This document shows positions 1 through 64,000 of a DNA stretch of 64,000 nucleotides, in pieces. Source of the DNA: Ditylenchus dipsaci. Taxonomy: Eukaryota; Nematoda; Chromadorea; Rhabditida; Anguinidae. Both the position numbers and the translations under genes were made by a program. The stretch is taken from the NCBI GenBank assembly GCA_004194705.1, contig SADC01001301.1:496001-560000 (forward strand), in the 5' to 3' direction. Position 1 is the stretch's first letter, and each line of letters starts with the position of its first letter. Below the pieces are notes generated by a model. That model was not told the DNA's origin, searched no databases, and saw only the letters and a program-made list of their open reading frames with translations.

Positions 1-309
1 ATATATCTCCATGTATATTCAATTGAAGTCTTATTATAATTCTAAACAAAACAAATTTTTGAAATAGACAAATAAGACGTGATCGCTCGCCAATCTCAAG
101 TCTGATACTTAGCCCGATCACACCTCACCGCAAAAGTTTTACTAGTAAATGTAAAAGTACACGAGATAAGTACCTAATTATTAAAAACGGAAAAAACTCT
201 AGGAGTGGAGCTGACCGGTCTTCACCCTTCCTCTGAATTAAAAAAAATTGTAAATTAAAAACAGAGTGAAAGTCAAAAGCGGTGTAGGTAAAATGACCCT
301 TACTGGAGC
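1..309. other. No feature seen
   Basis: AT-rich sequence with no supportable exon, RNA gene or clear repeat end. Confidence 0.5.
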
Positions 310-800
310 TTTAGCCTCACTGAAATAAAATTATGGCTATGATCTAGCACTTGTATTTGATGCAGCTCTTCACGTTCTATCACATAATATTTTAATTTTC
401 TGAGGAAGGTCTACAAAATTTTTTGTAGAAAATTATGAAACCAAGCCACAACCACCTGAATTTTCGTGCAAACACATCTGGTTTTTTGTAAGGTTTTGAG
501 GCTCAAATTATTCTGCCTTAAATTTTGTTATTTTTGCTTGTAGTCTTGTGAGTCTTTGCACTAGTTACGTTGCATTTTTCATGCTGATCATTTTGCTATA
601 TTGCACTCTCAATTTTCTCCAGAAAGTCGGCCAAGAATGTACCAATCCACGTATTCTTCAAATTCGCAACTGCTTGTCTTACCTCTTCTCCAGTAATTTA
701 TGAGCGATTTTAATTTTGCAGCTCTTGAATATCTGTACAAGTATTGACCACGTTTTGAGCAGTTATACACAGCTATGACATGCTCTTGAGCAGCTTTAAG
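310..800 (+). repeat. Dispersed repeat R, copy 1
   Basis: About 490 bp that recurs in the same orientation at 46,065-46,630 and inverted at 41,685-42,150. Shared landmarks are a TTTGATGCAG-like start, AAACCAAGCCACAACCACCT, TATTGACC and CAGTTATACACAGCTATGAC. No coding capacity is recognised. It could be a MITE arm or the end of a larger element. Confidence 0.75.
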
Positions 801-859
801 TTAAGATTTGGCAGGTCAGAAAAAGGTGTTTTTGATTTGGACACTGGTTGTCTGCATAG

Positions 860-1570
860 TGACCGCGTTTATCGAAAATTGGACGGCGTCCCGTCCCCGT
901 CCTAAACGTTTTTCACTATCAGTCCGATTTTTTTTGTAATCACCGGCCGTTTGACGTCCGTCCAACTTAAGCGTTCTAATGCCGGCCGTCTTTCGGTCGT
1001 CCATGAGCAGAAAAATAGTAAAAAATAGCTTTTAGTAATAGTTCGCTTGTATTGTTTTTAGTATCAAAAATTATTCTTGATTAAAAATCACAGCTACGTG
1101 AAAAATATGGGCAAGAGAAAAAAGTATAAAATCAAACCGTGCAAATTCAATTTTTACAAAAATAATCGGTCATTTTCGGCAATATTTGCCGAAAATGCGT
1201 TTCAAGAATTTAGGGCACCAAATTTTTTCTATCCGTACCAAGCGTTCAATCTGATTTTGATGATCTTATACTACTTTCAAAAAATCTAAACGAAAGCGCA
1301 TGAAAAAAATTATCGAGAAAGAAAAGAGGGCCTATCTGGCTAAACTCTTTGTTGTTTTTAGAAAAAAAATACTGTGTAAACCTCGTTTGTCCGAAATTGG
1401 TTCGATCTAGTGAAGGACGGTCTCGAACGGACCGGCCGTCGGCCGGCCCGTTCGAGGATACTGTTGCCGGCCGTCTGTCGTCTTAGACGTTTTTGGCCGG
1501 CCGTCCGACTGTCCTGTTTTTCAGCTCCGTTTGGACGGGACACCACCGGCCGGACGGGCGGTCACTATGG
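860..1570. repeat. GGCCGG/GTCCG-rich interspersed motif blocks
   Basis: Two GC-rich islands (about 870-1,000 and 1,400-1,565) carry repeated GGCCGGCC and CCGTCC words on both strands, such as CCGGCCGTCGGCCGGCCCG near 1,431. Open frames across them are short and repeat-driven. They resemble degenerate palindromic ends of a foldback element; 1,000-1,400 between them is plain AT-rich sequence. Confidence 0.5.
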
Positions 1571-1892
1571 TTGTATGTGGTATATTCACGCATAGAAAAC
1601 AGTTGCTAGATAGATGAGAAAATTGACTTAACAAATATGAAATAATTTCATGAAATCATTTGGCAGGAGTACACTATTTGGGTTAGACCAAAAGTGCGTT
1701 TTTTCAAAGTCTAAGTATGTGTTAGGCCGTTTAAACGATAGAAACGGGCAAAAAAAGTGTGGGAAGGACATTTTTCGAAAAAAAAAATTCGACTGCCTTG
1801 GTCCCCTTGTGCTTTTTGGTCTATTTTTTGTATTTTAATCCGTTTTGGTTACTGGAGCTTTGCGAAAAGAGCTTCTTTGTGCATTTTTGATC

Positions 1893-2127
1893 AAGAGTAC
1901 ATCTCGGAATCACGCCTAAGGTAAGTGAGTGCACGCATCTCTAACTCTCAAGCCCCCTGCGCCCCATTCGGGGGCGCAGTGGGCTTGGGGGCTTGGAGTT
2001 GAGATGCGCACACCCACATACCTCAGACACGAATCACTCGAAAGTAACTCTGGATGCATAAAAATGTATGCATACCAGAGTTTCTTTATGCGGTAGGCCC
2101 CAGTCATCAAAACTATGTTCAAATTGC
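1893..2127. repeat. Palindromic core, copy 1
   Basis: Near-palindromic core in the order arm A then arm B. Arm A has AAG|GTAAGTGAGT at 1,918-1,930, a strong 5' splice-site consensus, and runs into CTCAAGCCCCCTGCGCCCC. Arm B on the other strand has GAGGTATGTGGGTGTGCG. It sits in the centre of a foldback with arms around 1,690-1,800 and 2,150-2,280. Confidence 0.8.
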
Positions 2128-2493
2128 ATCTTTTTGGGGTAGGTTGGATCGCCTTGGGGGAACAAGCCAAAAAGTCAAAAACTTTTTTTTCCGGAAAATG
2201 TCCTTCTCACACTTTTTTTGGCCGTTTCTATTGTTTAAACGGCCTGAAAAATACTAAGACTTTGAAAAATGATCAAGAGGCTTGGATTCCTAAAGCTCTC
2301 GGTTTAAAAATTCTGGCGTTCTTCTCTGTTAATGCTGTTATCCTTCGCTCTGGCCTTAGGTATATTCTCTCTTTTTTTCCTTTTTTTCAGCTCTCGGTTT
2401 GGGCGCCCTATTATAATGGCAATAGGGCCCAAATTAGGCGCCAAATTTGGGCGCTTTTCATTTTATATTCGGCACACTGATAAATGTGGGTAA

Positions 2494-2611
2494 ACAGCCA
2501 GTTCGCCACGCGGCCAGTTCGCCACGCTTTTAAAAGTGGCCAGTTCGCCACGGCCAGTTCGCCACGCTTTTTGAAATGGCCAGTTCGCCACGGCCAGTTC
2601 GCCACGATTTT
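2494..2611. repeat. Tandem GGCCAGTTCGCCAC repeat
   Basis: A short word, GGCCAGTTCGCCAC, is repeated about six times, with AAAAGTGG or TTTTGAAAT spacers between some copies. It lies at the outer end of the foldback at 2,610-3,362. A single degenerate GCGAACTGGCC at 3,368 marks the opposite end. Confidence 0.85.
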
Positions 2612-3362
2612 TTTCTACTTATTGAATTGCTATATTTTTTTCTCAAAAATCTCAAATCTTAAAAATCAAAAAGTATCTTGGCTATTTAAAATGATTGTGT
2701 AAGCCATTGGCACCCTATAAAAACCATTAGCCATCCAGCTGGATGGTCCATGCAACAATATAACCCACTGATGGTCCGGTTGCAACAAAAGAACATTTTA
2801 TAGTGATTTCTTTATAGCGGTTTTCCAAGTAGTCCCCCAAGGTGAACCAAACTCAAGGAGTACCTGGATACTCTAAAAAGATGGAAATCGAACATATTTT
2901 TGTTAACTGGGACCTGCCGCATAAAGAAACTCTGGTATGCATACATGGTTTTTGCATCCAGAGTCACTTTCGAGTGATTTGCGTCTAAGGTATGTGTGTG
3001 TGCGCATCTCAACCCCAAGCAACCAAGCCCCTGCGCCCCCTTCGGGGCGCAGGGGGCTTGGTTGGTTAGAGATGCGCGCACTCACTTACCTTAGACATAA
3101 TTCCGAGCAAGACTCTTGATCATAAATGTATATAGAGACTCTTTTTGCCCGGCTCCAGTGACCAAAACAGGGTAGGATACTTCTATGTACGGTGGTCTGC
3201 CTTGGAGGATCTATGCAAAAAGTTGAAATTTGGTCAAAAAATTTTTATTTGATTGCTGCTTTATTTGGTTTTTATAGGGTGCCAATGGCTTACACAATCA
3301 TTTTTAAATAGCCAAGATACTTTTTGAAAAAAAAAATATAGCAATTCAATAAGTAGAAAAAA
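2610..3362. mobile_element. Foldback element with ~115-bp arms and core copy 2
   Basis: Arms at about 2,610-2,728 and 3,275-3,362 are inverted copies (TAAGCCATTGGCACCCTATA left, complement right). The centre, 2,890-3,175, is the palindromic core in order B then A: CTCTGG...CCAGAG hairpin, TCACTTTCGAGTGA hairpin, AAGGTATGTG, GC-rich stem, then CTTACCTTAG. No protein is encoded. Confidence 0.8.
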
Positions 3363-3755
3363 ATCATCGCGAACTGGCCTGTCTCCATAAATGTGCACGT
3401 TTCTAGTGGGATTCGAAATATTTTGAATTTTTTTTTGACAAAACTGTTATCACTGCCACTATGCCATACTGACACACATGTGTTCTAGGTTAAACCTAGT
3501 TAAACATAAAAAATTATGTAGAAGAAAGTGGTAGTAGTAGTAATTGTATTGCGTTTACTAACTAACTAAAAACCGCAAAAAATCCACTGCGACGACCATC
3601 CTGGCGTAAGTTAAATGGAAAATTAGTGCAAAAACCGTTGTGATTCTGATCCCTTGGTATTTCTAGGTTATTCACCACAATACCTGTATAATGACAGCCC
3701 ATAGGACTTTGAAAAAACGCACTTTTAGGCTACCCCAAATAGTGTACTTTAGCCA

Positions 3756-5195
3756 ATCATTTTTTGACGTAAGGCGCTAGGAAACCGGAAAATCTGACAC
3801 CGGATTCGTGTACAGCATGGTCTGTCAAACTGTCAAATTTTAAATTCCGCTCGAGACAACAAACATATAAATTTTCGAAAAATTCAATGTTTTAATATTT
3901 ATTGAGCGCAATTAAAAATTTGACAGCTAGGTTCCTAAGCCTAAAAATTATTAGGAGGGGGGGTGGGAGACATACTACAGGAGGGTTTTTGGGGGGGGGA
4001 GTTATTACAGTAGCGCCAAAAATTTTCTAGTAAAAAAACTTTAACTTATTTTAAAATGGCCTGAAAAGTAGCACCTAGACTTTTAGTCAGATTAAACTTT
4101 AAAGAAAACACGCTGCTTTGAAGGATAAGCCAAAACTATTTGTGTGGTAAAAGTAAAAAATAATTTGTAATAATTTTTGTTGCTTAGCCATATTTACAGG
4201 AAGAGACTATATTTTATAAACAGGCAAAAAGTAACACATCCTCTTTTTTTGTTTTACGTTGATCATTGTAATCCCCGTAAGTGGTTCATAAACAAGAAAG
4301 CACTAAATTTTATTCAAAATCAGGCCATAAAGCAAGTAGCCTTTCCATAAAACTATTAACTCGGCTTAGCAAATAAAAATTGTTGACTTACATGTTAGCT
4401 CTGTTTTTATAATTAAATATTAGGTTAGTACATAAGTCCCTAGAGTTTTTCTCAACCACCTTTTTAGATTACTACCTGAAGTCATTATTTTAAGAATTAT
4501 AAATCATCTTGTAGCCTAAATTCTGCTGTTTGAGACGGTCTCTTTAGTTTCTAAATTCCTTGTTGGAAATGTTGATTTTAAGACTGAAAGAATCGATTGT
4601 CAATTCGACAAAAATTATCGTTGTTTGAAAGCAAAGTCGGAAACGCTGATTCTTGTTGAATTGACTCTTAATTCTTTTAGTCAACATTTAGCCAACAAAA
4701 ATAATGACGTCCGTGAGTAATCTAAAAAGGTCGTTGAAAAAAATTCTACGAACTTATGTACCAACCCAATATGATGATGTGGAGCTCTCTTTAAAAAAGA
4801 AGGCCAAACTTGTTTTTCAATAAATTTAGCTTAGTCTCATTGGATAACGCTTGATCGCAAATAAATAACAAGGCTCTATATGTTTTGGTGTTTATATAAA
4901 TTGCTTTGGTTACCACATTGATTTGATCCTATTTTTTCAATAAAAATAAGTATTTTTAAATAAACACTTTCATCAGCTATTCAGCCCCATACTAGCTAGT
5001 TTAGCTAAGGCACAGGAGAAGGGTAGGCCAGAGTATTTTAAGACAGACTCAAACATTTTTTATAACCTCTTGTGTTTAAGTAATGAAAAAATTTCGCCTT
5101 CTTTACAACCTGGTAAAAAAATTATGGGAAATGAATTATTTTTCAAGGATAAATAGCACTTATAAATTTGTCCTATATATTTGGGCCAATGTTTT
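3756..5195. other. No gene seen
   Basis: AT-rich non-coding stretch. The only structure noticed is a G-rich run near 3,955-4,000 and a block at 3,795-3,880 that resembles the centre of the foldback at 61-62 kb. Confidence 0.45.
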
Positions 5196-6563
5196 TTTCT
5201 AAAGCACTCTGTAAAATATAACAAACTCAAGGCTTAACTTCTAACTTCAGATTCTCGGCTATTTTTAAATAGTTATTTTAGGACTATTGCACTTGGTAAC
5301 CCCCCAAAAGGTTGAAATTTCTAAAAACTAAAGGGTTAATATTTTAGAAACGCACCTCTTATAGGAATAGCCCATAATGTAGAGACCTCAAAGTGGAGGG
5401 GGATGCTGGTATACGGTATCTATGCTTAGCGTCTTTCCTCTAATAAGCGCCCACCCCTAACTTTAAAGACCTATAACTCAGCCCAGAACAAATATTTTGC
5501 GAATCTGTTTCTTGCGTTTTCTCAACTCTTACTGGATCTACCGATTCCGCCTTTTAGATTTATTGAGCACTCAAAATTTTCCAAATCGACTCCTAATTTT
5601 TTTCATAATTTTAGGGGGTTTGAAAAATAAGCGCCCATGGGCTCTTATTAGTGGCAATACGGCATGTGTACATTTTTATGACAAAGTGAATTTCTTCATC
5701 ACTCGAATAAATGGACAGTGCCAGGGTGGGCGGTGCCGGCTTTATCCTCCACCTTTCGCTTGAATTTTTTTGATTTGTCAATCAAAAAACAATAACAAAT
5801 GTGTCTGATGCTAAAATAGAAGTTTATTCACATGAAGCATGATACGATAACAATAACACAATCCGAAATTGCAAAAATAAGCTAGACAAACAAAAGTCAA
5901 TATTTGAGGACACACCCAACAATTCTGTTTAGACAAAAACCACAAAATGCCTTTTGTGTATTAGAAAAGAATTCTGAAAGAAGTAAGACAACAAAAAAGT
6001 TTTTTTATTTATACCCGCACTCAGAGTTCGCGCACACACACAAAACCGGTTGGTAGCTGTAGAAGATTAGACAAACTGGCAATGCCATGAGTAAAATGAA
6101 TAAAAAAATATGAGCGGAACAGAATTAAATTATCACATAGCATTACTCATCATGACTTGTATAAAAGGTAGTGCATCAGGGCTGGCGGCAAGTTTAGCTC
6201 ATGAATCCTGTCTAGCCTAGTCTTGCCCATTTGCAGCCGGATCGTCCTACGACACACGTCCATCAGTTGGCGGGGTTCAGCTGCAAAATTTGCGAATTTC
6301 AAAGAATTATGTGAATTGCTTGTTGAGATCTCTTAAGTTCGACCCCACCTAGAGTCCTACCTATTTTTCACTTTGTTTTGATTTATTTTTATTTATTCAT
6401 TTTATGTATACTTTATGGTGGTTAAAAACCGGCTGATTTTCTAAAGCACTCTGTAAAATATAACAAACTCAAGGCTTAACTTCTAAGTTTAGATTCTCGG
6501 CTATTTTTAAATAGTTATTTTGGGACTATTCGTAACCCCAAAAGGTTGAAATTTTTAAAAATA
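5196..6563. repeat. Direct duplication of ~125 bp (5,196-5,325 and 6,439-6,563)
   Basis: Both copies begin TTCTAAAGCACTCTGTAAAA and end near AAAAGGTTGAAATTT, with a few differences. They lie in the same orientation 1.1 kb apart. Between them are a degenerate CCGTATTT-type MITE (about 5,427-5,656, with CCTCTAATAAGCGCCC and GGGCTCTTATTAG ends) and the last exon of the gustavus-like gene. Confidence 0.75.
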
Positions 6564-9500
6564 AAAAATCACAGGTTTTGTGCCAGAATCATTTTATTAT
6601 GCCCCTCCAAGCACGAAAATCCATGTCCTGTATTTTGTTCATATTTTTTGTACAATCCATTTCAAAACTCACGATCCAGACCACCCATGTATCGGATTGT
6701 AATCTCGCAGTGACCCCACACTGCACTAACAATTGGATATAGCTTCTTGCCTTTGAGACCTCTAAAAGCAACTCCCAAATACCTGAAATCATTTTTGTAT
6801 TGTAATTTTGGATTGAATTTAACTAACTGTTTAGAAGTTGCAAACGCCATATATCCTTCGTCCATATCCAAAATACAATAAAATTTGTCGGAGGTTTGTG
6901 CACTGTCGTCTATTGAAGATGAGGAGGGATGGGTGGGATAAGTCCAGCCTTTTGTGTTATTTGAGTCATGATAGCACTTATTTTGCACTAAAATAGACAC
7001 CTTAATTTATTAGCCGATAAGAATAAAAGCAGATGCTTAAGTTTAGTCGAATAATAATATTTTAGCGAGAAAATTCTCGACTTTTAGGAACAACAACAAA
7101 ACAACCAATTTTATAAAGTGCAAACTAGACGATATGATCTTTTTCTTATTCAAAATCGTGTTCTTGGCGTTCTTTTTTGTCTGTTTTCTACAGAAAAATC
7201 TTAGGAAAGTTACTACATATTTTGTAGCCAAAGATGACCTACAAAATGAGTATTAAGATGTCTGAAATTCGATGGCTAAACGGGTCGAAAACACAATTTC
7301 ACAAACACATTTCTATAAATTTAGGGATGTCTACCTATTAGATTACCTCACCTATAATCTAGTTAAAGGGCCATTGTCGTCTCCAACAACGATTGTCCCC
7401 GCCAATTAATCATTGAACTTCTGTACGGACTTTTTAACTTGGTTTCTAACACAACTATACCTAAAATCAAATTCTAGGACTTGTTTTGTTAGAAACCAAG
7501 CTGGAAAATCCGTATAGAAGTTCAATGATCAGGCGAAATCTTATAAATTGGTTGGAGACAATCCAGAGCGCGTGACCATGGCCCTTTAACATCAGATTAA
7601 GTGTAAAACAGCTAACCCTTTAATATAAAATTGCAAATCATTATTAAATATGTGCAACTTACCCATATCCCAGCCATAACTTTCTGTGTTGGAGCCAATG
7701 AGTGCATTATAACCTGTAAACAATAATTTTATTCAAGGTTTTCGCGGTCGAAATTTTTTTGACACTCACCGGTGGCATGTAGAGCACACTCTTTTGTAGC
7801 CACTTAATTTAAAATTTATACTTGTAGTTTGCATAATTTTAAAATGTACCTCCAACTAGTGGGTGTGTTCCTCTTTGACCAACAGGCCAAACTAATTGCC
7901 ACACGTGGAAACCCCTGGTATAGCCAATCTAAAATTTTAATAGTTACTTAAAGTTTTTTCAAGCTATTTTTTTAATAGGTAAAATATACTTTTGTATAAA
8001 TTACCGCATTTATTCTCATAAAATCTTTTGTTTCTTAATGGAGCCAAAACTATTTCAGAAGTCTCCTAGAGGTATTTCTGACTAAATTTGATTTAGATGA
8101 CTAGACCTAATTTGTTCGTTGGTACATTTTGGTGGGCTTTTTTTATGCTTTCAGCCCGCAGAAATAGTTTTTATAAACACAACTTTACCTTGCCCCTGAT
8201 GCAGTCTGTGCTTTGAGCCACAGGGTGTCTGTGCAATGTCAGCCTATCTTCTTCTTTAACATAAATGTTGAGGGATCGATCGTCAGGATTCCAGGCGTGC
8301 CTTTCCATTTCCTCTCGGGAAGGTAAAGGCATTTGCAAGACCACATCGAATTTATAGGGATGCATCGCTTCATCAAAGTGGGCAAAATTCTGAAAATGAA
8401 TTTATTAAACAAATGCACTTTATATTTTTTTGTTAAACTCTTAGACTACTTCTTTTCCTTACTATTATTGTTTTCTTCTTTTCTTATAAATATTGTGGGT
8501 AAAAACTCAGTAAATAAAAAGAGCGCAGACTACTTTTTGGTTAAGAAACTGGGTTGGGAAACCCTTTTTTGGAAGTAATTAATAAAACAACCGACAATGA
8601 TGATAATAATAATGATTATATTGGAAGAAAAACAATACTATTTTGTTTGTGTGTATTCAATTAAAATGCATACAGTCAGGTGTCAACTAAACGGAACGGA
8701 TAACTTTAATGACTAGGAATTTATTTGAAGCATGAAGCAGAGGATAAGTGCTAGCGGTTGTTTGCTATAAATGGTGCGTAGGATTGGACAACTTGGTGTG
8801 ATTGACTAATTGACTTTTTGACGCCAGTACGAGATCAGCGACATCAAATAACCTCGATAAGTTAGTTCACCAAGACAAAATAAAAATAATACCCGCAAGC
8901 GGGGTCGAACATGCGAATCATTCGAACGACTAACGCTTTCCTAATAAATTACCAAATAAATTATTCGTTAAATAAATTTACAGTGATACGAGTTGCCGCT
9001 GCCTTAAAGTTAATTGTAAAATAACTATAAAAAGTCAACTGTAAATCTAGTTCACAATGAGTGTGGATTTTTATTATTTAACAACTATTTATCCAGATTA
9101 TTTTGAACTGGTTTTTTGAAATGACTTTCTAAATTTTATTAATTTTTAATGAAGCCAGTAAAATGAACTTCAGTTTGAAATTACGAAGCACAGTGCGAAA
9201 CACACGTTTTTGAATCAGGATGGACTATTAGAATAATTATAGTGTTTATGTTGTGTTTTATAATAAAAAATATTTTTACCAATGGATGAGCGGGTGAAAT
9301 AGATCTGCTTGCAGATGCTTTAGACGACTGCAACTTAGCGTGAATGATTCGGCGCTGCTGTTGTGCACGAGGGTTACTGTGATTTTGGCCTCTTGCAAGG
9401 TCTATCAAGCCTCTGGCTATCTGTAACTAAATAATATTACATTCTGAAATCAAAAACAAATCGACTTTATAATTATTTTTCAATAGAAAGACAAATTTTG

Positions 9501-12500
9501 CTGAAAACAACAAATTGTTTTCATTGGTTTGTGTAATGCTTATCAGTTTTTTGTGTATAATTTCGCTTCTTTGCAAATAAATTATGTAAAGAAGGAGTCT
9601 GAAATGGTATGGTGTACTATTTGCAGATTTTTAAAATGATTTAAATCTTTTTTGAAATATTAAAAAATGCATCTAAAGTACAATTTTGAGATTTCGTAAA
9701 TAACGAAATGAAATTAGAATTTTTAAGCAGATTTTTTTAGGCGTGCAATAAAAAGGCTAAGAGATCAATTATTTTTAAGATAATAATCTAGGGTGTAAGC
9801 TACTCTTTTATGATGCTATTTGACATCATAACTGTGAGATTTCGAAGATTAAAAGTTCGAAATATCAAAATATAATACTTAGACTGCATTTTTAGGAGTT
9901 ATTGTGCATTTGTACCATTTTCTCTTAAACCAACTCCAATTTAAAATTTCGGCTAGAAAACGGTAAAATTTTGGACAAACAACCTGTGCTGATGAAGCTC
10001 GACAGAACAGTTGTTAACAGAGGCTAATCACAATTTCCTAAATATTCATCGAAATTTCCTGAATATTTTTTTATTCACCAACAAATATTTCCCTAGAACA
10101 TTTGTTTGCAGAGGCACTGTTTCACAGTGACGAAAAACGCATTTTAAGTTATCGCCAAAACAATGTTCAGGCAATTTCTGATCAACTAAGTCTTTGTTAA
10201 TAACTTTTCGGTACTAGTTCGATTTACACCTCTACCCTCTTTTTTGATTTTTTTGCTATTTTTGTTTGCGGAAACACAACTTATTTATTCACATACACAT
10301 AATTGAACAATTTGAAACCATAAATAGACATAATATGATTGCACCTAAACTAAAATCGGATACTTAACTGAGGAAAACTGAACGATGAGTTCCGAATTCT
10401 TTCTTATACCTTCTCTTGAATTTTTGCCATGTTGATTCAATCGTTTGAGTATGCGCACCAGTGTCAGAGTTGACGAAATTTACGGAGTGATTGACTGTGA
10501 AATGCCGAAATCCATCAGGCAGCTGCTCGATAAGACTCATTCCAGTGCGATTATTGATGTAGGCGGCCAATAGTTTTTAGAACGAATTGATGAGAAAAAA
10601 GTGAGCTTAAAAAATCGAGAGACACAGAAAACTGACGTTCGCGACAAACAAACCTGTATCTCGAATATTTTTATGCGCCAGTTCAAAAAACTAGCAAAAA
10701 AATTAAATAAGAAGGTGGGGGTGTAAACCGAACTAGTACCAACTTTTCTGTCGAGCTCCATTTTTACCAAACAACCTTCTTAGCACACTTGAGATCTAAC
10801 CCTTAGCTTTTTCTATGCCTTTAAAATCTCTGACGTTTTTTTTATACAGAAATGTGACACTCTGTTCACGGGGCGTAAAAATTTTGAATGCATAATAAAA
10901 TATTTTAGACTTTTTTTTTAAGCAAGCTATAATTTATAATACCTGGCAACAATATCTTCACAAAATTCAACCCTATAAAAACTACTAACATTAATGGGTG
11001 GTCGCCTGTGGCGTTCAGTGGATTGCGGAGGAGATGAGCTGCCTCTAGGTGAAGAATTCTCACCACTCAAGTGTTCTGTGGCCCAATCTCCTCTAGCCTG
11101 CTCTCGATGCAGTGAGAAATTGGAGCTAAGTGGAGTGAGGATCCGCCTTCTGCGTTGTTGCTGGCTTAGTGGGGTACTGGAGCTGTTGGAAGTTCCGATT
11201 CTCTCCACCTGCAATAGAAACATTATCTACATATAGTATTATGGAGGTGAAGCTCTGTGACGTTTTTTTGAGTTTTCGGCTTTTTTGGGTGGTATTTAAT
11301 TTTGGCCGTTGAATACTGAAAAATGGCCGTAGATTTTTGAATTTTGGCCTTAGATCTTTTTTTCACTTTTTTCTACATCTTTGTAATAATTTTTTCAAAA
11401 ATTTTTTACCATCATGTAGCCTTGAATCTTAACTTTCTTATGAACCATCAAACTTTGCTAAGTGTGGTCAGAAAGTTAGATGTTTAAAGGTTTTAAAAAA
11501 AAAATTAGGAAAAATTTCTTTTTAAAAACAATGAAATTACTACATTTTTGATAGTCCCTTGAAGTTAAAAAAGGAAGGTTTTGTGGGATAATTAATGAAA
11601 ATGCTATTAAAGGGCCATTGCCACCTGTTTTGACTTGCCCCCGGCAACTCAAATTTTTTTGCCTAATCATTCAACTTCTATACAGATTTTTCAGCTTGGT
11701 TTCTAACAAAACAAGGCCTAGTATTTAATTTTAGGTATAGTTTTGAATAATTCGTACCTAAATCCAATGATAAAGAAAAAAAATTGAATTGGCGGGGACA
11801 ACCGTTGTCGGAGACGGCAATGGCCTTCAAACATGGCTTGGAAACACCACTGTCATCTGTCACTGCACATGAAAAAATTTTCATAATAGGCGCCTTAAAG
11901 GCGCCTATTCACCTTGTTGATTTATATTAAGTCGACTTTCCCAAATTTTCAAATTTATTGTTAATTTCTTCTTCTATGCTTTTCATACCTCACTATGCAA
12001 TTGACGGTATTCAGCTTGGAGAGTGTCCTGGTCTTCCTCCTGGTTGTTCGGGTGCTGTTTAAGCTTTGGAATGGGTTGGTACTGGTCGGTAGAACTCGAC
12101 TGCTGTAAGCAGCATCTACACTGACAGGGTGATAGGACTGACTAATTAACTGTGCTTGTGAAGAGCTGCTGCGATTAACTTGACCGTTAGATCGCTGTTT
12201 TGCAGATTGAGAAGAGGTCTTGGTCCATTGAGTGGGGCCAGGAATAAAAGTGGGGTGATGGGCTTGCTCAGAAGTATCTGAAAATTTAGGATTTGAATTA
12301 TAACTCAGTCAATATAAGTGAAAAGACTTTTCATCATTTTTAAACAAGATGTCACTATATTTAGGATTGTGTATCACTGGAAAAATCATCGAGTTTTCTT
12401 TATAAAAGCACCGTCAATATCAATTTTTGCTATCTTTTGGACCAGTATGACAAATCAGTTTTTTCAAAATTACTCCACACAAAAGATAAAAAAGAGTCGG

Positions 12501-15192
12501 TGAAAAGCCAAACTCAAGAGTGGAGACGGGCACGTGTAGACATAAAGCCTGTAGATCTAAAAAATATGACAAAAAGTGCAATTGTCATATTAACTTATGG
12601 CGTAGAGAGAAAAAGAAAAATCCGGGTGTTTGCCCTGTCCACAACCGGCTGGGTCAACTTTCTACTGTCTTAACAATCAAGACATCATATTTTCTTCTTT
12701 TATTACTACTATGTCGTATTTTCTTGATTGGTGGTGGTTTTAGTAGGTAGGGGCTGAGTGGAGAGAAAGGCAAACAAGTTAACAAGTGCTTCAAGGCTAT
12801 TAATGGTTCCCACTCTATTTTTTGCTTTTTTGCGATGGTCATCAATTAGTAGAGAGTTAAAGAAGGTTAGTGCAATAACAAAAATAATTTTTGATAAAAC
12901 TAAAGTAACTTTAAAAATGAAACTATTTTGAAAGTAATTTTCAATATAGCTAACTATGGATATATAGCTAATCGTTAAAATAATAACCTAGTGGTTAAAC
13001 TACTACTTTAATAATCAATTTATTTCACCAACCAGCAAGCAATGAAATCAAAAATGAAATGATGAAAAATTGCTTGCTTTCTTGATTGATTTTGGTTGCT
13101 TATGCTTGAAAATTTTTTGAGAGGAAAGATAGCACGAGAAATTTTGCTTTCAACAGACAAGATAAGAAGAAGAATAAGCAACAAATGTAGATATAGCCAC
13201 CTTCAAAGAGAGCATGTGTTCAACCATCTAGCAAATTGGGGGCTTTAAAATAGTGTCTATGACGAATTTGATAAAGAAGACTAAAAATTTTGCTATATCT
13301 CCATTTCCAATTTGGTCTAAAAGTAATTACTAAACAGCCGTACAAATTTTCGACAAGAATTCTGTGAGACAGCTAATTATGGATATAATAGGACATTTTT
13401 AACTAGGAAATAATTCTGAGGTAGCTAACTGTGAAAAAACTATAGAAAGTCAAGTATAAGTAGCTGGCAATGTTACAGTTGTCCCACAGTTAACGGCAGA
13501 TGGACAGCTTGAAAATTTAAATTTTTCAATTTTGAGCAACAATAAAACCCGGTGTTTTTATAACTTCACAAAATACCCAAAAGTGCTTCAAAACAAAAAC
13601 TCTGTTTCCCCGATAAAAGAGTTTAATTATCTTTTTCTCTTTCCAAGCAAAAGTGAAACCACCACTATCACTACCATCTGAACAAAACAATTAAATGAAT
13701 GTGAAAGGAAAAAGATGAGAGCAACAAATGCCACCACAGTCGAATACACCGCATCAACAGGGTAGTGGCAGAAGACAGATAAACAGCCGAGGTTGCTTTA
13801 TATGGTCCAGTGTCAGACACTAGGGCACATCGATTGGAAGAGTCCCAGCCGGCCAGCCAGCTGACAACAGCCGCAGAAAAAGACACTAAAAGAGATGAGA
13901 GGGTAGTAAAGGCATAAATAAAAGGTTTAATATTAGTGTCGGGCATATGTAATTCAGTGGCAACATTACTGCCTAGCCTTAATTGTCGTCATCGTCACAC
14001 TGGCAGAGATAAACAATTTTGCGGTGGACAGCTACGTAATTAATTTGATTCAAATTTACGAAGAATTTATAGTCGTAGATCAAACCTATTTTTAAACTTG
14101 CTTTGTGGGTATGAAAAGTTTATCGATTAAAAACTTAACATCATACCTATCAAATTTTACATCAGCCTGGGCATGACCTATATATACCTTCGATTTTTCG
14201 GCACTGTTTTGCCGACCTCTCCATAGTGTAGTCAATTAAGGTTCGACTGTGTTCATCCAACTTCACGGCTTTTCATGTATGTCATATTCATACTAATAAT
14301 TGTATTTGATATGCTCGTGCTTTACACCAAAAAACTAGAACTATCTTTCTTGAACTTCAAGACTTATGCCTAATGTTAAAAAGTATTTTGAGGTCATAAT
14401 TATTACATTTGATGCAAAACGAGTGGAAAAAAGGCAGTTCAAAAAGATTTGTGACCCTAGATAACTGTATTACATTCTCAAAAGCTACACGCTCCCTCTC
14501 CCTCTAAATTTTCCCTTTATAATATGTGCTTAATGCAGTGTGAAAAAATTATAAAGCAATTTTGAATAATTCAGAAGCTCCGGTTAAACATTATATATTT
14601 TTCTGTTCACAATCTCACCATGATTATCATCAGGGTAGCTAAAGCCATTCTTTTTGTTAATCCAAAAAGTAGTTGGTTCACTGGGCTGTCTTCTCTTCAA
14701 CGCCTTTATTTTTTTCGGAGCTTCTGAAGGAGCATCCATCTCATTTAAGGCTTCTTCGTCAGTGTCCAAATAGCTATCTTCTTGTCCATCTGGTCGTATT
14801 TGATCAGACCTGAGTCCGGCGAACTGCTGCTATTTTCCATGCTTTCGGCTCTCTGCCTTCTTCTCAGATTGACTAATCGCACCACGGCAGCATGATACAC
14901 CTTTTCTTGTTTGGGCATAACTGCTTCCTGCAGTTCTCCATCGCAGGAAGAATCACTGAGGTTGGCATTATTGCTGCTCTTGACATGGAGTTCCAGCTAA
15001 GCTCTTTTTGAATAAGTGTGCGAATAGGGGCGAAATTGAGGCCTGAGAACAGTACAGCTGACTGAGGTAACACCGGGTTTTGTTGCGGAGAAGAGTCATC
15101 TTCTCCAATATCCATAGAATTATTGTCGGTAGAAGTATTGGAGAAAATGTTAGGTAATGGGTGGCGTCATCAGCAATTTCTTCGATTACCAT
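6150..15192 (-). CDS. gus: SPRY domain and SOCS-box protein, gustavus/SPSB family, long N-terminal extension
   Basis: Likely substrate adaptor of a Cullin-RING E3 ligase. Eleven exons: 14,619-15,192; 11,991-12,277; 10,990-11,208; 9,280-9,420; 8,189-8,389; 7,850-7,928; 7,770-7,802; 7,663-7,713; 6,828-6,987; 6,673-6,782; 6,150-6,280. All splices are GT-AG and all phases agree. Seen: [95 protein letters not shown], then the SOCS box [16 protein letters not shown]...[14 protein letters not shown]. Family members are ~270 residues; here ~400 low-complexity, Ser/Gln/Arg-rich residues precede the SPRY domain. The start at 15,192 has the context ACCATGG. About three single-base shifts break exon 1 and one breaks exon 2; exons 3-11 are intact. 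A possible poly(A) signal on the minus strand lies near 6,010. Confidence 0.93.
7367..7585. mobile_element. TTAA-flanked MITE (219 bp)
   Basis: Terminal inverted repeats AGGGCCATTG / CATGGCCCT are bounded on each side by TTAA (7,363-7,366 and 7,586-7,589). Internal arms also pair (ATCATTGAACTTCTGTACGG against its complement near 7,520). TTAA duplication is typical of piggyBac-type transposition. It lies inside an intron of the gustavus-like gene. Confidence 0.85.
8885..8950 (-). repeat. tRNA-like SINE fragment (weak)
   Basis: The minus strand reads GTTCGACCCC, a good B-box, with a weaker A-box-like stretch about 30 nt upstream and a GCGGGTATT-like tail. Cloverleaf pairing is poor, so this is a tRNA-derived fragment at most. 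Confidence 0.35.
10210..10740 (-). mobile_element. Merlin-type element 1, transposase C-terminal fragment
   Basis: A 531-bp element with inverted repeats GGTACTAGTTCGATTTACAC / GTGTAAACCGAACTAGTACC and a perfect 8-bp target duplication AACTTTTC (10,202-10,209 and 10,741-10,748). A minus-strand frame at 10,364-10,570 matches the C-terminal part of the ISXO2/Merlin DDE transposase family: [36 protein letters not shown]. The N-terminal catalytic part is missing, so it is non-autonomous. It lies in the intron between exons 4 and 3 of the gustavus-like gene. Confidence 0.9.
11611..11826. mobile_element. TTAA-flanked MITE, degenerate right end
   Basis: The left end TTAA|AGGGCCATTGCC and internal TCTAACAAAACAAGGCCTA match the element at 7,367-7,585. 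The right end is GGCAATGGCCT followed by TCAA, a degenerate TTAA. It is intronic in the gustavus-like gene. Confidence 0.75.
12278..14618. other. First intron of the gustavus-like gene, nothing else supported
   Basis: The intron is bounded by GTGAGATT at 14,618 and TTTTCAG at 12,278 on the minus strand. A 91-codon minus-strand frame at 13,671-13,946 is hydrophobic, shows no family resemblance or splice logic, and is not called. Confidence 0.6.
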
Positions 15193-17102
15193 GGTGTCAG
15201 CATTTTTCGAAGGCAGGTAATTTTTTGAATAGATTTAAGTATAATAGCTAGATCTTTTTGCAATTGAAAAAGTCGAGAAGAAGATCAGCCCAGAGTTATC
15301 GGTGTTACCTAAAGCAACATATTATAAGCTGACAATTTCACATTCATCTGCAAGATTAAATGTCAAAAGCAAAAAATTATCTCAGTAAAAAACAATAATT
15401 GCAGCTTTTAGCAAAGTGTGACGATAGAATTACTAATAATAATGCATTCTCTTTTTTCTGGAACCAACCAGCCAGCTATCTGCCGAAGCAGCAATGCACT
15501 CAGACACACACACTCTTTTGTAGTGCAATGAGGAGAGTCTATTGTGGTGTATTACACAACCACAGACAATGCAACACACCAAAAATAAACAATAAATGCT
15601 GGGAGCAGACTAAATAGTGTCGTGAGGGACTATTTTTAGTACTAGTATTGTATACAGCACCTATTCACCTGCCACCTACCTACATGCTGTCTCTGTGTGT
15701 AAATTTACTTTATGCGAGGCATGCTGAAAGCAATTGACTTCAAGGGGCTTTTCTACCCTGCCTCCACCCTCACGCGCACACTTTCGCTTTTTGGTAGTAA
15801 GGGAAAGCACTACTAGTCATTGGGGAATTGATTGGTGGTCTGACTGGTTGAGGTGCTAAGATGATTTGAGCAAGGAGGTGAAAGTAAAATTCGTGAGTGG
15901 TCAGCATCACTTTGAAATTCAATTGGAGATGTTTGTCTATTCAGCGTAGAGAATTAACAAATCGGGCAGTGTCTTAAAAATGCAAAGTTGGGCACTTCTA
16001 TCTATATAAAAGTAGAGAAAAGTTTGAGTAAAAATCCTATGGATTATTATATGGCTATAATCGAAACTATCAGAACTAACTGATAGTAAACAGCTGAAAA
16101 TTTCGTTCTTTATATGCATTCATTTTTTTCGCTTTTGATGACAATTCGACGAAAATATGAATAATTTTATGCCTCCGACGAAGCAAACATCTGCTGGTAG
16201 ATCCACTTCATAAACGGTTTTGCCTCCTTATGTCCTCTTGATTAGAGTATTGACTGTGATGTATGTATGAAGTTTGTCGCGCAAATGTATACTTTTTCAA
16301 GTTAAATGATCAGTATGACACAAAAACACGAACGTCAGACACATGTTTCAGGTGTTTTTGAACACTTATGGTTGTACTTTATATCATCACATTTTGTGAT
16401 CAAACAATAAAACAGTTTGAGCGTAAAATGACTTAAATGACTAAAAATTGGATTATTAAATCTTTGGATAGTAGGAAATAGTGGATGGAGATGAAAAAAA
16501 TGTCTTACGCACTTTTTCCGGGATCTGGGACATAAATTCGGTACTCTTTACTTAAGTTTCAGAAGGAAAAATTTTCGGGAGAGGTATTTGCTGGTAGAGT
16601 CAAAAAACCTACAGGAAAGTCAATATAAACAGTAATAAATAAGTATTAATAAGTATTCTTGAAAATAAAACTTTAAACTCTTTTCTAAAAACAAATTGAA
16701 CTTTCCTAAACTGCTTTCAGTAATTTAAAAGTGCAAAAATAGAGTTGAAAGACTACCGTCAATAGGGAATTAACATCTGAACAAAAACAGGCTCAGGAAA
16801 AATGAAGATGTTCCAAAAAACTACTACTTGTTTTTGATAATCTTCTCGCGCAATCTAGTACCCAAAACAAAGATGTCCCTTTCCTTGAACAATCAGTAGT
16901 AGCCAGTCTAGGCAGGATCTTATCCGTAGCTGTTTTAGTAAGATCCAACCGGTTCTACCGATTTTTAGCAACTGAAAACGTCTTTCTAAAAACAGAATGC
17001 AACAGAAGCCAGAAAAGCAACAACAGGGTGGAGTTTATAAAGGTTTTATTCAAGGTTCTATTAGGTTCTGTTGTCTTAAATTTCTCACAGTTAATTCTTT
17101 AA
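15193..17102. other. Upstream of the gustavus-like gene, no gene seen
   Basis: This would hold the 5' UTR and promoter on the minus strand, but no TATA or other element can be assigned. A block at 16,500-16,610 (CACTTTTTCCGGGATCTGGG) recurs near 17,510 in a nearby foldback. Confidence 0.5.
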
Positions 17103-17778
17103 AGGAGAGGTGAAAGCTGTTAGGAGACTGTTAAAGATTTTTCCAAGTTTTGTGTTTTCGTGTGATTTTAGAGCCTTGTTTTGTCGACAGTTCGGTGTTG
17201 CAATGTGGTGAAAAATTGTTCAAAATTAAAAGTTGGATTAGCATCATTAATATCAGATCAAATTATTTCAAAAAATGCCATAAAAATTGAAATGGAAAAG
17301 GAAAAAACCCTCAAAAATTGATCAGTTTTCTATCACATTTCTATTCTTGGGCCATTTTTTGAAGAAATTTTCGGCGCTACTAGCGAATACCCCCCCAAGC
17401 ATCCGACCTTTAAAAATTGCTGTAACTACCCTTGCAAACAACAGTTTAGGCTTAGCCCTTAGGCTTGGGGTAGGCCAGCGTACGGAAGTTGTGACTATGA
17501 AGAGTTTGCGCACATTTTCCGGGTCTGGGACATAAATTGGGTACTTTTTACTAAAGTAAAAAAAGTGAAAATCGTTGGGGGGTATTCGCTAGTAGGGTCA
17601 AATTTTCCAATTCTGATGTCGATAATGCTAATTCAACACTTAATTCTACACAAGTTTGTCCGACATTGCGACACCAAGTTGTCGACAAGATATGGCTCTA
17701 AAGCCACATTTAAAAAACATAAAACTTGGATCAATCCTTTCGTGTCAAGACTATCTCCTTAACAGCTTTAACCTCCGT
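17103..17778. mobile_element. TTAA-flanked foldback with secondary insertion
   Basis: The ends AGGAGAGGTGAAAGCTGTTA and the complement of AACAGCTTTAACCTCCGT are bounded by TTAA on both sides. It is the same family as 56,918-57,377. It is longer because a second block (about 17,360-17,590) with its own inverted ends (GCTACTAGCGAATACCCCCC / GGGGGGTATTCGCTAGTAG) sits in the centre. Confidence 0.8.
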
Positions 17779-18018
17779 TTAATAGATAACTATATTATCT
17801 TTTATTAGCTTCCTAAATGTCAATATTGATATTAATCAATATTAATATTTGCGCCAAGATCTGAAAAGAAATTGACCCAATGTTGGCAATTTTTGTTACT
17901 TAAAAAAAAGATTACTTAAAATGCCAAGATTAAATGTAAGATACCGACAAATACCACAAAGTAAGGTCGTTATATCTTTTTCCCCAAAGCAAAAAGTCAA
18001 TTTATTTTTGATTTAAAG

Positions 18019-18228
18019 CAGGGTAGGTAACTCAAAATTTCGAAAAAGTACAGTTGGCCAAAAAAAGTACAATTTGGTATTTTTTTGTCAGAAATTGCCA
18101 TTTTATCCAGTGCTTATTGATTTTCGAGCACCGAAAAAAAATATTTTGACTAAAAACTTTAAAATAAAAAAGATTTTGGGTCCCGAAAAAAAGTACAAAT
18201 CTTTTAAAAAGTACAGTTACCTCCCCTG
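18019..18228. mobile_element. hAT-type MITE, copy 1 (210 bp)
   Basis: The ends CAGGGTAGGTAACT and the complement of AGTTACCTCCCCTG are flanked by a perfect 8-bp duplication ATTTAAAG (18,011-18,018 and 18,229-18,236). Internal AAAAAGTAC words are shared with the copy at 62,379-62,590. CAGGG ends and an 8-bp duplication are typical of hAT elements. No coding capacity. Confidence 0.88.
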
Positions 18229-19975
18229 ATTTAAAGACATGTTTTCTTCATTAATAACGACGATGGAAGATCTAAAAAGTGGTCAAATGGATACCCATAA
18301 AAAACTCCTGCCCTCCCCAGGGGGACCCAGGCAAATTACACCATTATTCCTGGAAGTTGTCGCCAAGTCTGGTAATATTAGCGCCAATTTTGTCGGTTTT
18401 CAATCTGCCAACTTAAGCAGTCCTATCATCTTGTCCCATAGTTGATTATTTTCAAAAACATTTAGTTAGAACTATAAGGGTCAAATATTATAAGTGAAAA
18501 AGCCTTTTTTAAAGATCTAATTTCAGCTTTATTTACCTGATTTGTTTAGCCCTACGAAAAATTGCTTCAGTGCAAAAAAAAATCTTTGTCCTAGCCACCT
18601 TCTATGAAGCGTAAACACCATCCCATACCTAAGCAAATCAAGCATTTCCTAAGAAAGCTCTAACGCAAAATCACATATCTTAAAACAGAAAAGGTAAAAA
18701 ACTTTTGATTTTACACCATCTTAAAAATATTTGAAGCATTTTCATCCAAGTGACTACTTTCCTTTCACTTTCACCTAATTTCTGCTGTGCTCAGCGGATT
18801 TGCAATTAAAAGAAAGAGAAGTTTCAGACGTCGAATTAGAATCTAAAGAAGAAGAAAAGAGTGCAGCGTAATTCCATTCAACCACAAGAAAGTGAAAGTA
18901 AAAAAATGAGGGCATCGAAAATAGAAATTTCTGCTACTGGTCAATGCACAGACACTTCAAAGTATCTTGAGAAAACTAAAAATAGAAGAGAAAAAACTTC
19001 AAAAATTAAGAAATGTTAAGAATAGAGCCTTGAAGTGTTAGCCAAGGTCATTTTGGGGCAGGTGACTGACCATTGGGGTTTTCGGTTGCTAAATTAATTG
19101 GAGATGTGTCAATTGAGTGCATATGAGAGAGTTTTAGGTTGGCTTTTCAAAGGAATAAAATATTTTGGCGCCACCTGATTTGACCAAGTCAAATTTTTAA
19201 ATAATTTGAGGAAATGATTGTTTAAAAGATAGCTTAGTTTTTTCTAAAAGCGTTTGTAATAAATATTTCAGAAAACGACCTATGATAAATTTACTGGTTG
19301 GTTCGTGGCTTAGGTCATATTGTGATTTTATGAAAAGTATATTTTTAAAAAATCGATTTTAATTTTTTTAACAAAGTTCCTTACATTTTACTTGTCCAAT
19401 ATTGGCCATGAAGATATTCAAAACGTATTTGATATTTGATGATATTCACTATGTACTAATATATATTTTTATGGGTACATGGACGGTTCCTCCTCAGGGC
19501 ATCTCGTCCTCAACCGTTTCGTCTTTAGCCGTTTAGTACTCCGTGACAATTCGTCCTTCGTTTTTATCTTACAGCTGTTATGTAGGTGGGCGACGGTAAA
19601 TTCACCATCGGTAAATTTACCCGTCCATAAACGTAAACATAAACGAGTTAACAGTCATAAACGAACTTGTATAAGACCATTAATCCTCAGATTTGCTAAA
19701 ACCACCACTCTGCATGCATCAAAAAGAGTTTTTTTAATCGGTAGGCTACGTTGTGTGAAAATTATGTTTCGTCTCTGTCTTTTTTACTTTTTTTATAAGA
19801 ATCTACTTAGATTGATTAATTTTTGTCTTATAAAAGAAAAAAGACAAAAAAAATAACTTTAACGTTTTTTTTAAAGAGTTAAACATTAAACTCATGTTTT
19901 TAGTTTATAAAGTATAATTTTAAGTGGCTTTGGACAAGTATCATATAAGAAATATTAGCTTGAATCTAAAAAATC
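18229..19975. other. No gene seen
   Basis: AT-rich. A 125-codon plus-strand frame at 19,479-19,856 contains repeated GTCCTC/CGTTT words and no recognisable domain, so it is not called. Confidence 0.45.
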
Positions 19976-19985
19976 GTAAACCAAC

Positions 19986-20178
19986 CGTCAAAAGCACGGT
20001 TGACTCTGCTGGGATGATGTCTTCTGCTAGAATGGCTTGAGGTTGTAGACTGTGGATCAACTGGATTTGGTGGCCGTTGAGTGCTGTTAAGGTTTGTATT
20101 GGCAGTGGGATCGGTCTTGTGATGGTGACTGCTGTGGGATGAAGCTATTGAGTACACACTGCCCATATTCACGCGGTC
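19986..20178 (-). CDS. Candidate internal exon, Ser/His/Asn-rich
   Basis: On the minus strand a clean acceptor (TTTTTTTCAG|GACCG) opens a frame that stays open across the whole block: MGSVYSIASSHSSHHHKTD, then STTSSHSSRRHHPSR. A GTTGGT donor lies at 19,985. The composition resembles low-complexity protein regions and the N-terminal extension of the neighbouring gustavus-like gene. No family is recognised and no partner exon is established, so this may be an unrelated gene, an alternative upstream exon, or chance. Confidence 0.35.
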
Positions 20179-20660
20179 CTGAAAAAAACAATTGATTATT
20201 AGCTAAACTGTGGCAAGAGAGGTGCACTTTGATAACATGTTTATGTTTATGAAAATTTTTAAGCAAAATGATAAGGGACATAGTATGGTGTGCTGTTTCT
20301 CGAAAAAATTTTCAACAAAGTATATTGGAACTTTTTTGAATAATTTTGTAAAATCACAAAATGGAATTCATTGGGGACAGGCATATTCAATTTTCGGCTA
20401 CTTAAAAGAAGGTAGTTTGCGGGTTGGCCAACCTAAGACTGAACATATCAAGCTCATTTATATTGTTTAAAAAAGTACATAAATAAGTCGCGCACGAGCT
20501 TTATAGAAAAAGGGATGGAACAGAGGGAAATGAGAAAAGGACTCGTAGGAGTTTTTTCCAACGGGTACTATTTTACTTTACGCCGGAATCCTGATTTTTT
20601 CGAAAAGTGGCCAAAACGAAATCTCAAACTACAATTTTTTGCTTAACATGATGAAATATC

Positions 20661-21051
20661 GGTACTAATTCGGTTTAGCCCCACACCCCCATTTTTTGCT
20701 TTCGTGTCTCAATTTGCACAATTTTTTTAAACAATTAACTTTTATCACTCAGTCAATTTCGTGGATCCGGAGACTGGTGCACACACTCAGACGATCGAAT
20801 CAACATGGCAGAAATTCAAGAGAAGGCACAAGCAAGAATATGGCACACATCGTTCTGTTTTTAAAAGCTATGTCTCTGATTTTGTATGGCGCCGAAAGTT
20901 CGGTGGAAATGATATTATGTTCTTTTTATGGCCACAAATTGTTGACTTGTATCTATGTGAATAAATGAAAGATGTTTGTCGCAAGAAAAATAAAACTCAA
21001 AGAAAAATAAAAATCAAAAATGGGAGTGTGGGGCTAAACCGAATTAGTACC
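20661..21051 (+). mobile_element. Merlin-type element 2, transposase C-terminal fragment
   Basis: A 391-bp element with ends GGTACTAATTCGGTTTAGCC / GGCTAAACCGAATTAGTACC and a perfect 8-bp duplication GAAATATC (20,653-20,660 and 21,052-21,059). The plus-strand frame at 20,761-20,964 reads [20 protein letters not shown] then EYGTHRSVFKSYVSDFVWRR, close to the protein in element 1 and typical of the ISXO2/Merlin C-terminus. The catalytic N-terminal part is absent. Confidence 0.9.
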
Positions 21052-21104
21052 GAAATATCAATTTGACGATACTAGGTTTTAGGACTTTTAAAGAGTGTTT
21101 CGTT

Positions 21105-21465
21105 TTAAAGTTATTGTTTTGCCATAAGATGACCAGAAAAGAGATTCTTATAAGGACAAAGGGCTGTATTGGAAGGGAAGAGACAAAATAGGGGCCATTT
21201 TTGAAGAATATTTAGGCTGTTTTACCATGTTTTTCAACATAGGCCGTTGCAAAAAGAGACTCTTTACGCATTTTATGATCAAGAGAACTTCTCGGAATTA
21301 TGTCCCCCTTCAAAGGCGCAGGGACTTGGTGGCTTGGGGTTGAGATGCGTACAGCCACATACCTTAGACACAAATCACTCGAAAGTGACACTGGATGCAA
21401 AAAAAGCATGCGCACCAGAGTTTATTTTATGCGGTAGGTCCCAGTATTCAAAGCGATGTTCAACA
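21105..21465. repeat. Palindromic core copy 3, partly deleted
   Basis: Arm A (about 21,225-21,305) lacks its donor-like segment and jumps to AAAGGCGCAGGGACTTGG. Arm B is complete: ACATACCTTAGACA, then TCACTCGAAAGTGA. The upstream block GGGCTGTATTGGAAGGGAAG (about 21,165) is shared with arms of the foldbacks at 25.3-26.3 and 29.4-30.7 kb. Confidence 0.75.
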
Positions 21466-23036
21466 TCTTTATTTTTTTGCAAAAATTATTAAATTACTTT
21501 TGTAGTCTTCCAGTGGCTAAATTATTGCTTGAAAATCTTTTTGGAACACGTCTGTAAAAATCGATTTTCGGGAGGGGTATGTCATAATAGCACCAACAAT
21601 ATCCTAAAAGTTTTCGATCTGAAAATTAGGATGGAATCGATAATGTTTTCCGCATGTTTGAGTCTACCTTAACAATGCTGGCTTAGTCTTAAAACTAAAA
21701 AAAAAACCCAAAAGTTTAGTCTTCGATTCACTCAGCTTGACACTATGTCAAAACGACAATTGCTTTTGACAAGAAGTCACGGAATCCATAGTAAAAAACA
21801 TTCGAAAAACAGAAAGAGATCATTGCTCAAAATTTTCAAAGCAAAGAAATATTGATAAAATGTTTGCGCCATTCGATCTCAGGCAAGATAATAATAAAAA
21901 AGAGATCAGACAATTTCAAACACACAAGAGACAAACCCTATACACAATTTCCGGAACTTGCCAATCCTAAAATGTGTAGGACACTGATCATTACACAGCC
22001 ACAAATACTACTTTAAGTCCTTCTCACACGCTCTGTTATTATGCAAATTAGGGAATTAAATCAGGCGATCAAGAGACAAAAAACACAACTGCGAAATATA
22101 CTAGCAGCAATTTGGATCATAAACCAAAACAACCAGAAACAACGCGAAAATTTCTGAAAAGATGGTAAAGACCAGTGTTTTTTCATGATCAACACTCCAT
22201 ACAATCTATACAATCTCAAGTTCGTTCCCGGATAAGTATGATAACAGTTTTGCCAGTAAAAATCGCAGTTTTCGATAGACCTGCGTCTAGTCTTTGTGTG
22301 TCGAAGCCCAAAAAAGATCCAACCTAAGATGGTGGCCCATTTGATACTGCATAGATCTATACAAAAAGATGTATTGTCAAGCAATATTGACCAATTTAGC
22401 CCTTTGTTATTACGTAAATAGGGGAGTCACCATCCGCCAGTTACCAGCCAGCACTAATAGCAGCAGTTATGCAAGGGTGGCTGCTGCATGAGTTGTGCAG
22501 TACTCCACCCTTCCTAAAAGTAGCAGATAACTGGTTGGTGTATGACTGCTTAGCTGCTATGGGGTTGCTGGATCAGATCTTTTTTGCTAGCTGGTTTGAA
22601 AGGGCTTGATCGCTTGCGTTGATTGTTGATGTTCGGAAGCAGTAGCAATATAAAATTGCTACTGCTGCTGCTCATGAAGACGTTGATATTTGAATAAGAG
22701 AAGAAAATCGGAGAGATGAAAAGAATGGTTCTGTCTGTGGCAGCTGCGGATGATGATGATGCACACACCAATAAAGATCAAACAAAAAGGTAATAAAGAA
22801 GCAACAGCAGCTTATTTGGCAACTTTGCAATTAATTTCAAAGACAGTTACTAATAAAAAAGTAAAGACAAAAACAAACAGATGCAAGGTGGAGTTGAGAT
22901 TGTGCATTATTCGATAAGACCTAAATTACTTAACCCTACACTAAAAAATTGCACCAAATAAGCATAGTAGATCAGTGTATGTAGCGACCGCTCACTACTA
23001 AATGGTCGAAAATCTATGAAAGTTTCTTTGAAGCTA
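21466..23036. other. No gene seen
   Basis: AT-rich. A 73-codon minus-strand frame at 22,550-22,771 is driven by GCT/GAT trinucleotide runs and is not called. Confidence 0.45.
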
Positions 23037-23120
23037 CCGTATTTTCTCTAATAGCAGCCCATGGGCTACTATTTTTCAACCGCCCTCCTAGGGGGGGGGC
23101 TACTATTAGAAGAAATACGG
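23037..23120. mobile_element. CCGTATTT-type MITE (84 bp)
   Basis: TA|CCGTATTTTCTCTAATAGCA at the left and TACTATTAGAAGAAATACGG|TA at the right form nearly the whole element. The ends match those of the 800-bp pogo-type element at 42,551-43,350, which may have supplied the transposase. Confidence 0.85.
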
Positions 23121-23328
23121 TATAACTGACTCAGCTAGAACTCAGTCTTTGTCAAAATTATAGAAATTGCGGAGATATAGAAAATTCAGACCCTAACAGG
23201 ACTGATACCACGACTAGAAATCTGCCAAAATAATTTTTTTTGAATAATAACTTCAAAACTAAAATACCAAATTAAAAATCTTGTCCATTATCAACCTCTA
23301 TCCCTAAAAATATGTTCAAAACCTACTC

Positions 23329-23876
23329 CTACGAATATAGAAGTGCTGGCATACTCAGCAAATCATCGTCATCATTGTAGAAGTCTTCTGTGTCGCACCC
23401 AGCTACTCTTTTCACCCCATTGGAGTGGCAGGGGACGATTTGGCAGTACTGGTGCTGGGAACGATCTCCTGGTCGGCTACTTGCTTCACATGGCTGCGAG
23501 TAGACACAATAACTGAGGTAGTAGCTATATTAGGCGTTGAAGAAGAGTTAGACGATGAGGAACTGTTGGTCAGCACTATAAGCTCTTGAGTCTCGTCTAC
23601 ATCTATTTGTTCATAGGATCTGCAAATTAGGGTATTTTAAATAAAATCTAGAGGTTTTCGGTTTGTTTTAAAGGCAGTTTTGTGCGAGAAACTAACTTGG
23701 TGTGTCTAGCATGCCCATTTGTTTGGTTCTGCTTTAGTCTCTGATGATGGTGACTGCAGTGAAAATGGTGGGTGGAGAGACAGTGCAGGCTGCTGCATTG
23801 ATGCCTTCTGCAATAGCATGGCCGAGGCGCCCCTCCGGACACCAACCGTCTGTTGATCCACTCCACGACTACTACT
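23329..23876 (-). CDS. Candidate 3' exons of an unidentified gene
   Basis: Two blocks: 23,697-23,876 and 23,329-23,619. The lower one opens after ATTTGCAG and reads SYEQIDVDETQELIVLTNSS, then VKQVADQEIVPSTSTAKSSP. After one apparent base shift it continues CDTEDFYNDDDDLLSMPALL to a stop. The upper one reads SSRGVDQQTVGVRRGASAML then Gln/Pro/Ser-rich sequence and ends near a GTTAGT donor. Composition and an acidic tail look protein-coding and intracellular; no domain is recognised. The join between blocks is inferred, and upstream exons were not found. Confidence 0.4.
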
Positions 23877-24443
23877 TAGGATAAATTTTTGATGGAATTT
23901 TTAGAAAAGTTTGCTGATTCTAGTAATAGTTAGTAATTATTGGTGAGAACAATGCGGCTGAATTAATAATTACTTGTCTTATTCAAAAAAATTCAAATAA
24001 ACAGCAAAATAAAAGGTTAGAATGAGATTCAGCCTACTAATTATTTTTATACCTGCCAATTGACTTGGCGTCTATTTGGAAGTTTTTGTCAAGAATTTTT
24101 TGAGTTTGCTATGCATGCTTCAGTGCTTTAATAATGGGAGATTTCGAATATGATACAAGCCTAAATACCCTCAAGTGAAAGCTTTTTTTTTCAAATAAGC
24201 TTCTTTGTAATACCATATTTCCTCTGATGGAAGCCCCTAATTGAACATCGTGTTTGTGGCATTGTGTTTTTAAAGACTGCTAAAAAAAATCCTAACCACC
24301 CTGCTGGCACCTCTACCTACCCACCTCTCACTCCTACATACTTCCTTGGCACGATACACACTCTCCTGGCACACCCACCTATTCTACTTGCCCCTGCCTA
24401 CCCACAAACACCTTCATTCGCAATTCGGAGGTCAACATAATTA

Positions 24444-24683
24444 CCGTGAAACCTCTAATAGTAGCCCCCCCCCCCTCGTTCAAAATCGTGTTTGTGGCAT
24501 TGCGTTTTTGACCCACTTTTTGACTTCTTCATGCAAGTTACCACTCATCTTGTAGCCAATGAGATGAGCTACCAAATGGATGGTAACTTGTCTGAGACAG
24601 TTTTAAAAAGTGAGTCTAAAACACAATGCCAAAACACGATTTTGAATTAGGGGGGGGGGGTGCTACTATTAGAGATTTTACGA
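24444..24683. mobile_element. CCGT-type MITE with poly-C/poly-G inner arms
   Basis: TA|CCGTGAAACCTCTAATAGTA at the left and TACTATTAGAGATTTTACGA|TA at the right. The inner arms begin with C and G homopolymers and share AAAATCGTGTTTGTGGCATT with nearby copies (about 24,245 and 24,980), which are partial. Confidence 0.75.
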
Positions 24684-25262
24684 TAGCATATTTGATTATA
24701 CGTGTTTGTGCTTAAAAGAGAGCTAAGATGTTAAATTGGAGGGTTTCGTTGCAAGTTTGCAAAAACTGGCGGGAAATTGGGTTGGACACGAAATCCACCC
24801 GAAATCAAGGCTAAAATCCACCATCTCCGATTTGAAGCGATTTAAAAACATTTTTTAAAACCACCTCGAATTACAATTTTGTGCTTAAAAGAAAGTTAAG
24901 ATGTTGAATTTCAGGGTTGCGGTAATATATTCAATATAGGTTTGCAAAAAAAGGCAAAAAGTTAAACTTAAACGCAAAAACACAATGCCAAAAACACGAT
25001 TTTGAATCAGGGGGGCTTCTATTAGCACATTTTGACAGGACATTTCTAACTGAGGATTTCTAACACGTAAGCTGTACGTGTAAGCTTATTTTTTGCAAGT
25101 TCCATTTTCGGAACAATTTTTAACCGTGTAAACACAAATTGAGGCTCCCAATGAGTTACACAAGATAAAATTATAAAAGACTGACTGAGCTCAAAAAAAT
25201 AAGGTATGAAGTGACTTGTAAAAAATTTGCTCGCGATAAAGGATAAGAGCCGAAACTTACTC

Positions 25263-26278
25263 AGGGTTATCGAATTTTCGGCGCTACTCGGTTATACCCC
25301 CCCCCCCCCCCAAAAAAAGTGCTACTCGGAATACCCCCCCCCCAGTCCTAGGAGCTACTCGGTTATACCCCCCCCCCCAAAAATCAGATTTTAGGAGTGG
25401 TCAAAACACATTTTTAAGCAATAATTTTGCCATAAAGGTCCAGAAAAGCAATTAAAATAGGGTACAAGGCTGTATTGGAGGGGAAGGGACAAAACAGGGC
25501 CACTTTCATAGTGCCTATAAGTACCAAAGAGTATTAATTATCTAAGCGTTGAACTCACTTTCAAACCCAGCCACTTGTGGTGCACGTAAAAGTATAAGTA
25601 CTGGAGCTGATCAGACGATCAGCCGGGTGGATCCTGATGGTTGTTCTTTAACTTTGGATGGCTGAGCCTCTGCTCGTAGCTCAGGCCTGAAGAGAGGGAT
25701 ACCTTTTCGGCCGAATAATCAAAGACCCTCTTCGGCCGAATAATCAAAGATATGAACATAGTTTTGAAACTGGCCTACCGCATAAATAACTCTGGTATGC
25801 ATTTTTTCATGCATCCAGAGTCACTTTCGAGTGATTTGTGTCTAAGGTATGTGGGTGTGCGCATCTCAACGCCAAGCCCCCAGGCCCCTGCGCCCCGAAG
25901 GGCGCAGGGGGCTTGAGAGTTAGAGATGCGCGCACTCACTTACCTTAGACATGATTCCGAGAAGTCACTTGATCATAAAATGTATATAGAGTCTATTTTT
26001 GCCACGCCCGAGTTGAAAAACATGGTAAAGCAGCTAAAAAAAGTGGCCCCTGTATTATTCCCTTCCCTCCAATACAGCCCATATTCCCTTTTAAATTGCT
26101 TTTCTGGACCTTTTATGGCGAAATTATTGCTTAAAAATGTGTTTTGACCACTCCTAAAAATCTTGATTTTTGGGGGGGGGGGTATAACCGAGTAGGTCCG
26201 ATTTTTGGGGGGGGGGGGGGGGTATTCCCGAGTAGCTTTTGGGGGGGGGGGTATTACCGAGTAGCGTCGAATTTTCGT
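25263..26278. mobile_element. Foldback with homopolymer ends and core copy 4
   Basis: The outer arms are three GCTACTCGG...(C)n blocks at 25,275-25,380, mirrored by (G)n...CGAGTAG at 26,170-26,270. They are followed by paired arms around 25,400-25,510 and 26,030-26,150 (GCTGTATTGGAGGGGAAGGG and its complement). The centre, 25,745-26,030, is the palindromic core (TCACTTTCGAGTGA, AAGGTATGTGGG, GC stem, CTTACCTTAG). Confidence 0.85.
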
Positions 26279-27691
26279 ATATCATATAAGAAATTCGACA
26301 GTTATCAAAAATCTTAATTTACCGGTATTCGGTGAATGTACCAGTAAAGCGGATAATGCACCCATAAATTCACCGATTTTTAATTTACCGGTAAATTTAA
26401 CAACCCTAATTATTGCAGATAGGGGTTACTTTGAGGGTATTTATGGTAACTTTATTGCTACACCTTTTGGTCAACTGGTTTACAACTGAAAATACCTTAA
26501 CCATATTTACTCAACACAATGCTCAAACAACTATTCCTCACTTCAATCCACTTAAAAATAAAGCGCCATCTCCAGACTGACACTACCAAATAATAGGCAG
26601 ACCGAGCAATAACAAGCATTCTCAGCAACATCCTTTGTTTCAGCCCCCCCCCCTTCAAGAAGCACTAAGAAGCGGAATTTTAATGAAAACGCCACAATTG
26701 ACTCCATTTCATTTGTGTTCATTTGCCCATCCCTTAAACAGACACACTCCCTGCAAATGGCAGTAGCAGCAGCCTTGCGCCTTGCTCCTAGAAAAAAACA
26801 TGGTTGTTTTAAGCCCTTTGGTTTGAAATCTCTTGTTCCATTGTTGTTAAATGGGATGGGGGCCATCAGTAGTAGTGGCCACTAGTTTATTGGTTAGGGC
26901 TGGGTCCGTGCCAATGCTGGGTAGTTTTGCTTCGCCTCTATTTCCTGTTTAGGCGGCATGATTAAATGAGTTAGGGATTGACAAGCTAACTTAGTATTGT
27001 CTTCCATACTACTAATTCATTTCTTTCAACTTTTTGTTGGATGTCTTCTGTTTTAGAGGATAATGATGTTAAGGGTGTTACTTAAAAGGTTTTAGACAAC
27101 AAAATTTTTGAGAGATACTTGAAGAAAACCAGTTAAACAACAGGTAGATCCATCCCTCGGTGGTGGCGAGCTTGATCCTCACCAGTAACACACCTTTTTC
27201 TAAAGTCGCGCTGAACACAATATTCACGTATTGAAAACTAGAGTCTAGAGTCACTTTCACACTAAGAAACACATTACTTCACACTATGTCCACCCAACCA
27301 CGTTAAATCCTTGTACTTAAATAAATCAGACAAATGTGGCAGAATAAAACAAATAAACTACAGCAAATGAACTTTTAAAAAAAGGAAGCTATTGCTAACC
27401 ATGACTAAAACCACTTCTAACACTGCCTCCCTGCTAACCCAAGTTGTTTCAAATCAGCTCTCAAGGAGTCTTTTCTCTTTCGGCTTTTCTTTCGGCGTTT
27501 TTACAACTATGAAAGGTTTTTTTGGAAGGATGTAAATAGACAAAGTGGTAGTAATACACAAACTTTGGTTAGTAATGATAATAATGCGTAAGAATAGTAC
27601 TGGAATAAAAAAATAATCAATTTTGTTGTTCTGAAAAGTTCTGAAAATGCCTATGAAAAAAACAATTTGCAGCACAGGCTTTTTCGCTATA
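26279..27691. other. No gene supported
   Basis: Minus-strand frames at 26,552-26,866 and 27,078-27,272 are open. The second carries a GTGAGG donor after a short Met-initiated stretch, but neither shows a family or matching exon. Confidence 0.4.
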
Positions 27692-27876
27692 CAGTCAACT
27701 CTCGATACAGTGTACCCTCGATATAGTGTAGATCTCGATACAGTGTATATTTTTTCAACCTCATTTAGTCAGCTCTGAGCCAAACTGGCTTACAGCGTAC
27801 CCTCGATATTGTGTAACCCTCGATATAGTGTATATTTTTCCGGTCCCCGCGAGCTACACTGTATCGAGAGTGACTG
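27692..27876. mobile_element. Pogo/Tigger-like MITE (185 bp)
   Basis: TA|CAGTCAACTCTCGATACAGT at the left and its complement ending CACTCTCGATAC-like sequence |TA at the right (27,855-27,878). Repeated CTCGATATAGTGTA subterminal words lie inside. TA duplication and CAGTCRAMYCTCGATA ends are typical of pogo-group MITEs. Confidence 0.85.
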
Positions 27877-29132
27877 TATTAAATAGACAATACGAAACGC
27901 GCTGGTCAAAGTGACGCGACTGTCGGAAGGTTTCTGAAAATATCCAAATCTCTTTTCATGGGTTTCAAAAAATGCTGCTTATAAAATTCTATTTCGACTA
28001 TATTTTTTCATTTTTAGGAACCAATTTTTATAAGCCATTTATTTTTATTGAGGTTCATGTCCACTTTTCCGACCAATTAATAAACAGAGCCAAAACAAAC
28101 ATCTGAAAAACTAGTGTTGAAAACAGAATTTTTTTAAAGAAAAATGGCAAGTTTTATGAATATATTTACCGAGAGTATCAATTAATTTTGTCTATTTCTA
28201 TTTTTCAAAACAAGAGCCAAATTAGTCACACTCGCAGTTTGTAGCCCACTATTCTCTTGAGAGCTAGAAATAATGAGGTGTTCAAGCTAAAAAAAAATTT
28301 TGCCTGTCCATCTTATTAAAATAAAAAACATGGTCAACCATGGAATTGCGCAGGTGATAAAAGAAGAACGAAATCAGTATTTTTTTTTTTGAAAAAATCA
28401 GCTTGATGCAGTGTTTTCCGTCATATAAAAACTTTCAATGATGGCCCTTTCTCACATTTTTTATTTATCCTGTGCCAAATTGGTAGCTCTTTCTGAATCC
28501 CTAGCTGAAATGTTTTCAATCACACTTCAGTTTTGAGAAAAATAGATTTTCTACGAAAAATTTGTTTGAAAAACTCTGCTTTTAATAATTGACTACCGTA
28601 TATTTCCTATTACACGCCCTCCCCCACTCTAAATTAAAAATTTCGGCATTGTGTTTTTGACTCATTTTTGAAAACTGCTCTCGAGCAAGTTACCAATGAT
28701 TTTGTAGCTCATCTCACTAACTACAAAATAGGTGAATGAAATAATCTAATGAAATAATTCTCAATTTGCAAGTCTGTAATAAGTAAACTTACTCAGAATG
28801 GCTGCTTTTTTAAATTGAGTCTAAAAATAAATATCGTGAAAAATTTGAGGTAGCAAGGTCTGGTCCATAATTAGAGAGTTTGTGTTTTAATGACCTAGGC
28901 TACTATAGTCACTATGTGGGAGTGCTGTAAATTCTGCAAATTTTGATAAATGCAGTCTCATGCAATCAAGAGATTCGACTGAATAGTTAAAACGTTTGAA
29001 GCCCGGCAGCTAAATTTTCACTGGCTATTTAGCAAAACTGAAAAGACTAGATCATTGCGATTCTTGAAGAGTAGCCCATTAAAACAAAGTTTCGACTTTG
29101 AAATCTTACATTACAGTCGAACCTCGATTTAA
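27877..29132. other. No gene seen; solitary MITE ends
   Basis: AT-rich. A single left end TACCGTATATTTCCTATTAC lies near 28,597 and a pogo-type end CAGTCGAACCTCGATTT at 29,114. Neither has a clear partner. Confidence 0.5.
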
Positions 29133-29350
29133 AGAGGCATGCCCATGCTAAATAAGAGGTGGTGCAAAATTTTCCTAATCATTGAACTTCTGTACGGATT
29201 TTCAACTTGGTTAATAAGAAACCATGCCTAAATTAAATTCTAGGCCTTGTTTTGTTAGAAAACCAAGTTGAAAAATCCGTACAGAAATTCAATGATTAGG
29301 AAACTTTTTTCAAGCCCGGGCACCACCTCTTATTAACGTGGCATGCCTCT
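29133..29350. mobile_element. TTAA-type MITE inserted at a pogo-like end
   Basis: TTAA|AGAGGCATGCC at the left and GGCATGCCTCT|TTAC at the right. The inner arms ATCATTGAACTTCTGTACGG and complement are shared with the TTAA MITE at 7,367-7,585. The preceding CAGTCGAACCTCGAT looks like the end of a pogo-type MITE. Confidence 0.75.
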
Positions 29351-29383
29351 TTACCATCACTCTTATTGTAAGCATGGCTTGAG

Positions 29384-30730
29384 TATAGAATCCCCCACGC
29401 AGAGTGATTGGATGGAGGAGATAACTTCATATTCGTGTTTCTCGACCCCGATTTCATGAAAAAGCCGCGTGTTTTTTTGATTCTGAGAAAAAAAATTTTC
29501 GAACCACAGGGGTATCATGGTTTTTTAGTCAAATTTGAAAAATTAAATTGGCGCCTTTTGAATATAAAAAGATTAAGGGCTGTATGGGAGGGGAATGAAA
29601 GGGGACCACTAATCATACAAAGGCCCACTAACAAGAAGATGTTGAACATAGTTTTGAATACTGGGGCCTACCGCATAAATAAGCTCTGGTATGCATGCTT
29701 TTCATGCATCCAGAGTCACTTTCGAGTGATTTGTGTCTAAGGTATGTGGGTGTGCGCATCTCAACGCCAAGCCCCCAAGCCCCCTGCGTCCCCGAAGGAG
29801 GCGCAGGGGGCTGAGAGTTAGAGATGCGCGCACTCACTTACCTTAGACATGATTCCGAGAATCACTCTTGATCAAAAAATGCGTAAAGAGTTTCTTTTTA
29901 CCACGACCCGGTTGAAAACATGGTGAGGCAGTCGAAGAATACATATATTTACTTTCTATTGTCTGCCATAAAAGTGGCCCCCTTTTATTCCCTTCCCCTC
30001 CCAATACAGCCCTACATCCCTTTTAAATTTAAAGGCGCCAATTTAAATTTCTCAAACTTTGACTAAAACCATGATAACCCCCCCCCCCTGTGGTTCGAAA
30101 ATTTTTTTTTCTCAGAGTCAAAAAAACAACGCGGCTTTTTCATGAAATCGGGGGTAAAATATCGATTGGTGACAATTTTGATTGGTGACTATCGATTGGT
30201 GACAGTATCGATTGGTACTATCAATTGGTGACACTTTATGACGGAACTTATGGAAATTTTAATGAAACATCAATTTCTGTGAAAAGTTTTTGGAAATTCA
30301 CCCTTTCAGCCAAAATTTTATTCTGAATCCGAATCCGTTGAGATCAGATCAAATAATTTTTATGAGGCGAGATATCCTTCTCAGTAGACCAGGGCTCGAT
30401 TTTCTCATTGTTCACTCAAAGTAGCTATATCTCAGCTTATAAAAAATTATTTGATCTGATCTCAACGGATTCGGATTGAGAATGAAATTTTGCAGAAGGG
30501 GTGAATTTCCAGAAACTTTTTCACATAAAATTGATGTGTTTCAATAAAAAATTTCCAAAAGTTCGTCATAAAAGTGTCACCAATCGATAGTCACCAATCG
30601 ATACTGTCACCAATCAATAGTCACCAATCAAAATTGTCACCAATCGATAGTTTGTCCGAAATCGGGGTCGAGAAACACGAATATGATGTTGTCTCCTCCA
30701 TCCGATCACTCTGCGTGGGGGATTCTATAC
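29384..30730. mobile_element. Large foldback with core copy 5 and a nested foldback
   Basis: Outer arms TATAGAATCCCCCACGCAGA (left) and complement ending at 30,729 extend about 90 bp through a shared TCGACCCCGATTTC. Next come paired arms around 29,540-29,640 and 29,960-30,060. The palindromic core lies at 29,640-29,930. A separate foldback sits at 30,159-30,652. Open frames here are arm-derived. Confidence 0.85.
30159..30652. mobile_element. Foldback with (ATCGATTGGTGAC)n ends
   Basis: The left end has about five imperfect ATCGATTGGTGAC units. The right end has the complementary GTCACCAATCGAT units. The inner arms GAATCCGTTGAGATCAGATC and complement pair almost to the centre. It is nested in the larger foldback. 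Confidence 0.88.
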
Positions 30731-32335
30731 TACGACCGTAAGCATTTCACGTGGTGACCCCCCAAAAAGTCAAAGCATTAAATTTTCAAAATTGATTTTT
30801 GCTGATAATATTGTTAGAGAATCCTGTCTTTAATTGAAAGTCATTTCTTTTCTTTACTGTACGTTGGTTTCGAGGTTTTTTAAATACATTATGCCTAGGT
30901 ATAAAAATGTGTGATCTAAAAAACGGTACGCGACAATTCACGCCCGGACAATTCACGCCCGGGACGATTCACGCCCGGGACAATTCACGCCCGGACAATT
31001 CACGCCCGGGACATTCACGCCGGACGATTCACGCCCCAGGACAATTCACGCCCCTAGATAATTCACGTTAAGTCACTTTATTTATTTACTTTTCTATTTA
31101 TCAAACCGTCTAAATCACCCAGAATCGGGGTAATGAGGTAGCTACACACCCTGAAGGGTTTAGTTATTTAGTTAACTCTGACTCGCACCCTCACTCTCCA
31201 CCAACAAAGACGCTTTCCGTGAAGAATTCGCAGGAAATTTTAATTTTCAGTCTGAACCAACCAAATCAAGTGTCTTCCACTTAGATCAAAAATTTTTTTA
31301 TTTTTTTCGGGTTCCAAACTTGCTTTCTGGACTAATTCGGGCATGCTGAAGATGGTTTTGATAGTGGGTAAATGCTGTTTTGAAGGGTATTTGAGTTTTG
31401 GTAAATCAATTGTACTCGAATACCCAAAAAAACATCAAACAAAACCTATTTACTATATCAAAGCATCTTCAACATGTCCGAATTAATACAGAAAACAGTT
31501 TTGGAACATGAAAAACGTAAAAAAATTTTGCTCAATAGTCGACCACTTGGTTTGTTGTACCCAAATAGTCGTACCCAGGTTTGGGGAACTTAGGTAGTGT
31601 AGTGATACCGGGGTAGTAATATTTTGGTCTTTGTAAAGAACTTTTTAAAAGTTTAGAATTTTCCTATGATTCAACCTCAATTCTACTGAATAAACCCATG
31701 CACAGCCTTTTCAAAATTTAAGTCTTAGTCTATTAGGGATATTGGCGCCAAACAAAAGTTATTAAAATAGTCAATTTGAGGCCTTTTTTGCTTCATGACT
31801 CTGATCTGGTTTTTTTCTTCTCGGTTTCTGCATGCTTATTGCCAAAAGATTCCTCACGTGAAGGGCTTTCGAATGAGCCATCACTTGCCTATAAAACTCG
31901 TAAATTGCAAAACCACAAGCAATTTCTTTGAAATTTTCGAAGGAATTTCTTCGCCTTATTAATTTGATTGAGATCTCGCCAATTTTTCTGTCTAATTTTT
32001 CTCAAAACAAAACTGAGACTGTGATAGAGGAGTAAATTGCTGCATTTCGGTACCAAGGATGTATACAAAAAATACAAATTTAGGGTGTTTTATACAACAG
32101 TTAGACGGAAAACGCAAACACCCTATTTTTACTCGGAAAAATAGCAGTTGTTTGCTTCAAATAGCCTCTAGTTTTGAAAATTCTGGTTTTACAAAAATCG
32201 GTCTGGATTTTCGGGTAAAAGAGATTGTAGGCTTTCTTTTGGTGCTAAAAAAGCCCCAAAAATACAAAATTGGCGTGTCTCATACAAAAATAAATTCAGT
32301 TTTTTTAGAGCTGAAGATGGTCCTCCACCAGAAGA

Positions 32336-32777
32336 ATGTGCGTTAAGCCAAATGAAGTGTCTCCTCTCCGAAACTCGTTCAGCTCGAGCAAGGGTAATAA
32401 CAAGCGAAGCTATGGTGTAGGTTCTAAACACTTTATTATTACCGACGATTTTGCTAAGAACCTGTTTCAGATCTACCTCAATCGAGTGCTCAAGCAAGTT
32501 CACCCGAGATGCGAATCACCTCGAAAGGCATGGCTGTCATAAATTCTATGGTGGGTATCTTTGCGAATGTAGTGTAGTAATTTAGTCACTTCCTCAGGTT
32601 AAGGGTATCTTCGACCGCTTGCTGGATGAATCCGCCGCCTGGTCAATTATGGCAAGACTCGTGCGCTTTCTTTTCGCGAAATGCAGACTTCCGTCGTCTC
32701 GTCGTGCCTGGAGAGCTGGCCAAGCACGCTATCTCGGAGGGAACCAAAGCTATGTCCAGTATACAGTGATTCGTTGA
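32336..32777 (+). pseudogene. H2B: Histone H2B-like gene with two small introns, frame-broken
   Basis: Nucleosome core histone. Exons: to 32,416 (NNKRSYG), 32,471-32,550 (IYLNRVLKQVHP...), 32,598-32,777. The 54- and 47-bp introns are GT-AG and phase 0. Seen in pieces: RITSKGMAVINSM, VKGIFDRLLDES, ALSFREMQT, FRRLVVPGELAKHAISEGTK. At least four single-base losses (about 32,505, 32,635, 32,690 and 32,758), mostly in CC/GG/AA runs, break the frame. Otherwise the fold is conserved through the C-terminal KYT. The 5' end is uncertain: the N-terminal tail before SSSKGNNKRSYG is not typical, and ATG 32,336 is only the nearest candidate. Replication-type H2B genes lack introns, so this is a divergent variant. 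It may be a captured pseudogene or a real gene with sequence errors. Confidence 0.85.
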
Positions 32778-32790
32778 CTATGCTTTTTAG

Positions 32791-33222
32791 GCAATCTTCA
32801 CAGGGTACAAGCGCGGTCAGAGAAATCAGCATGACGCACACGGCGCTTTTGACTCTTGATGGGTTTTCAACAAGGTCAGTTTTTCAATATTTCAGTCACC
32901 CTCGGTTGTTGCCACCACACAAGTTAACCGCCTCCCTATGCCTGAGCTCTGGGATGTTGGTTAAAACCGAGATTTGACTGTATGTGGATTCTATCCTTAT
33001 AATAATTTACCCTATGCCTTTCAGGAAGATGCTAATTTCTAAGTCGCAAGCGTGCGCGTCTACGTCTACAAAGGTCGCAAGGGGCAGCGTATTCGTACCA
33101 TTTGGGGCCGCATCACCGTGTTCATGGGCAATCAGCTTCGTCCGAGGGAATTTCATTTCAACCTGCCGCCGCATGCCATTGGAAAGCGAATCCGTGTGAT
33201 GCTCTATCCAAGCACCATCTGA
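32791..33222 (+). pseudogene. RPL35A: Ribosomal protein eL33 (RPL35A), first exon missing, frame-broken
   Basis: Large-subunit ribosomal protein. Exon 32,791-32,874 (AIFTGYKRGQRNQH, then HTALLTLDG.FNK) and exon 33,025-33,222 (EDANF, VYVYKGRKGQRIRTIWGRIT, NLPPHAIGKRIRVMLYPSTI, stop). The order and C-terminal RVMLYPS-I are diagnostic for eL33. The first recognised exon follows TTTTTAG, so an upstream exon with the start codon is expected. Instead the H2B stop lies only ~14 nt upstream, so the gene lacks its 5' part. Several single-base indels occur in ~280 coding bases, more than in the intact genes nearby. Truncation plus an abrupt junction with H2B supports a captured fragment. Confidence 0.85.
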
Positions 33223-33287
33223 AATTGTCTAGAACTCTCATGGTTGGAATTCCCGTGTTTATCCCTTCGTTCATGTTACCGCCGCTG

Positions 33288-33293
33288 AATAAA
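33288..33293 (+). terminator. Poly(A) signal after eL33
   Basis: AATAAA 65 bp after the eL33 stop codon, so the captured piece includes its 3' UTR. Confidence 0.6.
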
Positions 33294-34102
33294 GTTTGAT
33301 AAAGTGTTTTGGTGCTCTTAGTTTCGTTTAATTTGTTTCCCACTGCTTTTCTTTGTGACGTTCGGCTTGAGGTCCAGACTGTCTAACTCGCAAACCAGAC
33401 TGTCTAAATGGGAGTACTAGCGCGTTACACTGCAAATTAAGGCAACCACCAATCACTTGTTTCAACTGAAATTTATATATTTATGACCTTATCCTACTTT
33501 TAAAAAGTATGCAGAAAATTTTCGTCGATGAGGTAGAACGAGAGCAAAAAAAATAGCAAGAAAAAAATTGCTGGTCCCACCGAAATTTGCCTGACATAAT
33601 TTTCCTGACATTTTTAGTACATTTATTGACATGATGCATAACTAGTTTATGGGATGCCAGAATATTATTCACGGAGCTCATTTTAATGGACAAACAATAT
33701 TTTGAAAAAGGCATACGATGTAATTTCTAAACAAAAGATCATTTTGGAGTAAAAGACCTGTGCTTTTTGCAAAAAACAGTACATTTCGGTGAAGAAAGAC
33801 AAAAAATTAAAAAGGCGCGTAAAAACGGCAACTTAATTCTTGGCGTTTTGTTTGAGTTGAACTACAAGGAATTCAATTTTGAAAGGCTGTGATGCATCAA
33901 CAAAACGCAAGTGGTCGTCCACTTGGAGCAAAATTTTTTACGTTTTCATGTTAAAATAGTGCGCAAGGTCGATCCCAAGTAGGGCGCGTAATTTTGTTGG
34001 CTTGTTTGCCAGTTCTAGGGGGATTAGACTTTTTAACGTCAGATTCGGAATCACAGACCCAAATTACCCCTAGAACTGGTCAAACAAGTCAATAAATAGT
34101 AT

Positions 34103-34174
34103 GGTCACCACTTGGATCGAACCTGCAACACTATTTGGGCAAAAACGCGAATGCTTACGCACTGCGCCATGAGC
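34103..34174 (-). repeat. tRNA-like SINE head or tRNA pseudogene
   Basis: On the minus strand a 72-nt block begins GCTCATGGCGCAGTGCG (A-box TGGCGCAGTGCG) and has the B-box GGTTCGATCC at tRNA spacing. T-stem and anticodon-stem pairing is poor, so it is not a working tRNA. A second B-box-like GGTTCGGATTCC lies at about 34,209-34,221. It is part of the satellite-ended element. Confidence 0.55.
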
Positions 34175-34304
34175 ATAGATGTTGAAACCTTAATGGCTTT
34201 TTCCCCTCTTTTGACCCACCGGAATCCGAACCTGTAACCTATTAGCGCATCAATTTAACAGACATCATTAACCAGGATATAAATTTAGCGCCGAGAATTA
34301 CCTA

Positions 34305-34470
34305 GGGCGTGAATTATATATAGGGGCGTGAATTGTCCTGGGGCGTGAATTGTCCTGGGCGTGAATCGTCCGGGGCGTGAATCGTCCCCGGGCGTGAATT
34401 GTCCCGGCGTGAATTGTCCGGGCGTGAATCGTCCGGCGTGAATTGTCCTGGGCGTGAATTGTCCGTGTAC
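34305..34470. repeat. Tandem GGGCGTGAATTGTCC array
   Basis: About ten imperfect ~14-16-bp units alternating AATTGTCC and AATCGTCC. It is the inverted partner of the array at 30,926-31,075 and also occurs at 40,207-40,310. The repeat is continuous, without spacers. Confidence 0.9.
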
Positions 34471-34526
34471 CTTCATATCTATGTTTTTTAGATCTTTCTC
34501 GCAAATTAAATGCAAGATTCAAGCAG

Positions 34527-39255
<4,729 letters not shown>

Positions 39256-39335
39256 AACTGCAGAATCATTACGTCCAGATCTAAAATATTTATGTTTCAA
39301 CAATCTCTAGTATTTGGCTTTGTTGTTGTCCTTTC

Positions 39336-39341
39336 AATAAA
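39336..39341 (+). terminator. Poly(A) signal of the Vasa-like gene
   Basis: AATAAA 81 bp after the stop codon, followed by a TG-rich stretch (GGTGTGTGTGTGGTTGTG near 39,380). Confidence 0.6.
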
Positions 39342-39544
39342 GGTGCTTTGTCAAAGTGACTTTTTATGGTGACGGTGAAGGTGTGTGTGTGGTTGTGGAG
39401 AGGCTTACAGTTTTTTGTGAGGTGAGTATAATGTCGTTTTAACTCACCCTGAGAAAAGCAATTTTTAAGCACTAAAATGATATCCGACAACTAGGAGTAA
39501 AAGGCGCTGATCGGCGCCTCCATCGCGTTTGTATACCTATTAGC

Positions 39545-40060
39545 GGTACGTGTCAAAAGGCTACAACGGCCGAAAGGCTACAACAGGCCAAAAGGCTGCA
39601 ACTCAAAAGAAGGGACTGAAGGCTACAACTAGAAAAGAGGACAAAAGGCTACAAATCGAAGGAAACGGACAAAAGGTTACACCTCAGTAAAATTATGAAA
39701 AAAGCGAAAATTTCGACTTTTTACTTGCGTTGCTTTCGAGGGCGCAGGGGGCTTGGGGGCTTGGAGTTGAGATGCGCACACCCACATACCTTAGACAAAA
39801 ATCACTCGAAAGTGACTCTGGATGCATAAAAAGCATGGATTCCATTCAAAGCATGGATTTCATGGATTTTTGAAGAACTCAAAAATAATGTCTTTTTTGA
39901 ACTCCTGGGGCGATTTTAGGTCTATATAGGTTGTTTGGAAACATTTGACGGTTGCTTTTTAGGTTGACGGCACTTTTTCCCAATTTTACTGAGTTGTAGG
40001 CCTTTTGTCCCTTTCTTTCGAGTTGTAGCCTTCTGGCCTTTAGTCATTAGTGTACCTGCC
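39545..40060. mobile_element. Foldback with (AAAGGCTACAA)n ends and core copy 6 (half)
   Basis: The left arm repeats AAAGGCTACAAC-like units five or six times. The right arm has the complementary GTTGTAGCCTTCTGGCC and GTTGTAGGCCTTTTGTCC. The centre, 39,735-39,850, holds only arm B of the palindromic core (GGGGGCTTGGAGTTGAGATG, ACATACCTTAGACA, TCACTCGAAAGTGA). Confidence 0.85.
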
Positions 40061-40205
40061 TACTCACCTGGCGTACCTGTAAGCCTCGTGTCCAATTAGC
40101 GGATTTTCCTTTCACTCTCACTCACACTCTTATCTCTCACTCTCAAACTTTTTGCGAAAATTCGATTGAGTGGATCAGATTTCGGGTCCTATAGGCTTAA
40201 AGGGG

Positions 40206-41200
40206 GTACGCGCAATTCACGCCCGGGACGATTCACGCCCGCGACAATTCACGCCCGGGACATTCACGCCGGGACGATTCACGCCCCAGGACAATTCACG
40301 CCCCTAGATAATTCACGTTAAGTCACTTTATTTATTTACTTTTCTATTTATCAAACCGTCTAAATCACCCAGAATTGGGGTGATAAGGGTAGCTACACAC
40401 CCTAAAGGGTTTAGTTATTTAGTTCTCTGTGACCCTCAATCTCACCCAACAGGAAAAAACTGCTTCTCAGTTTACTTTCACTCTCACTTTCAGTGTACCA
40501 ATGACTTCTTTTACTCTCACTCTCAGTGAAGATTTCGCAGGAATTTTAATTTTTTAATCTGAACCAACCCAAACCAAGTGGTCGTCCACTTAAATCAAAA
40601 AAAAAATTTTTCGGGTTCCAAAACTTGTTTTCTGGAATAATTCGGGCACGCTGGAGATGGTTTGATAGTGGTTAACTGCCATTTTGAAGGGTATTTTTGA
40701 GTTTTGGAAAAATCGAGTTTTGTTAAAATCAAATGTACCCGAATACTCCAAAAATATCGAACAAAATATTATTTTACTATTATCAAAGCATCTTCAGCAT
40801 GTCCGAATTAATACAGAAAACAGGTTTTGGAACATGAAAAACGTAAAAAAAATTCGCTCCAAGTGGTCAACACTTGGTTTTGTTGTACCCAGGTAGTCGT
40901 ACCCAGGTTGGGGAACTTAGGTAGTGTAGTGATACCGGGGTAGTAATATTTTGGTCTTGTAAAGAACTTTTAAAAGCCAGAATTTTTCCTATGATTCAAC
41001 CTCAATTCTACTGAATAACCATGCATCAACAAAACAAGTGGTTGTCCACTAGGAGCAAAATTTTTTTACGTTTTTCATGTTAAAATAGTGCGCAAGTACG
41101 ATCCCACGTAGTGGCACGCTATTTTTTAGCTTCTTTGGCCAGTTTTAGGCGGGATTAGACTTTTTTGACGTCAGATTCGGAATCACCAAAAAACACCTAC
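40206..41200 (+). mobile_element. Satellite-ended element, copy 2 (uninterrupted, right end lost)
   Basis: Begins with the GACAATTCACGCCCGG array (40,207-40,310), then the same inner sequence as 31,075-31,700 joined directly to that at 33,892-34,060. The junction ACCATGCATCAAC near 41,020 is the empty site for the CAC...GTG insertion in copy 1. No right-hand array remains. Confidence 0.85.
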
Positions 41201-41684
41201 GTACACTCTTTTACTTTAAGAGCCAGGTCTTGTTGTTGTATCCATTCATAAATTTTTTAAAAAATTTGTTACAGTACGTAGGATGTTGTGGTTGAAGATT
41301 GCATAATAAAATTATTCTGGCATAAAATTTGTGATTTTTTTATTTTCGAAATTTTTTTTTAAGATTATTCAAAAGAGTTAACTATTTACTTTTCTTTGTA
41401 ATTAATATTTGCAATTTTATATTATCTGACATTTGATCAAGAAAATTTTTTAAAAATTTCAAAAGTTGTCTTGGTGTCTCTTTGGTGTCTCTTCTTAAAT
41501 TATCTGAAAGTATTCAGTCATATTTTCGGATGTCAAAATTCCGACGCAACTCCGTTAATTTTGAGTTATTATTTTTTGAAAGGCGTATCTCAGAAAAAAT
41601 AGATTTAAATTATTAATAACGTACTTCTCTAATAAGTCGGCAGCCTCTTATTTTTGACCAAGATTTTGATTGATAGTTTTCAGA
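41201..41684. other. No gene seen
   Basis: AT-rich, without supportable coding or repeat structure. Confidence 0.45.
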
Positions 41685-42150
41685 TTTATAACTGCTCAAT
41701 GCTTGGTCAATACTTATGAAGAAATTCAAGAGCTACAAGATAGGCAAAAAATCAGCACAAAAATTCAGCAAGCATCACTCAGAAATTACTGGAGAAGAGG
41801 TAAGACGAGCAGTTTCCCTGGTATTGAAGTTTGAAGGATACATGGTTTGGCATATTCCTGGCCTATTTTCTGAAGAAAATTGAGAGTACAATATATCAAA
41901 ATCATCAGCAGTAAAAATGCAACAGAACAAGTGCAAAGACTTACAAGACAACAAGCAAATACAATGAAATTGGGGCCAAAACAATTATACCCCGAAACCC
42001 ACAAAAAACCAGGGGCTTTTGGACGAAAATTCAGGGATTGTGGCTTGGTTTCGTGATTTTCTCAAAAGTTTTTGGGCATTTTTAGAAAATAAAGATATTA
42101 TGTGATAGAGTGTAAAAACTGCATCAGATACAGGTGTCAGATCACAAGTG
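41685..42150 (-). repeat. Dispersed repeat R, copy 3 (inverted)
   Basis: Reverse complement of the repeats at 310-800 and 46,065-46,630. Recognisable words include TGGTCAATACTTATGAAGAA and AAAAACTGCATCAGATAC. With copy 2 it forms an inverted pair around 42.2-46.1 kb. Confidence 0.75.
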
Positions 42151-42550
42151 AGTCAGTGATTTCCTTTCTAAAACAGCATAAACTGGAAACTGGAATGTAA
42201 GACGAAATTTCCAGCAGAATTAATCAGTACTAGCGCTTGCCCGCCCTACGGGCGGGTTTTGTTTTCTGCTGATATTTTCAAACATTTTTCGGGTATTTTC
42301 AGCTGATATTTCTGTAGCATTATCCAATTTATTTTCCGATGATTTTAATATCTATGAATCTGAGCAAAATGCGATCACATATAGTCACTCTTAATTACTT
42401 TATTATTATTCACACCACTGAAAAACATTTTTTGAGATTCACAAAAGCTTTTTTTCTCTTTTCTGCGATTTAAGAGATTCATGAATGCGATCTTCCTGTT
42501 GTGAGATTCATAAAAAGAGAGTTTCTGTCTTTTTGACCTTTTCCAATATA

Positions 42551-43350
42551 CCGTATTTTCTCTAATTAAACCACATGTGGGTTTATTTTTCAACCTCCCT
42601 ATAGGGGGTGGGTTTATTAGAGAGTGTGGGTATAATAGAGAGTGTGGGTTTATTTATTAAGGCGCGACAATGTTCAACAAGGATGTTCAACAACGACAAT
42701 ATCAACAACGTCTTCTTCTGCGCTGACCATTTGTTGTGCTTTCATTTGGATCGTTCGGCGACTGATCTTGAGCTTCTTTGAATGGCGTTCCCTGACCCAA
42801 GCTGCCAATTGCGTGTCTAGATCTTAAAACTTGAGCGGGCGACCACCACCAGGATGTTTCTTCTTGTTCTTGCCATCCGTTGCGGATTCACTAGAAATGA
42901 ATAAAAATATATAAACAGAAAAGCTAGAAGGAAATCTAACTTGAGTTGTTTCAGCTGGTTCTCCTTCTTGACCCACTTAATGACTGACGAGCGATCAATG
43001 TTGAACTTTTTGCTGGCTGCTTTTTCGAGACTTGCTTGGCATGCTTGACCACTTGCAGCTTTCATTCTGTTGTGTAGGCCTTGCGCTTTCTAGACTTGAC
43101 TGGCTGCTCATCTTTGCTGCCGGACAGATCGCTCCCGTAGTTCTGCATAATTTGGTCCATAGCTTCACTGAAAAAGAAAGAAAAATCAATAAAATTCAAA
43201 CGCTGTTTTTTGTGGCAATTAGGATAAATGACCCTTCAGGGGTGTGGGTTAATTGGAGAGTGTGGGTTTATTTTTCAACCTCCCTTGGGGTGTGGGCTTA
43301 TTAGAGAGTGTGGGTACAATAGAGAGTGTGGTATATTAGAGAAAATACGG
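42551..43350 (-). mobile_element. Pogo/Tigger-type element (800 bp) encoding only a DNA-binding domain
   Basis: TA|CCGTATTTTCTCTAATTAAA at the left and TATATTAGAGAAAATACGG|TA at the right. Subterminal GTGGGTTTATTTTTCAACCT blocks are repeated in inverted order. Minus-strand frames, with one shift and one small intron (about 42,889-42,940), read SRKRKAYTTE, KLQVVKHAK, KKFNIDRSSVIKWVKKENQL, then GGGRPLKF and LAAWVRERHSKKLKISRRTI. This is the paired helix-turn-helix region of pogo/Tigger transposases. The DDE domain is absent. The ends match several MITEs in the window (23,037; 60,170; 63,502). Confidence 0.85.
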
Positions 43351-43352
43351 TA

Positions 43353-44668
43353 CATGTAAATTGAAGCTATACGCATAATCCACAGTACAAAAGGTATAGT
43401 ACATGAGCTAAGAGATATGAAACATGAGACTTGACACATTAAATGAGAGTCACAGACATGCACTTCGACACATGAGGCACAACATTAGCCATGGACAACA
43501 AAAAATTTAAAAATAGGTCGTGTGACCGAAACATGAGCCGTGAGCTCCAATCAGGAATTCCTAAAAGAGCTTTTTCGTTCCTTTCATAGACGCACATTAC
43601 TGTAACAATTTCTAAATTTTTACAGACGTGTGTGTTGAGATTCACGAAGACATATTTTTCACGTGAATGATTTATAAACTATTCGTCTTTTGGTATTCGA
43701 CTCACTAAATCAAAGTATTCGACTCATTAAATCGAAATTTAATCAATAAAATGTAAGTTCTGAACCCTTATACACAACGCATGTCCACGATACAAAAGAC
43801 TTGACACACATGGCATGTGACACACTCTTGAGTCACTAAATGAGAAGATCGAAACACTTGCAATAATTACTGATATATACCGAATAAGATCACATCTTGA
43901 GTATTGATTCAACTCAAGTGACTTGACTATTCTTGCATTTAATTTGAGACTCAATGAATCCCAGTCCAAGCATCTCAGATATTAAAAAACATGTGAGTCG
44001 ACCGTGAAATTTATACATTCTTCATTCAATCCTTCCCTACAAACTTCGGATCTTCACATTTATTAGATGTGAAATAGACTCGAAATCAAATGCTTCTCAG
44101 AATGTACTGTAACTTCATCATCAAGTCATATTATCCGATACGTTTCAGAATTGACTGATTAAAGAACATGACTTGAAGAAAAATTCACCGACCAATCACA
44201 CATAAAAGTTTCATTTAAGCTTTATGCATAGCTCACGATTGAAGAAATGAATTAGCGAGTGTATTAATAGATTGAATAGAAATAATAGAATGAATTTGAG
44301 ACTTTACCATGAACAGACTACTATAGTACTTTTATTCACGACTTAGAAGTTTTCTCTATCTTACAGCTGATATCAAAGTGAGATCGGTTGTGCGAGAACT
44401 GAAATATTCTGAGTTGGTCAATGTCAGCCACTTTTGATGTGAAGTAAGAATGCTATCGTAAATCAAAATGTCGAATTTTAATTAAAGTTCAAAAATCTCC
44501 TTTTTCAAAAAAGGGCCAAGGGCGAACCCTGATTAAGGTTGGCAAAGACGATGGTGCCGCTTTAGCGCCTCAAAGTAACTTGACATCATTCCCACTATTG
44601 TTCACAAAGATGCTCTTCATTAACAAAGAATAACACAACAGAGATTTCAACAGATACAGAGAGAAAAA
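43353..44668. other. No gene seen
   Basis: AC/GA-rich simple-sequence texture (ACACATGAG, ACTCGACC-like words). No exon, RNA or repeat end can be supported. Confidence 0.45.
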
Positions 44669-45578
44669 TCAATCAACTTTCTTCTCCAGGTGGTGCCCTC
44701 CTTGGTCATTCTTTTGCAGATGGTGTTCTTCTTGCTCATTCTGAGGATAGTCCAAGTCATCTATGGCATAATCTTGATCCACAAACAGCTCGCTTTCATC
44801 GCTGAGAATAGAAAAGTGCTCCAAAGAAACAATCATGAGAGACAAAACTTCACCTTAAAGCTTTAAATTGAAAAAAAGCTTCTCAGTGCTCAAACCTGTC
44901 CACTCAATAGAAGCTTGAGTGATTTCGATATGATCATCCATGCCAATATTCGACTTGATCTGAGAGCACAGTTGACATTTATGTTCTCCGTCAGTAGCCA
45001 TTCCCACGAAAGAACCAGTATTTAAGCCAAAGTGCACAATGTCTGTGATTATCGAAGACCTGTGAAAATAAATGAAAATGATTCATTGATGCAAATGCAC
45101 AACTAACCGTATCTTTTAGTATACTTTCAAAACACAATTCTTGTACACACTGCATGCCGAACTTCACGACTAATCCATAGAGTGAAGACCTGAAAAGATG
45201 AATGAGAAATATTTATTGATAACAATGCACAACTAACCGTATCTTTTAGTATACTTTCAAAACACAATTCTTGTTCACACTGCGGCCGAACTTCACGACG
45301 AATCCATAGAGCGAGAACCTGAAGAGATGAATGAGAAACACTTATTAATAAGAATGCACAACTTACCGGATCTTCCAGTATACTCTTAAAGCACAATTCT
45401 TGTTCACACTGCGGCCCGAACTTCACGACTAATCCATAGAGCGAAAACCTGAAGAGATGAATAAGAAACACTTATTGATAAGAATGCACATTTTACCAGA
45501 TCTTCCATTATACTCTTAAAGCACAATTCTTGTACACACTGCGGCCCGAACTTCACGACCAATCCATATAGCGAAAAC
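44669..45578 (-). CDS. 3' end of an unidentified gene with four tandem exon copies
   Basis: Tandem exons 45,497-45,578, 45,367-45,448, 45,238-45,318 and 45,108-45,189, each 81-82 bp with a ~48-bp intron between, encode FSLYGLVVKFGPQCEQELCF-like units. Next is 44,854-45,059 (IITDIVHFGLNTGSFVGMAT, then CQLCSQIKSNIG), whose start resembles the repeated exon. The last exon, 44,669-44,801, is acidic (DESELFVDQDYAIDDLDYPQ) and ends in HHLEKKVD. All have AG/GT borders. A T-run at 44,870 probably lacks one base; adding one would join the last two exons in frame. An 82-nt exon cannot be spliced twice in series without a frameshift, so the copies would have to be alternatives. No domain is recognised and upstream exons were not found. 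Confidence 0.6.
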
Positions 45579-45600
45579 CTGAAGAGATGAATGAGAAACA
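45090..45600. repeat. ~130-bp exon-plus-intron tandem repeat
   Basis: Four units with starts 129-130 bp apart. Within each, the exon half (AATTCTTGTACACACTGC, CTTCACGACTAATCCATA) is better conserved than spacer length would require, and the spacer keeps GATGAATGAGAAACACTTAT and splice borders. The whole exon-intron unit was duplicated. Confidence 0.9.
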
Positions 45601-46064
45601 CTTATTGATGGTATCACCCTCAAATACCTTTACTTATTTACTCTTCAATTTCAGACTTAACTTTGAACCATAGTACAGTCCAAGTACTTCAAATATTTAC
45701 CATTATTGAAGCACTTGGATTGCAGTATAAATCAGAGTTAAATCAAGAAAATTTTAAAAGACTCGAGTCCAAATGTTTATTCGAGAATAAAAAATTCAAT
45801 CCAAGTATCTGGATGATTCACAAAATTCGAGACAAAAAACATGAGACTCGACCACAAAATCAATGGAGAGAGCCAACTGCTCAACATGCTCAAGAAATAA
45901 TAATGAGCATACGACAAAACTTCCGCTGCAATGAAATCCTCTTGAGACCAACTTTCAAAGAACAATTTTAAGACATTTGAAAATTTGCGATGACCGACAT
46001 ACATACAACTCTCTTTTAGTATATAGGATTTTCTAAAATAACAAATTACAGTGTTATTCGAGAT

Positions 46065-46630
46065 CTGACATTTGTATCTGATGCAGTTTTTCACGCTCTA
46101 TTACATGAGACCTTCACTTTCTGAAAATGCCTTAAAGATTTTTGAGAAAATTACGAAACCAAGCCACAACCACCTAAATTTTCGTAGAAAAGACCCTGGT
46201 TTTTTTGTGGGGTTTCTGGGTCGAATTGTTTTGGCTTTAATTTAGTCATATTTTCTTGTTGTCTTGTGAGTGCTTTTACTAGTTCTGTTTAATTTTTTAC
46301 GCTGAGCATTTTGACATATTGAACTCTCAATTTTCTTCAAAAAATCGGCCAGGAATATGCCAAACCAGGTATCCTTCAAAATTCAATACCAGGGAAACTG
46401 CTGGTCTTAATTCTTCTCCAGTAATTTCTGAGTGACGTTTGCTAAATTTTTGTGCTGGTTTTATGTTTTTTTTGCTGTTTCGAATTTTTCTGTTAAATTA
46501 TGCCTATCTTGCAGCTCTTGAATTTCTTCATAAGTATTGACCGAGCATTGAGCAGTTATACACAGCTATGACATGCTTTCAACAAGTTTTGAATGAAAAT
46601 TTGGCGATGAGAAATGGTGGTTTTGCGCGT
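46065..46630 (+). repeat. Dispersed repeat R, copy 2
   Basis: Same orientation as 310-800 (ATTTGTATCTGATGCAG, AAACCAAGCCACAACCACCT, CAGTTATACACAGCTATGAC). It retains a ~90-bp inner block near 46,440-46,510 that copy 1 lacks and copy 3 keeps in part. Confidence 0.75.
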
Positions 46631-47118
46631 TGGACGCTGGTAGTCTTCCTTTTTGCAAACAGACTCCAGCTCACATACACTCATTCGAAAGAGCAGACCC
46701 TAAAGTTCTTTTGACGTATTACAGTCATAGATGTGGTTTGCAAAAAAAAGCGATGTCTGCCTCTTTGTCCAAACACCCGTACATATATTTTGAACAATCG
46801 TTTGCGTGAAATTCTGAGTTCAACGAGGTATTGACCGCCACTCTGCCCTACAAGTGCTAAGAAAGAATTTGATTTTTTTGTTGAAACTACAAATGACATT
46901 AGTGCCGAATAAATCTAATTGCATTTTCCTAAGATACAATGCTTTGTGAAAAATCAATTCGCAATAAAATTTATTAGATCCGTACAAAAGTAAAATTATC
47001 CACTCAAACAAAGTAGCCCTTGTATCCAGCGTAGACTGTAGAGGGCCAATAACAACACTTTGGAACTCATCATTCTCAAAAAAAACACTAAATGGCTAAC
47101 ATCAACGATTGCGCTGAT

Positions 47119-50100
47119 TTAGCCTCCAATCATCAGGCCTGCTCCTACTTTGGTGATCGGTTTCTGCAAATATATAAATTTATATATAAATTGTTTTCAC
47201 TATGATATAATAGCTCTGACATGACATTCACAGTTAAAATTATTTTTATGAGATTCAGGTTTCAGTTTAGCATTCACTAGTTTGATCCAAAAACATGAGA
47301 ATGGTCAATAATCTCTTCAATTTATGAGAAGTATAAGAAAAGAGAAAGATTAATTCATAATTTATAATCATCTTAACCGCAATCCTTCTGATCGCCACAA
47401 TCACGATATCACCATTATTCATACGAGGGAGACCGAGGAATTTTTCGGCAAAAAGCAATGCGGAAAACCAAAGTTTATTCTGACACAGGATTTGGCCAAA
47501 GAACTATTTGCGCGTAGATTCAAAGCTTTCGTGACCCATCAGCTTTAAGTATATGTACCTAATAAACATTTTAAACTTTTATTGGTTTTGAAAGAGTTCG
47601 TGGCAAAAAATTTAGTTCGTCTGCCCACAAAGTTTTTTCCCTTGACACATATAGAAGAAGAGTAGTCAACCTCTTTGACTCTGCTTAATCGGCCTTTCTA
47701 CTATAGTCGAACCTTCCAAAGGGACCAGCCAGGGGACATGGTTTGACACCCTTTTACCCTCATTTATTTTAACTATTGCCAGTTCTGTTATGAAAAGTCT
47801 TGTCCGAAATATAATAAGCATTCCGATAATAATAAGCATTTTGCTGATCGTTTTTCAGAAATCAAAAATTTTACTTTCTAAAAAAGCAAAAAATCGATAA
47901 AAAAAAGCTATTATCGAAGTAGCCTGCCCTTGAAAGGAGTTTTTTGCTTTTTCAAAGAAAAAAATGTTTGAATTTTGCAAAAATGATCGGCGAAATCGTA
48001 ATCCTTGCGATATTTTTGACGATAGTGGTTACGCCGTCCGTCACTGTCCTAATTTTTTTTCATCGCCGTCTTGCATTTTCATCAAATTTTATATAAACGG
48101 AACGCTTTTTTATTTTACATCATATAATCAGTTTTTATTTTTCTGCCTTATTTTTGGGTGGCCGTCTAGGTTTTCTTTCACTTTTAGTTTAAAGAAATGA
48201 GGCCGTCCTAATTTTTCCGATTTTTTTGAAAATTTTCATGTAAAATTAGGACGGCCTCATTTTTTTGAACTAAAAGTGAAAAAAAAACCTGGACGGTCAC
48301 CCAAAAATAAGGTAGAATAATAAAAACTGACCATATGATGGAAAATAAAATAAACATTCCGTTATAAAAAAAATTGATGAAAATACAGGACGGCGATGAA
48401 AAAAATTAGTAGGCGAAGGACGGGCGCCCGACTATAATTGTGATTTGATTGGGAAAAGAGATCTGGTAAAAAAAAATTAAAATTGAGTTAAAAAAGGTGT
48501 CGGACCCTAAGTGGGAACAAACTTCTGTCCTTATTCGAGAATGTCCTTATTGGTAGATTCGACTGTAAATCAGTAGTGAACTGATAGTGGAGGAAAGTTC
48601 AGCTCCAATATGGTGTGTTTTTGACGTAAAAAAGTCTGCAATCCATAAAAATATTTTCGGCATGTCAATGACACCCCAGCATATAAGTTTCGTTGCCGCA
48701 AGTTTAAAGAGGACAAACCGAGAAGTTGTGGATCAAACTGAGCACGAATGTGAAAGGCAGTTGTTTGGACAGCTTTTTCTCCATCACACTACTTACGGTC
48801 CAGTCAGTGTCACAGGATGCTCTGAACACAAAAGTGTCGGCTATCTCTGTCTGGTAGGCAAATGCCTAAACATAGTATGTGATGAGTTTTCTTAATAGTA
48901 AGAGTATTTGACGTTCTGCTTACAGCCTTGCTCTCCTGTTGCCGGAAACTCGACTCAAAATCCACACCGAACTGCAAAGTGTCTGACTGTCTGTGGTAGT
49001 AGGAAGCATGGAATCCACTGTTGGAAGCGGTAGCTGCTGCGGCCCAACTAGGAGTGCAGTAACGCATCCATAAGACAGTACACTCATCACATCTGTTTGC
49101 CCTAAAATGGAGGGATTTGCCTAATTATGCTAATGTTGTGCTTTTTTGTATATCGATTAGGTTCGACTATGGAAAAAACTCTGAAAAGTGTTTGGCTGTA
49201 TGGCTTTGGCAAAATTTGCGCAAAAAGCGCTGTCTGACTTTTAACAGCACTTTGACTGCAAAGGACTGTTTTTACCTGGTTTTTGAGAAGCACACTGGGT
49301 TATGAGCTCGGCACCCAGCTCCAGGTTTTCTGTCAGTCGACGGACATAAGCTGCAATACTCACATTTTTTTGCTTCAAATAATTGGTAAAATATGAAACT
49401 CACAGCCAATAAATGCACCACTATTATTTAAGATATTGGGGTTAGCGACAGTTAAAGCTGAAATTTTAGTGCGAATTAAATTCTTTTTTTGGATGAAGCT
49501 TTTTACCGCTAGTGGTCAGACGACCCGACGTTCTAGCGAGAACTGAGTGCCTGCCATTTTGCTTTGCTGCAAAAAAACAAATTGAATATGATTTTGGGGA
49601 TTAAAAAGTCGTACACAAAAATACTGACCTGAACTTGTGCCATGCCTTGAAGCGAATACCATTGGTAAATTGGTGTAAAACGGTAGCCGAGGTGTTGCCC
49701 TGTAATAAAAGTAGAAAAATTGAAAGTATTGATATTTCAAAGTTGGACATGTATTATTAAGGTCAAAACTGAAAAATGCCTTTAGCTGAAAAGTACCGTC
49801 CTTTGAGTTCTAGAGAGAAAAGCTGAACAGTGCCAGATATCTAAACATTTTTTTTAAATGATAGCACTATCAGGTAGGCCTGCGACTCTAGTTTCTAACG
49901 GAGTATCATTTGCTGAAACATCTTTGCAAAAGTTAAGCGCCAAAACGTTGAAGTATGAAGCAAGTCTGAAAAATAATTTTATTCATACTTTTACCTTTTT
50001 GTGCTACATTTCGCATAGATGTTACAGCAAATGATACGCCGTCAGAAACTAGAGTTGCAATGCTTCCTGGTGGTGTTATGTTCCTTAGATATTTAACTCT

Positions 50101-50711
50101 TTCACTAAAAGAATTCAGACAAAAGACGGTATTTTTCAGTTTCGACCTATTATCAACTTTTTGACATTCTGTTGTGTTATTAGAATTATGAAGACTTCTT
50201 TTAATTGTATGAAAAAAATTGTGCTATTAGTGTACTATTTTAAAATCAAAATCTCTCGACCCTTTTTTAATCGTAACATAACATTTACCATAAAACACAT
50301 ACCTGAGGGTCCATGTCTCCGAGCATAACTGGAAACAGCTCTCCTGGACCTCCAGCTGGTTTCGACCCCACATAAGTGGATCCAAAGCGGTATCCATTTA
50401 AGTTGGTGGACAAGTTGATTGAGTGAGAAATCTAATAAACATATTTATGTTGATCAAAAAATTATTTTTCAAGATAGGGATACCTGGAAGTGCGAGCTCA
50501 ACTGCTTGTTCAACATAACTTTGGCTCCTTCAAACACGATTGGAAAGACATCGCGACATTTGCGGTGGAACTCGTCAAAAGAGAGCACATCTGGCCTAGA
50601 TGGTCTGGCTGACATTGATTCGAACCCTTGTGGAGCTGCTTGTCCAGTAGGTTCTACTGACGCATCTAATCCAGACATACTTAGTGTATTGATACTGGAA
50701 TTGTGGTGCAT
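47119..50711 (-). CDS. TOMM40: Mitochondrial import receptor TOM40
   Basis: Beta-barrel channel of the outer mitochondrial membrane translocase. Nine exons: 50,484-50,711, 50,303-50,431, 49,629-49,699, 49,507-49,566, 49,404-49,457, 49,276-49,358, 48,924-49,101, 48,719-48,865, 47,119-47,163. Family landmarks in order: FDEFHRKCRDVFPIVFEGAK, LNKQLSSHFQ, YRFGSTYVGSKPAGGPGELF, VMLGDMD, SGFHASYYHRQSDTLQFGVD, EIADTFVFRASCDTDWTVSS, VMEKKLSKQLPFTF, final KVGAGLMIGG. The barrel is complete; the N-terminus is short and the start (50,711, or Met at 50,678) is uncertain. At least four single-base losses occur (for example the AA run in exon 3 and GGGG in exon 4). The last intron (47,164-48,718) contains a transposon. 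Confidence 0.94.
47704..48565. mobile_element. Pogo-like element with inner foldback, in the TOM40 intron
   Basis: The left end TAGTCGAACCTTCCAAAGGG and right end GGTAGATTCGACTG|TA resemble pogo-type ends. Inside, 48,040-48,425 is a foldback whose arms (AGGCCGTCCTAATTTTTCCG, GACGGCGATG and complements) meet near 48,220. No transposase is present. Confidence 0.65.
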
Positions 50712-50731
50712 ATATTGCAAGGTCTTTGCTG

Positions 50732-51770
50732 TTTTATAAAAAAAATCTGCCAAAAGCTGTTCGTTAAAATTTTGGTATAAAAGGGAACAATATCATAATC
50801 GACTACAGATCACAAAAAGTTATGGTTAAAACAATTGTCGGACCCATGGCGGGATTGTATGGAGAAGTTCGTTTTGATTATTTCTCAAAAATTTATGTAT
50901 AAAGTATTGATAAAATTCCCTTACTTTTGAGTATCACGCCGAAAATTTACTTGTTTAGCCTATGTTCTAATTAAAAAATATTGCTCTGCTTCAATACTAG
51001 CAAGCCAAATTCGTAGCGCGAAAACACCGTTTTTTGTCAAATCTATCAAATTTAAAAATAATCAAATCTCATAAATGTGAAATATATGATTTATCTACAA
51101 AAATTTAAGTATAGAAACACGAAAAGAGACAAAAAAAATATTTCAATTTTATGGGTGATAATTACTATAAGTACCGGATTTGAAACTTAGTTAATAAAAG
51201 AAAAAGGTAAGTTTAAAAATATTCCCTCCTACATTGCGAAAATTTTCAGCCCATTTTTTATTTTAATAAAACTATGTCAAAATGTGCTAAGTCGTTTAGA
51301 AATAAGGCGCAATATTTGAATAAGGATTATGAAGAAGCAGTATGCTTTACAATAATATTTTTTGATTTGAAAAGCTATGTAATTGACGTAAATAGTGCGA
51401 TATTGAAAAGATCAATGACATAAATGTTGGGAATGGGTCGGCTCTTGGTTCTACACTTGAAGGCAACAGCCAATGAGTTTTGATCCGATTTCTTAAAAAT
51501 ATCTACAAACCACGTTTTTGAAAAAAAACGGTTGTAAATAGTTTGACTTTGCCTATGCGATTGATGATTATCACTAAAAGCCGGAATGAAAAAACTCTAA
51601 TAACAAATTCATTTTACTTCATCGTTTGATGTATGTTATTCTCTTTTCTCTGATTTACGTCCTCCCAAGAGTGATTAAATGTAATTAATTGTATTTTTAA
51701 GGTCGTTCTGGAGCCATATTTTGTAAACGAAATATTGTTCTAATGTAAAAATTAAATTAAAGGGGCATGA
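50732..51770. other. Upstream of TOM40, no gene seen
   Basis: AT-rich. It may include the TOM40 5' UTR: a splice acceptor-like AACAG at 50,729 suggests an unseen upstream exon. No promoter motif can be assigned. Confidence 0.45.
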
Positions 51771-51992
51771 TCGTGCCCGATGGGGGAAAAGGCGCGAACC
51801 AGCAGTTCTTTTCTTTCTCGATAAATTTTTACATTCGTTCTCGTCTAGATTTTTTAAGTTTTCTGTCTAGTTTTTAAAAGCAGTATAAGGTCATCTATAT
51901 CAGATTTGACGCAGAACGAGTGAAAAATGGGACGATTCGAAAAAATTCGAAAAAAACTGCTGGTTCGCGCCTTAACGCACGGGCATGCCCCT
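51771..51992. mobile_element. TTAA-flanked MITE (222 bp)
   Basis: TTAA|AGGGGCATGATCGTGCCC at the left and GGGCATGCCCCT|TTAA at the right. The second pair of arms AAGGCGCGAACCAGCAGTT and complement near 51,955 forms most of the element. Confidence 0.88.
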
Positions 51993-52394
51993 TTAAAAAC
52001 TTTAATTTAAGAATTTCGAATGCTCTAATGTTCTTAAGATTGAAGCGATATAAATGGGATGTGTCAGGTGGCTTTTTGAGAAAATTCAGACATTCTGATA
52101 TTGATGTTGCTAATCGACTTTTGGTTCTGTACAAGTTTTATTTACATTGCAACGCTGGGTTGTCAACAAATGTTACAGTTTAAACGACGTATCAAAATAT
52201 CATTTTAGGTACACTTTGACAATTTTGAGGAGCGCAATAAGTAAGTGATCATAATTTAACAACAAGTCATTGGTGCTAAACGGCTTTGTCTGACAATTTT
52301 GGGCACTTGTGCACTTGGGGGGGGGGGGGAGCTTTTTAGTCAACTCTAAATAAAGTTTGAACGTCTCCTAAGCAATTCTAATACGCTGAAAACG

Positions 52395-53440
52395 ATAAAA
52401 AGTTATTTCCCAACAATTTCCGCACTAAAACGTTAGGTTTTCAAAAAACATTGGTTGCCAAAGTTTAACCAATTGACTTGGTCCCCCATACTACTAAAAA
52501 CCGAATGGGTACCTGGACACCCTTAAAAAGACTAAAAAAGATGGGATTTGAACAAAGTTTTGTCAACTGGGGCCTACCGCATAAAAACTCTTGTATACAT
52601 GTGTTTTCATGCATCCAGAGTCACTTTCGAGTGATTTGTGTCTAAGGTATGTGGGTGTGCGCATCTCAACTCCAAGCAACCAAGCCCCTGCGCCCCCGAA
52701 GGGGGATCAGAAAAATTATAAATTCTAAACTATGCTTTTTTTGTCAAAAATGCTGTTTTACCAGTAGTTAGCTTTACCCAAAGTTAGAAATGTGCGCATT
52801 CACTTATCTTAGCCATGATTTTTTTGGTTGGATTGCCTTGGTCCCCCAAGGCAATCCAACCTGAAAGGGTACCTGGATACCACAAAAGATGGAATTTGAA
52901 CATAGTTTTGTTGACTGGGGCCTACCGCATGAATAAACTCTGGTATGCATATATTTTTATGCATCCACAGTCACTTTCGAGTGATTTGCGTCTAAGGTAT
53001 GTGTTTGTGCGCATCTCAACTCCAAGCAACCAAGCCGCCTGCGCCCACGAAGGTGACGCAGAGGGATTTTGTTAGAAAAAAAGGGGGTATACTCTGATAG
53101 AATCAAAAATTCAAATTAAAAACACTAGAAACTGGCTTTGCGCATCTCTAACTCTCAATTCCCTGGGGGCGTCTCCTCCGGGAGCGCAGGGGCTTGAGAG
53201 TTAGAGATGCGCGCACTCAATTACCTAAGACATAATTCTGAGCAAGACTCTTGATCAAAAACGCATATAGAGACTCTTTTTGCCAAGGTCCACTGATCAA
53301 AACGTGATAGGATACCTTAAAATAAGATATTTTACCTTGGGGGACCAAGGCAATTGGTTAATTTTTGGTAAACAATTTTTTTTTTGAAAACCTAACTTTT
53401 AAGTGCGGAAATTGTTGGGAAACAACTTTTGGGAAACAAA
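52395..53440. mobile_element. Foldback with core copies 7-9
   Basis: Outer arms AACAATTTCCGCACTAAAA... at 52,415 and complement at 53,375-53,430. Inside are two successive B arms of the palindromic core (52,555-52,700 and 52,885-53,062, each with TCACTTTCGAGTGA and AAGGTATGTG) and one A arm with its own GC hairpin (53,135-53,300). This is a duplicated or recombined core. Confidence 0.8.
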
Positions 53441-53589
53441 ATGTAGCCAAGACATAAAGCTTTCAGTTGAGCTATAAATAAAGAAAAAGTTAGTTTAGAG
53501 TTAGAGCTATATTTCTAAAACATCCAACGATGTCCAATTCCATGACATCCTACCCGGGATTATCTAAGAACTTCTCGGTAGTATCCTGG

Positions 53590-53730
53590 AACTGACGTTT
53601 TTCCCCAATTTTAATTTACATACTCATTTGCAGCCTTATACTGAAAGTGTAGCCCTGCTTCTTGGCGTCATTTTCAGTATATAGTTGTAAATAAGCATCT
53701 GAATTAAAATTGCAAAAAAACGTCAGTGCC
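53590..53730. repeat. Small inverted repeat
   Basis: AACTGACGTTTTTCCCCAAT pairs with the complement of ATTGCAAAAAAACGTCAG ~110 bp away, with a second pair TTTACATACTCATTTGCAG / complement inside. A MITE-like hairpin without clear flanks. Confidence 0.55.
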
Positions 53731-54419
53731 AAAACAATAAAGACGATGCGTATAGGAACTTCCCCTTTAAAACACTTTTCGGTGCAGTTTTTCTTGTTCT
53801 ATTGCAAGGTGGTTGATGTCCAATGAACAAACGGCTTTATCACTGGTCTTTTAAAAAGACTAAATTTTAAAATAGACGCAATTTTTTCTTTTGATCAAAA
53901 AAGTTTCATTCATGTATTATAACCCTCAATGATATGTCATTAAAAAGCGCGTGATCTGTGATTGCTGTTATGCTGAAAATCGAATTTATTAAAAAACAAA
54001 ATTAGCAATATTTGCCTCTTCGAAGTTGCATGAGCAGAAATCTCGACTTGGATGGTTTAGAAAGGCAGCTGACCCGCAGATACCAACTTTCAAAAAAAAT
54101 TTTACCATCGTGCTCAGAATGAAATTCTGCGATAGGGCCCATGTTTCTCACGCTCCGGCACCGGAGTGTTAAGCTTCTGACGTGACTATGAGTCGATACA
54201 ACTTAATTGGAAACATTTAAAGTTTACCTGGAGTGGAGGTGTATATCCAAGTAAAGTCCTACACCCCTTGTTGAGGTTGTGTAAGGGAAACCTCTTAATA
54301 TTCATGCTTTTTGTTAAAATAGACAGATAAGATAAAAGTCGGTGAGAAAAAGTTTGCGTAACTCAGCTTCAATAGTTTTGAAATCCTGTTGTGATTAAAA
54401 ATGATAGCGGGACGAATTT

Positions 54420-54880
54420 ATGTGTATTTCCCGTCCCGAAGTTTTTCCTGGTAACTTTTTTCTATCTGCCCCGTCCCGTTGTCCGTCCCGGAGTAATTTT
54501 CCGCTTCCCGGATTTATTGTCCGGTCCCGACTTATAAAAATCTGTTCCGTCTCTAGAATTCGAAAATCCTAGTAAAATTTAGTCTAGTTCTCATTATCAT
54601 TTAGAAACATCCGCCAAATTTTGAGTAAATGTTATGGTTTTCAATTGAGAATATGCTTGAGTAAACACCCGGACAATATCTAGATTTTGTCCTTGACGTG
54701 AAACTGGCACAAAATCTTTTGCATATTTTTTTAACTTTTTCTTATTGTCAAATTCTGTTTTGAGTGTTGACCGAGAAAATCATTGTCCCATCCTGGGATT
54801 TTAATGGTCCTGGATTTCCGTCCCGGTGTACCGTCCGGAATTTTTTTCACAATTTTCGTTCCGTCCTGTACTGAAATAGG
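54420..54880. repeat. CCCGTCC-rich degenerate repeat
   Basis: CCCGTCCCG, CCGTCCCGTTGTCCGTCCCG and related words cluster at 54,428-54,540 and again at 54,785-54,875. This is similar in style to the GGCCGTCC blocks at 0.9-1.6 kb. No coding frame is supported. Confidence 0.5.
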
Positions 54881-55309
54881 CTATTCATCATCTCTAATTG
54901 TGATAATTGCAAGTTTGGCTAAAAGACTGAAAAGCATTTTGAAAGAAAACAATAAAATTTATTGATTTTTCTCTGATTTGTGGTTGCTATTTCATGTTTC
55001 AATTAAGCTGGGTATTTTTAGACTCGAAGCAAGCACTCTTGAATTAGCCTTAACTTAGATTATTCAATAATATTCAATAATAATAATTAAACCACTACCC
55101 TCCAATAATGCGCTCTTTTTGGCTCAGAAAAAAGATGTAAACAACAAAAAGCAAGCAAGAATCAATAAAAACTTTATTTTACACAACAATTAAGATAACA
55201 TTCACTAAATTTACTTTTCAGAGCACTAAATTGTGGTTTTCGGGCGTAAAAATGTCTTAATTAAAACAGTGTCTTTTTATTGTTTATCTTTCGGTCATTT
55301 AGATTATTG

Positions 55310-56528
55310 TTAACAAGTGCCACACTCTACAAGGTTATCCGTTTCAGCATCTCTATACATGCATACTTGACCAGCAGCACAATCGCAGTATGTGTCTCTA
55401 AAAAGAAAACTTGGTTTTATATGTCTCAAGACGAGTAAAAGAGGAGTAACAATAGTACTACAGTCAATTTTTAATGCTCTAAGTTATTTTTTATAATTTT
55501 TACAATTTCACAACGGTCTCTAGCCCATATGTCAGTGTTCCATTTGGAAAAATTGCATTTTTAATTATCTAGAGCTTTTAAAATTAATAAAAACGTACGT
55601 AGGAAAAATTCCAAGAAATAAATTATACTTCTGACATCCTCCTTCTTCAGTGGTTGGACAAGGACAGCCAGCTATTGTTATCCTGGAAAACAGTAATTAT
55701 AGTCTTAAAGATTTCCAAGTAAGCTGATTGCTAGGCATTTAGCTGATATTTACACCAGAAATGCTGATTTTGGATGGAACTGACTAAGGAACCATGGTAA
55801 CATTTCTATTCAATGATAACTTTTTCAATCAATTTGAAACAAGGCCGATTTACAAATTTACCGGAAGCGGCAAGACTTACCAATATTTTTTAAAGCAGCC
55901 AATTATTCATAAAATCTATGTAAAAAAGTTTTTCCAAAATATTATTTTGTAGGTTATATCTCTTCTCCTGAACAGTGTATTAGGTTTTAAATAAAATTTC
56001 TTTTCTTTTTTGTTGCGAAAAAGAGATACTCGAAAAACCTTGCAGATAATTCTTTAAATAAATGAATGGTTTCTAACAAGAACAAAGTTTTTGGTTGAAA
56101 TCTGCGCGAGATAAATAAATATGCAAAATACATTAGGTGGACTAGGCTACTAGAATTATTAGGCTAGTAGGATCGACAATTTTATCTACACACAAAGTTT
56201 TTTTAAATTTACTTTATATTTAAGTCAAAAAAATTTTTGGGTGTCCCTTTTTGGCAATTTTTAAATAATTTTTTATTCGAAATAAAAATAAATAAAATTT
56301 GAAAAGAGATCCAGGGCTACTAAATGATCTATTTAAAATATAACTTTTCACACATATTTTACGCCTAACCAGCTTTTTTAAATAAAGCGGGAACTTCGAC
56401 GCAATAGTTTTTTTCACAGGTTTTCACAAAATAATGTGCATCTTGCTTGAAATATTTCAATATAAAGCTCACCCAACAAAGAGTGCTAGAAGCAAGAAAA
56501 GAATAACCAACTGCTTAGCAATAGACAT
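55310..56528 (-). CDS. Secreted eight-cysteine peptide, 75 residues
   Basis: Exons 56,473-56,528, 55,599-55,682 and 55,310-55,397, with GT-AG introns of ~790 and ~200 bp. Phases join exactly and no frameshift is needed. Residues 1-~23 form a signal peptide (MSIAKQLVILFLLLALFVG). The mature part has eight Cys at about 25, 27, 35, 51, 53, 59, 72 and 75 in the pattern C-x-C-x7-C-x15-C-x-C-x5-C-x12-C-x2-C, enough for four disulfides. A TTTAAA TATA-like box lies ~70 nt upstream of the ATG; TTTATT (AATAAA on this strand) lies ~30 nt after the stop. No family is recognised. It could be a secreted signalling, antimicrobial or venom-like peptide. Confidence 0.8.
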
Positions 56529-56917
56529 TGTGATCGAAAAAAGTTTTAAGACTTACAAAAATTAATTGTAGATATGTTTGACCTCATCTTCTGCGGCTTT
56601 TAAACACTTTTGATTGGCCAAAAAATAGTCTAATTATTTAAATTCACTTTTTGTTGATATCCCTAAAGCGTGTAATCACATGTCTCACACTCTGTCTGGA
56701 CCTCTACATTTGTTTAAAATTCAATATGTCTTTGGCCAGAGTTCACATTTCGCTAAAAAAAATGAAAAATCTATTAGTATTCAAATGTATGCACCAGTCT
56801 ATTGTTTTTTACGCACTTTTAATAAATCTCCGAAAAAGACTTTTTTTTCCTAAAACATTGCCGGAATGCACCATGATAAAGTTTAAAGTTATAGTTAAAG
56901 TAAGAGTTACTGTTTAA

Positions 56918-57377
56918 AGGAGGGTGAAAGCTGTTAAAGAGATGGTCTCGACACGAAAGGATTAATCCAAGACTTGTGCTTATGAAATACGGCTTTAGAG
57001 TCATACTTTGTCTTCAACTCGGTGTTGCGATCTTAGACGAACTTGTGCAAAATTAAAAGTTGGATGAGCATCATCAACATCTGAATTTCTAAATTTCTTC
57101 AAAAACGTCCTAAAAATCCAAATGCAATAGAAGACTTATCGATTTTTTTCAATGGGGGTTTTTCCCTTTTCATTTCGATTTTAGGAAGTTTTTCGAAGGA
57201 ATTTAAAATTCAGATGTTGATGATGCTCATTCAACTTTTTATTTTGCACAAGCCTGTCGGAGATTGCAACACCGAGTTGTCGACAAAATACGGCTCTAAA
57301 GCCCCATTTCATAAGCACGAATCTTGGATTAATCCTTTGGTGTCGAGACTATCTCCTTAACAGCTTTCACCCCTCCT
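56918..57377. mobile_element. TTAA-flanked foldback (460 bp)
   Basis: TTAA|AGGAGGGTGAAAGCTGTTA at the left and its complement|TTAA at the right. The arms run ~200 bp, nearly meeting at 57,150. It is the same family as 17,103-17,778, which has an extra central insertion. Confidence 0.9.
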
Positions 57378-57499
57378 TTAAAATTAAATGAACCATTTTT
57401 ATTGGAGTTAGTGTTAAAGTTAGTGTTAGTTTTAAAAACGAATGCCCCATTTTAAAGTTTATGCTAGAATTATAATTTGAAGTTACAGTTTGTTCACTT

Positions 57500-57850
57500 T
57501 AGGCCTCCGTCTGATTCATTTCTGAATTCAGGCGTCAATCTGATTCACGTGTGAAATGATGATGTAAGTGACATGTGAATCAGATGGAGGCGTAAATTGA
57601 CATTTGAGTCAAATAGACGCTTGACTTTAGACGCGAATCAGATGTACGCCTGAATTCAGACTGAATCCGATCTACGCCTGATTTAGGTGTGCATTCAGGC
57701 GTCCATCTGAATCAAATGAGAATTCAAGGACGCGCGAATTCAGACGTGAATCAGGTTAAAGTGTGAATTTACATGTGAATCGGATTCAGCCGTGAATCGA
57801 CTTGTGAATCAGATTGACGAGGAAATTTTAAATGTAAATTTGACGTGTGC
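57500..57850. repeat. Degenerate GAATCAGAT / GACGCCTGA repeat
   Basis: About 15 alternating TGAATCAGAT-, GGCGTC- and TGAATTCAGRC-like words over 350 bp, many as inverted pairs. Looks like decayed tandem sequence without coding frame. Confidence 0.7.
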
Positions 57851-58135
57851 ACCATAATCCTTAGGGCTACTCCACAACATCTGCATTATTAACATGGTTT
57901 ACTTCTACACCATTCTAACACCCCTCGGGACCGGCCCCCGTGTGGCGTTATATTGGAGTGACGTTATATCGAGTCAACTGTATGCAAAGTTCGGCAAGGT
58001 GTCGTTATATCGAGTATTCTAACCAACAATACATTAACCAAACTAAACCCCCGCTTTATCTAAACACTCATTAAAATCAACAAATCGTATTTAACGGGCG
58101 TGTTTTCTTGTTTGGTGTATGTTGTGTCACCTGTA

Positions 58136-58265
58136 GGGTTGTCGAGTCGAGTACTGGAAATCGAGTAATTTCGAGTAATATTCGAAATTTTTCGAGTATC
58201 GAGTACTCGACTCGAAAATTTCGAATTTTGAGTACCGAGTCAAGTACTCGAAAATTTTGAGTTTG
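58136..58265. repeat. TCGAGTACTCGA-rich palindromic cluster
   Basis: Repeated GTCGAGTACTGG, CGAGTACTCGACTCGAAAAT and similar words on both strands, from 58,140 to about 58,262. Confidence 0.65.
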
Positions 58266-58639
58266 TAGTGTAGAATTTAATAATCGAAAATTTGTTCGAG
58301 GACTATTTTTTCTTTTTCATGGCTTTGCTATGTCTTACCAACTTGGAATGATTAAATTATTACATGAAATTTTGACCCTAGTCACCTGTCCAGTCCCTTC
58401 AGCTATGCAACATGTCACCCACAGATAACTGTACGTTAACAATTGTACAATTACTCGTTTAATATAAAAGAAATGCAACAGTTAACGTGGGCCGAAATAT
58501 GATTCAAGATAGTTATGTGTTTTTGCTGAGTCAGAAAAAAGCCATAAGACAGGAATTACTTAATGGATGAGTGAAAATTGGCGGGGGGATTAATTATGAG
58601 TTAAGTGCATTTATTGACATAGTCATGTGAAAATATTTT

Positions 58640-58858
58640 GGGTTAGGTACAGGGAAGAAGAGAAAACCATCAACCTGAAGGCATTAGTAGATAGAAATCC
58701 GTGGAAAGAGATATTGTGCGAAGGTGTATTGATCACAAGGAAATACAAGGAGTGGGTCGGCCAGAACACAATTTTGCAGATATTGATGATGATACAGATG
58801 AAATTGTAAATTTGCTAGATGCGCCATTGATAGATGATGACGACGAGGAGGAATAAAG
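58640..58858 (+). CDS. Fragmentary coding block with acidic C-terminus
   Basis: One frame reads EEEKTINLKALVDRNPWKEI. Another frame, one base apart, reads CIDHKEIQGVGRPEHNFADI, then DDDTDEIVNLLDAPLIDDDD and a stop. A single frameshift would join them. It may be the end of a transposase or host-gene fragment just left of the MULE-type element; no family is recognised. Confidence 0.3.
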
Positions 58859-58936
58859 AGTTCCGCCTAGAATAGGCATCTGACTTGCAGGGCCGCAACT
58901 TCAACTTTTTCAAAGGGGTATACATCGAACTCGTAC

Positions 58937-60886
58937 AAAAACTGACTCGATACACCGACTCGATACATTGACTCGTTACACTTTTTATAAATTGTTTTAC
59001 AACGACATATTCTTTTTTATCCCTTCTTTCACAGGGTTTTTATGAAAGCTGTGTCGCTTTTTGATTTACGCATGTAATTTGCTACAGTTATCAAGTTTTC
59101 GCTATGACTAACGTAGAAAAGGTTCACTCTCAGAGAATTGGATCAAGATCAGCCCCGTCACCTTCTCCGAAGACCAGCTTGGTTCAATCAGGAATAAACA
59201 GATAAAAAACAGATAAAAAAAGCTTGGTTGCTATGTTTGGACAAGGACAGGCCGAATATCAACGAAGAATGAAATAGAACAGGCCTAATTCAGCTGTTCC
59301 GGATGCAAATCAAATTTAACAAATCAAATTTTCAAAGAAACAGATCAACTATTGCAGGAGTTTCAAATGTTTCTGAAGCAGTATTTATTTTTGTGGGTGG
59401 TTGTGTAAATTTATCAATTTCTCTTGCAGACGCCGCTCAGATCCGATATGCGTCAGTGAGCAGCACAATTGCAGTGGAAAGGGCTCTTTATTCGGATCAA
59501 ACAAAAGAAGCACCCCAATATCAACACTTTTGAAAAACTTATGGGCACAGAGAATAGAGTAATGTGATTTACTCTCAGAGCAACTCATGCGACGACTTTG
59601 GTGACGACTCTGCTCAAGAAAAAAAACAAGGACACCTAGAAGAAGATGTGTCAGAAAAGTAAACTTTTCATGTTTACGACTTTGGTTCATATAACAACTT
59701 TCAGTCAAGCAGGCACTTTCTGATTTGGCTGTCGTAAATTCGATTCGCTTTGGAAAGTTTGATGCAAAAGTTGCTGCTTACTTGTCTTTCGATGAAGTCT
59801 TCGCTAGAGTTTCTGTCAAGCTCTGTTGTTTTCATTTTAAGCAAGGTATTCACAGAAAAGTAATGCCTTTGATTTTTTTTGCAAGAATACTTGGCTATCG
59901 CTTGGAAGAATCTTTCGTCTCTTCGCCTACTCCGGTCCAGAAGACAGAGATCAGATTACGCCATAATCACTCAAAGCTTAGCCGAGAAGAAGGTATTTTC
60001 ACAGATAAAAAAATTTCTAGCTAAGTTTTAGGACAAACTGCTCCTTTCGTCAGATGATGGGATGTTCCGTGGTGAGCCATACGTCCAATAGTTATCAAAA
60101 TATCTCAAACGAGTCAACCGTCTTATGAGTATCAGCGCTTTAGATTACAGATGCATTTGTAGTCAAATACCGTATTTCCTCTAATAAGCGCCCTCCCCAA
60201 AATCCGCTATTTCTTAAATTCATTCTCCTCCTTTTATACCGGGTTTTTGTTTTCGAACGCCACATATGTTATATACCAAAATGTAGCTGGGAATCTGCGC
60301 TACATTTTGGTATATAACAAATGTGGCGTTCGAAAACAAAAACCGGTATAAAAGAAGGAGAATGAATTTAAGAAATAGCGGATTTTGGGGAGGGCGCTTG
60401 TTAGAGGAAATACGGTATCACAATTTCACTTTATTCATTTGCAGAAAAATTCTTGCACAAGGCGAGGTCATTGCTAAGCAGGCACCAAAAGAATATCCCG
60501 TTGAATTGCAAGAAAAAGTTGTTGCTCTAAAAATCCTGCTGATATTAACTTGTTTGATTGAGTTTTTCCTTCGCTTTTGCTGGTGTTATGTGCTTTTCGT
60601 TATCAATAAAAAAAGTTGTGTATAATTGACTGATTGGAAAAATTTTATTGGTTAAATTTAGCTAAAAATTTTTAAGAGGCAGTTATTTTTGAGTGCAGCC
60701 ACAAATCGATTAGCAAAGCCAATAATATTTGGTTAGCAGTGTTTTCTTTTCTACGTTCAATAAGGATTGACGATTTTTTTCTGATGACACTGTTAAAATT
60801 ATGGTGCTTTACAGAAAAAATGTATCGAGTCGGTGTATTGAGTTGTCAATGTATCGAGTCGGTGTCAGTTTTTCGAGTCAGTTTTT
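58937..60886 (+). mobile_element. MULE-type element with GACTCGATACA subterminal repeats
   Basis: Left end AAAAACTGACTCGATACACC then CGACTCGATACATTGACTCG. The right end (60,830-60,886) is the complement with the modules reordered. Plus-strand frames include MTNVEKVHSQRIGSRSAPSP at 59,104 and, at 59,725-60,024, AVVNSIRFGKFDAKV followed by VKLCCFHFKQGIHRKVM. This resembles the 'CFFHF.Q..WRK.Q' block of Mutator-like transposases. Frames are broken and a MITE interrupts at 60,170. No target duplication was found. Confidence 0.65.
60170..60415. mobile_element. CCGTATTT-type MITE (246 bp), near-perfect palindrome
   Basis: TA|CCGTATTTCCTCTAATAAGC at the left and complement|TA at the right. The arms extend almost to the centre (ATGTAGCTGGGAATCTGCGC near 60,290). 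It is inserted within the MULE-type element. Such a clean palindrome could also arise from an assembly or read artefact. Confidence 0.85.
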
Positions 60887-61022
60887 TAAACTAAAAATCA
60901 AAAAGCTCATTTTTTATTGGTCTGTTCCTCCCCCAATTTGCACTCTTCCTTTAGAAAATTTTGTTGGCTGATAATTACAAAATAATGAAAAAAGTTTGCT
61001 TAGAGGCGCTTCATATGGTTAA

Positions 61023-62190
61023 CACGAGAAAGGCGGACCGTACCTTTTGACTACCTGGGGGTTTTCAGACCTGCTGAGCTCGAATATCGCAAAATCAGAC
61101 CCCCGAACTCGAATGCAATACCCTTAATTAGCCCTATTCTCACGGCGACTCTTTAAAAAAGATAGTTTTTTCTTCAAGCTGTTGAGCAGTGAATTTATTG
61201 AGTATAGCATATTCTTTTATGCTCATGAGAAAGCCCTTTGTCTGGTCTTTCTAAAGATTTGTCACTTGCCTATCTTCAAAAAAATTATCATGGGTGAAAA
61301 TTTAAAAGAATCAAATAAGGCCGTTTTTTTAAATTTAGTACCTAAGTATAGAACATTTTCGTACAGAGACTTGCAGCCATGAAAAGGTCTCCAAATTCAG
61401 AATAAGCATTAAGAATAGCACCTGATAGTGCTTTAAAGTTCAATCGATTCGTGTTCAGCATGACCGATTTACTTAAGAAAACTGCTCTCAGAATTTATGA
61501 TTTGTCGTCGAATTTCAAATTCCCTTCGAGACAAAAAACATTCAAATCTTATTTTTTTAATTGAAATGTTTTTTGTCTTGAAGAGAATTTGAAATTTGAC
61601 GACAAATTATAAATTCTGAGAGCAGTTTTTTTAAGTAAATTGGCCATGCTGAGCACGAATCCGGTGTCAAAATTTTAAGTTTGCTAGGTGTTTTACGTGA
61701 AACTGGTTTGAAACTGCACCTTTTTTGGTCCTCTTCTACTTGTGCTTCGGAGTCCAGAAGCCCTTTTTATTGAACTTTAAAGCACTATCAGGTGCTATTC
61801 TTGAAGCTTATTTTGAATTTGGAGACCTTTTCATAGCTGCAAGTCTCTGTACGAAAATGTTCTATACTTAGGTACTAAATTTAAAAAACGGCCTTATTTG
61901 ATTCTTTTAAATTTTCACCCATGATAATTTTTTTGAAAATAGGCAAGTGACAAATCTTTAGAAAGACCAGACAAAGGGCTTTCTCATGAGCATAAAATAA
62001 TATGCTATACTCAATAAATTCACTGCTCAACAGCTTGAAGAAAAAACTATCCATTTTTTAAGAGTCGCCGTGAGAATAGGGCTAATTAAGGGTATTGCAT
62101 TCGAGTTCGGGGGTCTGATTTTGCGATATTCGAGCTCAGCAGGTCTTAAAACCCCTAGATAGTCAAAAGGTACGGTCCGCCTTTCTCGTG
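61023..62190. mobile_element. TTAA-flanked foldback (1,168 bp) with 400-bp arms
   Basis: TTAA|CACGAGAAAGGCGG at the left and CCGCCTTTCTCGTG|TTAA at the right. The arms continue ~400 bp (TACCTTTTGACTACCTGGGG, AAAAGGTCTCCAAATTCAGA and complements). A second palindrome is centred at about 61,560 (ACTGCTCTCAGAATTTATGA). The 135-codon minus-strand frame at 62,027-62,434 spans the arm and outside sequence and is not a gene. Confidence 0.88.
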
Positions 62191-62378
62191 TTAACAACCC
62201 TTTACCACAGCATGGGGGACATGTTGTATGACTGAAAAAACCAGATAAGGGACGCAATTTACACCGTACGAGAAACCATATCAACACACATACCGTGAAT
62301 ATTGTAATAGAAACTCCCGGGTTAGTTTTTTTCAATCCCCTCAAAATCTTGAAATGTTCCATCAAAAATGGTCTTAAC

Positions 62379-62590
62379 CAGGGCTCCGAATGAAAAATTT
62401 CAAAAAAAAAGACATTTTGGTAAAAAAAGGACATTTTGACTAGTTTTAAAGTAAAAGGGTCATTTTGTCCAGTGCTTGTTGCTATTTTGAAGCGAAAAAA
62501 AAAAGATTTTGACTAAATTTTCAAAAATAAAAAAAGGTTTAGGGTGCCAAAAAAAGACAAATCTTTTTAAAAGGACGATTCGGAGCCCTG
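62379..62590. mobile_element. hAT-type MITE, copy 2 (212 bp)
   Basis: The ends CAGGGCTCCGAAT / ATTCGGAGCCCTG are flanked by a perfect 8-bp duplication GTCTTAAC (62,371-62,378; 62,591-62,598). The interior (TCCAGTGCTTGTTG, TTTTGACTAAA) is shared with the MITE at 18,019-18,228, while the extreme ends differ after CAGGG. Confidence 0.9.
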
Positions 62591-62824
62591 GTCTTAACTC
62601 TGACACCTCAGTCAAAAAACACTGTTAGATACGGGGTTTCGGTTAGAATAATTACGGTACAGGCCATACAGCTTTGCTTTTTAATGATAATTTAAACGAT
62701 ATTTTCCCACAGAAGTTGTTGAAAAATCAATGGGTGGCGTTCGAACCATGGTCCTTTTCTTTGTAGATGCCCAAACTAAGGTGGAGTTATATCAAGAGTC
62801 GACTGTATATAATTGAACGCCGTC

Positions 62825-63444
62825 TTAGTTCAATTCAAAAAGTACTTGTAGTCGCATGTGAAAAACATGTGCCCGAAACTGCATGTCAATGAAACATCCA
62901 TGCTTGAGCAAACGAGGCATAACGGTATTTTCTATTCCTTTTAGCACTTTGTAGAGTTGAGAGTAATACCCAGTATCAAAATCCCTGACATCTCTATCAT
63001 TGACATCAACAAAGACTTGCAAATTGGTCAGATTGGGACAAGAAGAGAGAATATATCCCATCAAATTAAACCATTCAGTTGTTGGGAAATCTCTGTCGAT
63101 AAAAGTGTACATAAAGCAAGTAAAGGACAACGACAAGCTTTCTGTACGCATTGATTGGACACTAAATAAGTTTTTAAATAAATATTTACTCTAAAAAAGA
63201 AAAACATACGTTAAAAAGCTTTCGACAGCTGGAAGGCGAAAAACTTTGGTAGTTGAAAAGCTGAGCTTCAATTTTTTACGTTTAATTGTAGCAGGCTATC
63301 GAGATTGCCTGAATAATTGAATAAAGTTATTCCTATTTGGACTGAAAAAACCTAGTATTTCTGAAATAGAACCATGATCACTTGTTTCCACGCAATCCAA
63401 AAGTAGCTTAGCTTTATTGCAATCACTGAAATCAAACCCCACAT
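62825..63444 (-). CDS. 3' exons of an unidentified, Leu-r repeat-like gene
   Basis: Exon 63,210-63,444 (after TTTTTAG: VGFDFSDCNKAKLLLDCVET, ISEILGFFSPNRNNF, then after one base shift KLKLSFSTTKVFRLPAVESF) and exon 62,825-63,161 (SLSFTCFMYTFIDRDF, LMGYILSSCPNLTNLQVFVD, YYSQLYKVLKGIENTV, stop). The GTATG donor at 63,209 and TTATTTAG acceptor at 63,162 are good. The L..CPNLTNLQVF style resembles leucine-rich repeats in F-box proteins, but this is not firm. Upstream exons would lie beyond 63,450. Confidence 0.45.
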
Positions 63445-63501
63445 CTAAAAAAATTGTGAAAAAGTTGTGTGGTGTACTCGATTGTTAAAGAAAACTATAT
63501 A

Positions 63502-63745
63502 CCGTATTTACTGTATTAATTCCCATTGGGAGTTATTTTTAAACCTCTAAAAAATCGAAAAATTTTGAGCTCGATTTTGGGATTTTTGGGTGCTCAACCA
63601 AAATCTGAAAAGTGTAATCAGGTAAACTCGCGGCAACTAAGAAAACGCAAAAAACAGATTTGCGAAATGTTCGCTCTAGGCTGAGATATAAGGTCCGTAG
63701 GGTGGGGACTTATTAGAGGGTGGGGAGTTAATACAGTAAATACGG
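63502..63745. mobile_element. CCGTATTT-type MITE (244 bp)
   Basis: TA|CCGTATTTACTGTATTAATT at the left and TTAATACAGTAAATACGG|TA at the right. The inner words GGGTGGGGACTTATTAG are a variant of the GCGCCC/TTATTAG subterminal block seen in sister copies. Confidence 0.85.
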
Positions 63746-63884
63746 TAGGCAGTTGAACATGGTATTCTTTTTTAATAACGCAATTGTTTAAAAAGCGGGA
63801 GATGATCTAATAAAGGGCAAATGACAACCCTTTATCTAGAGGCCTTTTTAAATAAGTACTTTTTTGCATGATGTATTTACGGAG

Positions 63885-63955
63885 TTGGGAAAACTCGGCA
63901 CCGAAACTCGGCACCGGAAAACTCGGCACCAGAAAACTCGGCACCGGCAAACATA
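63885..63955. repeat. Tandem AAAACTCGGCACCGG repeat
   Basis: Five imperfect 14-16-bp units near the window end. By analogy with the other arrays, they may be the left end of a satellite-ended foldback that continues outside. Confidence 0.8.
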
Positions 63956-64000
63956 AACTAAACTTAAAGCGAACTTAGGAAATCGTGGACAGCAACCTGA

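Follow-up and report, generated by a model that had tools for sequence, protein, structure and literature searches.

The question raised by this locus is what keeps the centre of a family of palindromes alike while the sequence around it changes. In the 64,000-nucleotide stretch of the Ditylenchus dipsaci genome analysed here (contig SADC01001301.1, positions 496,001 to 560,000; hereafter the window), an imperfectly palindromic core of ~290 bp recurs inside foldbacks with different outer arms. The preliminary description offered three readings of it: a structured RNA, a spliced-leader or U1-recruiting unit, or a transposition hairpin. Of these the last came near the truth, the carriers being most probably palindromic transposons: we put a probability of about 0.87 on the core forming the middle of a superfamily of MITE/foldback DNA transposons, palindromic and apparently non-autonomous, which have 8-bp duplications and whose families exchange centres.

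Core copies in the window and in the genome

A core consensus was derived from 30 genome loci, found with the 29.7-kb core and all set in one orientation for comparison, and was used to search the window. Ten matching pieces were obtained, which group into eight copies. The common core reported previously is real, but the count of about nine copies falls to eight because the pieces at 52.9 and 53.1 kb belong to a single copy, as its B arm and its A arm, respectively. The core copies and their arms are as follows:

1700..1850: type VI outer arm, used as a genome query
1851..2136, minus strand: core of the 1.9-kb copy (consensus match), arm type VI, with the outer end missing from the arm on the high-coordinate side
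2890..3173, plus strand: core of the 2.9-kb copy (consensus match), arm type VII
2592-2726 and 3266-3379: inverted arms of the 2.9-kb copy (type VII)
21224..21469, minus strand: degraded core copy at 21.2 kb (consensus match)
25753..26033, plus strand: core of the 25.8-kb copy (consensus match), arm type II
29642..29930, plus strand: core of the 29.7-kb copy, with B arm, GC stem and A arm, arm type Ib; the consensus match spans 29622-29962 on the plus strand
39735..39844, minus strand: partial core at 39.7 kb, B arm only (consensus match)
39638-39702 and 39974-40039: inverted arms of the 39.7-kb copy, in which one stretch resembles type III
52548..52820, plus strand: core copy at 52.6 kb, B arm 52548-52705 and A-arm remnant 52782-52820
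52896..53292, plus strand: core copy at 52.9 kb, B arm 52896-53064 and A arm 53180-53292
52398..53430: type V outer arms (52398-52488 and 53338-53430) lying around both the 52.6- and 52.9-kb cores

Each B arm had been said to contain a CTCTGG...CCAGAG hairpin, a tetraloop stem and a donor-like motif. This holds for most copies and overstates the case for all of them, since the individual motifs occur in four to seven of the eight: CTCTGG in six, CCAGAG in six, exact TCACTTTCGAGTGA in seven, AAGGTATGT in seven, and exact AAGGTATGTGGG and exact AAGGTAAGTGAG in four each. With up to two mismatches allowed, AAGGTATGTGGG occurs 17 times in the window, where 3.63 occurrences are expected, and none of 100 shuffles reached 17. 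The consistent difference between the two core arms that had been described was confirmed. When the core is compared with itself, its antisense matches are 70-79% identical, and in the type Ia consensus the core arms agree at 102 of 120 positions over the best local stretch, whereas the left and right outer arms of the same consensus are alike at 227 of 229. On the favored reading the core is old, and its two arms have diverged from each other.

The assembly searched comprises 227 Mb in 1,359 contigs. Searches with the 29.7-kb core and with the 52.9-kb B arm returned 1,991 and 2,813 first-look candidates, respectively, and in each case 40 of 40 scored candidates matched; the resulting figure of ~2,000-2,800 is one of first-look candidates and not a copy number. 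The type VI arm (1700-1850) returned 615 first-look candidates, again with 40 of 40 scored matching. Within 264 kb, the core consensus matched 24 pieces, three in C1:300001-400000 and 21 in C1266:396001-560000, including the 10 in the window.

Element ends and target duplications

An exact, nonpalindromic 8-bp direct repeat together with inverted ends was found at 20 of the 30 loci, under criteria that demanded GG..CC and ends alike at 10 or more of 20 bases. The elements so delimited are 824-1,025 bp long. In a control in which the right flank was taken from another locus, three of 578 combinations were positive, and all three came from the pair L011/L025, which have the same flanks and are not independent. 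Lifting the demand for GG..CC recovered the same ends and added L023, whose right end is GCC.... Two elements in the window could be delimited at both ends:

29376..30737, plus strand: 29.7-kb element, arm type Ib, with ends GGCTTGAGTATAGAATCCCC and GGTCGTAGTATAGAATCCCC (16 of 20 alike)
29368-29375 and 30738-30745: exact 8-bp duplication GTAAGCAT of the 29.7-kb element
25280..26268, plus strand: 25.8-kb element, arm type II, with ends GGCGCTACTCGGTTAT and GACGCTACTCGGTAAT; the right end starts with GAC
25272-25279 and 26269-26276: exact 8-bp duplication GAATTTTC of the 25.8-kb element
30156..30653, strand not assigned: a different palindromic repeat, made of ATCGATTGGTGAC units and lying within the right arm of the 29.7-kb element

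No such ends with a duplication were found at the other 10 of the 30 loci or in five of the seven window stretches searched (those at 1.9, 2.9, 21.2, 39.7 and 52-53 kb). Both gaps count against reading the elements as transposons with 8-bp duplications, as does the outcome of the hAT and MULE searches below, in which no transposase could be tied to the ends. Terminal inverted repeats were found in types Ia-Ie, II and L023, and no ends were defined for types IV, V and VII.

The exact type Ia end pattern occurs 343 times genome-wide (170 on the plus and 173 on the minus strand), and its reversed control pattern 0 times. Among the 100 type Ia end matches listed, 26 neighboring pairs face inward within 5 kb, and all 26 join one GGCTAGAC-type to one GGTAACAC-type end, that is, a left end to a right end. 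The span of these listed pairs is 875-926 bp in 18 of the 26 and ranges from 338 to 4,092 bp in the rest. Paired ends and 8-bp duplications are hallmarks of DNA transposons whose left and right ends are defined. The terminal inverted repeats, the fixed 8-bp duplication and the many copies of uniform length are features by which MITE/foldback elements are recognized. The left ends of the different types are GGCTAGAC, GGCTTGAG, GGCTAAAG, GGCTATAC, GGCGCTAC and GGCACTAT. It had been proposed that these repeats share their centre rather than their ends; because inverted ends with exact 8-bp duplications are present at 20 of 30 loci and the ends of types Ia-Ie begin alike, the ends are also related in kind, and that proposal is not confirmed. 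On the favored reading, the families share a type of end (GGC at the left, with left and right slightly different) and an old core, and they differ in the outer arms between.

Outer arms and divergence around the common centre

At least nine kinds of outer arm surround the core in its foldbacks, and we assigned them to types Ia, Ib, Ic, Id, Ie, II (with the related L023), III, IV, V, VI (partly related to Ie) and VII. Comparisons of window and genome loci agree with the preliminary description that outer arms differ between elements. Inward of the similar left ends, the next 100-250 bp are often unalignable between types. The Ib and Ic consensuses have 578 central bp in common at 96.7% identity and unrelated outer parts, and the common part opens with ATCATGGTTTTTTAGTC and closes with its reverse complement. 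For seven of the 10 pairs among types Ia-Ie, the outermost shared places match on both arms within 2 bp, a symmetry that arises in part because every element is a palindrome; the remaining three pairs are off by 8, 90 and 101. Over all type pairs, 10 of 45 agree within 2 bp on both arms, and the other 35 do not, the largest offset being 300; one-sided insertions and deletions account for part of this disagreement. The foldback at L002 is interrupted by a CAGGGATGAT.. element, and half-core deletion forms with related ends are present.

Divergence was compared between core and arms, both between and within families. Across families, cores remain similar even in cases where the arms are unalignable. 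Mean core distance is 2.0% both within type Ia and between Ia and Ic, although selecting the loci by core match depresses every core distance; the cores of types III-VII differ by 13-21% from that of type Ia. Between types VI and Ie, where the arms are still alignable, the arm differs by 21.3% and the A side of the core by 12.6%. Within families, divergence is greater in the core than in the arm for types II and III, two of the three families compared from the 264 kb, and for three of three type VI copies. The type II pair differs by 2.6% in the right arm and 5.6% in the core. Four of the five type III copies (copy 87920 was dropped as a 98.9% duplicate of copy 46089) differ by 5.3% in the arm and 10.6% in the B arm of the core, although a deletion in one copy may inflate the core figure. 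The three type VI copies, chosen by their arms and compared with the window copy, differ by 6.1-7.7% in the arms and 8.3-12.3% in the A side of the core. The opposite was found for the type Ib pair (arms 12.4 and 14.8%, core 8.7%) and for the 13 type Ia copies used of the 16 loci assigned to that type (arms and inner flanks 2.8-3.6%, core 1.0%), which were chosen by their cores.

These mixed results indicate no steady slowing of the core inside families, and together with the presence of common cores across families they favor movement of the central segment. Although the sets are small, the sequence comparisons argue for central segments moving between families. Within these small family sets, core conservation shows no consistent excess, nor was covariation detected in the hairpins, as described below; this is the combination that the preliminary description had set as its own refutation.

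Competing readings and known systems

The TTCG-loop hairpins and the donor-like motifs AAGGTAAGT and AAGGTATGT, present in many copies (11 and 15 times, respectively, on both strands of the 264 kb), are what would be expected if the core were kept by selection as a structured RNA or as a spliced-leader/U1-related unit riding on the elements. Spliced-leader RNA genes carry a short sequence that ends in a donor-like AAG/GT, and the core is like them in that respect; unlike them, it has no Sm-type site and no spliced-leader match in Rfam. In 22 aligned B arms, the 21 pairs of the three stems are standard in 97.1% of cases, the same as in shuffled sequences, and stems are broken in some copies. 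The covariation check proposed for the hairpins found none of the 21 pairs changed on both sides in the 22 sequences; as nine of the pairs never vary, this represents a lack of support rather than a strong disproof. Rfam gave no match to the window at the gathering score. With E values up to 1 admitted, three models matched the 501 bp around the 29.7-kb core, two of them microRNA models and one a bacterial small RNA model, all far below their thresholds, with no spliced-leader or small nuclear RNA family among the matches. The Sm-site check was run on the consensus: neither an A-T(4-6)-R site nor a run of more than two Ts occurs in the 140 nt that follow each of the donor-like motifs. The two donor-like motifs are in effect one inherited motif, since they occupy matching places in a single diverged inverted repeat. 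Neither the structured-RNA suggestion nor the spliced-leader/U1 suggestion gains support from these data, and the core is more diverged than the arm in types II, III and all three type VI copies, with type Ib opposite. We regard selection at the RNA level as very improbable.

Two other readings keep the core in mobile DNA. The occurrence of the same core within at least nine arm types could mean that it is a separate transposon that invaded many unrelated palindromic elements at their centres and was then amplified with them, and other elements do insert in these foldbacks, as at L002 and in the repeat at 30156-30653. However, the junction between shared and unshared sequence varies among family pairs and coincides with no single element end, so that the core as an independently inserted element was rejected. 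The Ib/Ic junction is the single one that was examined by eye, and there the bases on either side are inverted rather than directly repeated. Arm matches longer than 60 bp adjoin core pieces in the 264 kb, shorter end matches occurring elsewhere too. Two short type VI forms, considered as core-less or empty sites, both proved to be half-core deletions. Such insertion is distinctly unlikely. Somewhat less so, though still improbable, is that the core is kept as a cis-acting site for transposition, binding transposase or a host factor, while the arms drift and stay complementary. The ends and the core are the parts common to the families with known ends, and the Ia consensus arms are 99% symmetric even though arm sequence changes between families, as such a site would allow. 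Against it, core divergence is not consistently slower inside families, and copies exist that lack half the core, although these may have moved before that loss.

Palindromic MITEs with 8-bp duplications are of hAT, P or Merlin type and are short, with inverted ends; the elements described here are like them in their inverted ends and duplication length. The ends of hAT elements usually start with CA or TA, whereas those here start with GGC and have no transposase tied to them: a genome search for the hAT dimerization domain gave 2,005 candidates, of which 150 of 150 scored matched, none tied to the ends. Mutator-like (MULE) elements usually duplicate 9 bp, and here the duplication is 8 bp; of 504 candidates for MULE transposase in the genome, 115 of 150 scored matched, again with none tied to the ends. 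The Mutator/Foldback family Tm1 of root-knot nematodes is reported to have 9-bp duplications, tandem motif units in its repeats, a low copy number and transposase-coding members (PMC3169594). The likeness to Tm1 lies in foldback-like repeats whose two outer ends carry different short motifs, in MITE-like members and in a hairpin motif inside some members; unlike Tm1, the elements here duplicate 8 bp. Galileo, of the P superfamily, is the nearest precedent we met. In Drosophila mojavensis, Galileo copies are described in which the two ends belong to one subfamily and the centre to another (PMC3573991), the centre being 98% identical between subfamilies and the outer 570 bp 77%, and exchange or conversion with both breakpoints inside the element was proposed. 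Galileo makes 7-bp duplications and has transposase-bearing (defective) copies (PMC3573991). The long inverted repeats and the near-identical centre between subfamilies with diverged outer parts are common to both systems as described; the 8-bp duplication, the lack of a linked transposase and outer arms that are unalignable in most type pairs set the present elements apart.

The pattern fits exchange of central segments, as proposed for Galileo, better than selection at the RNA level, with the counterpoint that divergence is lower in the core than in the arms at the core-picked Ia loci and in the Ib pair. The 8-bp duplications, paired left and right ends, shared cores and near-perfectly matched outer arms were observed directly. 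On the favored reading, the elements would be moved by a transposase supplied in trans, and ectopic recombination or conversion among the very many similar palindromes would carry central segments from one family to another, perhaps from one extruded hairpin tip to the next. Alternatively, arms may be renewed by self-templated copying, one arm being copied from the other. Arms could remain matched through such arm-to-arm copying or through exchange between hairpin stems, and the donor-like motifs and hairpins would have no RNA function. For the joint replacement of both arms, hairpin-tip exchange and self-templated arm copying are thus the candidate routes. In a specific and speculative form of the former, which we think unlikely, the palindromes extrude and two stems exchange strands, trading all that lies above the crossover. 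A core with its inner arms would thereby gain the outer arms of another family in one step with the arms still matched, and cores would be parasites of palindromes. If this were true, central cores would spread faster than any single element family.

With the core read as the centre of exchanging transposon families, the candidate RNA gene loses support and the odd "conserved centre" pattern is accounted for. The repeat is real but of a known kind of mobile DNA, and the interesting part is the many arm types around one centre. It provides a rich natural data set on the routes by which palindromic transposons come to have both arms replaced together and on the origin of new terminal-repeat families. 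Annotating repeats from their ends alone would separate these families, and annotating them from the centre would merge them. The window's three open reading frames of at least 150 aa, the size range checked, lie outside the listed elements and have no Pfam match; in neighboring stretches, an animal haem peroxidase frame lies beside gypsy-, Harbinger- and mariner-type frames.

Surroundings and counterpart of the 1.9- and 2.9-kb copies

The type VII element, the 2.9-kb copy of the window, is adjoined by GGCCAGTTCGCCACG tandem units (2497-2612), and its inverted repeat extends farther outward than the portion common to other type VII copies. On another contig of the same assembly (C1278:67560-69187), sequence matching the arms of this copy and of the 1.9-kb window copy at 100% (rounded) was found in an identical arrangement. 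This stretch, known from its positions alone, may belong to a second haplotype or have arisen by duplication.

Other elements and a widely spaced end pair elsewhere in the genome

At L002, one of 30 genome loci picked by core match and turned the same way, an arm carries an inserted CAGGGATGATAT..ATATCATCCCTG element (approximately 1170-1385, turned orientation) accompanied by an apparent 8-bp duplication, GGAATAAG; this element looks hAT-like. A pair of type-Ia ends with a spacing of 4.1 kb, known from positions alone, lies on a further contig (C220:115716-119807) and is a candidate for either a longer, possibly coding relative or a nested insertion. The genome stretch L031 holds Gypsy-type retrotransposon frames (DUF7083, aspartyl protease, and integrase) at 2-3395.

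Other repeats in the window

Tandem arrays and a large inverted repeat are also present:

30932-31210, CAATTCACGCCCGGGA tandem units
34295-34465, array in reverse complement relative to the CAATTCACGCCCGGGA stretches
40213-40460, CAATTCACGCCCGGGA tandem units
45053-45676, 130-bp unit in four tandem copies, 91% matches
61018-62195, inverted repeat, arm complementarity up to 97%

The two CAATTCACGCCCGGGA stretches are related, are separated by ~9.25 kb, and have flanks in common (97% over 117 bp).
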